A DNA stretch of 64,000 bases. Origin: Flavisolibacter longurius (lineage in GTDB: Bacteria; Bacteroidota; Bacteroidia; Chitinophagales; Chitinophagaceae). Shown one piece after another: positions 1 through 64,000 of the stretch (positions are counted from its first letter, which is position 1; the number at the start of each line of letters is the position of its first letter). Position numbers and translations under genes: made by a program. The stretch is from positions 62,001-126,000 of the forward strand of contig JABUMY010000004.1 of NCBI GenBank assembly GCA_013327885.1, written 5' to 3'. The notes beneath the pieces were generated by a model, which saw only the letters and a list, made by a program, of their open reading frames with translations, searched no databases and was not told the origin of the DNA.

Positions 1-2212
1 CGTCACTTACGGACATGTCCTGCACCTGGCTGGGTGTTAGCGCCGTTGGTGCTGTAAATCGCTTGTAGCCCGTTAAGGTGTAATACGGAAGCGAAGGCGT
101 GTTCCGGGCCGGGGCCATATCACCCCTGCGGGTGTAAATGGCAATGCCGCTGCCGCCACCTATCATGCCGCCGCTCTGGATCACTTTGATCAGCGCCACA
201 TCGGCCGGGCTGACGCTTTGTATGGTTTCGTAGTCAACATTCACTTCGTCAAGGAAAACCGGTACGGGCTGGTTACGAATGAGGGGCACCGGTACATTGT
301 CTACATAAGAAATGGTAAGGCTGGGCACCCGGCCTTGCAGCCATTCCAGCAGGTTGCTCGAAACCAGCGGTGCCGTTTCTTCGTCGTTTATAAAATCAAA
401 CAACAAGGCACGCTGCGATTGAAACCTCCCTGTGCTTAGGCGCTTGTCCATGGCTTCGGTACGGGAAGCAGCGTTGGTAGAAACAACAACGGCTTCCAAC
501 ATTTTTACTTTTTCGGCCCGTAAGAGTTGCTGCTGCCGCTCGGCCGCAGCCCGTTGCACCAGCAGGGGCAAGGTATCGGCGGGTTTGCGGTTCACAAGCG
601 TGTAGCCATGCTGCGGCAAGGGTTGCCGCAGGGGGTGGTGTCGATTGGCCTGCCGAAACAGGATCGATACGTCGCCTTCGAGGAACTTGCGCCGGTCGGG
701 CTGGTAATAAACCTGCAGCGTGTCGGTGAAAAAAAGATTCTCCAAAGCAAAGACACCTTCCTTGTTTGTTTGTACCTGCAAAAAGCTGAGCGTGGAATCG
801 GGTGCTTTTACCAACAGGTTCATGTTGCGTAGGGGTTGTGTCTTGTTGCCTTTTACAACGGTTCCACTGAACGATAACAATTGTTCGGGTTGAAACGGCA
901 GCGCCGGCTGCGCTGGCCGCAGCACCGTTGGCCATTGCACCGGTTTTTTTTCTTCGGTCAGCAGCAGGGCATGCAGCGCCGCCATTTTTGTTTCGTTTGG
1001 CTCCCGCAGGTACCAGTCTGCATCCTGCGCAGGCACCGAAAGATCGCCCAGGTAAATTGCGCTTAAAAAATCACTGGCCGGCAATACCGCCGCATCGGCA
1101 ACCTGTATGCTGTAAGTACCCCAGGTAGCCGTATCGGTGGCCAACTGCCAGTGGTTATAACCCCGATCCCTAACCGAAAATGTATCCAGTGAAACGGTCG
1201 GCTCATTTGCCTGCAACTGCGGTAAATGAATAAAGCAAAGCCGTTCGGCAACGGGCTGATCCCTCTCATTAAAAAGCGTTAGCTGAACAAGACCCGGCGG
1301 CAGGTTGTCAATAGCGATGGTTCCAGCCACGCCGCTGCCTTCTTTGGTGAAAGAAGAAACAAAAAACGGTTGGCGGTTGTAAGAGGCTACCAGCTTGTAC
1401 CCTTTGCCGCCGCTTGCCATGTTCTTGAACAGGAGGCTATACCGGAGCGTTGTGGCATAGCTTGTTACCTGCAGCAAAGCGCCGCTGTCTTTTACAGCCG
1501 GCAAACGAATCTCCTGCGTGTTGCCAACATCGTCTTTGATAATCAGCTTGTAGGTTTTACCCTCAAAAGCCAAGAACCGTACTTCCCCAATTTCATTGTT
1601 GTAAACGGTTAGCGGCGTTCGGGTCGTGTCGCCTTCTTCCACCAGGCTGCCGCTCCAGCTTTTGGGCAGGCTGCCATCGCTGAAAAGGCGTACGGCTACA
1701 TTGGCCACGGCACCGTCAAGCAACTGGTTGCTTTCAATAAACGCTTTGGCCTTCCATTTTACCGCCTTTGGCTGCAGGCCTTGGGTAGAATAGGGATTGT
1801 AAACAAGGAGAGGTTTTATCAGCGTGTGTTCGTCGCCGGCATTCAGCATCCACCGGGTATAAGCACGGACGTAGTAAACATCTTCTGCCAGGGAAGCCGG
1901 CAGGGTAAAGCCACCATCGCCGCTGCCCCTGTGCAGGTAAACAATCTGTGAATCAAGCCTGTTTTTAGCGCCATCATACAGTTCAACATACAAGTTGGTA
2001 GATAGGGGAGAGAGTTCATATCCCGACAAAACATAAGCTTTGAATGCCATCGTTTCGCCGGCCAGGTAAGCCGGTTTCGACAATAGCAGCACCACGTTTT
2101 CCTGCGGGAAGTTGCTGGCATAGGCGGCCAGTTTTTCTTCGGGTGTTTGGGTAAAGCCGTCGGTTGAAAAAAATAGGGTCAGCAGCAGCAAGGCAGTTCT
2201 CAAGCAGGTCAT
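1..2212 (-). CDS. Secreted MG2/plug-domain-like surface protein, C-terminus beyond left edge
   Basis: The frame is open from an ATG at 2212 to the left edge, about 737 residues, so the C-terminus is missing. The N-terminus has a signal peptide (Leu-rich stretch, then FTQTPEEK). The next part resembles an MG2 (macroglobulin-like) beta domain, with text such as LSKPAYLAGETMAFKAYV. A carboxypeptidase-regulatory-like segment follows (FSGTVVKGNKTQPL). Near the left edge there is a TonB-plug-like segment: EAVVVST, then LLEWLQGRVPSL, then VPVFLDEVNVD. This order is known from a Bacteroidota family of TonB-receptor-like proteins, often about 800 residues, whose substrate is unknown. A periplasmic or outer-membrane location is inferred. 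No paired SusD is seen upstream. The family call is good; a specific function cannot be given. Confidence 0.85.
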   Translation of the reverse strand, partial: MTCLRTALLLLTLFFSTDGFTQTPEEKLAAYASNFPQENVVLLLSKPAYLAGETMAFKAYVLSGYELSPLSTNLYVELYDGAKNRLDSQIVYLHRGSGDGGFTLPASLAEDVYYVRAYTRWMLNAGDEHTLIKPLLVYNPYSTQGLQPKAVKWKAKAFIESNQLLDGAVANVAVRLFSDGSLPKSWSGSLVEEGDTTRTPLTVYNNEIGEVRFLAFEGKTYKLIIKDDVGNTQEIRLPAVKDSGALLQVTSYATTLRYSLLFKNMASGGKGYKLVASYNRQPFFVSSFTKEGSGVAGTIAIDNLPPGLVQLTLFNERDQPVAERLCFIHLPQLQANEPTVSLDTFSVRDRGYNHWQLATDTATWGTYSIQVADAAVLPASDFLSAIYLGDLSVPAQDADWYLREPNETKMAALHALLLTEEKKPVQWPTVLRPAQPALPFQPEQLLSFSGTVVKGNKTQPLRNMNLLVKAPDSTLSFLQVQTNKEGVFALENLFFTDTLQVYYQPDRRKFLEGDVSILFRQANRHHPLRQPLPQHGYTLVNRKPADTLPLLVQRAAAERQQQLLRAEKVKMLEAVVVSTNAASRTEAMDKRLSTGRFQSQRALLFDFINDEETAPLVSSNLLEWLQGRVPSLTISYVDNVPVPLIRNQPVPVFLDEVNVDYETIQSVSPADVALIKVIQSGGMIGGGSGIAIYTRRGDMAPARNTPSLPYYTLTGYKRFTAPTALTPSQVQDMSVSD

Positions 2213-2357
2213 GTGGCGTCAATATAATTGCAATTGTAAGTACAATTTTTGGGGATGGAAAGGCCGAACCTGATTTTAACAGCCTGCTTTTCTTTCAGCT
2301 AGATAAGATAAGGTTGTGATAAATCCATTCACTGTTTTGATGCGCTCTGCAAGAACA

Positions 2358-2395
2358 AAAAGAAAAGAGGCGCAATTGTGAGCCTCTTTTCTTTT
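2358..2395 (-). terminator. Terminator hairpin of the FAD/Rieske gene
   Basis: A 14-base perfect stem (AAAAGAAAAGAGGC paired with its complement) encloses a 10-base loop. It lies directly downstream of the minus-strand gene ending at 2397 and is followed by a T-rich stretch on that strand. Confidence 0.8.
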
Positions 2396-2396
2396 G

Positions 2397-3929
2397 CTAG
2401 TCTTTTGCCAAATCTTCAATTGACACTTTTTCCAGTGCCCGCTGCGCCGGGCCGGTTATCACTTCGCCGTTCAGGTTGTACCGTGCGCCGTGGCAGGGAC
2501 AATCCCAGGTTTTTTCGGCGCCATTCCAGTCGACCACGCATTTGGCGTGTGTGCATACAGGGTTCAGTGCATAGATCTTTCCCGATTCATCTTTGTACAC
2601 CGCAAGCGTTGAGCCTTCGTATTTAACCAGCTTTCCATCACCGGGGGCAATTTCCGCAAGGCCTTCGATCTTTTCGGCGCCCAGCCGCTTACCAACAAAC
2701 TGCGCCACCACATCGGCATTTTCTTTTACAAACTCGGTAAAGCCAGCCACCGGTTTTACCCGGCCGGGGCGGAAGAGGTCTGCATACACGCTTTCGCCTT
2801 TTGTAATAAGGTCCGTTAAGGTAATGGCGGCTATATGACTATACGTAATGCCGTTGCCGCTAAAGCCGGTGGCCACGTACACATTGTCCGACGCACCCGG
2901 CAGGTGGCCAATGTAGGCAAGTCCATCCGAGGGCTCAAAGTACTGCGACGACCAGCGATGGGTAACGGTCGCCACATCAAAATGCTGCCGTGCATGGGCA
3001 ATGAGGTTGTTGAAGCAGGCTTCCGTGTTTTCGTGGTGCGCTGTTTTGTGGTCTTCGCCGCCAATTATCAGGTACTTGGCGCCGTCAATTTCCTGCGACC
3101 GGTAATAATGGTAAGGATCGTACATATCGTAGGCCAGCGAGTTGGGATAGCGGTTATCGGCCAGCAACACAGCAATAGCATAGCTGCGGTAAGGCGCATT
3201 GCGAAAATGCAGCAGGTTGATGTTGGGCGGGATGTGCGTGGCGTATACCAGGTGTTTTGCCCGAAGGTTACCCTGAGCGGTTTTTATTTCCAAACCATCG
3301 TCCTGTTTGCTGGAACTTTCTACCCGGCAATTTTCCATCACCACGCCGCCGGCATCGGTAAAGGCTTTGGCCAGGGCCATTACATAACGGGTAGGATGTA
3401 CCTGTGCCTGCCGCTTGAATAGCGCCGCTTTTACAAAAGGCACGGGCACGGTTATCTTGTCCACCCACTCTACCTCCACACCGGCTTCCCGGGAGGCGTT
3501 CACAATCTTTTCCAGCTCTTCTACCTGGCTTTCTTCGACGGCGTAGAGGTATCCGTTCTTTTCTTCAAACCCGCAATCAATGTTGTATTCCTCCACGTGT
3601 TGGTGAAAAAGGTCACGGGAAGCGTTGGTAGCCCTGGCCACCAGCTTGGCGGCGTCCGCACCAAAGTCGCTTTGGATCTGGTCGTAGCTCGTATCGAAAA
3701 AGGTATTGATGTGCGCCGTGGTGCCGCCGGTGGTACCAAAACAAAGGGTATGCGCTTCGGCCACAGCGCACTGCAGGCCTTTTTTCTGCAGCAGCAAAGC
3801 GGTGGTAATGCCGGTAATGCCGCCGCCTGCAATCACCACGTCAAAACTGGTACTGTTACCGCCCGCCGGAAGACCAACGTCCCCAACGGTATCCTGCCAT
3901 AAACTGATGGTTGCCCCGTCTCTTCTCAT
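2397..3929 (-). CDS. FAD-dependent oxidoreductase with C-terminal Rieske [2Fe-2S] domain
   Basis: About 510 residues from ATG 3929. I prefer this start to the one 75 bases upstream because the protein then begins shortly before the dinucleotide-binding fold. Residues 28-45 hold the FAD motif with GGGITG at 35-40. A DAO-type oxidoreductase body follows. The last 80 residues are a Rieske domain with both ligand pairs: C459/H461 (CTH) and C477/H480 (CPCH). This matches the DadA-like/Rieske fusion family (YhfW of Bacillus is a member), whose substrate is unsettled. It is probably soluble, since no signal peptide is seen. A strong terminator follows. Family is certain, reaction unknown. Confidence 0.9.
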   Translation of the reverse strand: MRRDGATISLWQDTVGDVGLPAGGNSTSFDVVIAGGGITGITTALLLQKKGLQCAVAEAHTLCFGTTGGTTAHINTFFDTSYDQIQSDFGADAAKLVARATNASRDLFHQHVEEYNIDCGFEEKNGYLYAVEESQVEELEKIVNASREAGVEVEWVDKITVPVPFVKAALFKRQAQVHPTRYVMALAKAFTDAGGVVMENCRVESSSKQDDGLEIKTAQGNLRAKHLVYATHIPPNINLLHFRNAPYRSYAIAVLLADNRYPNSLAYDMYDPYHYYRSQEIDGAKYLIIGGEDHKTAHHENTEACFNNLIAHARQHFDVATVTHRWSSQYFEPSDGLAYIGHLPGASDNVYVATGFSGNGITYSHIAAITLTDLITKGESVYADLFRPGRVKPVAGFTEFVKENADVVAQFVGKRLGAEKIEGLAEIAPGDGKLVKYEGSTLAVYKDESGKIYALNPVCTHAKCVVDWNGAEKTWDCPCHGARYNLNGEVITGPAQRALEKVSIEDLAKD

Positions 3930-4048
3930 GGTTTTTTGCCGGCACTCGTAAAAAAACAATGCCCGGTTTTGTGCACAAAATGGGTAATGGCACAGAGTAT
4001 GCACTTTATCAACTGTGTAAACGATTTGATCATGCTAAAAGTGATGCG

Positions 4049-4444
4049 ATGAAAAAAGTGTTGGTAGCCCTGGTGTTCTTATTTACCGTACAAACCGCCG
4101 TACAGGCACAGAAGAAATACAACTTCGAAACCCTGAAAGGCAGTTGGCGCAACAGCAAGGGAGCAGGACTTGATATTGTGGACAGCAACACCATCTATAT
4201 TGTGTATGGCGAGCAAAAGCGAAAAGTAACCGACAGCCGGGCCGATTTCAGCAAGTCGCCGGTATGGCTTGACCTTGCGGTAAAAGATTCCAGCCAGGTG
4301 ATCACCCTCAAAAGCCTTCTTCTTTTTGTAAGCGATGACCTTATTCAATGGCAGGTGTTCGACAGCGAAACAAGGCCGGCTTATTTCAGTATGGACCGTG
4401 GCGATATGTTCTTCCTAAAGCGGGTATCGGAAATGATCAATTAA
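4049..4444 (+). CDS. Small secreted protein of unknown function
   Basis: 131 residues. I chose ATG 4049 because it opens directly on a signal peptide (MKKVLVALVFLFTVQTAVQAQ) with a predicted cut after AQA/AQ. The longer reading from 3911 adds a non-signal N-terminus overlapping the divergent gene. The mature part (about 110 residues) is rich in beta-prone segments with a short lipocalin-like opening (FETLKGSWRN), but I cannot assign a family. It is likely periplasmic. It is divergent from the FAD/Rieske gene at 2397-3929 and stands alone. Confidence 0.7.
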   Translation: MKKVLVALVFLFTVQTAVQAQKKYNFETLKGSWRNSKGAGLDIVDSNTIYIVYGEQKRKVTDSRADFSKSPVWLDLAVKDSSQVITLKSLLLFVSDDLIQWQVFDSETRPAYFSMDRGDMFFLKRVSEMIN

Positions 4445-4546
4445 CGTTGTTGCCAGCTTGCTGTCACCTGGAGCAGGCAGTTGACAAGTGAGTTTTCAAT
4501 GCACGAAACGCAACTGTTTCTTTTTTCGGTTGTTCTTTACTGTTAG

Positions 4547-4852
4547 CTACCATCGCTCTTCCTCGGACGGCGGTGGTGGCGTACGAAACCGTTGCAGTGT
4601 TTTCTTTTTTTCTTCCATCCTTGCCAGCAGCAGGCCGGCCAGCAATTCACCCGCATCCACACCGGGATTTTGCTGCAGTGTTTTTTTTACGGTGGCTTCA
4701 GGCACATCTACCCGGTAAAGAACCTGTACCAGCGCCGCAAAATCATGCAGCAATAAATTGTTGAGATAAACGGCCAGGCGCTTCCGGATCGATTCTTTTT
4801 CTTCCAGTCCCAGTTGCGGGTCCCATGCCTGTACCAATGCCCAAATATCCAT
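4547..4852 (-). CDS. Conserved small helical protein, unknown
   Basis: 101 residues, no signal peptide, mostly alpha-helical with a charged C-terminal helix (ARMEEKKKTLQRF) and a Pro-rich tail. I do not recognise the family. Support for a real gene comes from coding-like composition, its position before the TIGR02757 gene on the same strand, and a -7 box TATTTTTG ending four bases before the ATG (see 4857-4864). Function unknown. Confidence 0.6.
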   Translation of the reverse strand: MDIWALVQAWDPQLGLEEKESIRKRLAVYLNNLLLHDFAALVQVLYRVDVPEATVKKTLQQNPGVDAGELLAGLLLARMEEKKKTLQRFRTPPPPSEEERW

Positions 4853-4856
4853 GCGT

Positions 4857-4864
4857 CAAAAATA
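4857..4864 (-). promoter_or_regulatory. Candidate -7 box (TATTTTTG) four bases before a start codon
   Basis: Matches the Bacteroidota -7 consensus TAnnTTTG exactly and is separated from ATG 4852 by ACGC only. If used, the transcript would be leaderless. No clear -33 TTTG is seen. Confidence 0.35.
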
Positions 4865-4896
4865 GTTTTCTTGCTCTTGCCGTATTCGTTGTTGTT

Positions 4897-5673
4897 TTAG
4901 AGAAGTGGCTCTTTTAGTACGCCTAAACTAAAGAGGGCAAAATCATATTTCGCGGGGTCAGCCGGGTCAAACCGTTTTAGGTTTTCGGTGAGCTCCAGTG
5001 CCGTCAACCAGTCGGTTTGTTTGCGTTTGATAAGCCCAAACTGCCGGGCCACGCGGGCCACGTGCAGGTCAACGGGGCACACCAATTGTGCCGGCGAAAG
5101 GCTTTGCCATAACCCAAAGTCAACGCCGCAGGCATCGCGGCGTACCATCCAGCGCAAAAACATACACAATCGCTTGCAGGTCGCCCCACGTGCCGGCGTG
5201 GCAATGTGCTTTTTGGTGCGTTGCGGCGCATCTTCCAGCGAAAAAAAATAGGTATGAAAACCTGCCAGTACGTTTTCAATGTTTTCATCGCCCGGCTGCA
5301 TCCACTGGCTGAAAGCCGTTTCCAGCGATGCATGCCTTGTGTAATGATGGTGCAAGAAATGAACAAAATAAAGCAGGTCGGTGGTGTTGAACGTGCGGTG
5401 CTTAAAATAGAGCAGGCGCTTTAGGTCTTCATCGGTATGGTGCAGGCAAAACTGGTAGGGTGCATTGTGCATCAGGTGCAACAGTTCACTTGTTTTATTG
5501 ATGATGATGGTGCGATTACCCCAGGCAAAAACGGCTGCGAAAAAAGCAGCGATCTCAATGTCCTGCTGCTGTGTAAACCGGTGCGGAAGGGAAATGGGAT
5601 CGGGCGGGATAAAGGCAGGACGGTTGTACGTCGCCACTTTTTCATCTAAAAAATCTTTCAGCTTTTCATTCAC
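4897..5673 (-). CDS. TIGR02757 (DUF2400) family protein
   Basis: 258 residues, the usual length for this family. Typical features are the N-terminal LKDFLDEKVATYNRPAFIPPDPISLPH, the FFAAVFAWGNR block and a C-terminal region with PVDLHVARVARQFGL, resembling the HhH-containing DNA-glycosylase fold. No reaction has been established for it, as far as I know. The start is a GTG at 5673; no upstream ATG fits, and a -7 box lies four bases before it. It is a common Bacteroidota core gene. Family call is firm; function is open. Confidence 0.88.
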   Translation of the reverse strand: MNEKLKDFLDEKVATYNRPAFIPPDPISLPHRFTQQQDIEIAAFFAAVFAWGNRTIIINKTSELLHLMHNAPYQFCLHHTDEDLKRLLYFKHRTFNTTDLLYFVHFLHHHYTRHASLETAFSQWMQPGDENIENVLAGFHTYFFSLEDAPQRTKKHIATPARGATCKRLCMFLRWMVRRDACGVDFGLWQSLSPAQLVCPVDLHVARVARQFGLIKRKQTDWLTALELTENLKRFDPADPAKYDFALFSLGVLKEPLL

Positions 5674-5677
5674 AGCG

Positions 5678-5685
5678 CAAAGCTA
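5678..5685 (-). promoter_or_regulatory. Candidate -7 box (TAGCTTTG) four bases before a GTG start
   Basis: Exact TAnnTTTG match on the minus strand, separated from the GTG at 5673 by CGCT. Same geometry as at 4857-4864 and 32820-32827, suggesting a leaderless mRNA. Confidence 0.35.
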
Positions 5686-5748
5686 GGTCACAAAGCCTTC
5701 CGGCGTTATTTAGTGCACCTTTCTGCCACTACTATATATGGCGTCCCT

Positions 5749-6660
5749 CTACTTCAGCGTCGCTGCAAAAGCAAGGATCTTCGCTGCATACCACTGCGGC
5801 TCTTCCTGGAAAGGCGCATGCCCGCCGGTATAATGCACCACGGTCTGGTTTGGAAAGTGAAAGCTCTTGTAGTGGTCCACACCAACGGCATAATCCGTAT
5901 CGCCGGTCATCACAAATACAGGGCATTTAATAGCAGCCGTCTGCGGTGCATAATCTTTCCAGTAGTCGGCCACATTCCAGCATTGCGTGGCAAAGTCGCG
6001 GTTGAACCGGCCTGCCGCCAGCGTAACCGAATCGTTGATTTTTTTTTCTGCTCTGTTGCGGTACATCAGTTTGTACCAACTGTCTTTTTCCGACAGCAGG
6101 TTGTGTACAATGCTCACCCGTTGCATCAGGGGTTTGCTTTCATCGTTCAGTTCTTTGTTATCCTGCAAGCCCAGTTCTTTTTTGCCAAAGTCCACATGGC
6201 TTTGCATGGAAGCCTGCATGTTAACCGTGGCATTGATATAAAGCAGCGCCAACACATGCTTGCTGTATTGCAGGGCATAGTTGGTGATAAGAATGCCGCC
6301 AAACGAATGTCCCATCACCGCCCATTTTTGGATGCGAAAATGCTGTCGCAATTCATCCATGTCCTGCAACATACGGGGCAAAGAATAATTGCGGTTGGCC
6401 GCAGAGTCGGAACGGCCGCTGCCCCGCTGGTCGAAGTAGATCATCTGCAGCTTTTGCTCGATTACCGGTGCACCGGCCATGGCCTCGTAGTAATAAGCGT
6501 TGGAGCCCGGGCCGCCATGTACAAAAAGACAGGGCTTGCCGCTTCCTGCAACCCGTACATAAAGCTTTACGTTATCGGATGTGGTGAAATAAAAGGTGGA
6601 ATCGGTGGCCAGCAAAAAATTTGTACAGAGCAGCAGCAACGTTAGTAGCGGGAATTTCAT
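5749..6660 (-). CDS. Alpha/beta hydrolase, proline-iminopeptidase-like (S33)
   Basis: 303 residues from ATG 6660, which opens on a signal peptide (MKFPLLTLLLLCTNFLLA). The oxyanion motif HGGPGSNA is at 48-55, DQRGSGRSD at 77-85, the nucleophile elbow GHSFGG with Ser119, a candidate acid Asp254/Asp256 in TGDTDYAVG, and His281 in GGHAPF. These are the hallmarks of peptidase family S33 (prolyl aminopeptidase) and related esterases. The secretion signal implies periplasmic action on short peptides or small esters. It stands alone between unrelated genes. Family firm; substrate inferred. Confidence 0.85.
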   Translation of the reverse strand: MKFPLLTLLLLCTNFLLATDSTFYFTTSDNVKLYVRVAGSGKPCLFVHGGPGSNAYYYEAMAGAPVIEQKLQMIYFDQRGSGRSDSAANRNYSLPRMLQDMDELRQHFRIQKWAVMGHSFGGILITNYALQYSKHVLALLYINATVNMQASMQSHVDFGKKELGLQDNKELNDESKPLMQRVSIVHNLLSEKDSWYKLMYRNRAEKKINDSVTLAAGRFNRDFATQCWNVADYWKDYAPQTAAIKCPVFVMTGDTDYAVGVDHYKSFHFPNQTVVHYTGGHAPFQEEPQWYAAKILAFAATLK

Positions 6661-6805
6661 TCTCAATTTTACACAATTAGACACGGCGCAGCCATAACAG
6701 GTTACTGCTTTTTGGAAAAACAGATAAAATATTGATGGCGAATAAACAGGGCTGGTAGGCGTCTCTTTGTTGGACAGTAATAAAGAGCAAGATTAGTCCA
6801 CAATT

Positions 6806-6943
6806 TTAGGGATGCAGCACAATAATGGGGCTTCCCGTGATCACCGGACGGCCAATGTCCAACCCGGCATCTTTTTGCCGGCAGGCAGCAAACAATGCGG
6901 CCAGCAGCACAATCAGCAGGAGGTATTTGGTAAACCTGTACAT
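6806..6943 (-). CDS. Very short predicted lipoprotein
   Basis: 45 residues from ATG 6943. It begins MYRFTKYLLLIVLLAALFAAC, a well-formed lipoprotein signal with a lipobox LFAAC. Only about 25 mature residues remain, with no domain. A longer reading from 7036 would bury the signal. Such tiny lipoproteins are common in Bacteroidota but hard to prove. It is divergent from the HD-domain gene. Confidence 0.45.
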   Translation of the reverse strand: MYRFTKYLLLIVLLAALFAACRQKDAGLDIGRPVITGSPIIVLHP

Positions 6944-7171
6944 ACCGTTCAATTTAGTACAGCACAAAAATGAAGTAGCCAGGGCACCTGCGAAAAGAGA
7001 TGTGACGAATGTCGTTTTTAACGTGACGAAATTCAAACGATGCAGTCCCTTTTCAAGAAGCCGGGTACGCTATACTGGCATGGCTTTGGCAGGGAAGCCG
7101 GTAACAAAGAATTACCTGTATCCCTGGGTAGTTTTGTTGATAAGAAAACTTTACTTACCTTATCTGTGTTT

Positions 7172-7765
7172 ATGAACCTTTCCACAAAAGATACGCAGAA
7201 AGCTTTCGATGCCATCCGTAGCCATGTATGTAAAAAGCTGGAAGGGTTAAGTGAGCATTTAACCTATCACAATCTCCATCATACCCTTGATGTTTTGCAG
7301 CAAAGCGAACGCATTGCCCGGGAAGAAGGGCTGGAGGACGAACACAAGATTTTCCTGCTGAAAGTGGCGGCCATGTACCACGATACCGGTTTCCTGGTAA
7401 CCTATGCCGATCATGAAAAAGCAAGCTGCGAGATTTTCCGGGGCGAGGCGGCCTTGTTTGATTTTACACCGGCCGAACAGGCGTTTGTTGTGCGGCTGAT
7501 CATGGCCACCCGGCTACCTCAGCAACCGGCAGATATTTATGAATGCGTGATCTGCGATGCGGACCTCGACTACCTCGGGCGGCCCGATTTCTTCCGAATT
7601 GGCGATGGCCTGCGCAAAGAGTTTTTACATTATGGCATTGTGCGTTCCGACGAAGAGTGGGAGCGGCTGCAGATGAAGTTTCTTTCCAATCATTCTTACC
7701 ACACCAACAGTTGCCGCGAAAGCCGCGAGTATGAAAAACAGGCGCACATGGCGCAGCTTCGCTAG
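7172..7765 (+). CDS. HD-domain phosphohydrolase
   Basis: 197 residues from ATG 7172. A longer ORF starts at 7040 but its first 44 residues look non-coding. Metal-binding residues of the HD superfamily are visible: H33 and H36/H37 (YHNLHHT), H70-D71 (MYHDTGF) and a late Asp within CDADLDYLG (129-133). The fold resembles small predicted phosphohydrolases acting on nucleotides, including some cyclic-nucleotide phosphodiesterases. Its 3' end overlaps by four bases the 3' end of the convergent cNMP-binding gene. Together with a cyclase gene 10 kb away this hints at a second-messenger role, which is inference only. Confidence 0.8.
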   Translation: MNLSTKDTQKAFDAIRSHVCKKLEGLSEHLTYHNLHHTLDVLQQSERIAREEGLEDEHKIFLLKVAAMYHDTGFLVTYADHEKASCEIFRGEAALFDFTPAEQAFVVRLIMATRLPQQPADIYECVICDADLDYLGRPDFFRIGDGLRKEFLHYGIVRSDEEWERLQMKFLSNHSYHTNSCRESREYEKQAHMAQLR

Positions 7766-8211
7766 GAAGCGTTTACTTGCTTTTTTTTCATTTCCACCGT
7801 AATGTGGTCCTGCTCCCGCAAACGCCGGCAAAGTGTTTTCATAATGCCTTTTAAAATATCGGTGCTGGTGGCGATCACGTCATAAAAATCTTCCTGCTCA
7901 ATTTTCAGCAAAATGCATTCGGTGCTTGTAGTGGCCGATGCCGACCGGGTGTCGGAATCCAACACTGATAGTTCGCCAAAAATTTCATTTTCAGAAAGCA
8001 GGGCCAACTGGTGTTCGCCATCGTGAATGGATACCTGTCCTTTGTAAATAAAATACATGCAATTGCCGGCATCGCCTTTGGCAAAAAGCGAAACGTTGGC
8101 CTCTACCATTTCTTCCTGGCAGATAGAGGCGATCTCCACAAGGTCCACTTCTTTGCAGGCCTGGAAAATGGACGAATTTTTCAGCAGCAATACTTTTTCA
8201 ATGATCAGCAT
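7762..8211 (-). CDS. Stand-alone cyclic-nucleotide-binding protein
   Basis: 149 residues, a single cNMP-binding beta-roll without a DNA-binding helix-turn-helix, so not a Crp-type regulator. The phosphate-binding cassette FGELSVLDSDTRSASAT (79-94) keeps the Glu80 and Arg89 that hold cAMP/cGMP in this family, so binding is plausible. The start codon lies inside the end of the upstream transporter-like gene (14-base overlap), indicating translational coupling. It probably acts as the sensor subunit of that protein. In some relatives transporter, HEAT and cNMP parts are in one chain, as far as I recall. Confidence 0.88.
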   Translation of the reverse strand: MLIIEKVLLLKNSSIFQACKEVDLVEIASICQEEMVEANVSLFAKGDAGNCMYFIYKGQVSIHDGEHQLALLSENEIFGELSVLDSDTRSASATTSTECILLKIEQEDFYDVIATSTDILKGIMKTLCRRLREQDHITVEMKKKQVNAS

Positions 8212-10951
8212 AATGGGGTTCCGCTATTTGGGATAAGGCAAAGGTTTTTGTTTCACTGAAAGCCGAATTCGTTTCCGAAACAGGAACTGTTTTTAATTCG
8301 TCGAGCAAGGCGGTAAGGTGACTGCGCCAGGTGCTGTACACGCAAACGGCTTTTGTCCAGTCGTTAAAGCCATGGTTGTTGGTAATGGCCACCGACCTGA
8401 AAAACTGTTGCTCCGTAAGGGGCGCTGTTTGCTTTTTCTTATGCACCGGGTCCAGCAAAAAGTCAAACAAAGCATTCAGCTCACGGGCCGTTTTTTTCGG
8501 CAGTATCATTTCCAGCATTTCCATGCTGTTGTAGAGCTTAAACTGCTCCTTATTTTCTGTTAACTCAATAATGCGGTTGATCTCTTTTTTGCCGTACAGG
8601 ATCACGCATATCTTCAGTGCCACGGCCAGGTCGTTCCAGATCTCTGTTTCCAATGACCGCTGCAAAAGGTGGCGCTCTTTCCAGTCGGGCACTGTGTGCA
8701 ACAAGGTGATCTTACCGCTTCCGTTGGCAATGAACCGCTGCAACTGCTGCCGGAACAGGTGGATATCTTCCACAATCTCGGCATGGTAGCTGCGGCTCCA
8801 CAACACATGAATGGCTTTGTCTTTGTGCGGGTGATCGTTCTGCAACAGTGAGAGAAGGAAACGGGTAACCCAGGGGCCTTTTAGCTTGCCGGCAATTTTG
8901 ACCAGCTCCAAGGTGCAGTTTGATGTGAGGGCCGACGGCAATAATTTCAGGTCTTCAAAAAGGCGTTCGCCATACTGGAAAAGTCCTTGTATGGCCAGGT
9001 ATTTATCTTCCCGCTGTTGCAGCTTTTCCAGGATCACCGGCAGGATGTCTTTCTTTTTCAGCTTGCAGGCTGTAACAAACGCATTGCGTCGCACCGAGGG
9101 GTCTTCGTCTTCCAGTAACTGCACAATGCTGCTGGTAAAGTCTATCTGGGTGCATTCGCAAATGATCTCCAGTGCCAGTTCTCTTTTGGCTGGATCGGCC
9201 GATTGCAGCAGTTGCTGGATGGCTGTTGCGCCTGCATAAAATTCGTTGAAACCTTTCTGCTGCAGCAAAAGCAGCACCAGTCCTTTTTGCAATGATGGCG
9301 ACAGGGAATGCAATTCGCCAAGGTGCTGCTGCAGGTTTTCCGGCGCCACTTTGCACAAAGCAATGGCCGCCATTTCCCGCAGTTCGTCGTTCGGTTCTTC
9401 GCGAATCAATTTTTGCAGGAGCGAGGCTGTCAATGCATTCAACTGGTTCAGGCGGTCAAAGGCATATTGTTTCAGCGGCAGCTCGGCCGACTGCAACTGC
9501 TCTTTCAGGAGCTGGACCATGTTGGGGTATTTGCCGTTGTCGAGCAGCTTGAGGGCATAGATCTTTTCGGAAACCGTGCCGCTTTGCAAGCGTTCCAGTA
9601 AAAACGCATAGGTATCGCGGTTATAGATCACAACACCTTCGCTATTCATGACGCCTTTGGCAATGGAATGGTGTAATGTTTTTGCGTAGGCTTTGCGGAT
9701 GTAAAAGATCACGGCTGCCCACACCAAAAGGTTGGCAAGAATTACCTTGATGATAAAGTTGATGCTCAGCTCAATTTTCAACTGTTGCGCCACTACCAGC
9801 GAGGCGCCTACGATCAGGAGCGAAGGTGCCAGCATGTAGCCTTTGGCAATGATGTGTCCTTTTAAGCGGTTGTGGGCACTCAGCGGTTGAAAGAGGATAA
9901 AGAACACCGGTTCCTGCATGGCAGAGCGCAGCACTTCGGTTAACATGGCCATCAACCCAAACTCCAGCAGCACATACCTGTCGTCGGTATTAAAAATAAA
10001 GAAAAGGCAAAAAACAGAAAGCATCACCGGTGTGATCATGAGACAGGTGATAAGGCCAAGGCGCTCGATCATACGGCTGGTAAACACCAGTTTCAGAATG
10101 AGGGTGATGATTCTGCCAGCGGCAAAAAAGATAGAGATATAGGTTGCCAGTGCCGTGAGGTTTTGCACCCTTGCTTTTACTTCGGTAACAAAGGTGTAGT
10201 CGATCAGGTTAAACACATTGTAACTCAGCAGCGACAGCAGCGAGATAAAAAAGATCAGTTTGTTGTTGAGCAGGAATGCCAGTATCGATTGTTTGGGACC
10301 ACTGTGTTGCTGGTGATGGTGCGAAGCCTCGGCACCTTTTTGTATGCCTTCCCACCGTTTTTTATCAATCAGCCTGTTCACCAGGTAGAAACCGATACAA
10401 AGCGACAGTACCGACAGCAGCAACAGGTTATCGATACCAATGATAGGCATGAGCAGGGGAGCGGCCATATATCCTATCAGCTTGGCCGGGATGTCACCCG
10501 AGCCCACAATGGCAAATACCCGTCGGCTCTCCCTTACATTAAACAGGAGCGACACCAGTCCCCAGTAGGCATAACCTGTCATCATGTAAAACAAGGTGCC
10601 CCATACCAGCAGGGCGAAAATGATGGTGTTGCGATCCATTGTCAGCAGGCCTACCCTGAAAAAAAGAAGGATGACCACCGATAGTAAAAGGATCGTTCGA
10701 AACAGGTGCAGAGGGGATAGCTTTTTCTCCAGCTTTTCGTAGCCAACATTCAGCAGCAGCAAAAAGCCGGCAACCACAAGGTAGGCGTAGGCGATGTTGG
10801 TAACAGCAAAATGGTGTATGAAAAACGTAAAGGAAACAATGTTGAGAAACGAGTGGGCAATGCCAATAAAAAGTTGAATGCTAAGCAGGTCAAACACGTG
10901 GTTTGATTCGGAAGCCTTAATATTGAGTATACTAAGCAGCCGTTGTTTCAT
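8198..10951 (-). CDS. Nucleotide-transporter-like membrane protein with HEAT repeats
   Basis: 917 residues. The first about 440 residues carry roughly 12 hydrophobic segments in MFS style, resembling the Npt1/Npt2 ATP:ADP translocase-like family. Residues about 450-760 are helical repeats of HEAT type (for example LLEDEDPSVRRNAFVTACKL). The last part is a soluble tail. It overlaps the cNMP-binding gene by 14 bases, so the two very likely work as one unit: a membrane transporter or sensor gated by a cyclic nucleotide. The transported substrate cannot be read from sequence, and the plastid/parasite ADP/ATP exchange role should not be assumed. Start is the first Met before a conserved-looking cytosolic N-terminus. 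Confidence 0.8.
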   Translation of the reverse strand: MKQRLLSILNIKASESNHVFDLLSIQLFIGIAHSFLNIVSFTFFIHHFAVTNIAYAYLVVAGFLLLLNVGYEKLEKKLSPLHLFRTILLLSVVILLFFRVGLLTMDRNTIIFALLVWGTLFYMMTGYAYWGLVSLLFNVRESRRVFAIVGSGDIPAKLIGYMAAPLLMPIIGIDNLLLLSVLSLCIGFYLVNRLIDKKRWEGIQKGAEASHHHQQHSGPKQSILAFLLNNKLIFFISLLSLLSYNVFNLIDYTFVTEVKARVQNLTALATYISIFFAAGRIITLILKLVFTSRMIERLGLITCLMITPVMLSVFCLFFIFNTDDRYVLLEFGLMAMLTEVLRSAMQEPVFFILFQPLSAHNRLKGHIIAKGYMLAPSLLIVGASLVVAQQLKIELSINFIIKVILANLLVWAAVIFYIRKAYAKTLHHSIAKGVMNSEGVVIYNRDTYAFLLERLQSGTVSEKIYALKLLDNGKYPNMVQLLKEQLQSAELPLKQYAFDRLNQLNALTASLLQKLIREEPNDELREMAAIALCKVAPENLQQHLGELHSLSPSLQKGLVLLLLQQKGFNEFYAGATAIQQLLQSADPAKRELALEIICECTQIDFTSSIVQLLEDEDPSVRRNAFVTACKLKKKDILPVILEKLQQREDKYLAIQGLFQYGERLFEDLKLLPSALTSNCTLELVKIAGKLKGPWVTRFLLSLLQNDHPHKDKAIHVLWSRSYHAEIVEDIHLFRQQLQRFIANGSGKITLLHTVPDWKERHLLQRSLETEIWNDLAVALKICVILYGKKEINRIIELTENKEQFKLYNSMEMLEMILPKKTARELNALFDFLLDPVHKKKQTAPLTEQQFFRSVAITNNHGFNDWTKAVCVYSTWRSHLTALLDELKTVPVSETNSAFSETKTFALSQIAEPHYADH

Positions 10952-11217
10952 CCCTTAAATATAAGCTCTAATCCTTGCAAGCGGCCAATCGCTGGCAATA
11001 AGTATGCATATTTATTTATATTGACGGAAATTAAATTATCTTCATTGCCGTTGAACGAATTGCATCGGAACTACAGCCGTATATCCTTCAGAAATCACTC
11101 GTTTTAACCTTCCCTGTGTTTGTCAAATTGCCTTGGCGAAAGCTGCCCGATTGCTATGGCAATAACGCTGTTTTTTCATTTGAACATCCACCATAGCCAA
11201 ACAACTAAACCGTCAAC

Positions 11218-14200
11218 ATGAGAGAAAAAACAGGTAAGCCTGGGAATAGCCTTCCCTTGTTTGCCATACTGGCCACCATTTTTTGTACTGCCATCCTGTT
11301 CTCCGCCTCGGCACAACAACTGCCTATCCGCGATTTTGTTTTGTTTGGCGCCAACAGCACCCAGATCGGCACATCTACTACTGTCAGCGGCGGCCGCATT
11401 GGCAGCAAGAACCTGGTGCAAACCACAGGCAATACCACCATCACCGCCGCTATCAATAGTGATAACGTAGTACAACTGGCCAACAGCAATACCGTTCGCG
11501 GCAATATCACTGCTGCCAACAAAAAGAACTTTACCGGGACGATATTTTCCACCGGCTCCAATTTTTCGTTCCCCGATGCCAGTTCGCAGCTCCATGTAGG
11601 CGGAAACGTAGCCATTCAAAACGGCACCATCAAAGGCTCGCTCTACATGCCCAAAGCGGCCAAATACAGTGGGCCCAAAATTGAGCGGTTCGACAACCCC
11701 GTATTTCCGCAACTGCCCTCGCTGCCGGCTGTTACTACGTTTTTGCCAGCGGGTGCAAGCGACATTACTGGCACCGGTACCGCAAAGCCGTCCACCCCTT
11801 ACCGCGACCTGAAACTATCCGGCGGCGCAACGGTCACCTTTGCAGGTACCGGGGTTTATACCTTCAACAGCATCAAAATTGGCAATGCGGGTAACCGGCT
11901 GGTACTCGACTTCCAGGATAACACCAATGGCTTTATTGTCATTCATGTGCATGGCGATGTTGACCTGGGCAAGATCAATGTGCAACTGGTTAGGGGCGGA
12001 CATGCCAGCCGGGTATACATGGAAGTGCATGGCAATGGCAGCACTTCGTCTTCGGGGAAAGAAGCCTGGCGGCTTGGCAACGGTGCCTCGGGAACAAATG
12101 CTACCGTTTGGTACGGCACTGTATGGGCACCCAACGGTGACATCTTTGTAGGGCAGGGATCGACGCCGCCAAAAGTGGAGGGTACCCTGTGGAGCGGCAG
12201 CAATGTAACAATAGGAAGTGGCGTTGCCGTGAGTTATGTACAGCCACAGCCTTGTCCTCCAGTAGTAGCCGATGCGGGAGCAGATCAAACCCTGGTTTGC
12301 CCGGCACCATTTGTTTCCATCGGCACCACCAAAAGCAGCGGCGCTCTGTATACCTGGACAACCGTTATTGACGGCAAAGAAACCATTGTGGGAACCACCC
12401 CCATCATCAAGGCCACCAGGAAGGGAACGTATACCCTTACGGTAAGCAACGGCTGCGGCAATGCGGTAACGGATAAAGTGGAAGTGGGCTACGAGTCTTG
12501 TATAGAACCCATCAATCCAAATACGGGCAAAACCAATAACCTTATTGGTCATGAGCTGACCAATTTAAGCGCCAACCTGGAGGAAGCGAAAAAGCATCTT
12601 ATTATCCTGGGCGAAAATTCTGACCGTGTGCTGATCGAAGCGGTTGCCGTTGTTCGGAAAGAAGAAGACGCAAAAGCCTTTCTTCGTGCCAACGGCTTGC
12701 TGAACGAGATTCCCAATGGCGTTGCCTACCAGATCATTTCCGGAAGTTTTCCCATCAACAAATTGCTGGCCGTCAATGCAAGGCCTGACCTGTTCAACCA
12801 CTGCCGTCCTGTTTTTCTCCCGCAGGGCAATGCAGGCATCGCCACCTCGGAAGGCGACAGGGCCATTGCGGCCAACCTGGCAAGGGCCGGCTATAATATC
12901 GGTGGTGCCGGCGTAAAGGTCGGCGTGATCTCGGACAGCTATAACAGGAGCAGTTTGCAGTTAGACAATGCAGGTCTTGACGTAAAAAACGGTGACCTGC
13001 CCGGAAGCGGCAATCCTGAAGGAAATACAGCTCCTGTAGAAGTAGTGCTGGATTATCCCTATGGTGTTCGTTCCGATGAGGGCCGCGCCATGCTGCAAAT
13101 CATTCATGACCTGGCACCAAAATCACCATTGGCCTTTCGTACCGGTTTCCGCAGTGCCGGCGATATGGCGCAGGGAATTCTCGAACTGAAAGAAGCCGGC
13201 TGCAAGGTGATCGTGGATGATGTGACTTATGTTACCGAACCGTTCTTCCAGGATGGTGTTGTAGCAAAAGCGGTAGACCAGGTGACCAATGCCGGGGTTT
13301 CTTACTTTACATCGGCAGGCAACTTTGGCCAGAAAGCTTACACCAAAACATTTCAACGGGCACCGGCGCCGGCCAACCTGGGCAACTATGCGCATAACTT
13401 CAGCGGTACCGGTGATATTTACCAGCGCCTGAAATTGAAATCGGGTACCTACACCATAGTGCTGCAATGGAAAGACGCCATTTATTCGCTGGCGCAAACA
13501 CAAGGCACCATCAATGACCTGGATATTTACCTCGTAGACCAGGGCGAACGCATCGGCTTTAACAGGAACAATCTCGGCGGCGATCCCTTCGAGGTTCTTT
13601 CTTTTTCCATCAACCTGCCCGATACATCGCAGGTGATTGAAACCGACCTGTTGATTACCAAGGCCGATAACTCAGCGGATAATCCCTTGTTGAAATACAT
13701 CATCTTCCGCGGCAACGCGGTGATCGATGAATATTATTCCAACCAGTCGCTGGTAGACAAGTCCACCATTGTTGGACATGCCAATGCACAGGGTGCAATT
13801 GCCGTAGGCGCTGTGCTGTTCTCCAATACGGCACCGTTTAACAATACGCCTTCCATTGCTTCTTTTTCGTCAACCGGCGGCACACCGGTTTTTGTTGATG
13901 GCGTGAGGCAAGTGCGGCGCAAGCCCGATGTAACGGCACCCAATGGTGTGAACACTTCATCTACCGTTGTAATGGGGCCCGACATTGATTTTGTTAATGA
14001 TCCCGTAAACGGATCGCCGGACGGCTTCCCGAATTTCTACGGCACATCAGCCTCTGCACCCCATGCAGCAGCGGTGGCCGCCCTGATCATGGAAGCCCGC
14101 AAAAAATTTTACGACGAAACACTGGACCCAACCGGCTTGCGCTTCCACCTGTATAATTCGGCTGCGGCCATGCAACCAGATGGCGTGGTAGATGGCTGGA

Positions 14201-17200
14201 ACTACAAAGCGGGCTTTGGCCTGGTGCAGCCTTTTGGTGCCATTCGCAATTTTGCCAACCCCACACCCAGGATCAATGAATTGATCTATGATCCCAACAT
14301 CACGCCGGGCACTACGCCGTTTACCGTGCAGGTAAAAGGAGAATATTTTACAGGAAACACGGTGATCTACTTCCGCGGCAAGCCTGTGCCTACCGAGGTT
14401 GTTGATGCCAACACCTTACAAGCCACCATCAATCTTTTGTCCGCGGCAAAAGCGGCCGTTAACGTGTATACAAGCCCGTTACAGGGTACCAACGGTACCG
14501 ATGGTGGTCTTTCCAACACGCTGTACCTGTTCTCGGCCCGCAAGCTGAAAGTGGTGATGAAGGCCGACAGCAAGGAGAAAAAATATGGCGAAGCCGTGCC
14601 GCCCAATTCCATGACCATCCTGGTAGAGAACGATTCCCTGCATGTGTTCAATCAGAAATTTGGGGAAGCCCTGACGCCGGAAAGCCTGGGGCTGCAGAAC
14701 GTGACCTTTACTTATTCCGAGCCAAGTCTAAACCCGTTGAGTAATGTAGGCGAATACCGGATCGATGTGAGCCGACCATTTGATCCACAGGTTCCGACGG
14801 ATGCAGCCTTGCTGGAGTTGTACGATTACAGCGCGGCCATCGGCACCATTAAGATCAACAAGCTGGCCGTAACGGTTTCGCCGCAGAACCGTACGGTAAC
14901 GTATGGCGACCCGCTGGATGATTTTACTTTCAACTATGTATTTGATCCTGCCGCAAAAATTGCCGATCAGCAGGCATTGACAAATGCCATCCGGCAGGCA
15001 CACGAGGCGCATGTAGACAATTCGGTACTGGGTGTGATGAACAGCACAGGGGGCGGTGCGGCTGTGTTCTTCCAAAACAAGTTGTTACCGGTGTACCAGA
15101 ACGCCGCCATCATCTACCAGAACAAGCTTTATCCCATCATTGTAAATGCTGCAGGCAGTGCCGTGATCATCCTGAATGGCGCAGAATACCCCGTTGTCAA
15201 TTCTACCCGCCTTACCGGCAGCGCCGTGGTGATTCTTAACGGCGAGGAATACCCTGTAATAAACGGTGGCGGTGCCATCGTTATTCTCAACGGCCAGATC
15301 CTGCCGGTCATCAACCGCGGTATCGGCGGTGCCGTGGTGATCCTGAACGGGGTAGAATACCCTGTAGTGAATTCGCGTCTTACCGGTGGTGCCGTGGTCA
15401 TTCTCAACGGCGAAGAAGTGCCGGTGATCAATGGTGGCGGTGGCGCGGTGATCATCCTGAACGGGCAGTATTTACCGGTTGTTAATTCCCGCCTTACCGG
15501 TGGCGCGGTTGTTATTTTAAATGGCGAAGAATATCCCGTTGTCAACTCCCGTCTTACCGGCGGTGCAGTTGTTATCCTTAACGGTGAAGAAATTCCGGTT
15601 CAGAATAACCTGCGTACAGCTGTTACCATCTTAAACGGGCAGCTTTATGATGTGGTTCCCAATGCAACCGGCAGAACGGCCGTGGTCATTCTGAATGGCG
15701 CCAAGCAGGGTACAACGGCGCCTTACCTGAATGGTGTTGGCGGCAGCGCTGTTGTCATTCTGAACGGACAAATCCTGCCGGTAGTTAATCGCAGTATCGG
15801 CAGTGCCGTTGTGATCTTAAACGGCAAGGAATATCCTGTTGTGAATTCTACCCGTCTTACCGGTGGCGCTGTGGTCATTCTTAACGGCGAGGAGATCCCG
15901 CTGGTGAACAGCATTTCACCCGCAACATTGACCAATATGAGCATGGCAGCCACGCTCAATGCCATTGCCAATGCAAGGACCATCGCGGCGCAGCCGAATA
16001 AGTTCATTGACGTAGCGGCCAATGCCCTTGTGCAGTTCAACACCAACAGCGCCACTTCACCCATGCTCAATGCACTTGCGTATGTCAATGCAAGAACATT
16101 GGTGGATGCCAACAGGCTTGCCAACGGCGAACGTGTTATTGTGAACAAGGGGCCTACAGCGGTTACCATCTTAAACGGCAGCACGGCCTACGTAAATGAA
16201 TTTTCGCTGGAGAAAAACACAACGGTGAAAGCACCAGTGATCTACGACCAGGCAGACCTTAACAGTGCTGTTGGCAATGTTTCTACCATTGCCATGGAAG
16301 GCATCAACATGATCACCGGCATCAACAGCGGTGAGCAATACATTATCCCGGCGGCCTTGTACAGCCCCAACTTTATCATCACCTATGGCGTGGGCACCGT
16401 CAACATTTTAAAGGCACCGCTGAACCTGAAGGCGAACAATGTAACAAAGGAAATGGGCATTGCATTGAACCTGAACCCAGCCAATTTTTCCATTAGCCAG
16501 GGCAGCACCAAATACGGTGAAAAGATTGCGGTGGCAAACCTTGCCAGCAACGGCGCAGGTGCCGATGCGGCTGTTGGTTCTTATCCTATCCAGATCAGCA
16601 ATGCCATTGGCAGTTACGGAACCGATATTGCCAATTACCAGGTTGGCTACACACCCGGCTTGTTGCAGGTGGTGTCCAGTTGCCCTGTGGTCACGCACAG
16701 CCGGAACAACAGTTTTGTCAATACTGTTACCGCACCTGTTTCGTTGTGGCTGAATGTACAGATCAAGCTACGCGGACAGTTAACGAAGGAAGGCGACTCC
16801 ATTGAACTGCGCTCCGGAAGACTGGTGCTGGAGAACATTGATTATGAAAACAGCAGCGCACCGATCCACGTCTTGCGTGGTGTGGTGATCGCCACCAGGG
16901 CTGTTACCGAACCCGTTTCGCATTTTGATGTAAAAAGAAATGCTTTTGTAACCAGGGTTCCGTTAGGCTTTAGCAGCACGGCAGACCTCTTTATTACCGG
17001 TGCCCTTGTTCATTCGAAAAAAGGATTTTTAAAACTGAAAAATTCGGGCTCGGTGCTCAGTGGCTCTTTCCGTTCCAATGTTTCTTTTGGCACCCAGTGG
17101 AATTATGCCATTGCAGCCTACAGTGCGCCTTCTGTAACGGATTACGTAACCTACACTCAACTGGCCGCGACGGGCTCCATTGTGGGCATAAGCTCCACCT

Positions 17201-17655
17201 CTATCAAAGCCGGTACACCGTTGCCTTGGAAGCAACGGATAACAGCCGGCGGTACCGGCAATGGCGGCACCAATTATACCGGCAGCCCAAGCAACTACGA
17301 TAATGTTAACACCTGTATTCCACCGGTAATGAATACACGTTCTTTGCTAACGGCAAGGGATACCGAGTTGGCAGAAACGGCCCAGTTGCAGAGTGCAGGC
17401 TTGCAAGCCTATCCTAACCCGGCAGGATCGGAGTTTACGCTTTCCTTCCTGCCGCCGGCAACAGGACAGGCCACCATGCAGGTGGTAAGCGCCAGTGGCG
17501 CCCGGGTGCTGGAAATTTACCGCGGTACGGTAGAAGCTAACCGGTTGTATATCAAAAAGATTGATGCGCAAAAATGGGCCGCCGGCGTATATATTATCCA
17601 GGTGGTGTTACACGACCGTATTATTAATCGTAAATTGGTTATCAGTCCACACTAA
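11218..17655 (+). CDS. Giant T9SS-secreted protein with degenerate subtilase/sedolisin domain, MBG domains and repeats
   Basis: 2145 residues. The order is: signal peptide (about 1-32); a beta-rich surface domain of unknown family (35-345); an Ig/PKD-like module with Cys (348-432); a protease domain (about 560-1010); three MBG-type beta modules (about 1109-1215, a split one from 1215, and 1731-1820); and a type IX secretion sorting domain (about 2062-2145, starting LQAYPNPAGSEF and ending KLVISPH). The protease has Asp573 (GVISDS), Asn702 (SAGN) and Ser944 (GTSASAPH). The usual HGTH is replaced by DEGRAM with Glu621, as in a sedolisin-like subgroup of subtilases. Residues about 1312-1565 are tandem VILNG repeats inserted in the second MBG module. 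The cyclase gene follows after 39 bases. Cell-surface or secreted; activity is inferred. Confidence 0.85.
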   Translation: MREKTGKPGNSLPLFAILATIFCTAILFSASAQQLPIRDFVLFGANSTQIGTSTTVSGGRIGSKNLVQTTGNTTITAAINSDNVVQLANSNTVRGNITAANKKNFTGTIFSTGSNFSFPDASSQLHVGGNVAIQNGTIKGSLYMPKAAKYSGPKIERFDNPVFPQLPSLPAVTTFLPAGASDITGTGTAKPSTPYRDLKLSGGATVTFAGTGVYTFNSIKIGNAGNRLVLDFQDNTNGFIVIHVHGDVDLGKINVQLVRGGHASRVYMEVHGNGSTSSSGKEAWRLGNGASGTNATVWYGTVWAPNGDIFVGQGSTPPKVEGTLWSGSNVTIGSGVAVSYVQPQPCPPVVADAGADQTLVCPAPFVSIGTTKSSGALYTWTTVIDGKETIVGTTPIIKATRKGTYTLTVSNGCGNAVTDKVEVGYESCIEPINPNTGKTNNLIGHELTNLSANLEEAKKHLIILGENSDRVLIEAVAVVRKEEDAKAFLRANGLLNEIPNGVAYQIISGSFPINKLLAVNARPDLFNHCRPVFLPQGNAGIATSEGDRAIAANLARAGYNIGGAGVKVGVISDSYNRSSLQLDNAGLDVKNGDLPGSGNPEGNTAPVEVVLDYPYGVRSDEGRAMLQIIHDLAPKSPLAFRTGFRSAGDMAQGILELKEAGCKVIVDDVTYVTEPFFQDGVVAKAVDQVTNAGVSYFTSAGNFGQKAYTKTFQRAPAPANLGNYAHNFSGTGDIYQRLKLKSGTYTIVLQWKDAIYSLAQTQGTINDLDIYLVDQGERIGFNRNNLGGDPFEVLSFSINLPDTSQVIETDLLITKADNSADNPLLKYIIFRGNAVIDEYYSNQSLVDKSTIVGHANAQGAIAVGAVLFSNTAPFNNTPSIASFSSTGGTPVFVDGVRQVRRKPDVTAPNGVNTSSTVVMGPDIDFVNDPVNGSPDGFPNFYGTSASAPHAAAVAALIMEARKKFYDETLDPTGLRFHLYNSAAAMQPDGVVDGWNYKAGFGLVQPFGAIRNFANPTPRINELIYDPNITPGTTPFTVQVKGEYFTGNTVIYFRGKPVPTEVVDANTLQATINLLSAAKAAVNVYTSPLQGTNGTDGGLSNTLYLFSARKLKVVMKADSKEKKYGEAVPPNSMTILVENDSLHVFNQKFGEALTPESLGLQNVTFTYSEPSLNPLSNVGEYRIDVSRPFDPQVPTDAALLELYDYSAAIGTIKINKLAVTVSPQNRTVTYGDPLDDFTFNYVFDPAAKIADQQALTNAIRQAHEAHVDNSVLGVMNSTGGGAAVFFQNKLLPVYQNAAIIYQNKLYPIIVNAAGSAVIILNGAEYPVVNSTRLTGSAVVILNGEEYPVINGGGAIVILNGQILPVINRGIGGAVVILNGVEYPVVNSRLTGGAVVILNGEEVPVINGGGGAVIILNGQYLPVVNSRLTGGAVVILNGEEYPVVNSRLTGGAVVILNGEEIPVQNNLRTAVTILNGQLYDVVPNATGRTAVVILNGAKQGTTAPYLNGVGGSAVVILNGQILPVVNRSIGSAVVILNGKEYPVVNSTRLTGGAVVILNGEEIPLVNSISPATLTNMSMAATLNAIANARTIAAQPNKFIDVAANALVQFNTNSATSPMLNALAYVNARTLVDANRLANGERVIVNKGPTAVTILNGSTAYVNEFSLEKNTTVKAPVIYDQADLNSAVGNVSTIAMEGINMITGINSGEQYIIPAALYSPNFIITYGVGTVNILKAPLNLKANNVTKEMGIALNLNPANFSISQGSTKYGEKIAVANLASNGAGADAAVGSYPIQISNAIGSYGTDIANYQVGYTPGLLQVVSSCPVVTHSRNNSFVNTVTAPVSLWLNVQIKLRGQLTKEGDSIELRSGRLVLENIDYENSSAPIHVLRGVVIATRAVTEPVSHFDVKRNAFVTRVPLGFSSTADLFITGALVHSKKGFLKLKNSGSVLSGSFRSNVSFGTQWNYAIAAYSAPSVTDYVTYTQLAATGSIVGISSTSIKAGTPLPWKQRITAGGTGNGGTNYTGSPSNYDNVNTCIPPVMNTRSLLTARDTELAETAQLQSAGLQAYPNPAGSEFTLSFLPPATGQATMQVVSASGARVLEIYRGTVEANRLYIKKIDAQKWAAGVYIIQVVLHDRIINRKLVISPH
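15151..15912 (+). repeat. In-frame VILNG tandem repeats (about 13 copies)
   Basis: Units of about 18-23 residues follow the pattern [GST]-A-[VI]-[VIT]-I-L-N-G-x-x-x-P-V-[VI]-N plus a Gly/Arg/Leu/Thr linker. I count 13 clear copies. Two diverged copies precede them (VFFQNKLLPV, AIIYQNKLYPI) and one isolated copy lies near 16156-16197. DNA identity between neighbouring copies is high but codons differ, so copies have been retained under selection or diverged after duplication. No database family is recognised. Confidence 0.9.
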
Positions 17656-17694
17656 AATCTTAGCCCCTTGAACGAAAAATGAAAAACAACGCTC

Positions 17695-19686
17695 ATGAAG
17701 TGTAAACAACTTTTCTGCACGTTGCTGGTAGTACTGGTGCTGGAAGCAGGGGCCCAGCAAGCTGGTTCTGCAGATACGGCAAAAGTGAATGCAATGATCA
17801 GCGAGGTCAAAGCAACTATCAGCCAGGATCCTGCGCAGGGTTTGCAAATGGCTACCAACACCAAGGCCTACGCCGAAAAGGTAGGCTACCCGGTAGGTGT
17901 GGCCACAGCCACCAAATGGATGGGCAATGCCAGTTTTTACCTGGGGCAACACGAGAACGCCTTGCTCATGTGGCAGGAAGCGCTGAAGATATTTGAGTCC
18001 GCCAACGATAAAATGGGCCAGGCCGACCTCTTGGGAAATATCGGTGCCTTTTATTATCACAAAGGCGATGAAGTAAAAGCGCTGAATCATCACCTGCGGT
18101 CTTTGCGCATTGCCGAAAGCATCAACCACAAGCCCGGCATTGCCTCAGCACTGAGCAACATTGGCAGTGTGTATTTCATGAAGCCGGCCACGGAGGACAA
18201 GGCCCTTGGTTATTACAAGACGGCGCTACCGCTTTGTGAAGAACTGAATGACCAGACCAAGATTGGCGCCATCACCGTGAACATGGGCAATATTTACATG
18301 CGCAAAAAGGAGTATGACAAAGCGCAGGAAGCCTTTGACCTTTCGCTGAAAGCCTATGCCTCCAACCCGGTGCAGATCCCCAACGTTTACATTTCGCTGG
18401 GCGACCTCAATCTTCAACGCAACAACTACACAGCCGCTTTAAAGAACTACGAGCTGGCGCTGAACCTGGCAAAGCAAACCAATCACCAGTTGAATATTGG
18501 CCGTGCCCTGGGCGGGAAGGCAAGCGTGTACCGGAATATGGGTGATTACAAAACAGCCATTGGTATTTACAAGCAGGCCGAGGTCATTAACAAGGAGTTG
18601 AATGCCATGCTGGAACTGGAAGGCTTGTACGATAACCTGGCCACAGCTTACGGCAAAACCGGTGATTTTGCCAACGCTTACCGGTACCAGGATCTGCTTA
18701 CGGACATAAAGGATTCTTTGTACAATACCGAAACCGATAAAAAACTGGCCAACATCCAGTTTGATTTTGACCTTGAAAAAAAGCAAAACGAGATCAACCT
18801 GCTTACGAAGGATAAATCCATCCAGGAACTGGAACTGAAAAAACAGCAGACCTTCAATACAGGGATGGTGATCGTGCTGGGACTGATCGTTGTGCTGGTT
18901 TTTATTTTGTACCGCAGCTACCGGCTCAAAACAAAAAGCCATGTGCTGCTGGATAGAAAGAACATGGAGATCGAAAGGCTGATCCGCAACATTCTGCCGG
19001 CGGAAATTGCAACCGAACTGCGCTCCACCGGCAAAGCCGCTCCCCGGAATTACGAACAGGTTTCGGTGATGTTTGCTGATTTCAGGGGATTTACCACCAT
19101 GGCGGAGCAATTGTCGCCCCAGGCGCTGGTAAATGAACTGGATAACTATTTTATGGCTTTTGATGATATCATTGAAAAGCATGGGTTGGAAAAGATTAAG
19201 ACCATTGGCGATGCTTATATGTGCGCAGGCGGCGTTCCGGCGGCGGACCCGAACCACGTCGTCAACATTGTTGAAGCCAGCCTCGAAATGCAGGACTTTG
19301 TTCGTCGTAACAACCAAAGCCAGGTAGAAGCCGGCCTTACTCCCTGGGAATTACGCATAGGCATCAACGTGGGGCCGGTGGTAGCCGGCGTGGTAGGCAA
19401 AAAGAAATATGCCTACGACATCTGGGGCAGCACCGTAAACATTGCAAGCCGCATGGAAAGCAATGGCATGCCTGGCCAGGTCAACATTTCTTCGGCGGTA
19501 TTTGAGTTGGTAAAAGACCGCTATGCCTGTGTTTACCGCGGCAAGATACAAGCCAAGAACGTAGGCGATATTGACATGTACCTTATCGATCGCAAGCTGG
19601 AGAGTACGCCCCGCTATATTGCTGTTGGAGATGAAAGGGTGCAGGAGGTGCCATCAAAACAACAGCCGGCCGATCTCTTGCAATAA
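17695..19686 (+). CDS. Membrane class III adenylate cyclase with periplasmic TPR domain
   Basis: 663 residues: signal peptide (1-20), about eight TPR-like repeats (25-345), a coiled linker, one membrane segment (about 385-405), then a class III nucleotidyl cyclase domain. Catalytic residues are all present: metal Asp462 (FADFRGFT) and Asp506 (GDAYM), base-selecting Lys502 and Asp575 (YDIWG), which point to ATP rather than GTP, and transition-state Asn582/Arg586. Orientation suggests extracytoplasmic TPRs sensing something and cytoplasmic cAMP synthesis. Starting 39 bases after the giant secreted protein gene, it probably shares its transcript. A terminator overlaps its stop codon. Confidence 0.93.
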   Translation: MKCKQLFCTLLVVLVLEAGAQQAGSADTAKVNAMISEVKATISQDPAQGLQMATNTKAYAEKVGYPVGVATATKWMGNASFYLGQHENALLMWQEALKIFESANDKMGQADLLGNIGAFYYHKGDEVKALNHHLRSLRIAESINHKPGIASALSNIGSVYFMKPATEDKALGYYKTALPLCEELNDQTKIGAITVNMGNIYMRKKEYDKAQEAFDLSLKAYASNPVQIPNVYISLGDLNLQRNNYTAALKNYELALNLAKQTNHQLNIGRALGGKASVYRNMGDYKTAIGIYKQAEVINKELNAMLELEGLYDNLATAYGKTGDFANAYRYQDLLTDIKDSLYNTETDKKLANIQFDFDLEKKQNEINLLTKDKSIQELELKKQQTFNTGMVIVLGLIVVLVFILYRSYRLKTKSHVLLDRKNMEIERLIRNILPAEIATELRSTGKAAPRNYEQVSVMFADFRGFTTMAEQLSPQALVNELDNYFMAFDDIIEKHGLEKIKTIGDAYMCAGGVPAADPNHVVNIVEASLEMQDFVRRNNQSQVEAGLTPWELRIGINVGPVVAGVVGKKKYAYDIWGSTVNIASRMESNGMPGQVNISSAVFELVKDRYACVYRGKIQAKNVGDIDMYLIDRKLESTPRYIAVGDERVQEVPSKQQPADLLQ

Positions 19687-19710
19687 CAATTGCAGGCGTT
19701 GTTATTTTTT
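19682..19710 (+). terminator. Terminator overlapping the cyclase stop codon
   Basis: Stem AATAACAA / TTGTTATT with a nine-base loop, followed by a T tract. The TAA stop (19684-19686) lies in the left arm. Confidence 0.65.
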
Positions 19711-19826
19711 ACGCCAACTGTTTTACATTCCCGCTGTTAGTTGCTTTCTTTTCCGATCAAGACAAAAAAATAGAACGGCTTTTACCATTCTATTGACGTG
19801 CCTATGCTAAATTTTGTTTACTGTGT

Positions 19827-20477
19827 TTACGGACGGTGTACCAGCTTGCCGCTACCCGAAACCGATGTTTCGATGGCTGGCGAACCTTTGTAAAAAATGG
19901 TGCCGCTGCCGTTGATGGTAGCCTTTAGTTCCGTTACCGCGTTCACTTCTATAGTACCGCTGCCCGACATGCCCACTTCGGCTTTGTTGGCAGTTATACC
20001 AAAGAGGCGAATGTTGCCGCTGCCCGAAATATCGGAGTACAGGTTTTGAACCGTACCGCTTTCTACGTCAATGTTGCCCGATCCGGAAATAAAGAAATCC
20101 ATCCGGTTGCTTGTAAAATCACCCAGCGCCTCCACATCGGCCGATCCGTTGATGCGTGCACCTGCCAGCGCAGGCATGGTAACAAACACTTCGACGTTGT
20201 CGTTCTTGATGCTTTGAACATCCTTGTAGCCCACTTCCAGCGTTTGGTTTCTCACCACCGTTTCAAAATGCGGCAGCAGGTTGCCATAGCCTTTTACCTT
20301 AACAGAAAAAGCAGCGCCTTGTTGAATGTATACATTGGCGGCACCGGAGGTTGTTACCTTGGTAAAATTGGCCACGGTACGGTCTTCGGTTACAACAGCG
20401 CCGCTGCCGGTAAGTCTTTCCTTGGCGCAGGATGCCAGCAGCAAGATGGCGAGGAGGGGAGCAATAAAATTTTTCAT
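19827..20477 (-). CDS. Head-GIN domain lipoprotein (DUF2807)
   Basis: 216 residues with a lipoprotein signal (ILLLASC, lipid Cys near residue 17). The rest is the DUF2807/GIN beta-helix fold with its repeating ISGSGNI, SGSGTI and INGSGTI turns, which gives the family its name. It is probably anchored in the periplasmic or outer-membrane leaflet, with no known reaction. It is convergent with the cyclase gene. A good -7 box (TAGGTTTG) lies 30 bases upstream. Confidence 0.9.
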   Translation of the reverse strand: MKNFIAPLLAILLLASCAKERLTGSGAVVTEDRTVANFTKVTTSGAANVYIQQGAAFSVKVKGYGNLLPHFETVVRNQTLEVGYKDVQSIKNDNVEVFVTMPALAGARINGSADVEALGDFTSNRMDFFISGSGNIDVESGTVQNLYSDISGSGNIRLFGITANKAEVGMSGSGTIEVNAVTELKATINGSGTIFYKGSPAIETSVSGSGKLVHRP

Positions 20478-20506
20478 ACAAATGATTTTGTTGGTTATAG
20501 GTAGTG

Positions 20507-20545
20507 CAAACCTACTGCTGCTGCCAGTGCAGTGTTGTCAACAAA
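20507..20545 (-). promoter_or_regulatory. Promoter candidate for the GIN-domain gene
   Basis: On the minus strand an exact -7 box TAGGTTTG (20507-20514) is preceded by TTTGTTG (20539-20545). The 24-27 base gap is somewhat longer than the usual spacing of about 20. Confidence 0.45.
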
Positions 20546-20626
20546 GTCTTAGGAATGTATGAACCGCCGATTCTTTGCAATGAACGGTTGAGAAAGCGTT
20601 TTTTCAGGCGATGGCGGTTGTTGTTT

Positions 20627-21715
20627 TTAGTTGCTGCTGCCGTTTTGTTTGAGCAATTGCTGTAAAATAGCCATGCCCAGGCCATCACTGGCTGTGTTTT
20701 TATTGAATTGATTTACGACCACGATCACGGCCCGTGACGAGCCTTTGTAAAATCCCGCGAACGTAGAAAAGCCAAACGTGCCGCCGTTGTGCCAATAGAT
20801 GGTGGGCTTGTCTTTTTGGGTAAGGCCAAACCACGCCCTGCCGATATACATGACCGGTGAAACAGTGGCGGTAGGCTGCAGGAGTTTTTCCACTATGGCT
20901 GCTTGGACTTTTTTTTCCTTTCCGGGCTGGCTCATGCGGGCCAGGTAGTGCAGCATATCGCTGGCAGAACACTGCAGGCCACCGGCCGGGAAAAGCACAT
21001 CCATGTTCCAGAAAGGCGGTTGCGTGGTACCAAAATGCCCCTGGGCTTTCCGGCCTGTTGCCGTTGCTGCATTCGTCATGGCAAAAGGACCAAAGATGTA
21101 CTCGTGCAGAAGTGTTTTGTAGGCTTTGCCCGCTATTTTTTGCGCCAGCCAGCCGGCTAGTCCGGCTCCCAGGTTGGAATAATTGCTTTTGCCGTCCGGT
21201 GCTGGTTTGCATTGTTTCAAAAACGCAAACAAGTCGGCGGCCGTATAGTTGTCGTAAGGAGCAGTGCTGGCAAGCGGAAAATTGGCCGGCAAGCGTGGCA
21301 GGCCGGATGTATGGTTTAGCAGGGAAAGAAACGTAACCGGCTCGAGGGCTTTGTTGCCTTGCACAGAGTCGGGCAGGTAGGGAAGAATGGAAGCCGCATC
21401 GCTGATCCCTTTCTCTTGCAAAACGGTTTGGAGCAGGTAAGCGGTAAATGTTTTGGTAATGCTGCCTGCTTCAAAAATAGTGGCCGAATCAAACGGGACT
21501 TTATTGGCAGGATCGGCAAAGCCAAAGCTGAAAAACTGCCTGCTGTTACCATCCAGCACGCCAACCAGGATGCCTGGCAGCTTTTCTGCCTGCAGCAAGC
21601 TATCACCTTTTTGCCTGATAAAATATTGCAGGTCTTTTGCTCCCGAAACAACCTGCTGTGCAAAGCCATTCACCGCAAACAAAAAACAAAAGAAGCCTAA
21701 AAATCGTTTGTGCAT
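20627..21715 (-). CDS. Secreted serine hydrolase of the class C beta-lactamase fold
   Basis: 362 residues from ATG 21715, which starts a clean signal peptide (MHKRFLGFFCFLFAVNGFAQ). Active-site motifs are S85-I-T-K88, Y179-S-N181 and, in place of KTG, HNGG near residue 325. This is the pattern of penicillin-binding-protein-like esterases and D-aminopeptidases (PF00144) more than of true AmpC enzymes. A periplasmic peptidase or esterase is the best call; resistance function should not be inferred. It stands between the GIN gene and the trans-sulfuration gene, with a terminator hairpin just before its start. Confidence 0.87.
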   Translation of the reverse strand: MHKRFLGFFCFLFAVNGFAQQVVSGAKDLQYFIRQKGDSLLQAEKLPGILVGVLDGNSRQFFSFGFADPANKVPFDSATIFEAGSITKTFTAYLLQTVLQEKGISDAASILPYLPDSVQGNKALEPVTFLSLLNHTSGLPRLPANFPLASTAPYDNYTAADLFAFLKQCKPAPDGKSNYSNLGAGLAGWLAQKIAGKAYKTLLHEYIFGPFAMTNAATATGRKAQGHFGTTQPPFWNMDVLFPAGGLQCSASDMLHYLARMSQPGKEKKVQAAIVEKLLQPTATVSPVMYIGRAWFGLTQKDKPTIYWHNGGTFGFSTFAGFYKGSSRAVIVVVNQFNKNTASDGLGMAILQQLLKQNGSSN

Positions 21716-21731
21716 ACCTGTAACCAAAGTA

Positions 21732-21765
21732 AAAAGTCAAAAGCAGTCTGATGCTTTTGACTTTT
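21732..21765 (-). terminator. Terminator of the trans-sulfuration gene
   Basis: 14-base perfect stem (AAAAGTCAAAAGCA with its complement) around a six-base loop, with a T-rich tail on the minus strand. It separates the trans-sulfuration gene from the serine hydrolase, whose start is only 16 bases further on. Confidence 0.75.
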
Positions 21766-21789
21766 ATTCTAAAGAATAGAAAAATTTTA

Positions 21790-21817
21790 CTCACCACTCA
21801 CCACTCACCACTCACCA
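21790..21817. repeat. Heptad array, four CTCACCA units
   Basis: Four perfect 7-base units immediately after the stop of the trans-sulfuration gene. An oppositely oriented array (22990-23010) lies at the gene's other end, so the gene is bracketed by inverted arrays. Confidence 0.9.
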
Positions 21818-21819
21818 CG

Positions 21820-22959
21820 CTATCCGATCGCCTGCTTCAGGTCTTCGATCAGGTCTTCCGCATCTTCTACGCCAACACTCAGGCGGATCAGTGAGTCGCC
21901 CAGGCCATTCTTGATGCGCTCTTCACGCGGAATGGAAGCATGCGTCATCGAAGCCGGGTGGTTGATCAGTGACTCTACACCGCCGAGGCTTTCTGCAAGA
22001 GAAAACAGTTTGGTTGACGACAGCACCCGTTTGGCTTCGTCCACATTGTCGTTCTTCAACTCAAAGCTCATCATACCGCCAAAATCATGCATTTGTTTTT
22101 TGGCAATGGCATAACCGGGATGGTCTTCAAAGCCGCACCAGTACACCTTTCCCACCTTGGGATGCTGGCGAAGCCAGTGTGCAATCTGCCTTCCGTTTTC
22201 GGAGTGACGCTGCATGCGCAAGTGAAGGGTTTTTATGCCGCGTAAAACAAGAAAACAATCCATGGGGCCCGGCACAGCGCCGCAGCTTTTCTGGATAAAA
22301 TAAAGCTGGTCACGCAACTCCTGGTCGTTCATCATTAACGCTCCCTGGATCACATCGCTGTGACCACCCAGGTATTTTGTGGCCGAATGCATCACGATAT
22401 CGGCACCCAGGTCAAGCGGGTTTTGCAGGTAAGGCGACGCAAAGGTGTTGTCGACACAAAACAGCAGGGACTTTTCTTTACAGATAGCAGCAAGAGCTTC
22501 AATATCGCAAATATTCATCAGCGGGTTGGTAGGCGTTTCGGCCCACACCAGCTTTGTTTTTTCATTGATGTATTGACGGATGTTTTCCGCCTCCTGCATG
22601 TTCACATAATGAAATTTGATCCCGAATTTTTCAAACACTTTCGTGAACAGGCGGTACGTACCGCCATACATATCGTTTCCGCAGATCACTTCATCACCCG
22701 GCTGCAGCAGCTTGATCACAGCATCCGTAGCGGCCACGCCACTGCTGAAGGCAAGACCAAACTTTCCGTTCTCGATCTGTGCATAGGCAGTCTCCAGGGC
22801 CGTACGGGTAGGATTCTGGCTGCGGGCATACTCGTAGCCCTTGTGCGTAGCCGGTGCTTCCTGCACATACGTACTGGTTTGGTAAATGGGTGTCATGATA
22901 GCGCCAGTGCTCGGATCGGGCTCCATGCCGGCATGGATGAATTTCGTTCCTGTCTTCAT
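21820..22959 (-). CDS. PLP-dependent trans-sulfuration enzyme (cystathionine gamma-synthase/lyase)
   Basis: 379 residues, the standard length. The PLP-binding lysine is Lys195 in SATKYLGGHSD; the Y-x-R cofactor phosphate site (YEYARSQNPTR, 43-52) and D170-N-T-F are present. It makes or breaks the C-gamma bond of cystathionine in methionine/cysteine metabolism in the cytoplasm. Synthase (MetB) and lyase cannot be told apart safely by eye. No other methionine genes are adjacent. A -7 box TACCTTTG lies 17 bases before the ATG, and the 7-base array sits where a -33 element would be expected. Confidence 0.92.
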   Translation of the reverse strand: MKTGTKFIHAGMEPDPSTGAIMTPIYQTSTYVQEAPATHKGYEYARSQNPTRTALETAYAQIENGKFGLAFSSGVAATDAVIKLLQPGDEVICGNDMYGGTYRLFTKVFEKFGIKFHYVNMQEAENIRQYINEKTKLVWAETPTNPLMNICDIEALAAICKEKSLLFCVDNTFASPYLQNPLDLGADIVMHSATKYLGGHSDVIQGALMMNDQELRDQLYFIQKSCGAVPGPMDCFLVLRGIKTLHLRMQRHSENGRQIAHWLRQHPKVGKVYWCGFEDHPGYAIAKKQMHDFGGMMSFELKNDNVDEAKRVLSSTKLFSLAESLGGVESLINHPASMTHASIPREERIKNGLGDSLIRLSVGVEDAEDLIEDLKQAIG

Positions 22960-22976
22960 GTGTTGAATTTAAGGGG

Positions 22977-22984
22977 CAAAGGTA
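22977..22984 (-). promoter_or_regulatory. Candidate -7 box (TACCTTTG) of the trans-sulfuration gene
   Basis: Exact TAnnTTTG match 17 bases before ATG 22959. Upstream, the -33 region is occupied by the CTCACCA array rather than by a TTTG. Confidence 0.45.
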
Positions 22985-22989
22985 GGGAA

Positions 22990-23129
22990 TGGTGAGTGGT
23001 GAGTGGTGAGTTTGAAGCTGCCCATAGATGCATCATTTCATCAACACTGGGATGAACAAGAAATTACAACTATGCGTGCTTTTCTTCTTTCTTACTCACA
23101 ACTGGCCACTGACCACTCACCATTCACCA
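22990..23129. repeat. Inverted heptad-array element
   Basis: Left arm of three TGGTGAG units (22990-23010), a spacer of about 90 bases, and a right arm CTGGCCA-CTGACCA-CTCACCA-TTCACCA (23102-23129). The arms are reverse complements and could form a long cruciform or RNA stem between the two divergent genes. Confidence 0.85.
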
Positions 23130-23226
23130 CCAAGCAGCCGCTACTATTCACCTTTTGTTAACCAAAGAGGGTTAAACAAGCCAACTGATTTTGGTTCTTA
23201 AAAACGTAACAACTAAATCATTCACT

Positions 23227-23664
23227 ATGAAAAAGATCCTTACGCTTTTATTCGCTGTTGGTGCCATCACCCTTACACAAGCGCAAAGTTCCCGTTCGTA
23301 TCCTAACGACCGCAATACCACCCGGGATGTGATCCTTGGAGATCGCAACGAAGGCAACAAGGGCAATGACCACAACAACAGGAACGACCGGTACGACAAC
23401 CGCTATGAAAACAACAACCGTTATGCCTATTCATTCAGTGCCCGCGAACGCGACAAACAGATCGACCGCATTAACCGCGATTACGATAAAAAGGTGCGCC
23501 AGGTAGAACGTGACCGCAGCCTGCGCTCTTCCGAAAAAACCTACAGGCTGCGGCAGCTCGAAGGCGATCGCCGCGAGGAGATCCGCCAGGTATGGGACCG
23601 CTTTCAAAGCCGCAACAATGCACACAACGATAACCGGTATGCTACGAACAACCGCCGCTGGTAA
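23227..23664 (+). CDS. Secreted, highly charged Asn/Arg-rich protein
   Basis: 145 residues from ATG 23227, which opens a signal peptide (MKKILTLLFAVGAITLTQAQ). The mature part is very polar: an Asn/Asp/Arg-rich linker (60-85), then a helix of about 55 residues with alternating charges (RERDKQIDRINRDYDKKVRQ), then an Asn-rich tail. It looks like an extended or coiled-coil periplasmic protein of a type common in Chitinophagaceae. I do not know a function. A strong terminator follows. Confidence 0.75.
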   Translation: MKKILTLLFAVGAITLTQAQSSRSYPNDRNTTRDVILGDRNEGNKGNDHNNRNDRYDNRYENNNRYAYSFSARERDKQIDRINRDYDKKVRQVERDRSLRSSEKTYRLRQLEGDRREEIRQVWDRFQSRNNAHNDNRYATNNRRW

Positions 23665-23697
23665 CCTTTGAAAAACACAACGCCCCTATGAAAACAA

Positions 23698-23722
23698 CCC
23701 CGCTTTTGCGGGGTTTTGTTTT
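23698..23722 (+). terminator. Rho-independent terminator
   Basis: CCCCGC-TTTT-GCGGGG followed by TTTTGTTTT, 33 bases after the stop of the charged secreted protein. Confidence 0.9.
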
Positions 23723-23800
23723 GCTCACTAACATGGTGTCTTCTACAAGCAGTACGGCAAAAGCAAAAATGCGCCTGCTTTTTTGTGCACCTTTGCCGCT

Positions 23801-24418
23801 ATGCAAATTCCGATCACCTGGCAAACTGTTACACTGCAGCACGAAACGATAAGCCTGTATGTGCCGGATGCCGGTGCTGTAAAAACAGCCTACGCCGAGG
23901 GAAAAATTACGTCTCCTTACTGGTCGCAGGTTTGGCCTGCCGCCAAAGCGCTTGCACAATTCATCCTCACCAATCCATCTCTTCTCTCTTCCAAATCTGT
24001 GTTGGAACTTGGGGCGGGGTTAGGATTGCCCTCCCTTGTGGCCGCCCGTTTTGCCGCTTCTGTGCAATGCACCGATGTGGCAAAGGAGGCTGTTGAAATT
24101 GTACAGGCTTCCGCAGAAAGGCTCCAGCTTAAAAACGTATATTCTTCTGTGTTAGATTGGCAACAACTTCCTTCTGATTTAAGACCGGATGTGCTTTTAC
24201 TAAGCGATATCAACTACGAGCCGGCTGCCTTTGTGCATTTGCAGGCCGTGGTAAAGGCTTTCCTGGAGGAGGGGACCAACGTTATTTTGAGTACGCCTCA
24301 GCGCCTGGTGGCAAAGGAGTTTGTTTTACCACTGCTGCAACATTGCACTTACCAGGAAGAGCAATTTGTAGAACACAACGGCGGGCAAGTGCCAACGGCG
24401 GTACTGGTGCTGAAATAA
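23801..24418 (+). CDS. Class I SAM-dependent methyltransferase (PF10294-like)
   Basis: 205 residues from ATG 23801; a longer reading adds six residues only. The SAM-binding motif VLELGAGLGLPSLVA is near residues 68-82, with the acidic residue CTDVAKE at the end of strand 2 and SDINYEP as the post-motif. The N-terminal SPYWSQVWPAAKALAQF is typical of the Nnt1/METTL lysine-methyltransferase-like group. It is cytoplasmic, probably methylating a protein side chain, target unknown. A near-consensus -7 box (CACCTTTG) lies five bases upstream. Confidence 0.85.
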   Translation: MQIPITWQTVTLQHETISLYVPDAGAVKTAYAEGKITSPYWSQVWPAAKALAQFILTNPSLLSSKSVLELGAGLGLPSLVAARFAASVQCTDVAKEAVEIVQASAERLQLKNVYSSVLDWQQLPSDLRPDVLLLSDINYEPAAFVHLQAVVKAFLEEGTNVILSTPQRLVAKEFVLPLLQHCTYQEEQFVEHNGGQVPTAVLVLK

Positions 24419-24470
24419 AAACACCATGCACAAACCATATCAACGGCAACTTCTTTTGGTATCAACGCTA

Positions 24471-25496
24471 TTATACAACTACCGGGTTGAGTGTTGTATT
24501 CTGTCGCTGGTGCCAGTAGGGATAAACAGGCCGTTGTGCACTGGCCCTGTCAAGCAATGCAACCTGCTGCGGGCTTAAATTCCATCCTGTAACAGCAAGG
24601 TTTTGCTTTAGCTGTTCTTCGGTGCGGGCACCAATAATAATGTTGGCAACTGTTGGCCGTTGCAGGAGCCAGTTCAGGGCTACCTGCGGAACGGTTTTGC
24701 CCACTTCTTTGCTTACTTCTTCCAGCGCATCTACAACAGTGTACAAGTATTCATCGGGTACTTCAGGACCTGTGCCCGGGATGTTTTTTAACCGTGTGCC
24801 TTCGGGTACGGTTTGTCCGCGGCGCAGCTTGCCGGTCAGGCGTCCCCAACCCAGAGGGCTCCAAACCATCGTGCCGATCTTTTGATCAACCGCCAGTGGC
24901 ATTAGTTCCCATTCATACTCGCGGCCAATGAGAGAATAATAGGCTTGGTGGGCAATGTATTTGTTCCAGCCGTAACGCTCCGAAACAGCGAGTGATTTCA
25001 TCAGGTGCCAGCCCGAAAAGTTAGAGCAGGCAATGTAGCGCACCTTGCCGCTTTGCACCAGGTCGTCGAGGGTGCGCAGCGTTTCTTCCACCGGTGTTAC
25101 GCCGTCGAAGCCGTGCATGTGGTAAAGGTCAATATAATCGGTTTGCAGCCGTCGCAAACTTTCTTCGCATTGTTTGATCAGGTGGTGCCGCGAAGAACCA
25201 AATTCATTGGGACCACTGCCCATCGGAAAGGTTGCTTTCGTGGAAATAAAAACATCCTGGCGGATGCCTTTCAGTGCTTCGCCCAGCACTTCTTCGGAGC
25301 CACCGCGGGAATAGGTATTGGCCGTATCAAATAAATTGATGCCGGCATCCAAACAAAGACCGATCATGCGTTTGGCCTCTGCCACATCGGTGCTGCCCCA
25401 GGCTTTAAAAAAATCGGTACCACCACCAAAGGTTGCCGTACCAAAACTGAGAACAGAAACCCGTAAACCTGAATTGCCCAGTTGCCTGTATTCCAT
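24471..25496 (-). CDS. Aldo/keto reductase
   Basis: 341 residues, close to the family norm. The catalytic tetrad is visible: Asp57 and Tyr62 (FDTANTYS), Lys87 (STKATF) and His128 (YHMHG). The NADPH phosphate-binding C-terminal block is IIIGARTEEQLKQNL. It resembles the YajO/YhdN group of broad-range aldehyde reductases. Cytoplasmic, single gene, with a -7 box TATTTTTG 16 bases before the ATG (25513-25520). The physiological substrate is not deducible. Confidence 0.92.
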   Translation of the reverse strand: MEYRQLGNSGLRVSVLSFGTATFGGGTDFFKAWGSTDVAEAKRMIGLCLDAGINLFDTANTYSRGGSEEVLGEALKGIRQDVFISTKATFPMGSGPNEFGSSRHHLIKQCEESLRRLQTDYIDLYHMHGFDGVTPVEETLRTLDDLVQSGKVRYIACSNFSGWHLMKSLAVSERYGWNKYIAHQAYYSLIGREYEWELMPLAVDQKIGTMVWSPLGWGRLTGKLRRGQTVPEGTRLKNIPGTGPEVPDEYLYTVVDALEEVSKEVGKTVPQVALNWLLQRPTVANIIIGARTEEQLKQNLAVTGWNLSPQQVALLDRASAQRPVYPYWHQRQNTTLNPVVV

Positions 25497-25519
25497 GCTT
25501 TTTTCTTTGTTTCAAAAAT

Positions 25520-25550
25520 AAAGGCAGATCAACCGGATTGATCTGCCTTT
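25520..25550 (-). terminator. Terminator after the frameshifted small gene
   Basis: 13-base perfect stem (AAAGGCAGATCAA with its complement) around a five-base loop, with a T-rich 3' flank on the minus strand. Confidence 0.8.
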
Positions 25551-25585
25551 ACCAAATCGAACATTGTTTTTGTTGTTGGCTACCG

Positions 25586-25800
25586 TTAGCTTTCCCCTTT
25601 GCGGTTGCTGCTGCTGCGATCGCCGGAACGGCGCAGGTCATCGGTGTACTCGTCGTCTTGCGCATCGATGTTTTGACCACCGGCATTTGTGCACCGGTCT
25701 GCGTGGTTCCCTGCTGGTTGGCCAGGTCGCGGTCGCGACGCGAAGAAAGCTCACTGTCCTGCTCACGGTCCCTGTTGCGGTTGTTATTGTCCTTTGCCAT
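25586..25800 (-). pseudogene. Small hydrophilic protein gene with a one-base frameshift
   Basis: From ATG 25800 the reading MAKDNNNRNRDREQDSELSS is polar and coding-like up to about 25690. It then becomes an Ala/Thr-rich run with none of that character, whose stop lies inside the downstream terminator. In the next frame the sequence stays polar (NIDAQDDEYTDDLRRSGDRS) and ends properly at 25586. Adding one base to the three-base run at 25686-25688 joins the halves into a natural protein of about 71 residues. This resembles the neighbouring small protein at 28908-29117 in composition and in terminator placement. Either a real disruption or a sequencing error. Confidence 0.65.
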
Positions 25801-25885
25801 AAAAATTAATTTAGGGGAAGAATGCTGTAAAAACGGTGCCACAATGCAACGCTGCGCTTGCCTAAAATGGAAAGAATTTTTACGC

Positions 25886-26587
25886 TTACTGGAGTTGCAA
25901 TCGCTTTACCAATTCTTCTTTGTACGTGGTGCCGATAGGAATTTCCTGTTTGCCGATCTCCACCACATTTCCCTGTACCGCATCGATCTTTTGCAGCGAA
26001 ACTATATACGAGCGGTGTATACGCAAGAACCTGTCGTGGGGCAACAGTTCTTCCATCAATTTTAAATGCGCACTGATCAGCATGGAGCGATCTTTCAACA
26101 CCAGTTTCGAAAAATCCTTTAGCGCTTCTGCGTACAAAATATCGTTGAACAGCACTTTCACCAGCTTGCTGTCTTGCTTTAAAAACACATGATCGGTTGG
26201 CTGTTTGTCAGCAGGTATAACTGTGGCTTGCAGCGATCGCTCTACTTTCGCTACTGCTTCGCGAAAGCGGCTTTCCGTGATGGGTTTTACCAGGTAGTCG
26301 GTTGCCTGCAGGTCAAAAGCTTTGGCGGCATATTCGGCGTAGGCAGTTGTAAAAACAACAAGCGGCGGATCTTTTAGCGTAGAGAGAAAATCGATGCCTG
26401 TTTTATCGGGCATGTTGATGTCGAGAAAGATCACATCCACATTGTTTTGGTAAAGTGCTTCATAGGCTTCGGCCACAGAGCGGCATTCGGCCACCACCTG
26501 CCAGTTGGGAAGCCTTGCTACATACATGAGGATAAGGCTCCTGGCAAGCGGCTCATCGTCCACAACAATGCATTGTATCTTTTTCAT
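25886..26587 (-). CDS. LytTR-type response regulator
   Basis: 233 residues. The receiver domain has acidic pocket D10-D11, phospho-acceptor Asp56 (FLDINMP), Thr80 and Lys101 (LVKPI). A LytTR DNA-binding domain follows (about 135-233), with DRFLRIHRSYIVSLQKI as its typical core. It is the partner of the sensor kinase just upstream: the start overlaps the kinase stop in ATGA (four bases), so they are translationally coupled. Targets are not known. LytTR sites are pairs of 9-base repeats; none was looked for reliably by eye. Confidence 0.93.
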   Translation of the reverse strand: MKKIQCIVVDDEPLARSLILMYVARLPNWQVVAECRSVAEAYEALYQNNVDVIFLDINMPDKTGIDFLSTLKDPPLVVFTTAYAEYAAKAFDLQATDYLVKPITESRFREAVAKVERSLQATVIPADKQPTDHVFLKQDSKLVKVLFNDILYAEALKDFSKLVLKDRSMLISAHLKLMEELLPHDRFLRIHRSYIVSLQKIDAVQGNVVEIGKQEIPIGTTYKEELVKRLQLQ

Positions 26588-27690
26588 GACAGCGGGCAGC
26601 TTAATTGAAACAAATAAACGCCATTTGTTGCGCTTGCCGAAACACTTGCCTTGTTGCCAAACGAATGCTGTAACCGCCGCGCCATGTTTTGCAGGCCAAT
26701 GCCACCGGGCTTTCTATCAGCCACTTCTTTGTGGGCATTTGCAATGGAAACATGCAGGTGACCTTTTACCGCCTTGATGGCAATGGTGATGGTGCTTTCT
26801 TTTTCATCCGGCGTGTATTTAAATGCATTTTCAATGGCGGGCAAAAAAAGCAGTGGTGGAATGGTGTAATGTGAGGAGTCTGTATCAAAATTTAACTGTA
26901 CAACGGTTTCATTCAGTCGCAGCTTTTCCAGTTCCACATAGTCTTTCAGCAATTGCACTTCTTTTTCCAGCAGGATCTTTTCATCGCCGGTTTCGTAAAG
27001 CGTATAGCGCAGGATGCCTGATAGCTGTGCGATGGTGGCGGTGGCCTGCTCGTTGCGCTGCGATGCTACCAGTGCGTAAATATTATTAAGCGTATTAAAA
27101 AGAAAATGCGGGTTGACCTGTGACTTTAAAAAATTAAACTCCAGTTGCAGGTTGTCTTTTGCCAGTTCCAATTGCTGCACTGCCTGCCGGAAATAGCTGC
27201 GGCCGATCTTGATGGCCACCGGAAAGCCAAGCTGTATCACCAACTGGTAAAGAAGGCCACCTGTCAGTACCCGTACAAATACAATGTTGGGCAGGCCGCG
27301 TTGCAGGAACTGGTAATAGTCCGGGTTGTAGATGGCAAGGCGTTCACCACAACTGGCACAACGGTTAAAAATGAGCCAGTCGCCCCAGGACACAAGCGTG
27401 GCAATGGCAATCACCCAACCAACAAAAACAAGTATACCTGTACCCCATCGTTTACGGGCAAAGAACCGGGGCCAGATAAAATACATGAGTGAATAATATG
27501 CCGCGGCAATGGTAACAGCATTGTGCACGGCAAGCAGGTAAGTGGCAGGCGTACCCTTTGCCGGGTTAAAGGAGATGGTATTGAAATAATAATAACTGGC
27601 AAGCAGCAGTACCCAGAACAGGAGATGCAGCGCTATGCGAAAACGTATATCCGTGTATGTTTTTTCAACAATATCTTTTCTGCGTATCAT
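26584..27690 (-). CDS. LytS-like sensor histidine kinase
   Basis: 368 residues from ATG 27690. A longer ORF exists but its N-terminal 100 residues lack any transmembrane or kinase character and cross the next gene's promoter. Four to five hydrophobic segments fill residues 15-170. The His_kinase domain (PF06580) has the phospho-His in NPHFLFNTLNNIYAL. A HATPase_c domain follows with the N-box FLPAIENAFKY and GGIGLQNM. It is an inner-membrane sensor without a large periplasmic domain, paired with the LytTR regulator. Confidence 0.92.
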   Translation of the reverse strand: MIRRKDIVEKTYTDIRFRIALHLLFWVLLLASYYYFNTISFNPAKGTPATYLLAVHNAVTIAAAYYSLMYFIWPRFFARKRWGTGILVFVGWVIAIATLVSWGDWLIFNRCASCGERLAIYNPDYYQFLQRGLPNIVFVRVLTGGLLYQLVIQLGFPVAIKIGRSYFRQAVQQLELAKDNLQLEFNFLKSQVNPHFLFNTLNNIYALVASQRNEQATATIAQLSGILRYTLYETGDEKILLEKEVQLLKDYVELEKLRLNETVVQLNFDTDSSHYTIPPLLFLPAIENAFKYTPDEKESTITIAIKAVKGHLHVSIANAHKEVADRKPGGIGLQNMARRLQHSFGNKASVSASATNGVYLFQLSCPLS

Positions 27691-27901
27691 GAACGAAAGC
27701 TGCAACTTTTTTGCAAGAAGATGACAAAGAACCGACGAAGCCCGGTGGTTTTCCAACAAAGACCTATTTGGGACCAACCAAAGAAGCCTGCTGCTCTTTG
27801 TTGTTCTTGTTGCCGCTTGTGTTGTTGTTTGCGGCAACTCCGTCGATCTTATTTCTGCTGTTGCGTAGGATGCTTTCAGTTTGTGTGCAAAACAACGCAA
27901 C

Positions 27902-28738
27902 ATGAAACGTTTGTTCCTGCAGTTTCCTTTCCTGTCCCGCATGGCGCTGGCCCTTGCTTTGGGTTTTGCGGCTATAGTGGCAAGCGGTATCATTTACAAG
28001 GGTATCCCGTTGAAGCCCTACTTTCCGTTTGTGGGTGAAGTGCTGTTGATTGCGGTTACCGTGTGGCTTTCCTGTACCGACAAGCAAGCCTTGTTTCCCC
28101 ATGGTCTTTCACTTACCGCAAAGACAATTGCCTGCTTGTTTGGCGGCCTGTTACTCGCTGTGCTTGCCTTGCTTGCCATCAGTTTTTTGCGTACGCTTTA
28201 CACCGGTGAGCACTGGCATTTTGCAACTGCCGTAGATGGCGCCGCACTGGCGAAAAGCCTTTATTTTATTCTGCCTACCGTTATGGTGCAAGAGTTGATG
28301 TTCCGGGGGTATTTGTTCACCAAAACCATTGCCAAATGGGGTGTAGCCCGGGCCAATACTATTTTCGCCATTGCTTTTACGCTGGTGCATGTGGTGGACA
28401 GGGACGTGTTGCAAAACCCGGCGCAGTTCGTGTCCTTGCTTCTTGTTATACCTGTTGGCCATCTTTGGTTTGCCACTGCTTTGCTGCGTTCAAAAACCCT
28501 TCTTTTTCCCATTGGCCTGCACTGGGGCAACAACTGGGCGGTTCAACACCTTGTCGGCGCTGTTGATGGAAAGGATACGATCTTTTACCTATCGGGTGGA
28601 CAAGCGTTTACAAGCTGGCTTCCGTTTGTACTCATGCTCCTTCTTTTCAATGTCTTTTTTCTACTGGTAACACTGGCCATCTGGAAGTGGCGGTGGCCTT
28701 TTGCTAACAAGGGAAGAACTGCAACAAAAACTGTTTAA
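27902..28738 (+). CDS. CPBP-family intramembrane protease/abortive-infection-like protein
   Basis: 278 residues from ATG 27902 with about seven membrane segments. The CPBP (Abi/CAAX) motif region reads QELMFRGYLF; the first Glu of the usual EExxxR is Gln, while the second Glu and the Arg are kept. The downstream histidine motifs are TLVHVV and LHWGNNW. Family members include prenyl-protein proteases and bacteriocin-immunity proteins, and the substrate is unknown. The Gln substitution may weaken activity. It is divergent from the kinase gene and ends before a bidirectional terminator. Confidence 0.82.
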   Translation: MKRLFLQFPFLSRMALALALGFAAIVASGIIYKGIPLKPYFPFVGEVLLIAVTVWLSCTDKQALFPHGLSLTAKTIACLFGGLLLAVLALLAISFLRTLYTGEHWHFATAVDGAALAKSLYFILPTVMVQELMFRGYLFTKTIAKWGVARANTIFAIAFTLVHVVDRDVLQNPAQFVSLLLVIPVGHLWFATALLRSKTLLFPIGLHWGNNWAVQHLVGAVDGKDTIFYLSGGQAFTSWLPFVLMLLLFNVFFLLVTLAIWKWRWPFANKGRTATKTV

Positions 28739-28867
28739 AGTGTATGCAAGTAGGGGAGAGAAGATTGTAATGGAATGCATTTTTCCATTCCTCATTGCTG
28801 CTGGTTTCGCAGTTTCGTAACGATCGTTTTTAAAAGTGAAGACAATCACTTCTTCACTAAAAATGAA

Positions 28868-28902
28868 AAAACAGGATCTGCAGCTTTTGCAGATCCTGTT
28901 TT
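28868..28902. terminator. Bidirectional terminator
   Basis: 15-base perfect stem (AAAACAGGATCTGCA with its complement) and a five-base loop, with A tract on one side and T tract on the other, between the convergent CPBP gene and the small protein gene. Confidence 0.85.
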
Positions 28903-28907
28903 ACTTT

Positions 28908-29117
28908 TTAATCCTCGGCACTGCCACCCGACGCTTCCTTCCGGCCCTGGTTAGAAGTGCGGTCCGGATCGCCTTTTCTGCCGCTGTTACCCTTGCTGTT
29001 TTTCAGGTCCGAACGTTCGGGGTTGGGCTTGTCAGAAGAAGACCGCGACACATCATGTTTGGGTTGGCCTTTATTTGCATTACCGCCGCTGTTGTTTCTG
29101 TTGGCACTGTTGGGCAT
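28908..29117 (-). CDS. Small hydrophilic disordered protein
   Basis: 69 residues from ATG 29117. Entirely polar: Asn, Ser, Lys, Gly, Asp and Arg dominate, with no hydrophobic core, no signal peptide and no Cys. It resembles small stress-related disordered proteins that often sit beside PRC-barrel genes; it also resembles the repaired reading of the frameshifted gene at 25586-25800. The gene ends five bases before a strong terminator, which supports it being real. Function unknown. Confidence 0.65.
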   Translation of the reverse strand: MPNSANRNNSGGNANKGQPKHDVSRSSSDKPNPERSDLKNSKGNSGRKGDPDRTSNQGRKEASGGSAED

Positions 29118-29189
29118 AGTATACATTTTTAGAAAAGAACAGCTGAAAAAAAGGTGCCAATTGCTGCGAGGCTTTGTAAGCGCATCGGC

Positions 29190-29459
29190 TCAGGTGTGGC
29201 TGTCTTCAGCGTTTTCTGCATCGTTGCTGCGGTGCCTTGGTCTTGGATAATTTTGCTTGATGTCTTCCTCAACCTCTTTTTTGTCTTTCCTGTTTTTGAG
29301 AATAACAAAAAGCAGCAGCGCAATCAGCAAAAGCGCAACAATCGCAGAAGCAAAAAGATTGTCCATAAGCCAGGTTTGGATAGTGAGGAAATGCGTTCTG
29401 TTTGCTTCTTTAAAGATAAGCCAATCGGTTGGCAGCCCTGCATCGCCCTGCTTAATCAT
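29190..29459 (-). CDS. Small single-pass membrane protein
   Basis: 89 residues: a short polar N-terminus, one strong hydrophobic helix (about 31-53, LFASAIVALLLIALLLFVIL), then a basic/acidic cytoplasmic tail (KNRKDKKEVEEDIK). No family recognised. It lies between two hydrophilic-protein genes on the same strand, possibly co-regulated with them. Confidence 0.65.
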   Translation of the reverse strand: MIKQGDAGLPTDWLIFKEANRTHFLTIQTWLMDNLFASAIVALLLIALLLFVILKNRKDKKEVEEDIKQNYPRPRHRSNDAENAEDSHT

Positions 29460-29514
29460 AACGATAAGGTAACAGGATTGTATTTGAATTTCTATTCTAA
29501 TTCATAGCAAAAAG

Positions 29515-29538
29515 CAAAGCAGCCCGAAGGCTGCTTTG
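29515..29538 (-). terminator. Terminator of the PRC-barrel gene
   Basis: CAAAGCAGCC-CGAA-GGCTGCTTTG, perfect 10-base stem, with a T run following on the minus strand. Confidence 0.8.
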
Positions 29539-29579
29539 TCAATAGAATATGAGAACTTGCTCGTTCTTTTTCGCATTGT

Positions 29580-30449
29580 TTAGGCATCCTGCAATCCTTC
29601 GCGGTCGATGCGGGCAGAGATGCTGTTGTCTTCCCGGCGGGTGTTGTCGCTGCTGCTGTCACGGTAGCGATCACGGCTCGGATTGATCCGGTGGCTGCCC
29701 CTGCGGTCTTCGTATTGTTTGCGACGGTTGCGGACGATCTCCATCCGGCGTTCGTCATTCATGTCACGAACACGTTCGCTGCTGTTATAGCCCGTATTGT
29801 CATGGGTGTTGCTGCTGTTGCTGTTGGCAATAATGCCGCCTTCGCTCCGCACTTCCCACAACCGCAGGCCACGTTCGTACTCTTCTTTTTGTTGGTGGTG
29901 TACATCACTTTGACCATCGCGGGTATGCTGCGCCGGTTGGGCTTCGTGTAAGCGGTTCCGGTACAGGTTATCGTCGTTGAAATGTTCATGCCGGTAAAAA
30001 TCATGTGTTTCTTCCGGCTTGTTCATGCCTTTCGGTTCATTACTGTTTTGCGGGTAAAAGCGCATCGTATCCTGCTTACGGCCAAAGGTGCTGCAGATCC
30101 GTGTTTCCATTTCTTCATCCAGCTTGTCTTCGTCGTACTTGGGCAGGGCCCGCAAATGCTCCACGGTTACCGTAGGCAGCAATACGTCATCTTCGTCCTT
30201 GTCCAGTTCGGCAAGGCCAATGGGTATCAGCACCCGCCTGTCGTCCAGGTCCAGTTCATTGTCGTCAAGATCCACAACCATGTAGCGCACTTTTTTGTTT
30301 TGCGCATCCAGGATCAGCTCTTCCACCTCGCCAATCTTTTGTCCGGAACTGTTGCGCACATCCCATCCGCGGATATCGGGTTCACCTTCTACAATTTCAA
30401 AATCAGAGCGGTCTAGTTCCTGCAACCGCCTGTGTTTCATATTTTCCAT
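29580..30449 (-). CDS. PRC-barrel domain protein with long disordered tail
   Basis: 289 residues. Residues about 15-105 form a PRC-barrel (GWDVRNSSGQKIGEVEELILD, then VRYMVVDLDD and RRVLIPIG). The second half is disordered and rich in Arg, Asp, Asn and His, with repeated RDRYRDSSSDN-like text. PRC-barrel proteins of this kind are small ligand- or RNA-contacting modules often induced by stress; no reaction is known. It is cytoplasmic by lack of signal. It fits with the small polar proteins on either side as a possible stress cluster (inference). Confidence 0.85.
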   Translation of the reverse strand: MENMKHRRLQELDRSDFEIVEGEPDIRGWDVRNSSGQKIGEVEELILDAQNKKVRYMVVDLDDNELDLDDRRVLIPIGLAELDKDEDDVLLPTVTVEHLRALPKYDEDKLDEEMETRICSTFGRKQDTMRFYPQNSNEPKGMNKPEETHDFYRHEHFNDDNLYRNRLHEAQPAQHTRDGQSDVHHQQKEEYERGLRLWEVRSEGGIIANSNSSNTHDNTGYNSSERVRDMNDERRMEIVRNRRKQYEDRRGSHRINPSRDRYRDSSSDNTRREDNSISARIDREGLQDA

Positions 30450-30503
30450 ACGTTACGTTTTTTAGTGAAAGCAATGCTTTCGGTTTACAATCAGTAGGGT
30501 TTA

Positions 30504-30710
30504 TCAGCACCAGTAAGCGGTGTTGGGCGTCGGCAACGGCGCCAGGCTCACGGCACCGGTTGTGTTGGCCGGAACAGCGTTGTCATTGGTCTCGTTGTTT
30601 CGTGTTACCAGGTAGTACACCACGGCCGCAGCAACCAGAAGGGCCAGCACGATCCAGATCCAGGAAGAGCCGGAGCTTTGTTTTTTAGGTTCAACATGAA
30701 TTTCTGCCAT
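30504..30710 (-). CDS. Small membrane protein with short C-terminal Pro/Thr tail
   Basis: 68 residues from ATG 30710 (a longer frame starts 51 bases upstream without support). A polar N-terminus (MAEIHVEPKKQSSGSS) is followed by one hydrophobic helix (WIWIVLALLVAAAVVYYLV, about 17-36) and an Asn/Thr/Pro-rich tail ending in Cys. No family is recognised. Same strand as the PRC-barrel gene, 54 bases upstream of it, so possibly one transcript. Confidence 0.6.
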   Translation of the reverse strand: MAEIHVEPKKQSSGSSWIWIVLALLVAAAVVYYLVTRNNETNDNAVPANTTGAVSLAPLPTPNTAYWC

Positions 30711-30867
30711 AAAATGATTTTTAGGTTTTCTATAATTTGTCTGTCCCAGATTACGTATCACAAACTATGCCTGTGCAAAGTGTAGCGGCAGGCACAGCAG
30801 TCAGTTTATCGGTTGGCACAACCAGAAAATAATTTGCTGGCAGGTCTGTTTTTTGTTACAATGCGGT

Positions 30868-32718
30868 ATGCAAATTTTGTGGCGATACCTTCAACCGCAA
30901 CGCACCCTTATTTTCTTTTCGCTGCTGTTGGCCGGCGCAGCGCAGTTACTAAGCCTTGTTGATCCGCTCATTTTCGGGAAGATCATTGACGATTACGCTT
31001 CGGCACCGGGCAACCGTTCGCAGGACGAACTGGTGCGGGGTGTGCTTTACTGGCTGGGCATTGCCCTGGCCGTGGCGCTGCTGGCCCGCATTGCCAAAGC
31101 CTTCCAGGAATACACCACGCGGCTGGCCGTCGCCCGTTTTGGCATGCAGATCTTTAACGACGGCCTGCGGCAAACCCTCCGGCTGTCCTTCCAGGAATAC
31201 GAAGAAAGCCGCAGCGGCGAAACGCTGTCGGTACTGCAAAAAGTAAAGACCGACACCGAACGGTTTGTTACGTCGTTTATCAACATTTTGTTTTCGTCCA
31301 TTGTGGGCATTGGCTTTCTTATCTGGTACAGCATCACCAAAAACTGGATGCTCATCCCGGTATTTGTCATCGGTATCCTTGTCCTGGGTTCGCTGACAGG
31401 GCTTCTTTCCAAACGCATCAAAACGGTGCAGCGCAGCATCAACCGCGAAACCAATAAAATGAGCGGTGTGATCACCGAAAGCCTGCGCAACATCGAGCTG
31501 GTAAAAAGCCTTGGCCTGACCTTTCCCGAGATCCGCCGGCTGCGGGAGCAAACCAAAAAGATCTTTGACCTGGAGATGGTAAAAGTGCGCAAGGTGCGAA
31601 CGCTTTCCTTTCTGCAGGGCACCACGCTCAACCTCCTGCGGCAGTCCATTCTTTTTATCCTGCTGTGGCTCATCTTTCGCAATGTGCTCACCACGGGTGA
31701 ACTCATTACCATGCAGTTTATTTCCACCTCTATTTTTGGTCCCTTGCAGGACCTGGGCAACATTATTTTGCAGTACCGGGAGGTAGATGCTTCCATCAAC
31801 AATTTTGATACGCTGATGCACAAGCCGGTGGAAGAGCGTCCCGAGAACCCGGTAGAGATCGGCGACTTGCGGGAGTTGCGGTTCGAGAACGTAGTCTTTC
31901 ACCACAAAACCGCCAATTACAATGCCATCGACGGCATTTCATTCTCGGTAAAAACCGGCGACACCATTGCTTTTGTAGGGCCATCCGGCTCGGGTAAGTC
32001 GACCCTGGTAAAGCTGTTGGTAGGTTTGTACCAGCCGGTGAGCGGGGCTATTTATTTCAACAACGAACCGAGTACGGATATCCGTTATAACCAGTTGCGG
32101 CGGCAGATTGGCTTTGTAACGCAGGACACCCAGCTTTTTGCCGGCACCATCCGCGATAACCTGGCTTTTGTAAAAGCCGATGCCACCGACGAAGAAATCA
32201 GGGAAGCCCTGCACAAGGCATCGGCAACCGGGCTGCTGGCCCGTTCTTCGCACGGCATTGACACGGTGCTGGGCGAAAGCGGCATGAAGCTCTCCGGTGG
32301 CGAAAAGCAACGCATTTCCATTGCCCGTGCACTCCTGCGCAACCCGCGTCTTCTAATTTTTGATGAAGCCACATCGGCACTGGATTCGCTTACTGAAGAA
32401 GAGATCACCAATACCATCCGCGACATCTCGGCCAACCGGGAACAGATCGTGATTTCCATTGCCCACCGGCTCAGTACCATCATGCATGCCGATACCATTT
32501 TTGTGCTGGAAAAAGGCCACATTGCGGAGATGGGAACCCACGACAGCCTGCTGCAGCAAAAAGGGCTTTATTACGCCATGTGGCGGCAACAGGTGGGCGA
32601 ACGGCGGGAACGGCCTGGAGCCGCCAGGCCATCAACAGGCAACAGGATTACGGCGCTTGACGAACCGGTTAGCGAGGCCAGGCTGGGTGGTGTGGAAGAC
32701 CCATCGATGGGCGGTTAA
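30868..32718 (+). CDS. ABC exporter, fused membrane and ATPase domains
   Basis: 616 residues from ATG 30868. Six membrane helices of type I exporter form (about 10-310), then the nucleotide-binding domain: Walker A GPSGSGKST, Q-loop VTQDTQLF, signature LSGGEKQR, Walker B LLIFDEAT and switch His in IAHRLS. It works as a homo- or heterodimer in the inner membrane, exporting lipids, peptides or drugs; the substrate cannot be deduced. A C-terminal tail of about 40 residues, rich in Arg and Pro, extends past the usual end. Single gene with no partner half-transporter nearby. Confidence 0.93.
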   Translation: MQILWRYLQPQRTLIFFSLLLAGAAQLLSLVDPLIFGKIIDDYASAPGNRSQDELVRGVLYWLGIALAVALLARIAKAFQEYTTRLAVARFGMQIFNDGLRQTLRLSFQEYEESRSGETLSVLQKVKTDTERFVTSFINILFSSIVGIGFLIWYSITKNWMLIPVFVIGILVLGSLTGLLSKRIKTVQRSINRETNKMSGVITESLRNIELVKSLGLTFPEIRRLREQTKKIFDLEMVKVRKVRTLSFLQGTTLNLLRQSILFILLWLIFRNVLTTGELITMQFISTSIFGPLQDLGNIILQYREVDASINNFDTLMHKPVEERPENPVEIGDLRELRFENVVFHHKTANYNAIDGISFSVKTGDTIAFVGPSGSGKSTLVKLLVGLYQPVSGAIYFNNEPSTDIRYNQLRRQIGFVTQDTQLFAGTIRDNLAFVKADATDEEIREALHKASATGLLARSSHGIDTVLGESGMKLSGGEKQRISIARALLRNPRLLIFDEATSALDSLTEEEITNTIRDISANREQIVISIAHRLSTIMHADTIFVLEKGHIAEMGTHDSLLQQKGLYYAMWRQQVGERRERPGAARPSTGNRITALDEPVSEARLGGVEDPSMGG

Positions 32719-32791
32719 CCACAGGGGCGAATCTGCAAAAAAAAATTTCATCGGGTTACGGGATAGGGAAAGAAAAGACCGCATCGGGATA

Positions 32792-32827
32792 TTTTGCATT
32801 TCATTCCAACGGAACAAATTAGTTTTG
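32792..32827 (+). promoter_or_regulatory. Promoter candidate, -7 box four bases before ATG
   Basis: TTTTG at 32792-32796 and exact TAGTTTTG at 32820-32827, separated from ATG 32832 by GCGC. Best-formed example in the window of a TAnnTTTG box placed for a leaderless transcript. Confidence 0.5.
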
Positions 32828-32831
32828 GCGC

Positions 32832-33305
32832 ATGAAAAAGCTTCTTCTTACCGCAATGATGGCATTGAGTTTTGGTGTTGTAATGGCCCAGCCGCCTGCC
32901 GGCGATGCCAGGCCCGGCGACTGGTACGGCGCCAAAGTGCAAACCGCCAACGCCATTGACATTGCCGTTATACCGGCACAGTTGGAAAGCAAAGAATCGT
33001 TTAAAACCACGGTAAAGGCCAAAATTTTGGATGTATGCCCGAAAAAGGGCTGCTGGCTGAAACTGGCGGTGAACGACAGCACCACTGCGTTTGTGAAGAT
33101 GAAGGACTATGGCTTTTTCCTGCCTGTTGCCGCCAAAGGAAAAACGGTTGTGCTTGATGGTGAGGTAAGCATGATTACCACGCCGGTGGAAGAACTGCAG
33201 CACTACGCCAAGGATGCAAAAAAAACGCAGGCAGAGATTGCTGCCATTACCCAACCCAAAAAAGAGATCCGGTTTACCGCCAGCGGTATAACTGTTGTTG
33301 AATAA
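32832..33305 (+). CDS. DUF4920 secreted protein
   Basis: 157 residues with signal peptide (MKKLLLTAMMALSFGVVMAQ). The body holds the DUF4920 pattern: an OB-like beta fold with the conserved CPKKGCWLKL (about 67-76), then VKMKDYGFFLP and the GEVSMITTPVEELQHYAKDA stretch. Two close Cys may bind metal or form a disulfide. Periplasmic; no function is established. It starts directly behind a strong -7 box and ends before a terminator, so it is a single-gene unit. Confidence 0.88.
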   Translation: MKKLLLTAMMALSFGVVMAQPPAGDARPGDWYGAKVQTANAIDIAVIPAQLESKESFKTTVKAKILDVCPKKGCWLKLAVNDSTTAFVKMKDYGFFLPVAAKGKTVVLDGEVSMITTPVEELQHYAKDAKKTQAEIAAITQPKKEIRFTASGITVVE

Positions 33306-33360
33306 AGCAGTAACAAAATAGGTAAAAAAATTTTACGGGACTATCTAATTTCCGCAAATA

Positions 33361-33390
33361 AAAAACCGGCTCAAGGGGCCGGTTTTTTAT
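33361..33390 (+). terminator. Rho-independent terminator of the DUF4920 gene
   Basis: AAAAACCGGC-TCAAGGG-GCCGGTTTTT, perfect 10-base stem, followed by TTATTTT. Confidence 0.9.
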
Positions 33391-33538
33391 TTTGTCACGG
33401 TGCCTTTACGGCATCTTGTACGATGGCGTTATGCAAACCGGTTACCTGCATTGACTTGTGCCCGATCACCGATAACTTTGGCCAAACCTGCGGCAGTTTG
33501 CAATAAGGAAACGACTGTTCTGCAGAAAGCCATTGCTT

Positions 33539-34705
33539 ATGATGAGAACCTGGATCGTCGTCACCTTTCTTTGTGCCCTTACGCTTTGCTGTGCATCGCT
33601 TACGCGGCAAAAGCCCTCATTGGTATATCCTTCTTACCTGAAAACGTTTGAGGATACGCTGCGCTATCTCTACTCGCAACCCGTTGACAAATGGCCAAAG
33701 CCACATATCGACAGCGGTGTGGTATGGACGGAGTTAGGACCAATTCCTGCTAGCCCGTTGACGGAAAAGCTGGCAACTTTAAAGGACAAGATCGAACTGG
33801 GAAAAACATTGTTTTTTGACCCGCGGCTGAGCGGCAGCAAGCAGATCTCCTGCGCTACCTGCCATGTGCCGGATCTTTCCTGGGCTGATGGCCGTGAAAA
33901 ATCCTCGGGCCACGACCAGCAACTGAACAAACGCAATTCACCCACCCTGCTAAACGTATGGTTTTACAAAAACCTGTTTTGGGATGGCCGCAGCCACAGC
34001 CTCGAAGACCAGGCCTTTAGCCCCATCAACAGCGAAATAGAAATGCACAGCAGCATGCCCGATGCCTTGCGCACCCTGCGGCGGATAGAAGGCTACCCGG
34101 CACTTTTTCAAAAGGCTTTTGGCTCGCCGGAGATCTCACCCGAAACGCTGACCGAAGCTCTGGCAACCTTTCAGCGTACTTTGGTCAGTGGTGCGGCCGA
34201 TTTTGATGATTTTTTAAAAGGTGATACGGCGGCATTAAGTGAACCGGCGTTACGCGGTTTGCACCTGTTTCGCACAAAGGCCCGCTGTATGAATTGCCAC
34301 AACGGGCCCCTGTTGACCGATAATTCCTTTCACAACATTGGGTTGACAAATTACGGCCGGGAGCACGAAGACCTGGGTCGTTACAATATGACCCACAAGG
34401 AGGAGGATTTGGGCAAGTTCAAAACGCCATCGCTGCGGGATGTGATGCGAACCCGCCCCTGGATGCACAACGGGCTTTTCGATAACATGACGGAGATAAT
34501 TAGTTTGTACAATGCCGGCATGCCCGGGCCAAAACGGGAACCGGGGCAGGAAAACGATCCAATGTTTCCAAAGACAGACAGGTTGATCAAAAGGCTGGGT
34601 CTTACCCGGCAGGAGCGGGCCGATATTGTGGCATTTTTAGAGGCCATTACCGCCCCGCCAACCAAGGTGCCGATGCCGGTGTTGCCGGGAAGGGGTGGTA
34701 GGTAG
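33539..34705 (+). CDS. Di-haem cytochrome c peroxidase family protein
   Basis: 388 residues from ATG 33539 (a second ATG follows directly). Short signal/lipoprotein-like N-terminus (FLCALTLCCAS). Two c-haem sites: CATCH in the N-terminal domain and CMNCH in the C-terminal domain, with the usual WDGR and PSLRDV blocks of the CcpA/MauG superfamily. It is periplasmic, reducing H2O2 with electrons from a small cytochrome, or oxidising a partner as MauG does. A second homologue lies at 53311 and a small c-type cytochrome at 59011. Confidence 0.92.
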   Translation: MMRTWIVVTFLCALTLCCASLTRQKPSLVYPSYLKTFEDTLRYLYSQPVDKWPKPHIDSGVVWTELGPIPASPLTEKLATLKDKIELGKTLFFDPRLSGSKQISCATCHVPDLSWADGREKSSGHDQQLNKRNSPTLLNVWFYKNLFWDGRSHSLEDQAFSPINSEIEMHSSMPDALRTLRRIEGYPALFQKAFGSPEISPETLTEALATFQRTLVSGAADFDDFLKGDTAALSEPALRGLHLFRTKARCMNCHNGPLLTDNSFHNIGLTNYGREHEDLGRYNMTHKEEDLGKFKTPSLRDVMRTRPWMHNGLFDNMTEIISLYNAGMPGPKREPGQENDPMFPKTDRLIKRLGLTRQERADIVAFLEAITAPPTKVPMPVLPGRGGR

Positions 34706-34725
34706 TTGATAGTGGTTGGGTAAAA

Positions 34726-34753
34726 GTAGGCAGTAGGCAGTAAGCAGTAAGCG
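34726..34753. repeat. Heptad array, GTAGGCA/GTAAGCA type
   Basis: Four 7-base units GTAGGCA-GTAGGCA-GTAAGCA-GTAAGCG just after the peroxidase gene. The reverse-complement version occurs at 59927-59954. Confidence 0.85.
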
Positions 34754-34804
34754 GTATTAAGGCAGTCATGGCAATACGGGTAAGCAATCAGTAGATGGAA
34801 ACAG

Positions 34805-35174
34805 GAGGCCTGAAAGGCCGGCACATAATTAGCCCTGGGTGCAAGCCCTTGGTGAATGTAAAATCAAAAGGTAAGGGAGCCCTGAAAGGGCGAAACGGCA
34901 AGAGCTATTTTTTAACCTGTGTCGCCCCTTCAGGGCTCTGTTTTATTATCGTAACGATCAGCCCGGCCCTTGAGGCCGGGCTGATTTATGTCGCCCTTTC
35001 AGGGCTGCAAAGTGAAAAAGCGCCCGGCTCCGGAGGAGCCACGTGTTTATAGTAAAACATCCAAAGAGAAGAAATGGGCTCCGAAGGTGCCCCGTGTTTC
35101 TGTAACAGGTAATACAAAGCTCCTTCAGAGCTAAGTCAATTGGGGTAATAGGCTTTCTATAAACACGAGGCGCC
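34805..35174. repeat. REP-like block of short hairpins with three-base loops
   Basis: This fills most of the 816-base gap between the peroxidase and glpR. Hairpins: GGCCT-GAA-AGGCC (34807-34819), GCCCT-GAA-AGGGC (34879-34891), its near-inverted partner (34924-34936), a 9-base stem (34960-34982), GCCCT-TTC-AGGGC (34993-35005), GGCTCC-GGA-GGAGCC (35026-35040), GGCTCC-GAA-GGTGCC (35077-35091) and GCTCC-TTC-AGAGC (35119-35131). GGAGCCACGTGTTTATAG (35034-35051) recurs inverted and imperfect at 35157-35174. No credible coding frame. Stem sequences vary while the GAA/GGA loop, or its complement, is kept. Confidence 0.75.
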
Positions 35175-35341
35175 TTTAGCACCAAAACCGCGGTTGAAAT
35201 TTGCAAAGTGGCTTTTATTTCAAATGGGCAATGCGGATTTTATTGCGATAAGGAATGTAGTTGCCTCTATAAAATGGTAAACACCGTTGTTATTATGCCG
35301 CCATGATTAAAATGCAACTGGCTAAATGTAAACGACCCCAA

Positions 35342-35369
35342 CTCACCACTGACTATTCACCACTCACCA
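35342..35369. repeat. Heptad array, CTCACCA type
   Basis: CTCACCA-CTGACTA-TTCACCA-CTCACCA, single arm, between the REP block and glpR. Confidence 0.85.
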
Positions 35370-35429
35370 TCCCAATCGAAACCAAACGAAACTTTTATCC
35401 TTCGGTTTCCCAAAACCGTACAAACCGGA

Positions 35430-35511
35430 TAATGATAACTAATCCCAACACCGAATAACTTAATAACCCAATAACTCAATGACTTGATATCCTAATAACT
35501 CAATAACCTAC
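35430..35511. repeat. AT-rich AATAAC-type low-complexity repeat
   Basis: Degenerate direct repeats of AATAACTCAATAACC type with about 8-10 base period, directly downstream of the glpR stop codon. No hairpin or coding frame. Confidence 0.7.
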
Positions 35512-35521
35512 TATCTCCGCT

Positions 35522-36283
35522 CTACACAATCGTCACCTCAATCCCCATTCCCTGCAGCGTTTCCGCCATGTGCTCGGAGATATTGCTGTCGGTGATCACC
35601 TGCTCAATGTCTTCCAGCCCGCAAATGCGGCCAAAACCCCGCTTGCCAAATTTGCTTGAATCGGCCAGCACCACCGTTTTTTGCGCTGCTTTGATCATGG
35701 CTTTGTTCAACTGCGCTTCCATCATGTTGGTGGTGGTCAGGCCAAATTCGGCGTCAATGCCATCCACACCTAAAAATAGCTTGCTGCACGAAAAATCTTG
35801 CAGCATTTTTTCGGCATAAAGCCCCGTCACCGACGAAGAGCTTTTGCGGATCGGCCCCGCCAGTTGAATCACTTCGATCTGCGGGTGCTGCACCAATTCC
35901 AGCGCCACGTTCAAGGCAGCAGTGATCACCGTTAAATTACCCTTGGGCTGGATGTTTTTGGCCAGCGAAAGCACTGTGGTGCCGGAGGCGATCAGGATAC
36001 AATCATTGGGTTCGATCAGCCGGGCAGCAGCTTCGCCGATGCCGGACTTTTCCTGCGACTGTATCATCACTTTTTCGTTCACGTGCCGGTCAACCGTATA
36101 GGGATTGTTGAGTGTTCCGCCGCCATGGGTACGGTAAAGGAGGGCTTTGTCCTCCAGCATTTTCAGGTCTTTGCGGATGGTGACAGAGGAAACATCCAGT
36201 TCCCTGCACAGGTCTACCACGCTTACGCTGCCTTCTTTCTTCAGCTTCGAAAGGATGTGCTGATGCCGTTTGGTAAGGTTCAT
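35522..36283 (-). CDS. glpR: DeoR-family repressor, probable GlpR
   Basis: 253 residues. The N-terminal DeoR helix-turn-helix (SVVDLCRELDVSSVTIRKDLKML, about 18-40) is followed by the YRTHGG hinge and the DeoRC sugar-phosphate-binding domain with IASGTTVLSLAKNI, VDGIDAEFGLTTTN and LADSSKFGKRGFG. It is divergent from glpD, so control of the glycerol-3-phosphate operon with G3P or a related phosphate as inducer is the natural reading. Candidate sites are the three TTTCG boxes at 36354-36422. The specific name rests on context. Confidence 0.87.
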   Translation of the reverse strand: MNLTKRHQHILSKLKKEGSVSVVDLCRELDVSSVTIRKDLKMLEDKALLYRTHGGGTLNNPYTVDRHVNEKVMIQSQEKSGIGEAAARLIEPNDCILIASGTTVLSLAKNIQPKGNLTVITAALNVALELVQHPQIEVIQLAGPIRKSSSSVTGLYAEKMLQDFSCSKLFLGVDGIDAEFGLTTTNMMEAQLNKAMIKAAQKTVVLADSSKFGKRGFGRICGLEDIEQVITDSNISEHMAETLQGMGIEVTIV

Positions 36284-36353
36284 TCTGCTGCCAAATTAAC
36301 GCCTGGCGGCGCAGAATCCAAACTTTCAACCCATTCTGTACACTTACAGGTGC

Positions 36354-36422
36354 TTTCGTGTTGTTGAAAAAAATAGATTTTTTAGTTTCGTTTGTAAGAA
36401 AATAGTTTTATCATTGCTTTCG
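36354..36422. promoter_or_regulatory. Three TTTCG boxes spaced exactly 32 bases: candidate GlpR operators
   Basis: TGCTTTCGTG (box at 36354), TAGTTTCGTT (36386) and TGCTTTCGCT (36418) lie in the glpR-glpD gap, starting 32 and 32 bases apart, about three helical turns. DeoR-type repressors such as AgaR bind TTTCrTTT-like direct repeats. The middle box doubles as a near-consensus -7 element (TAGTTTCG, 36383-36390) with TTG about 16 bases upstream. Confidence 0.5.
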
Positions 36423-36471
36423 CTTTATTCCTTTTCTAACCAAACAGAAACAAAAAGAAACCGCCTGCTGC

Positions 36472-38064
36472 ATGGAAGAATTGCTGTCCCATACCACCGT
36501 CGACAGAGCGCTGCAACTGAAAAAGATCGGTGATCCCTCCCTTCTGTGGGATGTATTGGTGATTGGCGGCGGGGCAACCGGGCTGGGTGTAGCGCTTGAC
36601 GCCGTCGCCCGGGGTTACAGGACAATCCTAACCGAAGGCGCCGATTTTGCCAAAGGCACTTCCAGCCGCAGTACCAAGCTGGTACACGGGGGTGTACGCT
36701 ACCTGGCACAGGGCGATGTAAAGCTGGTGCGGGAAGCGTCCATTGAAAGAGGCCGCCTTTGTCGCAATGCACCCCACCTGGTCAAAAATCAAACCTTTAT
36801 CATCCCCATTTACAGCCAGTGGGACAAGCTGAAATACACCGTAGGCCTGAAGCTTTACGACTGGATCTCCGGCAGCCTTACGCTGGGTTCTTCCATTTTT
36901 ATTTCGCGTAAAAAAACCATCGAAGCGCTTCCTGGCGTGAAGGTCGAAGGCCTGTTGGGTGGCGTGCAATACCACGACGGGCAGTTCGACGATTCGCGGC
37001 TGGCCATTAACCTTGTACAAAGCATTATCGAAGGCGGCGGTTGCGCCATCAATTATACCCGTGTGACCGGCCTGTTGAAAAACGCCGAGGGCAAGATCGA
37101 AGGTGCAATCCTTCGCGACGAGGAAACCGGGGCCACCTATGGTGTCAAAGCAAAAGCCGTGGTCAACGCCACCGGCGTTTTTGTCGATGATATCCTGCAA
37201 ATGGACAATGCCGCGGCACCCAAAAGCATCTGCGTCAGCCAGGGTGTACACGTGGTGCTGGATAAAAAATTCTTTCCCTCGGCGCATGCCCTGATGATAC
37301 CCGAAACCAGCGATGGCCGGGTGTTGTTTGCCGTTCCCTGGCACGACAAAGTGGTGGTGGGCACCACCGATACTCCTGTGGAAGAAGCCTCGCTGGAACC
37401 ACAGGCGCTGGAAAAAGAGATCCGTTTTATTCTGGAAACGGCAGCGCAGTACCTAACGGAAACGCCTACCCGCGCCGATGTGCTGAGCGTTTTTGCCGGC
37501 CTGCGTCCGCTGGCGGCGCCAAAACAGGGCGAGCAAAAAACAAAAGAGATCTCCCGCAGCCATAAGATCATTGTCTCAGCATCTCACCTGTTTACTATCC
37601 TGGGCGGCAAATGGACCACTTACCGCAAGATGGGAGAGGACATGATCAATACCATTGAAGATACCCTGGCCTGGGGCCACCGTCGTCCCGGTACCGCCCA
37701 ACTGGCCATTCATGGCTACGCCGAAAAAGTAAACTGGAACGACCCGTTTTATTTCTACGGCAGCGATGCGCCTTTGCTGAAGCAAAGCATGAACGGCAGT
37801 GCCGGCATCTGGATCAGCGAAAGCCTGAAGATCCACAAGGCGCAGGTGCTCTGGGCCGTGGAGCACGAAATGGCCCGCACGGTGGAAGATGTGCTGTCGC
37901 GGAGAACACGGGCCCTTTTGCTGGATGCCAAAGAAAGCATCCGTATTTGTCCCGAAGTAGCCCGCCTGATGGCAGGTGCGCTTGGCCGGGACGAAGCCTG
38001 GATCAAAGCCGAAGTGACCGAATTCACCCGGCTTGCCCAGCAATATATTTTGGAAAAGAACTAA
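36472..38064 (+). CDS. glpD: Glycerol-3-phosphate dehydrogenase, FAD-dependent
   Basis: 530 residues, standard length. FAD motif VIGGGATGLGVALDAVARGY is near residues 28-47; conserved SSRSTKLVHGGVRYL, HDGQFDDSRL and TDTPVEE blocks follow, and the C-terminal DAO_C domain ends the protein. It oxidises sn-glycerol-3-phosphate to dihydroxyacetone phosphate at the inner membrane, passing electrons to quinone. First gene of the run; glpT follows after 21 bases. Regulation by the divergent GlpR is likely. Confidence 0.95.
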   Translation: MEELLSHTTVDRALQLKKIGDPSLLWDVLVIGGGATGLGVALDAVARGYRTILTEGADFAKGTSSRSTKLVHGGVRYLAQGDVKLVREASIERGRLCRNAPHLVKNQTFIIPIYSQWDKLKYTVGLKLYDWISGSLTLGSSIFISRKKTIEALPGVKVEGLLGGVQYHDGQFDDSRLAINLVQSIIEGGGCAINYTRVTGLLKNAEGKIEGAILRDEETGATYGVKAKAVVNATGVFVDDILQMDNAAAPKSICVSQGVHVVLDKKFFPSAHALMIPETSDGRVLFAVPWHDKVVVGTTDTPVEEASLEPQALEKEIRFILETAAQYLTETPTRADVLSVFAGLRPLAAPKQGEQKTKEISRSHKIIVSASHLFTILGGKWTTYRKMGEDMINTIEDTLAWGHRRPGTAQLAIHGYAEKVNWNDPFYFYGSDAPLLKQSMNGSAGIWISESLKIHKAQVLWAVEHEMARTVEDVLSRRTRALLLDAKESIRICPEVARLMAGALGRDEAWIKAEVTEFTRLAQQYILEKN

Positions 38065-38085
38065 GCCGATTGGCGCCCTTGCTAT

Positions 38086-39423
38086 ATGCGTATGAAAATT
38101 TTACAACCTCCTGCTCACAAAGAGCAGTTACCGGTACAGCAGATCGACCCTGTGTACAAAAAGCTGCGGCTACAGGTTTTCCTGGGCATTTTTATCGGCT
38201 ATGCCGGTTATTACCTCCTCCGGAAGAATTTTTCGATGGTGATGCCTGACCTGATGGAACAGGGCTATACCAAAGCCGACCTGGGCATTGCTCTTTCTGC
38301 GGTTTCCATTGCCTACGGCCTCAGCAAATTTGTGATGGGCACTGTTTCTGACCGGAGCGATGCCCGGGTGTTTCTTTCCCTGGGCCTTGTGCTCTCGGCT
38401 TTTACCATGATCATCATGGGAGCTGTGCCCTGGGCTACCAGTTCCATTGCCATCATGTTCGTGCTGCTCCTGCTCAATGGCTGGTTCCAGGGCATGGGCT
38501 GGCCGCCTTGCGGAAGGGTAGTGGTGCATTGGTTCTCCGTGAAAGAGCGGGGTACCAAAATGGCGATCTGGAACGTAGCGCACAACGTGGGCGGCGGCCT
38601 GATGGCGCTTGTTGCCATTGCCGGCCTCACCGTCTTCGGTAGCTGGGAAGGAAAATTGATCTTCCCGGGCCTGGTGGCGCTGGCCATCGCCTTTCTTACG
38701 TATTTGCTTGTGCGGGATACGCCGCAGTCCTGCGGGCTGCCGCCGATTGAACGTTACACCAACACCTATACAAAAGACTACAACGAGGCCCACGAGAAAG
38801 AATTGAGCACCAGGCAGATACTGCTGGATTACGTTTTGGTTAACAAACTGATCTGGTACATTGCCCTCGCCAATGCCTTTATATATTTGGTCCGTTATGG
38901 CGTGCTGGATTGGGCTCCCGTTTACCTGAAGGAAGCCAAAGGATTTTCGTTAAGTGCAACAGGATGGGCCTATTTCCTTTACGAATGGGCTGGTATCCCC
39001 GGTACATTGCTCTGCGGTTGGCTCAGCGACAAGGTTTTTAACGGTCGCCGGGCACCGGCTACCATCATCTACATGGTGTTGGTGACAATAGCTGTTTTTG
39101 TGTACTGGAAAAATCCGCCTGGTAATCCCCTGGTCGACAACATTGCCCTGATTGCCATCGGCTTCCTGATCTACGGGCCGGTGATGCTGATTGGGGTACA
39201 TGCCATGGACCTGGTGCCCAAAAAAGCAGCAGGAACTGCGGCAGGGCTGACCGGCCTGTTTGGCTACCTGATTGGCGCTACGGCGGCTACGGCGGCCATG
39301 GGTTTTGTAGTGGATGCCTTTGGCTGGGACGGCGGTTTTTATATGCTGCTGGCTGCCTGTGTGCTGTCCATTTTGTTTACGGCCATGACCTGGAAAAAAG
39401 AACGCGTTTCACTCCATTCTTAA
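38086..39423 (+). CDS. glpT: Glycerol-3-phosphate transporter (MFS, OPA family)
   Basis: 445 residues with 12 membrane helices. The substrate-site residues known for E. coli GlpT are at matching positions shifted by one: Arg46 (YLLRKNFS), His166 ([10 protein letters not shown]) and Arg270 ([10 protein letters not shown]). Both arginines and the histidine being kept makes G3P/phosphate antiport very likely rather than a hexose-phosphate. It imports periplasmic G3P made by the diesterase encoded six genes on. The susC gene starts 17 bases after its stop, so they share a transcript. Confidence 0.94.
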
Positions 39424-39440
39424 AATACAACAATTAGCGT

Positions 39441-42400
39441 ATGAGAAGCTTTGCGAATGCACCGGAAAGAATTTTGAAAGTCAAGATCTGGCTTTTCATT
39501 ATCCTTTTGATGGTGATGGCCATCACCAGTATGGCCCAGCAAAAACCCATTACCGGCGTTGTGCGAAATGCCGAGGACAATCAACCCATTCCGCAGGCAA
39601 CGGTTACCGTAAAAGGTACCCGCACGGTAGCCATTACCGACAATGCCGGAAGCTTTGCCATCCTGGCATCACCCAACCAAACCCTGGTGGTGACGGCCGT
39701 TGGCTTTCAGCCCCTGGAAAGAGCCGTAGGCCAGCAAACCGTGGTCAATTTCCAGCTGACCGGTTCGGCTGCGCAGATGCAGGATGTAGTGGTAACGGCC
39801 CTGGGTATTCGTAGAGACCAAAAAGCACTGGCGTATTCTACCTCCACCATCAAAGGCGAGCAGCTGACCGATGCTATTTCGGGTAACTGGACCGATGCCC
39901 TTTCGGGCAAGGTGGCCGGCCTGAACCTGGTGCGGTCGAACAGCGGCCCGGCTGGTTCTAATAAAATTATTTTACGTGGTGAGAACAATCTTACCGGTGA
40001 TAACGAAGCCCTGATTGTTGTGGATGGCGTGGTGATTAACCAGGGCAGCGGCCGCCGGAGCGCTATCGGCGGCGAAGCCACCTACGGCACGGGCAGCGAT
40101 AACATGCCGGCCGACTACGGCAGTGGCATGAATGACATCAACCCCGAAGACATTGAGTCGGTTACGGTGTTGAAAGGCCCGGGTGCGGCAGCTCTTTACG
40201 GGCAGCGGGGTGCTAACGGTGCCATTATCATCACCACCAAATCGGGCAACAGCAAACGCAAAGGCTGGGGTGTGACCTTTAATTCCAACGCCTCCATGGA
40301 AAAAATAAACCGCTGGCCCGACCTGCAATACGAGTACGGACAGGGTACCGATGGTATGTTGCATTATTCCTTTGGTGCCGGTCCCGACGGTGTAAGCACC
40401 AGTGCCACCAGCTCGGCCTATGGTCCGCGGTTTAACGGCCAGATGTTTTACCAGTACGACCCGGTGACGGGCAAGCAGGGCACCGAAAGAACGCTGTGGC
40501 GTCCTTATCCCAATCAAACCCGCGAATATTTTGAAACCGGTAATACGCTGACGAACAGCATCAGCCTCGATGGCGGCAGCGACCGCACCACCGCCCGTTT
40601 CTCTTATACCAATGTAAAGAACAACTGGATCCTTCCCAATACAGGTTATGGTCGCAACACGGTAGCCCTTTCGGTGAATTCGAAAGTGAACGACAAACTG
40701 CAGATCAGTTCCAAGGTGAACTATACCAACAAAGCCAGTGATAACCTTCCCGGTGCCGGCTATGGCAACCAGTCGATCATGTACTGGTATATTTTCTGGC
40801 AGCCCAACGCTGACCTGAACTGGTTGAAGAATTACTGGGTACCCGGGCAGGAAGGCCGCAAGATCTTTTATCCGTTCAGCTCTTTCCCCGAGAATCCTTA
40901 TGCCGTTGCCCACGAGTTTATCAACCGCAGCAACCGCCACGGCATGACCGGCAATGTGCAGGCAACGTATAATTTTAATAAAGAACTGAGCCTTATGGTT
41001 CGCACGGCACTGGATCTTTCCTACGAGCAACGTGCACAGGAGCGTCCCTACGATGCCGGTTCCCGGTTCCAGAAGGGCAGCTACCGTACGCAAAGCATTT
41101 TCTCCCAGGAAGTGAACACGGATTTTCTCCTTCGCTATGCGAAAAAAGTAAACTCTGATTTTGATTTTAGTGTAAGCCTTGGCGGTAGTACGCTCAATAA
41201 CCGGTACAACAAAGACGAAGTGCGGGCCGACTCCCTGGTAAACCCCGGTTTTTATGCCATGAGCAATGCCCTTGGCGCCCTGGAAACCATTCCCTGGAAG
41301 AGCCGTTACCGCATCAACAGCTTTTATGGCCTGATCACCACGGCTTACAAAGAATTTCTCTTTCTGGACCTTACGGCACGCCAGGACTGGAACAGCGTAC
41401 TGGCGACTCCTATCCGTAGCGAAAATGCCGGGTTCTTTTACCCATCGGCCAACGCCAGTTTTATCCTTTCAGAGGTGGTGAAGATGCCCTCCGCCATCTC
41501 TTTTGCCAAGCTGCGTTTTTCAGCTTCCAGCGTGGGTAGCGGTGGAACCATTCCTTATCTCACGGCGTATAACTATGCAACAGCGGGATCTTTTTTCAGC
41601 GGCGGGCTGCAAAACCCCACCACGCTGGCCAATCCCGACCTGAAGCCCCTGCGTACCATCACCTATGAAACAGGCCTGAACCTGCGGATGTTCAAAGGCC
41701 GCATGGACTTTGACCTGGCCCTGTACAGCGGTAATACAAAAGACCAGATCCTGAACCGCATCATCGACCGGGCATCGGGTTATACCCGTGCCGTGATCAA
41801 TGCCGGCCGGGTAAGCAACCAGGGTATCGAAATCTCCCTGAGCGGCTCCCCCATAAAAAACACCGGTGGATTTAGCTGGAACAGCTCCGTGGTGTTCTCT
41901 GCCAACCGCAACCGGGTGGAAGAACTGGCCGACAGCTCCGTGGTGTTGCAAACCGGTCCCGTTGGCGGCGGCCAGATCGTGGCCAAAGTTGGCGGCAGCA
42001 TGGGCGACCTTTACGGCCGCGGTTATGTGCGGGCCCCGGACGGGCAGGTGGTGTACGACGAAGCCACTGGCTTTGCCAAGATCTCCCAGGATGTCATTTA
42101 TCTCGGTAACACCATTCCCAAAGGAAAGGTGGGCTTTACCAATACGTTTTCTTACAAAGGCTTTCGCCTGAACCTGCTGTTTGATGCGCAATACGGTGGC
42201 GTAGCCCACTCGCTGATGCACTACAAGTTGGCCGAGCAGGGCAAGCTGACCAAAACACTGCCCGGTCGTTACAACGGTATTATCGGTAACGGCGTGGTGA
42301 TGGATGCCAGCGGCAAGTATGTGCCCAATACCACCATTGCCATGGACATCGACGAATACTACCGTTCGCATTGGGGCATCGACAATGCCGAAGGCAGCAC

Positions 42401-42653
42401 CTTCCGCACCGATTATATCAAGTTCAGGGAAGCAAGGCTGGATTATACCATCAGCGCAAATCTGACCAAAAAACTGGGAATCCAACGGGCCACACTTGGT
42501 GTGTATGGCCGCGACCTTTTTATCTGGTCGCCCTGGCCGATGTTCGATCCGGAGTTTGGCACCCTGGCCGGTACCGATATCGTTCGCGGTTTTGAAGTGG
42601 GACAGTTCCCGTCTACCCGTACCCTTGGCGTTAACCTGGTTGTTGCATTCTAA
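39441..42653 (+). CDS. SusC/RagA-family TonB-dependent outer-membrane transporter
   Basis: 1070 residues. Signal peptide with a longish N-terminus (about 1-32), carboxypeptidase-D-regulatory-like domain (38-120, ITGVVRNAEDNQPIPQATV), plug domain with the SusC signature (VVTALGIRRDQKALAY, then LSGKVAGLNLVRSN and VVDGVVIN), and a 22-strand barrel ending in GVNLVVAF. It pairs with the SusD-like lipoprotein 11 bases downstream. Unlike most SusCD pairs it is in an operon with glpD and glpT and no glycosidase. The likely cargo is therefore a glycerophosphodiester or another glycerol-phosphate compound (inference). Confidence 0.95.
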   Translation: MRSFANAPERILKVKIWLFIILLMVMAITSMAQQKPITGVVRNAEDNQPIPQATVTVKGTRTVAITDNAGSFAILASPNQTLVVTAVGFQPLERAVGQQTVVNFQLTGSAAQMQDVVVTALGIRRDQKALAYSTSTIKGEQLTDAISGNWTDALSGKVAGLNLVRSNSGPAGSNKIILRGENNLTGDNEALIVVDGVVINQGSGRRSAIGGEATYGTGSDNMPADYGSGMNDINPEDIESVTVLKGPGAAALYGQRGANGAIIITTKSGNSKRKGWGVTFNSNASMEKINRWPDLQYEYGQGTDGMLHYSFGAGPDGVSTSATSSAYGPRFNGQMFYQYDPVTGKQGTERTLWRPYPNQTREYFETGNTLTNSISLDGGSDRTTARFSYTNVKNNWILPNTGYGRNTVALSVNSKVNDKLQISSKVNYTNKASDNLPGAGYGNQSIMYWYIFWQPNADLNWLKNYWVPGQEGRKIFYPFSSFPENPYAVAHEFINRSNRHGMTGNVQATYNFNKELSLMVRTALDLSYEQRAQERPYDAGSRFQKGSYRTQSIFSQEVNTDFLLRYAKKVNSDFDFSVSLGGSTLNNRYNKDEVRADSLVNPGFYAMSNALGALETIPWKSRYRINSFYGLITTAYKEFLFLDLTARQDWNSVLATPIRSENAGFFYPSANASFILSEVVKMPSAISFAKLRFSASSVGSGGTIPYLTAYNYATAGSFFSGGLQNPTTLANPDLKPLRTITYETGLNLRMFKGRMDFDLALYSGNTKDQILNRIIDRASGYTRAVINAGRVSNQGIEISLSGSPIKNTGGFSWNSSVVFSANRNRVEELADSSVVLQTGPVGGGQIVAKVGGSMGDLYGRGYVRAPDGQVVYDEATGFAKISQDVIYLGNTIPKGKVGFTNTFSYKGFRLNLLFDAQYGGVAHSLMHYKLAEQGKLTKTLPGRYNGIIGNGVVMDASGKYVPNTTIAMDIDEYYRSHWGIDNAEGSTFRTDYIKFREARLDYTISANLTKKLGIQRATLGVYGRDLFIWSPWPMFDPEFGTLAGTDIVRGFEVGQFPSTRTLGVNLVVAF

Positions 42654-42664
42654 TCCTATTAAAC

Positions 42665-44197
42665 ATGAAAAAGATATTCTGGATAAAAGCGCTCTTCGCG
42701 GTCACGCTGGTTAGTATGCTGGCTTCCTGCACCAAAGATTTTGAAGAGATCAATACCGATCCCAATAACATTCCCGCGGCCCTGCCCCAGCAGTTGCTGT
42801 CCCCGGCCCTGGTGAGTACGTTAAGCTATAACATGCTCCGCAACCGCAACTTCAACAATGAGCTGATGCAGGTTTCGGTCAACATCAACGATGGCGAAGG
42901 CCAGGTGTTCCGTTATGACTTCCGTGCCAACTGGGCCGACAACCTGTACAACGGCTGGTACTCGGAACTGACCAATTTTAAGGACATCTACAAAGTGGCT
43001 TCCGATACCACATCGGGCAATCACAACAAATCCTACATGGCTATTTCGCTCATCTGCCAGTCCTGGATCTATTCCCTGCTGACGGATACTTATGGCGATG
43101 TGCCGTTTGAAGAATCCAACAGGGCGAAAAAAGACGACGGCGAGATCTTTGAGCCGGCCTTTGCCCGGCAGAAAGACATTTATGCCGGCATCTTCAGCAT
43201 GCTGGAAGAAGCCAATACATTGCTCAACGGCGGGCCGTCGATCGTAGCCGCCAGCGACCCGGTTTACAACGGCAACATCGGCCGCTGGCGCCGGTTTGGC
43301 AACTCGCTTTACCTGCGGCTCCTGCTGCGCATTTCCGGCAAAGCCGAAGTGGCCGCGCAGGCAACGGCCAAGATCAAGGACATTGTGGAGACCAATGCCG
43401 GCAACTACCCGATCATGGCGAGCAATGCCGACGCGGCTATTCTTCGCTGGACGGGTACAGCGCCTTATATCTCTCCGCTGATGACCGTGCGGGAACAGGA
43501 TTTTCGGGCGCCTAGTGTTGCCGCGTTTTTTATTGACAACCTGGTAAGCTGGGAAGATCCCCGCATCGATATCAGCCTGGGGGCCAACGGCATCAACCGC
43601 TGGGCCATTGCGCCCTACCAGGGTGCTTACGTAGGTGTGCCCAGTGGCTATGCACCCGGAACCGGCGCCCAGCGACTGTCTTATTTTTATTCGTCAACCT
43701 CCACCTCAACCCTAATGAACGAACCGCTGGCAGGCATGATCATGAACTATGCCGAGGTGCAATTTATCCTGGCGGAAGCGGCCCTGAAAGGCTGGATCAG
43801 TGGATCGGCCGAAACCTATTACAACCGCGGCGTGCAGAACGGCATCACCTTGTGGCTGCCCACCTGGAACAAACCGATCGAAGAGTTTTTGAAGAACCCC
43901 AACGGCAACAGCAACCTTCTTTCGGATGCCACCACCTTCGACGAAAAAATGGAGTTCATTCACCTGCAGAAATATTATGCGCTTTTCCTCAACGACCTGC
44001 AGCAATGGTTTGAATACCGCCGCACCGGTCATCCCACCCTGCCCAAAGGCGCTGGCCTGCGCAATGGTGGTGTGATGCCGGCCCGGATGAACTATCCCGT
44101 GTATGTGCAGTCTACCAATCCAACCAATTACAAAGCGGCTGTGGCCGCGCAGGGACCAGACCTGATCTCTACCGAGGTTTGGTGGCAAAAGCCCTGA
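42665..44197 (+). CDS. SusD-like substrate-binding lipoprotein (SusD-like_2)
   Basis: 510 residues. Lipoprotein signal with lipobox MLASC (Cys near residue 22), followed by the family's FEEINTDPNN. TPR-like helices carry ICQSWIYSLLTDTYGDVPFEES, typical of the SusD-like_2 group. The C-terminal part ends with a conserved ARMNYPV and TNYKAAVA. It sits on the cell surface as the lid of the SusC barrel and first binds the ligand. Its ligand is probably the same glycerol-phosphate compound. Confidence 0.94.
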   Translation: MKKIFWIKALFAVTLVSMLASCTKDFEEINTDPNNIPAALPQQLLSPALVSTLSYNMLRNRNFNNELMQVSVNINDGEGQVFRYDFRANWADNLYNGWYSELTNFKDIYKVASDTTSGNHNKSYMAISLICQSWIYSLLTDTYGDVPFEESNRAKKDDGEIFEPAFARQKDIYAGIFSMLEEANTLLNGGPSIVAASDPVYNGNIGRWRRFGNSLYLRLLLRISGKAEVAAQATAKIKDIVETNAGNYPIMASNADAAILRWTGTAPYISPLMTVREQDFRAPSVAAFFIDNLVSWEDPRIDISLGANGINRWAIAPYQGAYVGVPSGYAPGTGAQRLSYFYSSTSTSTLMNEPLAGMIMNYAEVQFILAEAALKGWISGSAETYYNRGVQNGITLWLPTWNKPIEEFLKNPNGNSNLLSDATTFDEKMEFIHLQKYYALFLNDLQQWFEYRRTGHPTLPKGAGLRNGGVMPARMNYPVYVQSTNPTNYKAAVAAQGPDLISTEVWWQKP

Positions 44198-44237
44198 TGT
44201 TTGAATTGAAATTCATTACAATTTTTAAAACGAACGC

Positions 44238-45758
44238 ATGAAAAATAAGTTGCTGTACAGCATTTGTCTCCTGGCCCTGGTGCTGCTCTGGGGTTGCAAA
44301 AAAGAAGACGAGAACTACCCGGGTGGTACACCCAGTCCTTACATTGCCGTGCTGGATGTGCGGGCCATTCACGAAGGACAGGATGTGACCCTGACAAAAG
44401 AAAATATGTTTGGTGCCAACAAGATCGCTGCCGTGGTCACTTCCGATCATGCGGGTGGTAACATTCCGGCCGGCCTGGTGGTGGTGCAGGACAACCGCCG
44501 CCTTGGCGAACTCCGCGGCCTGGCCATCAACATTGGTGCGGCAGCGGCCGATTACAAGCCTGGCGACGGACTGATTATCGATGTAGAAGGCGGAACCCTG
44601 AGCCGGGTAAACGGCATCCTGCAACTGAATGGTATTTCCCCACAAAAAATAGAGAAAGCCGCTTCGGGTATTGCCCTTACGCCCTTGTCGGTGAAAAGCA
44701 ATGACGTAATTGCCAACCCCGGCCGCTACGAAGGGGTGCTGATCTCGCTAACTTCGGTTGGTTTTGATCCTTCTTACCCCGCTGGTTCTACCTATGCCGG
44801 CGACAAAACCATCAACGATGGTTTTGGCAATACGATCCTGCATACAGAGGCCGGTGCTGCCTGGTCGGGTAAGCCCCTGCCGTTCCTTTCCAACTTTAGC
44901 GGTATTGTTTTTGGCGGTGCCGATGGCAAACCGCAGTTGTGGCCCCGCACCGAAAGTGATATTACCGTTCGCAGTGCCACGGCACCTAAGATCGCACCGG
45001 TTGTGATCACCGGTTTTCTGACCGATCCTGCCGGCGGCGATGGTGACTACGAATACATCCAGTTGCTGGCAACCCGTAACATTGATTTTTCCGTGACGCC
45101 CATGTCGGTAGCCGCCACCAACAATGCCGGTGCTTCCACGCCAACCGGTGTGCCGGTTGAAGGCTGGGCTACTGGTGGCCAGCGTACGTATAAGATCAAT
45201 ATTACCGATGGTACCGTACAAAAGGGCCAGTATTTTTATGTGGGCAGCAACAAAAAGATCTGGGGCAGTGCGTCGGCTGACATCAACCCGGCTTTTTGGG
45301 TAACCAAAAAGTATGCATCGGAGGACGGCGATGGCTTTGGCACCAAAACCAGCAACCTGCTGGCCAACAGCGGTAACGCCGGCGGCATTGCGGTTTTTGA
45401 TAAAACCACAGTGGATGCCACCACCGTTCCTGTAGATGTAGTTTTTTATGGTGGCAACGGAACGCTTTTCAGCGCCGGGCCGCCGGCAAGAGGCTACCGC
45501 ATCACCAACACCGATTATTACGACGATAAGCATCCCGTTACCCAAGCAGAACAACCGTTCTTCGCCCAGGGCTCCAATACCACCAAGTTTACCTTTCCCA
45601 CCGTTGTGTCGGGAGTTGGCGGCTATTTTGCCAGGCTGGGTGGTACCTACAACATTGTTACCGGTCGCTGGACATCGGCCCGCCTGATGAACAACGTACT
45701 GCTGAGCAATGCTTCTACCCTGGCAGAGATCGAAGGTGGAACCTCTATTGAAGACTAA
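44238..45758 (+). CDS. DUF5689 surface lipoprotein
   Basis: 506 residues. Lipobox LLWGC places the lipid Cys near residue 20. DUF5689 occupies about 35-240 (IAVLDVRAIHEGQDVTLT, KIAAVVTSDHAGGNIPAG), with OB-fold-like beta text; a second lectin/lamin-tail-like beta domain follows (VVITGFLTDPAGGDGDYEYIQLLA). Proteins of this family commonly follow SusD genes and may be surface ligand-binding partners; their ligand is unknown. The 17-base RNA hairpin just downstream may set its level against the enzymes. Confidence 0.85.
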   Translation: MKNKLLYSICLLALVLLWGCKKEDENYPGGTPSPYIAVLDVRAIHEGQDVTLTKENMFGANKIAAVVTSDHAGGNIPAGLVVVQDNRRLGELRGLAINIGAAAADYKPGDGLIIDVEGGTLSRVNGILQLNGISPQKIEKAASGIALTPLSVKSNDVIANPGRYEGVLISLTSVGFDPSYPAGSTYAGDKTINDGFGNTILHTEAGAAWSGKPLPFLSNFSGIVFGGADGKPQLWPRTESDITVRSATAPKIAPVVITGFLTDPAGGDGDYEYIQLLATRNIDFSVTPMSVAATNNAGASTPTGVPVEGWATGGQRTYKINITDGTVQKGQYFYVGSNKKIWGSASADINPAFWVTKKYASEDGDGFGTKTSNLLANSGNAGGIAVFDKTTVDATTVPVDVVFYGGNGTLFSAGPPARGYRITNTDYYDDKHPVTQAEQPFFAQGSNTTKFTFPTVVSGVGGYFARLGGTYNIVTGRWTSARLMNNVLLSNASTLAEIEGGTSIED

Positions 45759-45770
45759 TAACGGCTACCT

Positions 45771-45807
45771 GCAAACGTAAAAGCGGCACTGCCGTTTTTG
45801 CGTTTGC
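45771..45807 (+). other. 17-base RNA stem inside the glp/SusCD operon
   Basis: Arms 45771-45787 and 45791-45807 pair over 17 positions around an ACT loop. The two non-Watson-Crick positions are both G-U pairs when read as plus-strand RNA and mismatches on the other strand. No U tract follows, so it looks like an mRNA-stability, processing or weak-attenuation element rather than a full terminator. Confidence 0.65.
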
Positions 45808-45852
45808 AAAGCCAATATCCCAATATCGTATTATCTTAATATCGCTTAGCTA

Positions 45853-47289
45853 ATGGCAATCAACAGAAGACATTTCCTGGCGCAAATCGCCTGGCTCACC
45901 GGTGGCCTCCTTTTTTACCGCTGCACACCGGCCAAAGACCTGGCGCTTTCCGGTAAAACCATTGGCGGCACCATTAGCGCCAGCGGCAAAGGATTAAAAG
46001 ATGTGGTGGTAAGCGATGGCTATTCCGTTGTGCTTACCGATAAAAAAGGCCGCTACGAGCTGGCGCCGCATCCCGATGCCATTGCGCTTTTTGTATCCAC
46101 ACCGGCCGGTTATGCTTTTCCGCAGGAAGGCGGCATTGCCCGGCATTACATCCTGATGCAAAATGTAAGCAAGGATCAATCGAACAACTTTAACCTGCAG
46201 GCCTTGCAGCGCTCCGATGAGGAGCACAGCTTCATCATTTGGGCTGACCCGCAAGTAAAGAATGCCAAGGATGTGCAAAAGCTGATGAGCGAAACCGTAC
46301 CCGATGTAAAAAAATGGGTGGCCGCACAACCGCAGGGTGCCCTGCTGCACGGTATTTCGGTGGGGGATATTGTGTGGGATGAACTGCAGCTTTTTGCCGA
46401 CTACGACAAAGCCGTGGCGCAGATGGGTATCCCGTTTTTTCAATGCCTGGGCAACCACGACATGGACTACCGCAAAGGCGGCGATGAAACCTCCGACGAT
46501 ACGTTTGCATTGACTTATGGTCCTACCTATTATTCCTTCAACCGCGGTCAGGTGCACTATGTTGTGCTTGATAACGTTCGTTATTTAGGCAAGGAAAGGG
46601 AATACGATGGCTTTGTGCAGCAACATCAATTGGACTGGCTGCAAAAAGACCTTTCCTTTGTTCCGGCAGACAAGCTGGTAGTGCTTTGTGTGCACATCCC
46701 CATTCATCGCGGCACCAAGAACAACGAAGCCCTTTATGCCCTGTTGCAGGGCCGCAACGTACACATTATGTCGGGGCATACGCATTACAACGTCAACGCC
46801 ATTCGCGACAATATTTACGAGCATAACCACGGTACCGTTTGCGGCGCCTGGTGGACGGGGCCCATCTGCGAGGACGGCACGCCCAGCGGTTATGGCATTT
46901 ATACCGTAAAAGGAAAAAAATTAAGCTGGCAATACAAGGCTACCGGCAAACCGGTCGACTACCAGTTAGCGATCTACGACAACGAAATTTCAGCCACGGA
47001 GAAACAAGTGCTGGTAAACATCTGGAATCACGATCCCGCCTGGAAGACCGAGTACTGGGTGGACGGCGTAAGCAAGGGCGCACTGGAACAGATTGAGGGA
47101 TTTGATCCGCTGGCGTATAAGAACATGCTGGGACCCGACCTGCCCAAGCCCCGCGGCTTTGCCGAACCGAAAAAAACAAAGCATTTATTCAGGGCCGTTG
47201 TGCCGGCTAGCGCCAAAACCGTAAAGGTGGTGGCCACCGACCGGTTTGGCAAGACCTATACCGCCCAGCATACAATTGGCCCCGTTTAA
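45853..47289 (+). CDS. Calcineurin-like metallophosphoesterase with N- and C-terminal accessory domains
   Basis: 478 residues. Twin-arginine-like start (NRRHFLAQIAW) and possible lipobox (LFYRC). An N-terminal beta domain (35-115) comes before the phosphoesterase core: D132-P-Q134 (the first motif has Gln for the usual His), GDIVWD with Asp172, GNHD at 200-203, His281 and GHTH ending at His311. A C-terminal beta domain (about 330-470) completes the MetallophosN/Metallophos/MetallophosC order. Periplasmic or surface hydrolysis of phosphomono- or diesters is expected; releasing head-group or glycerol from glycerophospho compounds fits the neighbours. Confidence 0.9.
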   Translation: MAINRRHFLAQIAWLTGGLLFYRCTPAKDLALSGKTIGGTISASGKGLKDVVVSDGYSVVLTDKKGRYELAPHPDAIALFVSTPAGYAFPQEGGIARHYILMQNVSKDQSNNFNLQALQRSDEEHSFIIWADPQVKNAKDVQKLMSETVPDVKKWVAAQPQGALLHGISVGDIVWDELQLFADYDKAVAQMGIPFFQCLGNHDMDYRKGGDETSDDTFALTYGPTYYSFNRGQVHYVVLDNVRYLGKEREYDGFVQQHQLDWLQKDLSFVPADKLVVLCVHIPIHRGTKNNEALYALLQGRNVHIMSGHTHYNVNAIRDNIYEHNHGTVCGAWWTGPICEDGTPSGYGIYTVKGKKLSWQYKATGKPVDYQLAIYDNEISATEKQVLVNIWNHDPAWKTEYWVDGVSKGALEQIEGFDPLAYKNMLGPDLPKPRGFAEPKKTKHLFRAVVPASAKTVKVVATDRFGKTYTAQHTIGPV

Positions 47290-47301
47290 AATTCTGCCTG
47301 T

Positions 47302-47979
47302 ATGAAAAAGATCATTTTTTTCTTTGCGCTGATCGCTGCCTTGCAATCCGGCGGTCAAACACCTAAATGGGACAGCACCCATCGCCCCGGCAATTTTGCG
47401 CTGAAAGTGGACCTGTTCCGCAGTTATCCTAATTCGACTAAAGACATCATATTCCTGGGCAACAGCATCACGGCCGGTGTAGATTGGGTAGAGCTATTGG
47501 GAAACCCGGTTGTGCGTAACCGTGGTATCTCCGGCGACATTACGTTTGGTGTGCTGGAGCGCCTGCACGAAGTAACGGAAGGCGCACCCGCAAAAGTGTT
47601 TATCCTTATCGGCATCAACGATATTTCCCGCAATATTCCCGACAGCGTGATTATCGGCAATTATGAAAAGATGATCCGGCGGATCAAAAGGGAATCGCCC
47701 AAGACAAAGATCTATTTTCAAACCCTGATGCCGGTGAACAACAACTTCACGCAGTTTAAAAATCATTACAACAAAGACGAGCATATTCTTTTTGTGAACG
47801 AAAGCCTGAAGGCCCTGGCGGCCAAAGAAAAGATTACGCTTATTGATCTTTACCCGCACTTTTTAGACAGCGAAAAAAAGATGGACAAGAAATATACCAT
47901 CGATGGCTTGCATCTTAACGCCGAAGGTTACAAGGTGTGGGCCGAAGTATTAAAAAAGGGCGGATACCTCGAAAAATAA
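47302..47979 (+). CDS. SGNH/GDSL hydrolase, PAF-acetylhydrolase-like
   Basis: 225 residues with signal peptide (MKKIIFFFALIAALQSGG). SGNH blocks: FLGNSIT with Ser55, NRGISGD, LIGINDI and DGLHLN with Asp201/His204. The NRGISGD form is that of the platelet-activating-factor acetylhydrolase-like and sialate-esterase-like subgroup. In this operon an (lyso)phospholipid deacylase that yields glycerophosphodiester is a tempting role, although acetylesterase activity on other substrates is equally compatible with the motifs. Starts 12 bases after the phosphoesterase; diesterase gene 3 bases after it. Confidence 0.88.
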   Translation: MKKIIFFFALIAALQSGGQTPKWDSTHRPGNFALKVDLFRSYPNSTKDIIFLGNSITAGVDWVELLGNPVVRNRGISGDITFGVLERLHEVTEGAPAKVFILIGINDISRNIPDSVIIGNYEKMIRRIKRESPKTKIYFQTLMPVNNNFTQFKNHYNKDEHILFVNESLKALAAKEKITLIDLYPHFLDSEKKMDKKYTIDGLHLNAEGYKVWAEVLKKGGYLEK

Positions 47980-47982
47980 AGC

Positions 47983-48885
47983 ATGAAAGGACAACTGGCA
48001 CTGGCCGTAATAACGGCGGCACTGCTCTCTTGCAGCGCACAAAAAAAAGCAGCAAGCTTTCCACCGGGTTTTGACAAACAAGGCCACCGCGGCAGCCGCG
48101 GGCTGATGCCGGAGAATACTATTCCTGCGATGCGCAAGGCCATTGATGTAGGCGTAACCACGCTGGAAATGGACCTGGGGATTTCGGGTGATAAACAGGT
48201 GGTGGTTTCGCATGATCCTTATTTCCACGAAAACATTACCACCACGGCGGAGGGTAAAACCCTGACAAAAGCAGAAGCCGGCAAACGGCTCCTGTACACC
48301 ATGCCTTACGACAGCATCAAAAAATATGATGTGGGCCGGAAGCCTCACCCTGATTTTCCGCGGCAGCAAAAGCTGGCTGTTCACAAACCGCTACTGGCCG
48401 ACCTGCTGACCGATGCTGAAACCTATGGGAAGGAAAAAGGCCGTACTCTTTTTTACAATATCGAGATTAAATCAAAACCCGAAGGTGATGGCAAAAAGCA
48501 CCCGCCGGTAGAAGAATTTGTTGACCTGGCCATGGCGGTGATTAACAGCAAGGACATTACAGCAAGAACAACGATCCAGGCCTTTGATCCAAGAGCCCTG
48601 CAGGTGGTGCACCGCAAATACCCGGGTGTGGTAACGTCGCTACTGATCGAAGGGGCTGACAAGCGTTCGCTGGACGAACAGCTCCAGCAATTAGGGTATA
48701 CGCCACCGGTATACAGTCCGCATTTTTCACTGGTGACTGCTGCCCTGGTGGAAGCCTGTCACAAACGGGGCATGCGGGTGATACCATGGACAGCAAATAC
48801 AATCGAAGAGATAAAACGTTTGAAAGACCTGAAAGTGGATGGCATCATTACTGATTACCCGGATCTTTTTGAGCAACTGAAGTAG
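47983..48885 (+). CDS. Secreted glycerophosphodiester phosphodiesterase
   Basis: 300 residues. Lipoprotein signal with LLSC (Cys17). GDPD signature: GHRGSRGLMPENT with His35/Arg36/Glu44, metal residues Glu62 and Asp64 (LEMDLG), and His77 (VSHDP), then a C-terminal VIPWTANTIEEIKRLKDLKVDGIITDYP. It cuts glycerophosphocholine/ethanolamine/glycerol-like diesters to sn-glycerol-3-phosphate plus alcohol in the periplasm, feeding GlpT. Last gene of the run, three bases after the SGNH gene. Equivalent in role to E. coli GlpQ. Confidence 0.94.
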   Translation: MKGQLALAVITAALLSCSAQKKAASFPPGFDKQGHRGSRGLMPENTIPAMRKAIDVGVTTLEMDLGISGDKQVVVSHDPYFHENITTTAEGKTLTKAEAGKRLLYTMPYDSIKKYDVGRKPHPDFPRQQKLAVHKPLLADLLTDAETYGKEKGRTLFYNIEIKSKPEGDGKKHPPVEEFVDLAMAVINSKDITARTTIQAFDPRALQVVHRKYPGVVTSLLIEGADKRSLDEQLQQLGYTPPVYSPHFSLVTAALVEACHKRGMRVIPWTANTIEEIKRLKDLKVDGIITDYPDLFEQLK

Positions 48886-48889
48886 TTAG

Positions 48890-49227
48890 TGGTGAGTGGT
48901 CAGTAGTGGGAGGAGCGAGTAGTAAATGGCAAGTAGCGAGTAGTAGTTGAATCGTTTGTAGTAGATAGTTAGGTAGGAGTTGTGACTTGTGTTGTTGTCT
49001 TAATCAGGATGGATTGTGATACAGGCTTGCTGGCAAGTGGTGCCACTGACCGCGAAGCGGTCAAACGTTAATAGCCGCGGGTGAAACCCGTGGACAGCGA
49101 ATGGGAAATGGAAGCCGACCCTGAAGGAGTCGAAAAGTGAAAGAACTTGCCGGTTGGTGAAACGAAAACAAAAATTGCTTTCGCACTCACCACTGACCAC
49201 TCACCATTCACCATTCACCACTCACCA
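48890..49227. repeat. Inverted heptad arrays enclosing GAA-loop hairpins
   Basis: This fills most of the 410-base gap before glpK. Left arm TGGTGAG-TGGTCAG plus degenerate units (48890-48960), right arm of six CTCACCA/CTGACCA/TTCACCA units (49186-49227). Between them are hairpins GACCGC-GAA-GCGGTC (49048-49062), CCGCGGGT-GAA-ACCCGTGG (49075-49093) and a weaker one at 49117-49131. CGAAA (49163-49167) and TTTCG (49179-49183) lie near the right arm and could be operator half-sites for glpK. No coding frame is credible. Confidence 0.75.
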
Positions 49228-49295
49228 CATCCAAATCTGCTTTATATTTAAGGCTTCATATAACCGAACCGTATTGATCACATAATCTTGCTTGC

Positions 49296-50792
49296 ATGTC
49301 CAAATTCATCTTAGCATTCGACCAGGGAACCACCAGCTCACGGGCCATCATCTTTGACAAAAAAGGCGATATTGTTTCGGTAGCGCAAAAAGAGTTCACA
49401 CAGATCTTTCCCCAACCCGGATGGGTGGAGCATGATCCGAACGAGATCTGGTCAACACAACTGGGTGTGGCTACCGAAGCGATTCTCAAAGCCGGCCTCA
49501 CCGTATACGACATTGCCGGCATCGGCATCACCAATCAACGCGAGACCGCCGTGGTCTGGGACCGCAATACCTCGCAACCCATCTACAATGCTATTGTATG
49601 GCAGGACCGCCGTACGGCTGCTTATTGCGACGAACTAAAACGGGACGGCTCCGCCAATATTATCAAAGAAAAAAGCGGCCTGGTAACCGATGCTTATTTT
49701 TCTGCTACCAAGGTGAAATGGATATTGGACTATGTACCCGGCGCCAAGGCAAAAGCCGACAACGGCGAGCTTTGTTTTGGTACCATCGATAGCTGGCTCT
49801 TATGGAAACTCACCAACGGCCAGGTGCACAAAACAGACGTAACCAATGCCTGTCGCACCATGCTGTTTAATATCCATACCATGCAGTGGGATGATGACCT
49901 GCTGAAGATCTTTGGTATTCCACACAGCATGCTGCCCGAGGTTTGTTCGAGCAGCGAGATCTATGGCCATACACAGCACTTGTTAACCGCCGCTAATATT
50001 CCCATTTGCGGCATTGCCGGCGACCAGCAGGCAGCGCTGTTTGGACAGATGTGCATTCAGCCCGGTATGGTAAAGAATACCTACGGAACGGGTTGTTTTA
50101 TGCTGATGAACACCGGAACCAAACCGGTTCCTTCCAACAATAATTTATTGACAACAGTTGCCTGGAAGATTGGCAACGAAGTGCAGTATGCACTCGAGGG
50201 CAGTGTGTTTATTGCCGGTGCCGTGGTGCAATGGCTGCGGGATGGGTTAAAGCTGATTCAAACCTCCGGCGATGTGGAAGCACTTAGCCTGAAAGCGGAA
50301 GATAACGGTGGCGTGTACATGGTGCCCGCTTTTACGGGACTGGGTGCACCGTACTGGAACCAGCATGCCAGGGGTATGATCGTAGGCCTGACGCGGGGAA
50401 GTTCGGATGCACACATTGCAAGAGCGGCCATTGAAAGCATTGCTTACCAAACCATGGATGTGCTGAAGGCCATGGAAGCCGATGCGGCGCTGGCCATTAA
50501 AGAAGTACGGGTAGATGGCGGTGCCACGGTGAACAATTACCTGATGCAGTTCCAGGCCGACATCCTGAACACAACCGTGATACGGCCGCAAATAACGGAA
50601 ACGACAGCCCTTGGTGCTGCCTATCTTGCGGGCCTGGCCGTTGGCTTTTGGAGCGATACAAAAGAAGTGGAAGCCTACTGGCAAAAAGGCCGCGCCTTTG
50701 AAGCGGCCATGACCGATGACGTAAGAACATTACATCAAAAGTCCTGGAAAAAAGCCATCCGTGCCGCACAGGCATGGGCGGAAGAGGGATGA
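49296..50792 (+). CDS. glpK: Glycerol kinase
   Basis: 498 residues, standard length. FGGY-kinase signatures: [13 protein letters not shown] at 7-19, [36 protein letters not shown] and [18 protein letters not shown]. Phosphorylates glycerol to G3P in the cytoplasm with ATP. It is separated from the first operon by the repeat-rich gap, so it has its own promoter; a weak -7-like TAATCTTG lies five bases before the ATG. glpF follows after 132 bases that contain another inverted heptad element. Confidence 0.96.
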
Positions 50793-50893
50793 GTGGTGAA
50801 TGGTGAGTGGTGAATGAAGGTCGTTTCAATTGAAAATTTCATTCACCGCTTGCAGCTACTCACCACTGACCACTGACCACTCACCATTCACCA
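50790..50893. repeat. Inverted heptad element between glpK and glpF
   Basis: Left arm TGAGTGG-TGAATGG-TGAGTGG-TGAATGA starting on the glpK stop codon (50790-50817); right arm CTCACCA-CTGACCA-CTGACCA-CTCACCA-TTCACCA (50859-50893). The arms are reverse complements; the loop is about 41 bases. It could fold in the glpK-glpF mRNA. Confidence 0.85.
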
Positions 50894-50924
50894 ATTACAC
50901 AAACTACAAACTTCAACTCCAACC

Positions 50925-51635
50925 ATGAACATCTTCATCGGGGAAATTATCGGCACGTTTCTTCTCATCTTATTGGGCAACGGCGTTGTTGCCAACGTTA
51001 TTCTGAACAAAACCAAAGGCAATGGCGGCGGGTGGATCGTGATCACTTTTGGCTGGGCGATGGCTGTTTTTGTTGGCGTATTTGTGGCTTCCAAGGCCAG
51101 CGGTGCCCACCTCAATTCGGCCGTTACCCTGGCGCTGGCTGTTACTGGTAAAATAGGTTGGAACGTGGTGCCCGAATACCTGGCCGGACAACTCATTGGC
51201 GCCATGCTGGGTTCACTGGGTGTATGGGCCGCCTACCACCGGCATTTTCTGGCAACCGACGATGCTGGTACCAAGCTAGCAACGTTTGCCACGGGGCCGG
51301 CTATACGTAGTCCGTTGCCCAACCTGGTTACAGAGATCATTGGCACCTTTGTACTCATTTTTGCCGTGCTCTTTATCATTGCGCCGTCCAGCAGCCTGGG
51401 TGCACTGGATGCCCTGCCGGTAGCCCTGCTGGTGCTGGCCATTGGCTTAAGCCTGGGTGGTCCTACCGGTTATGCCATCAATCCTGCAAGAGACCTGGGT
51501 CCCCGAATCATGCACGCTATTTTGCCCATTGGCAAAAAAGGCAGCAGCGACTGGGAGTATGCCTGGATTCCCATTGTTGGACCGCTGATCGGTGCCGTGG
51601 CTGCAGCCCTGCTGTTTATGGCACTGCCGGCATAA
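50925..51635 (+). CDS. glpF: Glycerol facilitator (aquaglyceroporin, MIP family)
   Basis: 236 residues with six membrane helices plus two half-helices. The second pore motif is N186-P-A-R189-D190, the Asp after NPAR being the mark of glycerol channels over water channels. The first motif is N64-S65-A66 instead of NPA. Trp44 in FGWAMAV is a candidate selectivity-filter residue. It passes glycerol across the inner membrane to GlpK. A terminator follows. Confidence 0.94.
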   Translation: MNIFIGEIIGTFLLILLGNGVVANVILNKTKGNGGGWIVITFGWAMAVFVGVFVASKASGAHLNSAVTLALAVTGKIGWNVVPEYLAGQLIGAMLGSLGVWAAYHRHFLATDDAGTKLATFATGPAIRSPLPNLVTEIIGTFVLIFAVLFIIAPSSSLGALDALPVALLVLAIGLSLGGPTGYAINPARDLGPRIMHAILPIGKKGSSDWEYAWIPIVGPLIGAVAAALLFMALPA

Positions 51636-51653
51636 GCAACAAAATTTATAAAA

Positions 51654-51691
51654 TGAGGCTGTCTCGAAAGATTTGAGACGGCTTCTTATTT
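51654..51691 (+). terminator. Terminator of glpKF
   Basis: GGCTGTCTC / GAGACGGCT stem (one G-U) around a nine-base loop with TTCTTATTTT after it, 19 bases past the glpF stop. Confidence 0.7.
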
Positions 51692-51767
51692 TAAGCCCGG
51701 AGGGGTCACCCATTAGCTTCATTCTAATTGAATAATTGGTTATCTTCTTGGAACCAATTCTAGCTGC

Positions 51768-52214
51768 ATGACCACCTACCGACAAATCTTCTACCACATC
51801 GTTTTCAGTACAAAAAACCGTGAACCGTCCCTACCACTAAACCACCAAGAAGACCTATATCGTTTTATCTGGGGGGTAGTAAATAACCGCCGCTGCCACC
51901 TGTACCGCATTGGTGGCACAGAAGATCATCTTCATATTTTTTCAGACCTGCATCCCTCTATTTCACTGGCTGATTATGTAAAAGAAATCAAAGTAGCCAG
52001 CAGCATTTGGATGGGACAGAATAAGCTGTTTCCACAGTTTACCCATTGGCAGGAAGGCTATGGCGCCTTTACCTGTTCGGTAAACGAAAGAGATGCCGTG
52101 ATTGATTACATCAAACGACAAAAAGAGCATCATAAAACCGAAAGCTTTCATGACGAATACAAACGGCTGTTAACGGAGAATGAGATTCCCTTCGAAGAAA
52201 AGTATTTGTTGTAA
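51768..52214 (+). CDS. REP-associated tyrosine transposase (Y1, IS200/IS605-like TnpA)
   Basis: 148 residues. HUH motif H54-L-H56 in EDHLHIFSDLHP and the catalytic tyrosine Tyr114 in VIDYIKRQKEHH are intact. No TnpB follows, and there are no clear IS ends. The gene is flanked by hairpins (51694-51706 and 52268-52351), so it fits the RAYT group that mobilises or processes REP hairpins rather than an autonomous IS. It nicks and rejoins single-stranded DNA at hairpins. It is the likely source of the REP-like blocks at 34.8 and 49.0 kb (inference). Confidence 0.85.
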   Translation: MTTYRQIFYHIVFSTKNREPSLPLNHQEDLYRFIWGVVNNRRCHLYRIGGTEDHLHIFSDLHPSISLADYVKEIKVASSIWMGQNKLFPQFTHWQEGYGAFTCSVNERDAVIDYIKRQKEHHKTESFHDEYKRLLTENEIPFEEKYLL

Positions 52215-52267
52215 CGAGGTCTAATGAAGATTGGGTTATGCAGAGATGACGAGGGAAGTATAAGGGA

Positions 52268-52351
52268 GACCCCTCCGGGGTCTGTGCCCCTCTCGCCATC
52301 GTCTTCCACCGGTTGCACCGGTGGCTATTCAGGGGAAAGCCCTCCGGGCTT
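52268..52351. repeat. REP-like hairpins downstream of the transposase
   Basis: GACCCC-TCC-GGGGTC (52268-52282), CCACCGG-TTGCA-CCGGTGG (52306-52324) and AAGCCC-TCC-GGGCTT (52337-52351). A related imperfect hairpin (ACCC-type stem, GGA loop) lies upstream at 51694-51706. Confidence 0.8.
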
Positions 52352-52468
52352 GGAAACAGCCTTTTGTATCAAATGGTTTTGAAAGGACTTGAATGTTCTA
52401 TTTGTAAAAACAGTAGCCATCTTTTACCCAACAAAAAAAGATGCGGCCTCTTCTAGCAAAGCCATTTT

Positions 52469-53077
52469 TTATTGCGAAAAATCCGCTGCAGCAACCGCGT
52501 CTTCAGGCTGTGCAAGGTTTTGCCGGTAAGGCGTAAGGAGGCTGTACACGGCAGAATCGGAAAACACGTTGTTGTGAAAACAGTTCTCCCGGAAAAGGGC
52601 TTCCTGCACAAAGCCTGTTTTTTTCAGCAGGGCTCCTGATGCATGGTTGCGCGGGTCAATGCGCCCTTCAAGTGAATGAAGCCCGAGCTGGCGAAAACCG
52701 TAATCCACCACTTTTTGGAGCGCTTCGTACATGATGCCTTTGCCCTGCAGGGAAGGGTCCAGCATATAGCCCACCTCTCCGCGGTAATTGGCTTTCTCAA
52801 TGCGCCAGATGCCGATATTGCCGACAGGTTCTCCGGGCCTTTCTTTCAGGCAGATGGCCCAGGTGATGCCTTCATTTTTTTCCAGGGCATCAATAATGAT
52901 TTGGATCCAGCCTTCGGCATCTTCAACCGTTTGGGTGAGGGGCCTGTTGATGTATTGCATCACGGCTTTATCGGAGCGCAGACGGTGCAGTGCCGGCGCA
53001 TCGGCAAGGGTCATCTGGCGCAGCAGCAGGCGGTCAGTTTCCAGCGTTGGAAATGGGGTGAAGTTGAGGGATAGCAT
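52469..53077 (-). CDS. GNAT acetyltransferase, RimJ/RimL type
   Basis: 202 residues. Starts with the family's LETDRLLLRQMTLADAPALHRLRSD; acetyl-CoA-binding P-loop region is LDPSLQGKGIMYEALQKVVDYGF, followed by RIDPRNHASGALLKKTGFVQEA. It transfers an acetyl group to an N-terminus or amine; ribosomal proteins or a metabolite are possible targets. The 3' tail of about 20 residues is unconserved-looking. Single gene between the REP region and the second peroxidase. Confidence 0.88.
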   Translation of the reverse strand: MLSLNFTPFPTLETDRLLLRQMTLADAPALHRLRSDKAVMQYINRPLTQTVEDAEGWIQIIIDALEKNEGITWAICLKERPGEPVGNIGIWRIEKANYRGEVGYMLDPSLQGKGIMYEALQKVVDYGFRQLGLHSLEGRIDPRNHASGALLKKTGFVQEALFRENCFHNNVFSDSAVYSLLTPYRQNLAQPEDAVAAADFSQ

Positions 53078-53310
53078 AAGCTCAATTTAAAAAGAATTCG
53101 TGGGAAAGCTTGCGTGATAAATGTGGCCCTTCTTTTTTTGAACGTAAGAAAAGAAGTTAGTACCCCATACCGTTTTGCCTTGTCCCTAACCGTTAGTGCT
53201 GCTTTTTATCCGCGTTAAAAACAATTCAATCACCAATACATCCCATTGATCCCAAAAGCCAGCTTTGCCGGTCGGGCCTGTTTTTATTTTTATCCCAGAA
53301 CCAAACCACC

Positions 53311-54510
53311 ATGCCAAGAAGAACCCTTACCGTTTTATCGTTCCTTTGCCTCGGCAGTTTCCTGTTTTATTCAAGCTGCCAGAAACCGGCCGACATCGTC
53401 ATCAGTCCACCACCGGACCCGCTGCCAGATGGCTCGCCTGACCTGCCGGCCACACCTTTCGACTATGTGAATGTGGGGTACATGCCCCAGCACATCAAGG
53501 CCTACATCCAGAACGACCCTGCCGTGGACAATACACCGGCAACAAACCCTATTACCAACCACGGCGCCACCCTGGGCCGGGTGCTTTTTTACGACAAAGC
53601 CCTTTCTGTAAACAATACAACGGCCTGTGCTTCCTGTCACCATCAGGACAAAGGTTTTACCGATGGCACGGCGGTCTCCAAAGGCCACGCCGGTGGTGCT
53701 ACAAGGCGCAACGCCATGCCGGTGTTTAACCTGCGCTTTTTTAAAGATGGCCGGATGTTTTGGGACCTGCGTGCCACTACGCTGGAAGAACAGGTGCTGG
53801 CGCCTATCACCGACCAGGTTGAAATGGGCATGCCTTCGCATGCTGCCCTGGTAACCAAACTCAAAGCCATCCCGTATTACCCGCCGCTGTTCCGTAAGGC
53901 TTTTGGTACCGAGGACGTCACGCCGGAACGGGTGAGCAAGGCACTGGCGCAGTTTCTTCGCTCGGTTGTTTCTTTCAACTCCAAATACGACAAAGGCCTT
54001 GATAACAATTTTGCCAACTTTAGTGCTGCAGAACTGAGTGGCAAGGCACTGGTGGCGCGGTTCAACTGCATTGAATGCCACAGCGACCTTACCAACACAC
54101 GCAAACCCTGGAACCTCGATCCAAAACCCACCTTTTTGCTGGTAGAAAATACAGGTGAGCATAATTCCAGTGCCGGCATCAACAACGGCTTGGATGTAAG
54201 CTATGCCGACAACGGCATTGGCGAACGCACGGGCCAGTTAAAAGATATGGGTACGTTCAAAATGCCCAGTCTTCGCAATGTAGCTCTCACTGCGCCTTAT
54301 ATGCACGATGGCCGGTTTGCAACCCTCGAGGCGGTGATCAATCATTACAACGAAGGTGCAAAACCCCATCCTAACCGTGGCGTGCAGATACCGGGCAACG
54401 GCTACGCAGTTTTGTCGCCATCCGATAAAGCCGATATCATCGCCTTCCTGAAAACCCTGACGGATGAAAGCCTGGCTACTGATGTCCGTTACAGCAACCC
54501 GTTTCAGTAA
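53311..54510 (+). CDS. Second di-haem cytochrome c peroxidase family protein
   Basis: 399 residues. N-terminus is a lipoprotein signal (FLFYSSC, Cys near 23) and a Pro-rich linker. Two haem sites: CASCHH and CIECH; the WDLRATTLEEQVLAP and MPSLRNVALTAPYMHDG blocks define the CcpA/MauG superfamily. It differs clearly from the copy at 33539, so this is not a recent duplication. It is periplasmic, anchored. Its electron donor might be the small cytochrome at 59011, though genes lie between. Confidence 0.92.
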   Translation: MPRRTLTVLSFLCLGSFLFYSSCQKPADIVISPPPDPLPDGSPDLPATPFDYVNVGYMPQHIKAYIQNDPAVDNTPATNPITNHGATLGRVLFYDKALSVNNTTACASCHHQDKGFTDGTAVSKGHAGGATRRNAMPVFNLRFFKDGRMFWDLRATTLEEQVLAPITDQVEMGMPSHAALVTKLKAIPYYPPLFRKAFGTEDVTPERVSKALAQFLRSVVSFNSKYDKGLDNNFANFSAAELSGKALVARFNCIECHSDLTNTRKPWNLDPKPTFLLVENTGEHNSSAGINNGLDVSYADNGIGERTGQLKDMGTFKMPSLRNVALTAPYMHDGRFATLEAVINHYNEGAKPHPNRGVQIPGNGYAVLSPSDKADIIAFLKTLTDESLATDVRYSNPFQ

Positions 54511-54652
54511 ACCGTTTTTACACGTCATTTTATCTCTTTAACAAGAAAACAGTTTTTTGGGGCGAAAACGTCTTTGTTGAACAAACAAGGCACTTGTTTG
54601 TCATTCCGGAAACAGGCCGTAATTGCAACGAACATTGCTAACCTGTTTCCTT

Positions 54653-54660
54653 TACCTTTG
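54653..54660 (+). promoter_or_regulatory. Candidate -7 box TACCTTTG upstream of the PAS gene
   Basis: Exact TAnnTTTG with TTG 15 bases upstream (54635-54637), implying a leader of about 90 bases before ATG 54758. Confidence 0.4.
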
Positions 54661-54757
54661 AAGCGCCACCAGCCGTGGAAATGCAAAACAGTTTTGCCAA
54701 ACAGCATTGTTTTGCCGCGCCGCGCATCCTCCCTGGTTGACTGGAATAAAATTTTTC

Positions 54758-55120
54758 ATGACGTTTTTACTGGAACCGATCGGGCTCAGTCCCGAAGAGG
54801 CGCAGGCCCACCCTTCGCTTATCATCAATGCTTTCGACAGGCAACACAAGATCCTGTTCTGGAACAACCGCTGCGCCAACCACTTTGGCATTCCGCCTGA
54901 AGATGCGTTGGGTAAAAAGCTGGAGGATGTGTTGTCCTGGGTAAAGTGGGACGAAAAGTTGATTTACATCGACCGAGCGCTGATGGGAAAGAACATGCAG
55001 GTGATCAAGGTTCCTTTTCGCATGAAGACCGGCTTTTATGAACAGCGCATTTTTCCTGTAAAAGACAGCGGCGGAAACGTGGTAGCAGCACTGAACATTG
55101 TGGAGGAAATGCAATCCTGA
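54758..55120 (+). CDS. Single PAS-domain protein
   Basis: 120 residues from ATG 54758. It is essentially one PAS domain: LIINAFDRQHKILFWNNRCANHFGIPPEDALGKKLEDVL, then the beta scaffold ending PVKDSGGNVVAALNIVEEM. No kinase, cyclase or DNA-binding part, so it must act by binding a partner, possibly a kinase such as the multi-PAS one at 61.2 kb. No Cys/His for haem is obvious. A longer upstream reading exists but lacks PAS character. Confidence 0.82.
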   Translation: MTFLLEPIGLSPEEAQAHPSLIINAFDRQHKILFWNNRCANHFGIPPEDALGKKLEDVLSWVKWDEKLIYIDRALMGKNMQVIKVPFRMKTGFYEQRIFPVKDSGGNVVAALNIVEEMQS

Positions 55121-55199
55121 AACAATCGCATAATTTAAGTCTAACAGGAAAGGACACACGTAAAAAGACATAACCCTTTTTTTTACCCTACAACTCCTA

Positions 55200-55616
55200 T
55201 TACGGTATCGTTTCCCAAAGTTTGTACACCAGAAACAATACAACAACTGCGAAGAGAGCACCAACGACCATCATCCCTTTGGGTTGAAAGACACCTTCTA
55301 CCGTGCTGCGAGCCGGATGGTTGGGCGCATAATACACGGGCAGCTGGTCGCCGGGCTTATACACACCTATTTTGGTGACAAGGTTGCCGGTCGCATTGAT
55401 CCCGTCGATAGTTGTGAACTGGTAATAAACAATGTTGGCGGCCGACCGTACCGGCTTGTACACCCTGTACACGGTGGCGGTGGCGCGGAGGCCGGTAGCC
55501 AGCAAGTTCTTTACCCTGTTTTGCTTGTACAGCACAAATAAGAGCGGCAGAAAACCCAAAGCCGCTATGCCTGCCAGGAGCAAGTAGATACCGGTCATAA
55601 ACATTTGTTTTTGCAT
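55200..55616 (-). CDS. DUF3592 membrane protein
   Basis: 138 residues from ATG 55616. Two membrane helices (GIYLLLAGIAALGFLPLLFVL and MMVVGALFAVVVLFLVYKL) flank a beta-rich loop with YYQFTTIDG and the DUF3592 hallmark YKPGDQLPVYYAPNHPA. Inner-membrane protein of unknown function. Its 3' end faces the PAS gene. Confidence 0.82.
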   Translation of the reverse strand: MQKQMFMTGIYLLLAGIAALGFLPLLFVLYKQNRVKNLLATGLRATATVYRVYKPVRSAANIVYYQFTTIDGINATGNLVTKIGVYKPGDQLPVYYAPNHPARSTVEGVFQPKGMMVVGALFAVVVLFLVYKLWETIP

Positions 55617-56071
55617 CGGCGGGCCGGTAACGGGACCGGGCACTCGTCATGGCGGTGAAGTTACACCGGCCGGTAATGGCTCACCCTTCCGGCTTTGCCA
55701 ATTGTGGTTCTACCACCACAGTGCTGGTTTTGGCAACGGTGCCGTGCAATGCTGTTTTCCAACAAGTTCTCCCCCGTATTTAAGAGGTGAAAGGGAAGGA
55801 GGAGACCCGTTCAAATTATTGTCTGTTCGTTGCCGTTTGGTCTTGACCGCGAATTTGGGGCAAAAATGCCTGCCACATGCTGTTCTAACGGATTCATTTA
55901 TAAGTAGAAACGAGTTTAACTCATCCATGTCCGAGGTAAGTTTCATTCTCTTGCAAAAATATTCTTTCCTTTATTTATGTGTACGGTTACTAATATATTA
56001 GTGTTTGTTCAGCAATGCCTTATGCGTAGTTGGTATGTTTGTTGTCGCTGTTAGCACAAATCATCTTGTTT
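55617..56071. other. Intergenic region, 455 bases
   Basis: No credible gene. It holds an imperfect inverted C/G-rich stretch near 55757-55807 (TCTCCCCC against GGAAGGAGGAGA) and a short palindrome GAGTTTAACTC (55910-55920). The last 100 bases are AT-rich and presumably carry the promoter of the outer-membrane gene, but no exact TAnnTTTG was found there. Confidence 0.5.
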
Positions 56072-56674
56072 ATGAAAAAACATCTACTCTCGCTTTTACT
56101 GGTAACAGTAACAACAACGTTGGCGCTAACGGCAAACGCACAGATACAGCGGGGTTATTACCTCATTGGTGGCGACCTGGCCGGCTTTAACCTTGGCCTT
56201 AGCGATGGCAATCCTTTTAACATGAGCATCACGCCAAAAGTGGCCTGGTTTACCAACGATAAACTGGCCGTGGGCGGCTTTGTCGATATCGGGCTGTCTA
56301 CCGCCGAAGGTGCCGGCACCACGTTTACGTATGGTGTAGGCCCGCTGGCCCGCTATTATTTTGGTACCGCCGATGTTAGTACTACTACCACCAGTGCCCG
56401 CCGCAGCAGCCGCTTTTTTTTAGAGGGAACGGTTGGTCTGCAGGGCGTTAATGTATCGGGCGGTGGCAGTACCAATGGGCTGGGCATAGGCATTGGACCG
56501 GGGCTGGCCTATTTTGTTACCGAAAACATTGCGCTGGAAGGCCTGCTGAAATACACCAAGGCCTTTGGCTTTGGCAACGATGGCGGAGCCAGTATCCTGC
56601 AACTGGGTGTGGGCGTCCAGATCTATTTGCCCCGCGGTACCATCCGCAACCAGGCCAATAAAGTAAGCCAATAA
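56072..56674 (+). CDS. Outer-membrane beta-barrel protein
   Basis: 200 residues from ATG 56072, starting with a signal peptide (MKKHLLSLLLVTVTTTLALTANAQ). The rest alternates in amphipathic beta strands (ITPKVAWFTNDKLAVGGFVDIG, GPLARYYFG, LGIGIGPGLAYFVTENIALEGLLKY) like the eight-stranded OmpW/OmpX-like barrels of PF13505 type. Function unknown. Followed by a good terminator; single-gene unit. Confidence 0.85.
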   Translation: MKKHLLSLLLVTVTTTLALTANAQIQRGYYLIGGDLAGFNLGLSDGNPFNMSITPKVAWFTNDKLAVGGFVDIGLSTAEGAGTTFTYGVGPLARYYFGTADVSTTTTSARRSSRFFLEGTVGLQGVNVSGGGSTNGLGIGIGPGLAYFVTENIALEGLLKYTKAFGFGNDGGASILQLGVGVQIYLPRGTIRNQANKVSQ

Positions 56675-56721
56675 GGACAGCAAAGGTTTAGAACAATGAA
56701 CAACGGTTTCTTTTGATGCAG

Positions 56722-56754
56722 GCGGGTGTCCCCAGGGCACCCGCTATTTTTTTC
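56722..56754 (+). terminator. Terminator of the outer-membrane barrel gene
   Basis: GCGGGTG / CACCCGC stem with nine-base loop followed by TATTTTTTT. Confidence 0.88.
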
Positions 56755-57118
56755 TGGTAAAAGGTCTTCCTGTTTTCGGTAAATGACTGGGTATTTTATC
56801 AATTGGTCAGTTCGGCCACCAGGCGGTTTTACCCTTTTTCTTCTTTCGGCCCATCCTTGTGGAAAAAGCCGTTATTCATTACCAAGCGTTTATATATGGC
56901 AGGCATTGCCCCTATGACCAAAATCCTAGGATTTGCCGGGTGAGGTAGCTATGTTTGCCCGGTTCGCACCCTGCAAATTTTTTTCCGCTTTATGAAAAGC
57001 CTTAACCCGACCCACGGAAAAATGCAGCGTCAACCGCACCAAATCTTCACGGAAAACCTTCCGGTCTGCCTTTGAGAAAACCCTGATCCAATCCCAAGGG
57101 ACGGCATTGTTCACCGAA
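56755..57118. other. Intergenic region, 364 bases
   Basis: No gene or repeat is supported. It should hold the promoter of the transglycosylase gene, but no clear -33/-7 pair was found. Small overlapping frames on both strands lack coding character. Confidence 0.4.
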
Positions 57119-57937
57119 ATGAAAACGATGATCCGTAGAAAACTTGCCAGGAAACTCTTTGTTGGGTATTCTTTTTTGCTGATGCTTCCGGCCGCAGCAC
57201 TCAACCCCAGGACCTCCCCGTTATCTCCGGCCCTTCTGTCCGGTACGCCAGCCCTCTCCCTGCACGACACCCTCCGGCGCTTTGCACCCGAACCGGCAAT
57301 TACCCTGGCTGCACCCAGGATCACCCTGAATAAAAACGTAAGCGGCTTTGTAAAGTCTTACCTGGTGCGGGAAGCCGAATTCCTGCAGAAAATGAAGACC
57401 AGGAGCCGGCGGTATTTTGGCTCGATCGAGGACGTTCTTGGCAACTATGCATTGCCGCTGGAACTAAAGTACCTGGCGATCGTGGAATCAAAACTTCAGC
57501 CAAAAGCAATTTCCCCGGTGGGAGCCGGTGGACTTTGGCAACTAATGCCGCAAACCGCAAAAGAGTTGGGACTGCGGGTAGGCGGCAAGGCCGATGAGCG
57601 CCTGCACACCTATCGCAGCACCGTGGCGGCGGCCAAATACCTGCGGCGCCTGTATGCGCAGTTTGGCGACTGGCTGCTGGTGCTGGCCGCTTACAACGGC
57701 GGGCCGGGAACGGTTTACAAGGCCATGAAAAAAGCCGGCAGCAAAAATTACTGGGCCTTGCAACGCTACCTGCCACCGGAAAGCCGCGGGCATGTAAAGC
57801 GGTACATTGGCGTACTTTATTTTTTTGAAGGTGAAGGCGGTGTTACCACGCAAACCAAAGCCGAAGCAGGCGCCTGGCAAAAAGCACTAAAAGAGTGGAA
57901 CAGGCAGGTGGAAGAAGATAGCGTTAGCAGGCTTTGA
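57119..57937 (+). CDS. Lytic transglycosylase (SLT, MltD-like)
   Basis: 272 residues from ATG 57119 with signal peptide (FVGYSFLLMLPAAALN). The SLT domain (about 100-245) has catalytic Glu123 in YLAIVESKLQPKAISPVGAGGLWQLMP and the AAYNGGPG motif, then the C-terminal YLPPESRGHVKRY typical of MltD-like enzymes. No LysM repeats. It cleaves peptidoglycan glycan strands with 1,6-anhydro formation in the periplasm. Confidence 0.92.
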   Translation: MKTMIRRKLARKLFVGYSFLLMLPAAALNPRTSPLSPALLSGTPALSLHDTLRRFAPEPAITLAAPRITLNKNVSGFVKSYLVREAEFLQKMKTRSRRYFGSIEDVLGNYALPLELKYLAIVESKLQPKAISPVGAGGLWQLMPQTAKELGLRVGGKADERLHTYRSTVAAAKYLRRLYAQFGDWLLVLAAYNGGPGTVYKAMKKAGSKNYWALQRYLPPESRGHVKRYIGVLYFFEGEGGVTTQTKAEAGAWQKALKEWNRQVEEDSVSRL

Positions 57938-57985
57938 AAAAGAGAATGAAAGATGGTGGGGATGGCAGATTGTGATATTCCTGCT

Positions 57986-58198
57986 TCAATGCCTCCTGTT
58001 AACCGGGGAAAGGGAAGCGGCTGATGCGGGCACTTCGATATAAAAGAACGGGTTGGCAGGTATTCGCTCGATGGTGTCCTTGTTTTGCAACAGGATCTGT
58101 TGGCGCAAGGCCTGCAGGTAATACTCGTCTGTACAGCGGGAAGGGTTCACCAGTGCCGAAGCCACCAGGATACCGTTAAGGGTGAGGTTAAGGCGCAT
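57986..58198 (-). CDS. Small hypothetical protein
   Basis: 70 residues from ATG 58198. It starts with a weak signal-like stretch (LNGILVASALV) and continues with a polar helix (EYYLQALRQQILLQNKDTIERI) and a short beta-prone tail. No family recognised; no terminator or promoter is clear. It lies between two plus-strand genes, so it could also be chance. Confidence 0.4.
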   Translation of the reverse strand: MRLNLTLNGILVASALVNPSRCTDEYYLQALRQQILLQNKDTIERIPANPFFYIEVPASAASLSPVNRRH

Positions 58199-58353
58199 GG
58201 TTTTCGTTTTGTTTAAAGTTCGGCAGCCCTGCAAGCCGGGGCAACGGCAACCGGATAAAGCCGCTTTTTTCCTGCTTCAATTGTAGCGCTGATCAAAGAC
58301 AAAAGAGGTGCCTTCTGTTGAGTCGCCAAAGGTGACAGGAGTTGTTCCTCCAT

Positions 58354-58361
58354 TATTTTCG
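58354..58361 (+). promoter_or_regulatory. Candidate -7 box (TATTTTCG) four bases before ATG
   Basis: One-base variant of TAnnTTTG separated from ATG 58366 by CGGC, the same geometry as at 4857, 5678 and 32820. Confidence 0.3.
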
Positions 58362-58365
58362 CGGC

Positions 58366-58890
58366 ATGGTTTCTTTTGTCCGGTTAACCCCTGCCGATGC
58401 GCCGCTGCTGGCGAAGATGGGTGGCGCCAGTTTATTGGAATCGCACGGGCACAGCGCCCCGGCGGCCGTGATGCAGCAGTACGTTGCGGATCACTTCAGC
58501 AAAGAAGTCTGTGAAACAGAATTAAATGAGCAAACGAATGTTTTTACCGCTATTTATTTCAACGGGCAGCCTGCGGGTTACAGCAAGATCATCTTCAACA
58601 CGCCCTGCCCGGCTTCTTCGCTGGAGCCGGTCACCAAGCTCGAACGGCTCTATCTTCTCAAAGAATTTTACGACCAGAAACTAGGACATTTGTTGCTGCA
58701 ACATGCCATGTCACAATCAAAAGAAGCTGGGGATAAAGGAATATGGCTGGACGTGTGGACCGGAAACCAGCGGGCCACCCGGTTCTACCAGAAACAAGGT
58801 TTTGAAACCGTTGGCGAAGGCCGGTTTACGCTTACCGGCAGCTATACCAATCCTGTCTGGATCATGCTGCTCCGGTATCCAAAAAGCTAA
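58366..58890 (+). CDS. GNAT acetyltransferase
   Basis: 174 residues from ATG 58366. GNAT fold with the family's C-terminal motif A: LERLYLLKEFYDQKLGHLLLQHAMSQSKEAGDKGIWLDVWTGNQRATRFYQKQGFETVG. The usual Q/RxxGxG/A reads KLGHLLL here. It resembles diamine/protein N-acetyltransferases of the PaiA type. Target unknown; single gene. Confidence 0.87.
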   Translation: MVSFVRLTPADAPLLAKMGGASLLESHGHSAPAAVMQQYVADHFSKEVCETELNEQTNVFTAIYFNGQPAGYSKIIFNTPCPASSLEPVTKLERLYLLKEFYDQKLGHLLLQHAMSQSKEAGDKGIWLDVWTGNQRATRFYQKQGFETVGEGRFTLTGSYTNPVWIMLLRYPKS

Positions 58891-59010
58891 CTACGGATTT
58901 GGTTGCTGATGAGGCAGATGAAACAGTAGAGGGTTGGGAAAAAGATGGTGATAGGGTGAAAAAATATTATATTTAAGTAATATCTATTCACCTCACCAAA
59001 ACCAAAGCAT

Positions 59011-59631
59011 ATGAAAAAGTTTTTTTCCAAGGCGCTGGTTCCCTGCAGCGCTTTTTTGTTTTTGGCCTCCTGCGACAGTACCTCTCCAAAAGTAGCCGGC
59101 ATGCGGGAAAACACGGTTGATTCGGTTGCCCTTTACCGTTATGGCGGCTTTGGCTCGGCAGCCAAATGGGGCGAACACATAGTGACCATTGCTGGCTGTC
59201 ACGATTGCCATACGCCAAAACTAATGACGCCACAGGGACCTGTTTTCGACAGCAGCCGAATGCTCTCGGGCTTCCCGGCCGGTACACCGGATTTCGCTGT
59301 AAACCGAAAAGAAATGGAAGGAAAGGGACTTGCAGTGACGGGTGATCTTACCACCTGGGTGGGGCCCTGGGGCATTTCCTATGCGGCCAACCTTACCTCC
59401 GATGCTACCGGCACCGGCAACTGGACGGAAGCACAGTTTATGAAGGCGCTTCGCGAAGGCAAGTTTAAAGGCATGGACAATACCCGGCCGCTCCTCCCGC
59501 CCATGCCCTGGAACGTTTACCAATACATGACCGATGATGAGCTCAAGGCGATCTTTGCCTACCTCCAAACCACCAGGCCAATAAGCAACCAGGTGCCACC
59601 GCCAAAGCCGCCGGTCACCGCCATGAAATAA
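59011..59631 (+). CDS. Small c-type cytochrome lipoprotein
   Basis: 206 residues with lipoprotein signal (FLFLASC, Cys21). One haem-binding CHDCH (CxxCH) at about residues 63-67, an Ala/Gly/Trp-rich central part (WVGPWGISYAANLTSDATGTGNW) and a late Met in LLPPMPW as probable sixth ligand. Similar cytochromes accompany alcohol dehydrogenases and peroxidases as electron carriers. It is a plausible partner of the two peroxidases in this window. Confidence 0.88.
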   Translation: MKKFFSKALVPCSAFLFLASCDSTSPKVAGMRENTVDSVALYRYGGFGSAAKWGEHIVTIAGCHDCHTPKLMTPQGPVFDSSRMLSGFPAGTPDFAVNRKEMEGKGLAVTGDLTTWVGPWGISYAANLTSDATGTGNWTEAQFMKALREGKFKGMDNTRPLLPPMPWNVYQYMTDDELKAIFAYLQTTRPISNQVPPPKPPVTAMK

Positions 59632-59660
59632 GGGGGACCTCGGTTTACAAGTTCACAAGT

Positions 59661-59704
59661 TTACGGGTTCACATGTTCTTTCAGAGAAACGTGTGAACCC
59701 GTAA
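59661..59704. repeat. 16-base inverted repeat after the cytochrome gene
   Basis: TTACGGGTTCACATGT (59661-59676) pairs with 59689-59704 over 16 positions, with one T-G position and a 12-base loop. Just before it the related text GTTTACAAGTTCACAA occurs. It could act as a terminator (stem 30 bases past the stop), but no T run follows. The rest of the 326-base gap to 59957 holds no gene. Confidence 0.7.
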
Positions 59705-59926
59705 CTGTTTCCCATTGCCACAAAATCTTAGCCGACTTGGCTTCTGCCGAAGGCAAGGCATTTTTTGCTTTGTACGATTCTAAAACAACAGCGCTCCAGT
59801 TCTGTTAACCGTAACATTCTGTGAGGTAGATCCAGTGTTTTTTGAAATCGAAAAGAGTATCAAAAAGGGAGATATAAAACGTTGTACCGTTTGGCAGTCA
59901 TCCAAAAAAAACTGTATAGCTAAAAG

Positions 59927-59954
59927 CTGCCTACTGCTTACTGCCCACTGCCTA
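59927..59954. repeat. Heptad array, CTGCCTA type
   Basis: CTGCCTA-CTGCTTA-CTGCCCA-CTGCCTA, the reverse complement of the type at 34726-34753, ending just before the stop of the GH5 gene. Confidence 0.85.
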
Positions 59955-59957
59955 CTC

Positions 59958-60971
59958 TCACTTCCTCGCTTCCTTCAACAGGGCCTCCTTAAAAAACCGC
60001 CCCTGTCTTGTTGGCGTAAAATTCCAATCGCTGATCAGCATGGGGGACCACTGCGGGTCAAACACCCAAACCGAATAGGAAATACCGTTCTCGTTGCAAT
60101 ACTTTGTAATGGCTTCGCCGTACGATTCGTCGCTAATCACCGGGATATGGGCACCCCTGTCGTCGGGTCCGCAAAACCCGATCTCGGTCAGCATCACAGG
60201 GTATTTTTTGGCAACAAAACCCCAGTCAGCCGTCCATTTGGGTTCCCAGGGCTTGGGCCGCTTTTGCGGGTAAGGATGACTGACATAACCGATGCCTTCG
60301 GCGTTGATCGGCTCTGTGGCCACCGGCGTCAGATCGTAAGCCCAGTTAAAGCCTGCCACCAGCGGAATGGCTTTGGCCCCGTGGGCCCGGATGATGGTGA
60401 TCATTTCTTCGTTCATTGCTTTCCAGTCCTGCCAGGTGCAAAGCCCCAGTTGCCCGTTCATTACTGTTGGCTCGTTGAAGAGTTCAAAAAAAGCAACCGT
60501 GGTATTGCCCTTAAAATGAGCGGCCATCGTGCGCCAGAATTCATAGGTTTCCTTGCGGGTGGTTTCGTAACCGGCGCTCTGGTACATTTCGGTGCGCAGG
60601 TTGCCAATGCTGTGCCAGTCGATATTGACGTAAAGGCCCAGTTCCGTAGCCCATTTTACGCCATCGTCGAGCAGCTCGAGATAGGCTTCTTTGCCACGGC
60701 TTCGCCAGGCCCGGGGGTGAACGGGAAAGCGAATGATGTTGGCCCCCCAGTTTTTTACCTGCTCAAAATACTCGCGGTTCCAGTGGCCGTCTTTTTCCAG
60801 TTTGTCCGGGTCGCTGGCATCCAGCCCGCGGAAAACGATTGGCTTGCCGCCGGCCACAAACTGGTTACCCACCACCGTTACCTGCAGCAGGGAGTCGGCG
60901 GCCTTTGCAGACGTTTGCCAGAATACTAAGAGAAGAAAAACAGACGTGGACAGCAAGCGGCTTTTTTTCAT
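59958..60971 (-). CDS. Secreted GH5-family glycoside hydrolase
   Basis: 337 residues from ATG 60971, which starts a signal peptide (LLSTSVFLLLVFWQTSAKA); an ORF reaching 61145 adds non-coding-like residues. TIM-barrel glycosidase of clan A: acid/base Glu167 in FELFNEP, nucleophile Glu263 in MLTEIGF, with RFPVHPRAW, NIDWHSIG and VSHPYP near the active site. Length fits a single catalytic domain. Substrate may be cellulose, mannan or a related beta-glucan; no PUL partner genes are next to it. Confidence 0.9.
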   Translation of the reverse strand: MKKSRLLSTSVFLLLVFWQTSAKAADSLLQVTVVGNQFVAGGKPIVFRGLDASDPDKLEKDGHWNREYFEQVKNWGANIIRFPVHPRAWRSRGKEAYLELLDDGVKWATELGLYVNIDWHSIGNLRTEMYQSAGYETTRKETYEFWRTMAAHFKGNTTVAFFELFNEPTVMNGQLGLCTWQDWKAMNEEMITIIRAHGAKAIPLVAGFNWAYDLTPVATEPINAEGIGYVSHPYPQKRPKPWEPKWTADWGFVAKKYPVMLTEIGFCGPDDRGAHIPVISDESYGEAITKYCNENGISYSVWVFDPQWSPMLISDWNFTPTRQGRFFKEALLKEARK

Positions 60972-61070
60972 GTACGTGCAGGTTGGTTTGGGTCTTAAAT
61001 ATAGTATAACTGTTGCCGATAGCCGTGTGCACCACAAATTGCTGGAATCAGAAAAAGGGAAGGCGCTGCC

Positions 61071-61138
61071 GTTGACATCCTCGCCAACGGCATGGTAGCG
61101 AAACCGAAGATGGAAAGCACGTTGGCGAGGACGCCAAC
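61071..61138. repeat. Paired REP-like hairpins (GTTGGCG-AGGA-CGCCAAC)
   Basis: A perfect 7-base stem at 61121-61138 and a degenerate copy in opposite orientation at 61071-61088. The two copies also pair with each other over 12 bases (TCCTCGCCAACG). It lies in the 255-base gap between the GH5 gene and the histidine kinase. Confidence 0.75.
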
Positions 61139-61226
61139 AGGGCAAAAGTGCTAAGTGTTTTACATCCTGCTAGTCATGTGTGCCAGCGGTCTTTTTCTTT
61201 TACCTGCAGCCAAAAAATCCGGCTGT

Positions 61227-64000
61227 TTACACGGGCAGGATAAAATGAAACGCAGCGCCTTCGCCTTCGCCGCTTTCCGCCCAGATCTTTCCGCGGTGGT
61301 TTTGTACCACCTTGCGGCAAAGCGCCAGGCCAATACCGGTACCGGCATACTGCTCTTTGCTGTGCAGGCGCTGAAATAGCGTAAAGATCTTTTCGGCAAG
61401 CTCCTGCCGGAAACCAATGCCGTTGTCCCTTACCGTTAGTTGCACGTATTGCCGTCCCCCCTCAAGATCGGCGTGCTGGCGAATGCCGTCCCCGTCGAGG
61501 CGTTGCTGGCTGATCAGGATAAGCGGCGTTTGACCCGGCACCGTAAACTTCAGCGCATTGCTCAGGAGGTTGTAAAACAACTGGTGCATTTGCTGCGGGA
61601 TGGCCGGGATCACAGGAAGATCGGCGGATTGAACGGTGGCGCCTTTTTCGGCAATGACAAGCTCCAGGTCCGACAGAACCGAGTCCACAACGGTATTGAG
61701 GTCTACGCTGGTGAAAAGCTGGTCTTTGCTAAGGCTGGCAAAATCCAGCACATCCCGAAGGGCTGCACTCATGCGGCGGGCCGCATCCATTATTTTGTCA
61801 AAGCGCTTTTGCGAGGCCTCCGGTAGGAGGTGAAGGTTTTCCGTCTTTAGCATATCGGAGAACATAATGATCTTGCGCAGCGGTTCCTGGAGGTCGTGGT
61901 GCGATACAAACAGGAATTGCTCCAGCTCCTGCGTTCGCTCCTGCACCTTGCGGGACAGTTCTTCCGCAAAGCTTTTTTCCTCGGTAATGTCCTGCACTAC
62001 ACCCACCAGGTTCACCGGCTTGCCGTCTTCGAAAAAAACCTTTCCCCGGGCCCGTATCCAGCGGATCTCACCGTTCTTCCGTACCACTCTGGCTTCGTAT
62101 TCCAACTGGCCGCTGCGGTAGGCTTTTTCGTAAGCTTCTTTGCGCAACGGCAGGTCATCGGGGTGAATGGCGCAGACGTAACGGGACCGCTCACTGGCAT
62201 GGGAAACATCAAAAATATCATCCAGCCGCATGGAGGAGGTCAGCGTATCCGTCCGGAGGTCGACAGCATAGGTTCCCAGGCCGGCCGAATCCACGGCAAG
62301 TCTTGCCGTTTCCTGGGCTTCTTCAATTTTTTTGCGGGCCTGCACCTGCAGGGTCACGTCTTGGCAAAGAACCATTACGCCGGTAATGGCACCGTCGGTT
62401 TCGCGGTAGGGCTGGTAAACAACATTCAGGTAGCCTTCAATGGTTCTGTCACCGGCAAAAACCTGGTAAGGCTGGTCGTAGAGATATATAGGTTCGCCAC
62501 TTTCTTTTGTCTGGGTAATAAATTGGCGGAATGATGTTTCCGTTTCCGGGATAATCGAAAAAATCTCTTTTTGCAGGAGGTCGCCGGCTTCGCGGCCAAT
62601 CAGGCGGGCATAGGCATCGTTCACCACGCTGATGGTAAGATTTTCGCCGGCCAGCACTACAATCCCCACCGGGGCTTCCCGCACCAGGTTCTGAAACCGC
62701 TGTTCGCTTTGCTCTACTTTTTGCCGGGCCAATACAAGGTCGGTGATGTCGGCCGCGGTATTCATCACCCCGTAAATAGCGCCGGATGCATCGTAAAGAG
62801 GGGTGAAGCTGTAGTTGAAAAAATAAGGGTTGAGCTGACCGGCCACTTCCAGGTCCACCCGCTGATTACGGGCATGAAACGGCACACCGGTGGTAAACAC
62901 CTCGTCGAGCTGCGCATAGATACCAGAGCCGGCCAATTCGGGCAACACCTCGGCATACCGCTTTCCCACCACATCGGGACCTTTGCCCCATACTTTAATG
63001 ATGGCCTGGTTGGCAAGCTCGATGCGCATTTCGCGGCCATTGTAAACACCGATAGGGAATGGCGCACTTTCTACGAGTGAGCGTACCCGTTGCTCGCTGG
63101 CTTCTACGTTTTTGCGGGTTTCCACCTGGCCGGTCACTTCGGTGGCCACAACAATAACCCCGGACACGGTGCCATCGCCTTCGCGGAACTGCTCGTACAC
63201 AAAGTTGACATAGACCAGTTGAATGCCGCCCTTACGGGGAAGCGTAACCGGGGCCTCTTCGGCCTCCACCCGCTTGCCGGTGGTATACACCTGGTGCAGC
63301 ATTTCTTCGTAACCCTGGTTGCCTACTTCGGGCAGGGCTTCAAACAGCGGTCTTCCCTGCATCTCTTCCCTGCTTTTGCCCCACAGTTCAAAAATGCGGT
63401 CGTTGGCAATGTCCACAATATGGTCCGGTCCGCGCAGAATACACATGGCCACCGGGGCCTGGAGAATGGTTGCCCGCAGGTTGCTTTCGCTTTCCTGCAG
63501 TTTTTTCTTGGCCGTCACCAGTTCGGTTACATCGGTGGCCATGTTCAGGATGCCGTAGATTTCGCCATCGCTATTGCGCAGGGCCTTGTAAGTGAAATTG
63601 AAATAAAAGGTCTGCAGTTTCCCATCCACCACTAGTTCGCCTTTGTCTTCTTTGCCCCAATAAGTTTCGCCAGTGGCAAATACATGGTCAAGCTGTCCGT
63701 AAAAAGGCTGGCCATCCAGCTCGGGCAGGGCTTCCCGAACAGTCTTTCCGATAACGCTACTGTCTTTGCCCCAAAGCCGGAGCATGGCCTCGTTGGCATA
63801 ACGAATGCGTATCTCCCGTCCAAAATAAAGCGCTGTTGGTACCGTGGCTTCGGCAATAAGATCACGGAACCGGTGCTCCGTCTCTTCGGCTCTTTGGCGG
63901 TTCAGCACCTGGACGGTTTGATCGTGGGCCACGCAGATGACTCCCGACGGCTGCCTGTCGCCTTCTTCAAAATAGGGCTGAAAAACAAGGTCCAGGTAAA
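61227..64000 (-). CDS. Multi-PAS sensor histidine kinase, N-terminus beyond right edge
   Basis: The frame is open to the right edge; an internal GTG at 63932 is not the true start because PAS text (YLDLVFQPYFEEGD) continues upstream. The visible 924 residues hold the end of one PAS, then five more PAS/PAC units of about 130 residues (typical ends VTELV, VTGQV, ITDLV, VTLQV and ITEEK). A HisKA domain with the phospho-His in FVSHHDLQEPLRKI follows, then HATPase_c with YNLLSNALKF, DNGIGF and GTGIGLALC. No membrane segment is seen, so it is cytoplasmic in the visible part. No response regulator adjoins within the window. Confidence 0.92.
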   Translation of the reverse strand, partial: YLDLVFQPYFEEGDRQPSGVICVAHDQTVQVLNRQRAEETEHRFRDLIAEATVPTALYFGREIRIRYANEAMLRLWGKDSSVIGKTVREALPELDGQPFYGQLDHVFATGETYWGKEDKGELVVDGKLQTFYFNFTYKALRNSDGEIYGILNMATDVTELVTAKKKLQESESNLRATILQAPVAMCILRGPDHIVDIANDRIFELWGKSREEMQGRPLFEALPEVGNQGYEEMLHQVYTTGKRVEAEEAPVTLPRKGGIQLVYVNFVYEQFREGDGTVSGVIVVATEVTGQVETRKNVEASEQRVRSLVESAPFPIGVYNGREMRIELANQAIIKVWGKGPDVVGKRYAEVLPELAGSGIYAQLDEVFTTGVPFHARNQRVDLEVAGQLNPYFFNYSFTPLYDASGAIYGVMNTAADITDLVLARQKVEQSEQRFQNLVREAPVGIVVLAGENLTISVVNDAYARLIGREAGDLLQKEIFSIIPETETSFRQFITQTKESGEPIYLYDQPYQVFAGDRTIEGYLNVVYQPYRETDGAITGVMVLCQDVTLQVQARKKIEEAQETARLAVDSAGLGTYAVDLRTDTLTSSMRLDDIFDVSHASERSRYVCAIHPDDLPLRKEAYEKAYRSGQLEYEARVVRKNGEIRWIRARGKVFFEDGKPVNLVGVVQDITEEKSFAEELSRKVQERTQELEQFLFVSHHDLQEPLRKIIMFSDMLKTENLHLLPEASQKRFDKIMDAARRMSAALRDVLDFASLSKDQLFTSVDLNTVVDSVLSDLELVIAEKGATVQSADLPVIPAIPQQMHQLFYNLLSNALKFTVPGQTPLILISQQRLDGDGIRQHADLEGGRQYVQLTVRDNGIGFRQELAEKIFTLFQRLHSKEQYAGTGIGLALCRKVVQNHRGKIWAESGEGEGAAFHFILPV

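What the first reader, a model, noticed from the sequence alone, without database searches (positions are those of the whole stretch)
35522..51635. A SusCD system wired into glycerol-3-phosphate metabolism: possible glycerophosphodiester (phospholipid) utilisation locus
Genes run glpR | glpD-glpT-susC-susD-DUF5689-phosphoesterase-SGNH hydrolase-GDPD, then glpK-glpF. Gaps between operon genes are 3-94 bases, so glpD and glpT lie in the same unit as the SusCD pair. No glycosidase or sugar kinase is present. Established roles: GDPD makes G3P from glycerophosphodiesters, GlpT imports G3P, GlpD oxidises it, GlpF and GlpK handle glycerol. Inference: the SusCD pair brings glycerophosphodiesters or deacylated phospholipid head-groups across the outer membrane, the SGNH enzyme deacylates lipid outside or in the periplasm, and the phosphoesterase supplies glycerol or free phosphate. 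A complete outer-membrane-to-glycolysis route for phospholipid glycerol is not something I know as a described SusCD substrate class.
Basis: partly seen in the sequence, partly recalled or inferred. Interest (0 to 1): 0.8.

Follow-up and report, generated by a model that had tools for sequence, protein, structure and literature searches.

The report
Outer-membrane importer wired to glycerol-phosphate catabolism
A soil-type bacterium keeps its glycerol-phosphate breakdown genes in one cluster with an outer-membrane nutrient importer of the kind usually used for sugars, and relatives keep the same partnership, which points to a little-known way of feeding on glycerol-phosphate material, perhaps the wall polymers of other bacteria.

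Summary
Observation confirmed: glpR | glpD-glpT-susC-susD-DUF5689-metallophosphoesterase (MPE)-SGNH-GDPD, then glpK-glpF, gaps as stated. It is not a chance neighbourhood: of 69 MPE-anchored relative loci of at least 19 kb, 57 hold SusCD; of those 57, 36 also hold a glp gene and 46 a GDPD, in shuffled orders, in three families. In 147 family genomes glpT was found in 4, all inside such clusters; MPE of this type lies within 10 kb of glpD in 13 of 13 genomes. A TTTCGTTT motif marks glpR/glpD promoters and some Pedobacter susC promoters.

I read it as a GlpR-type-controlled SusCD locus for glycerol-phosphate diesters. The ligand is unproven. Against: the window has no such glycosidase, the SusDs are not a glp-specific clade, and some relatives have the enzymes without SusCD. 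PusCD of Flavobacterium was already proposed for phosphodiesters. New variant of a known kind.

The parts
35522..36283 (-). DeoR-family regulator, called glpR by position (AgaR-like by sequence)
   Evidence: divergent from glpD (or susC) in the 39 regions collected
36284..36471 (.). divergent promoter region glpR/glpD with a TTTCGTTT operator-like site at 36386-36393
   Evidence: motif in 32 of 36 such regions of 80-700 bases; 4.06 sites/kb upstream of glpD against 0.11/kb over 80 loci
36472..38064 (+). glpD, G3P dehydrogenase; only full copy found in the genome
38086..39423 (+). glpT, G3P transporter; only copy found in the genome at E <= 1e-60
39441..42653 (+). susC-like TonB-dependent transporter
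42665..44197 (+). susD-like lipoprotein (PF12771), acidic residues after the lipobox Cys
44238..45758 (+). DUF5689 lipoprotein (CKKEDE after the signal); model weakly resembles tandem OB-fold and lamin-tail domains; proposed surface ligand binder
45853..47289 (+). metallophosphoesterase MPE (MetallophosN-core-C), twin-arginine-like N-terminus, GpdQ/Rv0805-like core
47302..47979 (+). SGNH hydrolase (esterase), catalytic blocks GNSI, GISG, GIND, DGLH intact
47983..48885 (+). GDPD lipoprotein, catalytic HRG/PENT/ExD/HD intact
49160..49167 (-). TTTCGTTT site in the GDPD-glpK gap (may be chance; 6 sites in the window against 4.06 expected; not conserved upstream of glpK)
49296..50792 (+). glpK, glycerol kinase; next FGGY kinase in the genome scores 94.9 bits
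50925..51635 (+). glpF, glycerol channel

Best explanation
This is a SusCD utilisation locus for glycerol-phosphate diesters, controlled by the DeoR-type regulator of the glycerol regulon and used for carbon (and phosphate). Proposed route: a surface SusD with the DUF5689 lipoprotein binds the ligand; SusC imports it; in the periplasm the SGNH esterase removes ester groups, the GpdQ-like MPE and the GDPD cut the phosphodiesters to G3P (or glycerol + Pi); GlpT imports G3P where present, GlpF + GlpK take glycerol; GlpD feeds dihydroxyacetone phosphate to glycolysis. I think the most likely ligand is oligomeric or polymeric glycerol phosphate, i.e. teichoic acid fragments of Gram-positive walls, rather than phospholipid. 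Shown: gene content, conserved linkage, shared promoter motif, single copy of glpD/glpT/true glpK, intact catalytic motifs, GpdQ-like fold model. Inferred: localisation, direction of flow, operon transcription, ligand. My odds: a glycerol-phosphate diester ligand of some kind about 0.75; teichoic acid in particular about 0.45.
For: Linkage: 11 of 40 SusD-anchored loci in the family have glp genes; of 69 long MPE-anchored loci 57 have SusCD, of which 36 have a glp gene (33 not counting glpR alone), 46 GDPD, 44 SGNH; 107 glp-module junctions under 300 bases, 13 kinds, median gap 47 bases, 32 loci with susC directly next to a glp gene. glpT in 4 of 147 family genomes, 4 of 4 in the cluster; MPE of at least 530 bits within 10 kb of glpD in 13 of 13 genomes, with SusCD in 10 of 13. 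Regulation: TTTCGTTT at glpR/glpD, and at susC itself in 12 loci, among them L106, L108, L110 where susC takes glpD's place opposite glpR. Chemistry: MPE model matches Rv0805 (E 1.5e-9) and GpdQ (E 4.7e-8); GDPD closest to 3ch0. Polymer: GH36 inside the operon in 3 loci of three families, GH89 in 2, PLD-like lipoprotein in 5 of 114, plus L186; all three GH36 and both GH89 start with signal-like sequences. GlpQ of B. subtilis releases G3P from poly(GroP) and stops at glycosylated or D-alanylated units (PMC7086022, passages), so such enzymes would be needed. The own genome's second MPE and an SGNH lie in a SusCD locus with two GHL10 and an AmpG-like MFS; GHL10 has peptidoglycan-degrading activity in Cwp19 (PMC6016235, passages).
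Against: The window's operon holds no glycosidase or PLD. Interior GH36/GH89 are few (3 and 2 of 114 loci), and glycosidases are common near SusCD anyway. On the SusD tree the glp label needs 23 changes (17 forced) in 100 rows, and close SusD relatives (about 70% identical) lie in loci with no glp gene within about 9 kb, so the SusCD is not glp-specific. Eight Niastella/Longitalea loci and L096, L105 have the glp genes and MPE without SusCD, and four distant GlpT genomes have GDPD + glpT without SusCD. In Sphingobacteriaceae only 22 of 41 long SusCD loci have a glp gene. The glpK-upstream motif is not conserved (1 of 42). The MPE class also fits cyclic nucleotides or other diesters. DUF5689 fold matches are weak (TM about 0.2).
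Confidence: 0.5

Rival explanations
1. One reading: the SusCD imports deacylated phospholipid head groups (glycerophosphodiesters) or lysophospholipids; the SGNH enzyme deacylates, GDPD releases G3P.
For: GDPD and GlpT travel together: all 7 GlpT matches of at least 630 bits in 395 phylum genomes have a GDPD in the fetched stretch or the window. SGNH relatives include 'lysophospholipase L1' by name; PLD-like proteins in some relatives.
Against: Such head groups are small and four distant genomes handle GDPD + GlpT without SusCD; no fatty-acid uptake or activation gene was among the in-operon families seen; it does not explain alpha-galactosidase and alpha-N-acetylglucosaminidase inside sister operons.
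Confidence: 0.25
2. It is a phosphate-scavenging PusCD-type system (PHO regulon) that happens to sit beside the glycerol operon.
For: PusCD with pf00149 and other phosphodiesterases is known in Flavobacterium and induced by phosphate starvation (PMC8115612, passages). Some close SusCD-DUF5689-MPE loci carry FecR/ECF genes instead of glp genes.
Against: The listed PusD1/PusD2 are pf07980/pf14322, this SusD is PF12771; the shared promoter motif goes with the glycerol regulator; gene order with glp is kept and reshuffled across families. PHO boxes were not tested.
Confidence: 0.12
3. Unrelated ligand: the SusCD imports some other phosphorylated or esterified glycan, and the glp genes are in the unit because glycerol is one by-product (for example glycerol-phosphate-decorated polysaccharides or glycolipids).
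For: SusD lineage is shared with loci that lack glp genes; GH92, GH29 and GH95 lie next to some relatives.
Against: MPE, SGNH and GDPD stay the same while SusD diverges to 30-40% identity, i.e. phosphodiester chemistry is the constant part.
Confidence: 0.13

Closest known systems
PusCD / Phosphate Utilisation Systems of Flavobacterium (PMC8115612)
   Same: SusCD-like pair next to phosphoesterases, proposed for phosphodiesters including lipid head groups; one PUSI phosphodiesterase is pf00149.
   Different: Known ones are low-phosphate induced, with PusD1/2 of pf07980/pf14322 and ECF/FecR regulators in the passages seen; here PF12771 SusD, DUF5689, GDPD, and a complete G3P/glycerol catabolic set under the glycerol regulator.
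Glp regulon of E. coli (glpTQ, glpD, glpFK, glpR; recalled)
   Same: GDPD + GlpT + GlpD + GlpK + GlpF under a DeoR-family repressor.
   Different: No SusCD or MPE there; the regulator here is AgaR-like.
Polysaccharide utilisation loci (Sus-type)
   Same: SusC/SusD plus accessory lipoprotein and periplasmic enzymes in one unit.
   Different: No glycosidase in the window; the product goes to G3P/glycerol catabolism.
B. subtilis GlpQ/PhoD teichoic acid degradation (PMC7086022, passages)
   Same: GDPD-family exo-enzyme giving G3P from poly(GroP).
   Different: There a self-recycling of own wall teichoic acid in a Gram-positive; here a SusCD uptake locus in a Gram-negative, teichoic acid use unproven.
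GpdQ glycerophosphodiesterase (3d03, 2zo9, 2dxl)
   Same: Metallophosphoesterase core fold of MPE.
   Different: MPE has extra N and C domains, 14-16% identity, and DxQ in place of the usual DxH at the first metal motif (D132, Q134 invariant in 43 rows; usual motif recalled).

Membership tests
SusCD utilisation locus (PUL type) | adjacent susC and susD homologues with accessory hydrolases in one unit | tested here: met
SusCD utilisation locus (PUL type) | carbohydrate-active enzymes in the unit | tested here: not met
   none in the window operon; GH36/GH89 inside the unit in a few relatives
PusCD (phosphate utilisation system) | SusCD beside phosphomono/diesterases | tested here: met
PusCD (phosphate utilisation system) | induction by phosphate starvation | not testable with these tools
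   needs expression data
PusCD (phosphate utilisation system) | SusD of the pf07980/pf14322 type, as in PusD1 and PusD2 | tested here: not met
   PF12771 and PF12741 only, at E <= 0.001; other Pus forms not compared
Glp regulon | GlpT equivalog | tested here: met
   TIGR00712 720.2 bits, cut-off 632.6
Glp regulon | regulator is an orthologue of E. coli-type GlpR | tested here: not met
   112.6 bits against cut-off 331; AgaR 238.6 against 260
Glp regulon | shared operator at glpD and the other units | tested here: inconclusive
   strong at glpR/glpD, present at susC in 12 loci, weak at glpK
Teichoic acid utilisation | hydrolysis of poly(GroP) by GDPD/MPE | not testable with these tools
   needs enzymes and purified polymer
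GpdQ-type phosphodiesterase | same fold as GpdQ | tested here: met
   Foldseek E 4.7e-8, TM 0.64 by target length; Rv0805 matches better
GpdQ-type phosphodiesterase | glycerophosphodiesterase activity | not testable with these tools
   needs assay

The most novel reading that the evidence does not exclude
A teichoic acid utilisation locus: a Gram-negative SusCD system that binds poly(glycerol-phosphate) wall polymers of Gram-positive bacteria, strips their sugar and ester decorations, cuts them to G3P and burns them through the glycerol pathway.
Probability: 0.4. Interest if true: 0.82.

Novelty: new variant of a known kind. Interest (0 to 1): 0.6.

Why it matters
SusCD systems are known mostly for glycans, with peptides, vitamin B12 and organic phosphorus as further cases. 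A conserved SusCD locus that ends in glycerol-3-phosphate catabolism would add a substrate class, give a predicted function to DUF5689 and MetallophosN/C proteins, and, if the ligand is teichoic acid, show how soil Bacteroidota recycle the walls of dead or living Gram-positive neighbours, a large pool of carbon and phosphorus. The named relatives (for example Flavisolibacter ginsengisoli, Pedobacter, Pontibacter) are cultured, so it is directly testable.

Tried and rejected
Pure coincidence: rejected by the synteny counts. A glp-specific SusCD clade: tested by tree and not found (quick method, long branches, labels depend on 17-20 kb stretches, so some 'none' labels may be false). RNA element in 35000-52000: no Rfam match at gathering threshold. 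Promoter/terminator consensus scan: no excess over shuffles (17 against 13.4; 23 against 23.3). Window-wide motif excess: none (6 TTTCGTTT against 4.06 expected). DUF5689 function by fold: only weak OB-fold/lamin-tail matches. Nearest solved relatives of MPE by sequence: none better than E 0.11. The FA_hydroxylase, ROK, AICARFT and similar genes beside some relatives look like ordinary neighbours. GHL10/NagX/AmpG homologues were not found (above 80 bits) in L031-L150, so the peptidoglycan link is through the paralogue only; of 8 lower-scoring MPE loci looked at (L173, L176-L182), 4 have GHL10.

Bias to keep in mind: A1, the query, was made only of glp-linked MPEs, and 80 of 149 relatives were kept; SusD-anchored loci hold SusD by construction. 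A second look drawn from 395 class genomes without that choice gave 9 with MPE at E <= 1e-120: the own genome, G029 (no SusCD), and 7 from one other family; 6 of those 7 (L160, L183-L187) have susC, susD, MPE, GDPD and SGNH, 3 of the 6 a glp gene; the seventh (L188) has SusCD but no GDPD or glp gene.
Full report
Observation. The window lies in contig 44 of a 5.75 Mb genome. A same-genus genome (G104) has a contig of the same length (388,517) as a Flavisolibacter ginsengisoli record, so the window is probably from that genus (inference). In this genome glpD has one full copy, glpT one copy at E <= 1e-60, and the next FGGY kinase after glpK is at 94.9 bits and 26% identity; glpF copies were not counted. 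GDPD has five copies and MetallophosC two.

Conservation in the family. The SusD protein was searched in 147 family genomes (131 with a match). Forty stretches around the best matches were fetched; 11 of 40 have glp genes in the same unit: L036, L037, L038, L042, L043, L044, L049, L056, L057, L058, L060. The other 29 have SusCD, often DUF5689 and a lower-scoring MPE, without glp genes; L045 and L046 only show 29-32 bit FGGY matches, not counted. glpT was found in 4 of 147 genomes (E <= 1e-60) and all four lie in the SusCD cluster. MPE of at least 530 bits was found in 13 genomes and lies within 10 kb of glpD in 13 of 13; SusCD is there in 10, not in G071, G036, G029.

Conservation beyond the family. 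An alignment of 9 glp-linked MPEs fetched 80 of 149 relatives with named organisms: Chitinophagaceae, Pedobacter, Mucilaginibacter, Pontibacter, Rufibacter and others. Of 69 loci of at least 19 kb, 57 have SusCD; among these, 36 have any glp gene (33 other than glpR alone), 46 GDPD, 44 SGNH; by group SusCD + glp is 11 of 11 Chitinophagaceae, 1 of 1 unplaced Chitinophagales, 22 of 41 Sphingobacteriaceae, 2 of 4 Hymenobacteraceae; glpT is in 20, each with SusD (with the glpT/susD cross-count there). Gene order is reshuffled (for example glpD-glpT-susC in Chitinophagaceae, GDPD-glpT-SGNH in Pedobacter, glpK-glpF-glpT-susC in Pontibacter) while membership stays, which speaks for function rather than inertia. 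Against this, eight Niastella/Longitalea loci plus L096 and L105 have glp genes and MPE without SusCD, and on a SusD tree of 100 rows the glp label (48 against 52) needs 23 changes, at least 17 forced, against 33.5 in shuffles, 0 of 500 as low: clustered, but joined and parted many times.

GlpT in the phylum. GlpT matched in 9 of 395 phylum genomes at E <= 1e-100. Seven score at least 630 bits: the own genome and two of another family have SusCD + GDPD; four of a distant family have GDPD + glpT (three with glpK, glpD, glpF) and no SusCD in 19 kb. Two weaker ones (371-373 bits, 45% identity) lie elsewhere.

Regulation. TTTCGTTT occurs in 32 of 36 glpR-divergent regions of 80-700 bases (39 collected, 3 longer ones left out). 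Density is 4.06/kb upstream of glpD and 3.6/kb upstream of glpR, 0.99/kb upstream of susC, 0 upstream of glpT, DUF5689 and GDPD, and 0.11/kb over the 80 loci. Sites sit within 300 bases of susC in 12 loci; in L106, L108 and L110 susC stands opposite glpR in place of glpD and has 2, 1 and 2 sites. The consensus of 50 sites is TTTCGTTTT.TTTC, like the AgaR operator as I recall it. In the window one site is between glpR and glpD (36386), one in the GDPD-glpK gap (49160); the window as a whole is not enriched and the glpK site is not conserved.

Enzymes. MPE: a model from 43 rows (pLDDT 85.8) matches Rv0805 (E 1.5e-9) and the glycerophosphodiesterase GpdQ (E 4.7e-8); D132, Q134, GD, GNHD, H281 and GHTH are kept in all 43 rows; the start RRxF is twin-arginine-like (recalled motif). 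GDPD: closest solved chain 3ch0, 266 bits, active-site residues at least 97% conserved in 70 rows. SGNH: closest chains 6njc/7pzg, 189 bits. DUF5689: lipoprotein signal; model of 40 rows (pLDDT 86.9) with only weak OB-fold and lamin-tail matches.

What is the ligand? In 114 loci, GH36 alpha-galactosidase lies inside the unit in L077, L113 and L137 (three families), GH89 in L123 (inside) and L132 (directly after SGNH), PLD-like proteins inside in L044, L097, L098, L123, L137, and again in L186. GH92 lies 3' of GDPD in eight Niastella/Longitalea loci that lack SusCD, GH29/GH95 3' in two Mucilaginibacter loci. Alpha-galactose, alpha-GlcNAc and D-alanine esters are usual decorations of poly(GroP) teichoic acids (recalled in part; glycosylation and D-alanylation and their block of GlpQ are in PMC7086022, passages). 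A polymer also suits SusCD better than a small head group, which four distant genomes handle without SusCD. The second MPE of the own genome (41% identical) sits in a unit FAD-oxidoreductase - SusC - SusD - DUF5018 - GHL10 - GHL10 - MPE - NagX-like - SGNH - AmpG-like MFS - DUF4434 - SGNH - BD-FAE - NagB/PIG-L (the AmpG and NagX models are far below cut-off); GHL10 partners recur in 4 of 8 such loci. GHL10 degrades peptidoglycan in C. difficile Cwp19 (PMC6016235, passages). This is circumstantial: the window itself has none of these decorating-sugar enzymes.

Literature. Searches for SusD/SusC/SusCD with glycerophosphodiester, glpK/G3P, teichoic acid, phospholipid, Pedobacter GDPD + TonB, and PUL + teichoic acid gave no description of a SusCD-glp locus or a teichoic acid PUL in the held open-access library; subscription papers are not covered. 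The nearest is the PusCD work (PMC8115612, abstract and passages; PMC8812569, passages). DUF5689 appears in one held paper, on natural transformation in Riemerella (PMC8459023, passages); PMC4666044 (passages) mentions GDPD and SusD proteins only in a metasecretome.

Verdict.

Noticed in passing
G000:C13, L173 23-16686 with L174 and L175 (outside the window): A second SusCD locus of the same genome with two GHL10 proteins, an MPE paralogue, NagX-like and AmpG-like proteins, SGNH enzymes and NagB/PIG-L: a likely peptidoglycan or amino-sugar utilisation locus; similar units in L176, L177, L179.
   Followed up: partly
window 51768-52214 and 49073-49093: A Y1_Tnp (IS200-like, RAYT-type) transposase just after glpF, and a lone REP-like palindrome with simple CACTCACC-type repeats in the GDPD-glpK gap; only one copy of the palindrome in the window.
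   Followed up: partly
window 33533-34705 and 53311-54510: Two di-haem cytochrome c peroxidase (CCP_MauG) genes flank the locus at a distance on both sides.
   Followed up: no
L082-L088 3' of GDPD: GH92 (alpha-mannosidase family) and GH28 genes follow a glp-MPE-GDPD unit that lacks SusCD in Niastella/Longitalea.
   Followed up: no
L162-L165: A distant family keeps a compact glpK-glpD-GDPD-glpF-glpT unit (L165 only GDPD-glpT) without SusCD.
   Followed up: partly
L033, L035, L040, L041 and others: Close SusCD-DUF5689(-MPE) relatives with FecR/ECF-type genes upstream and no glp genes: perhaps the same kind of importer under another regulator or for another phosphodiester polymer.
   Followed up: partly
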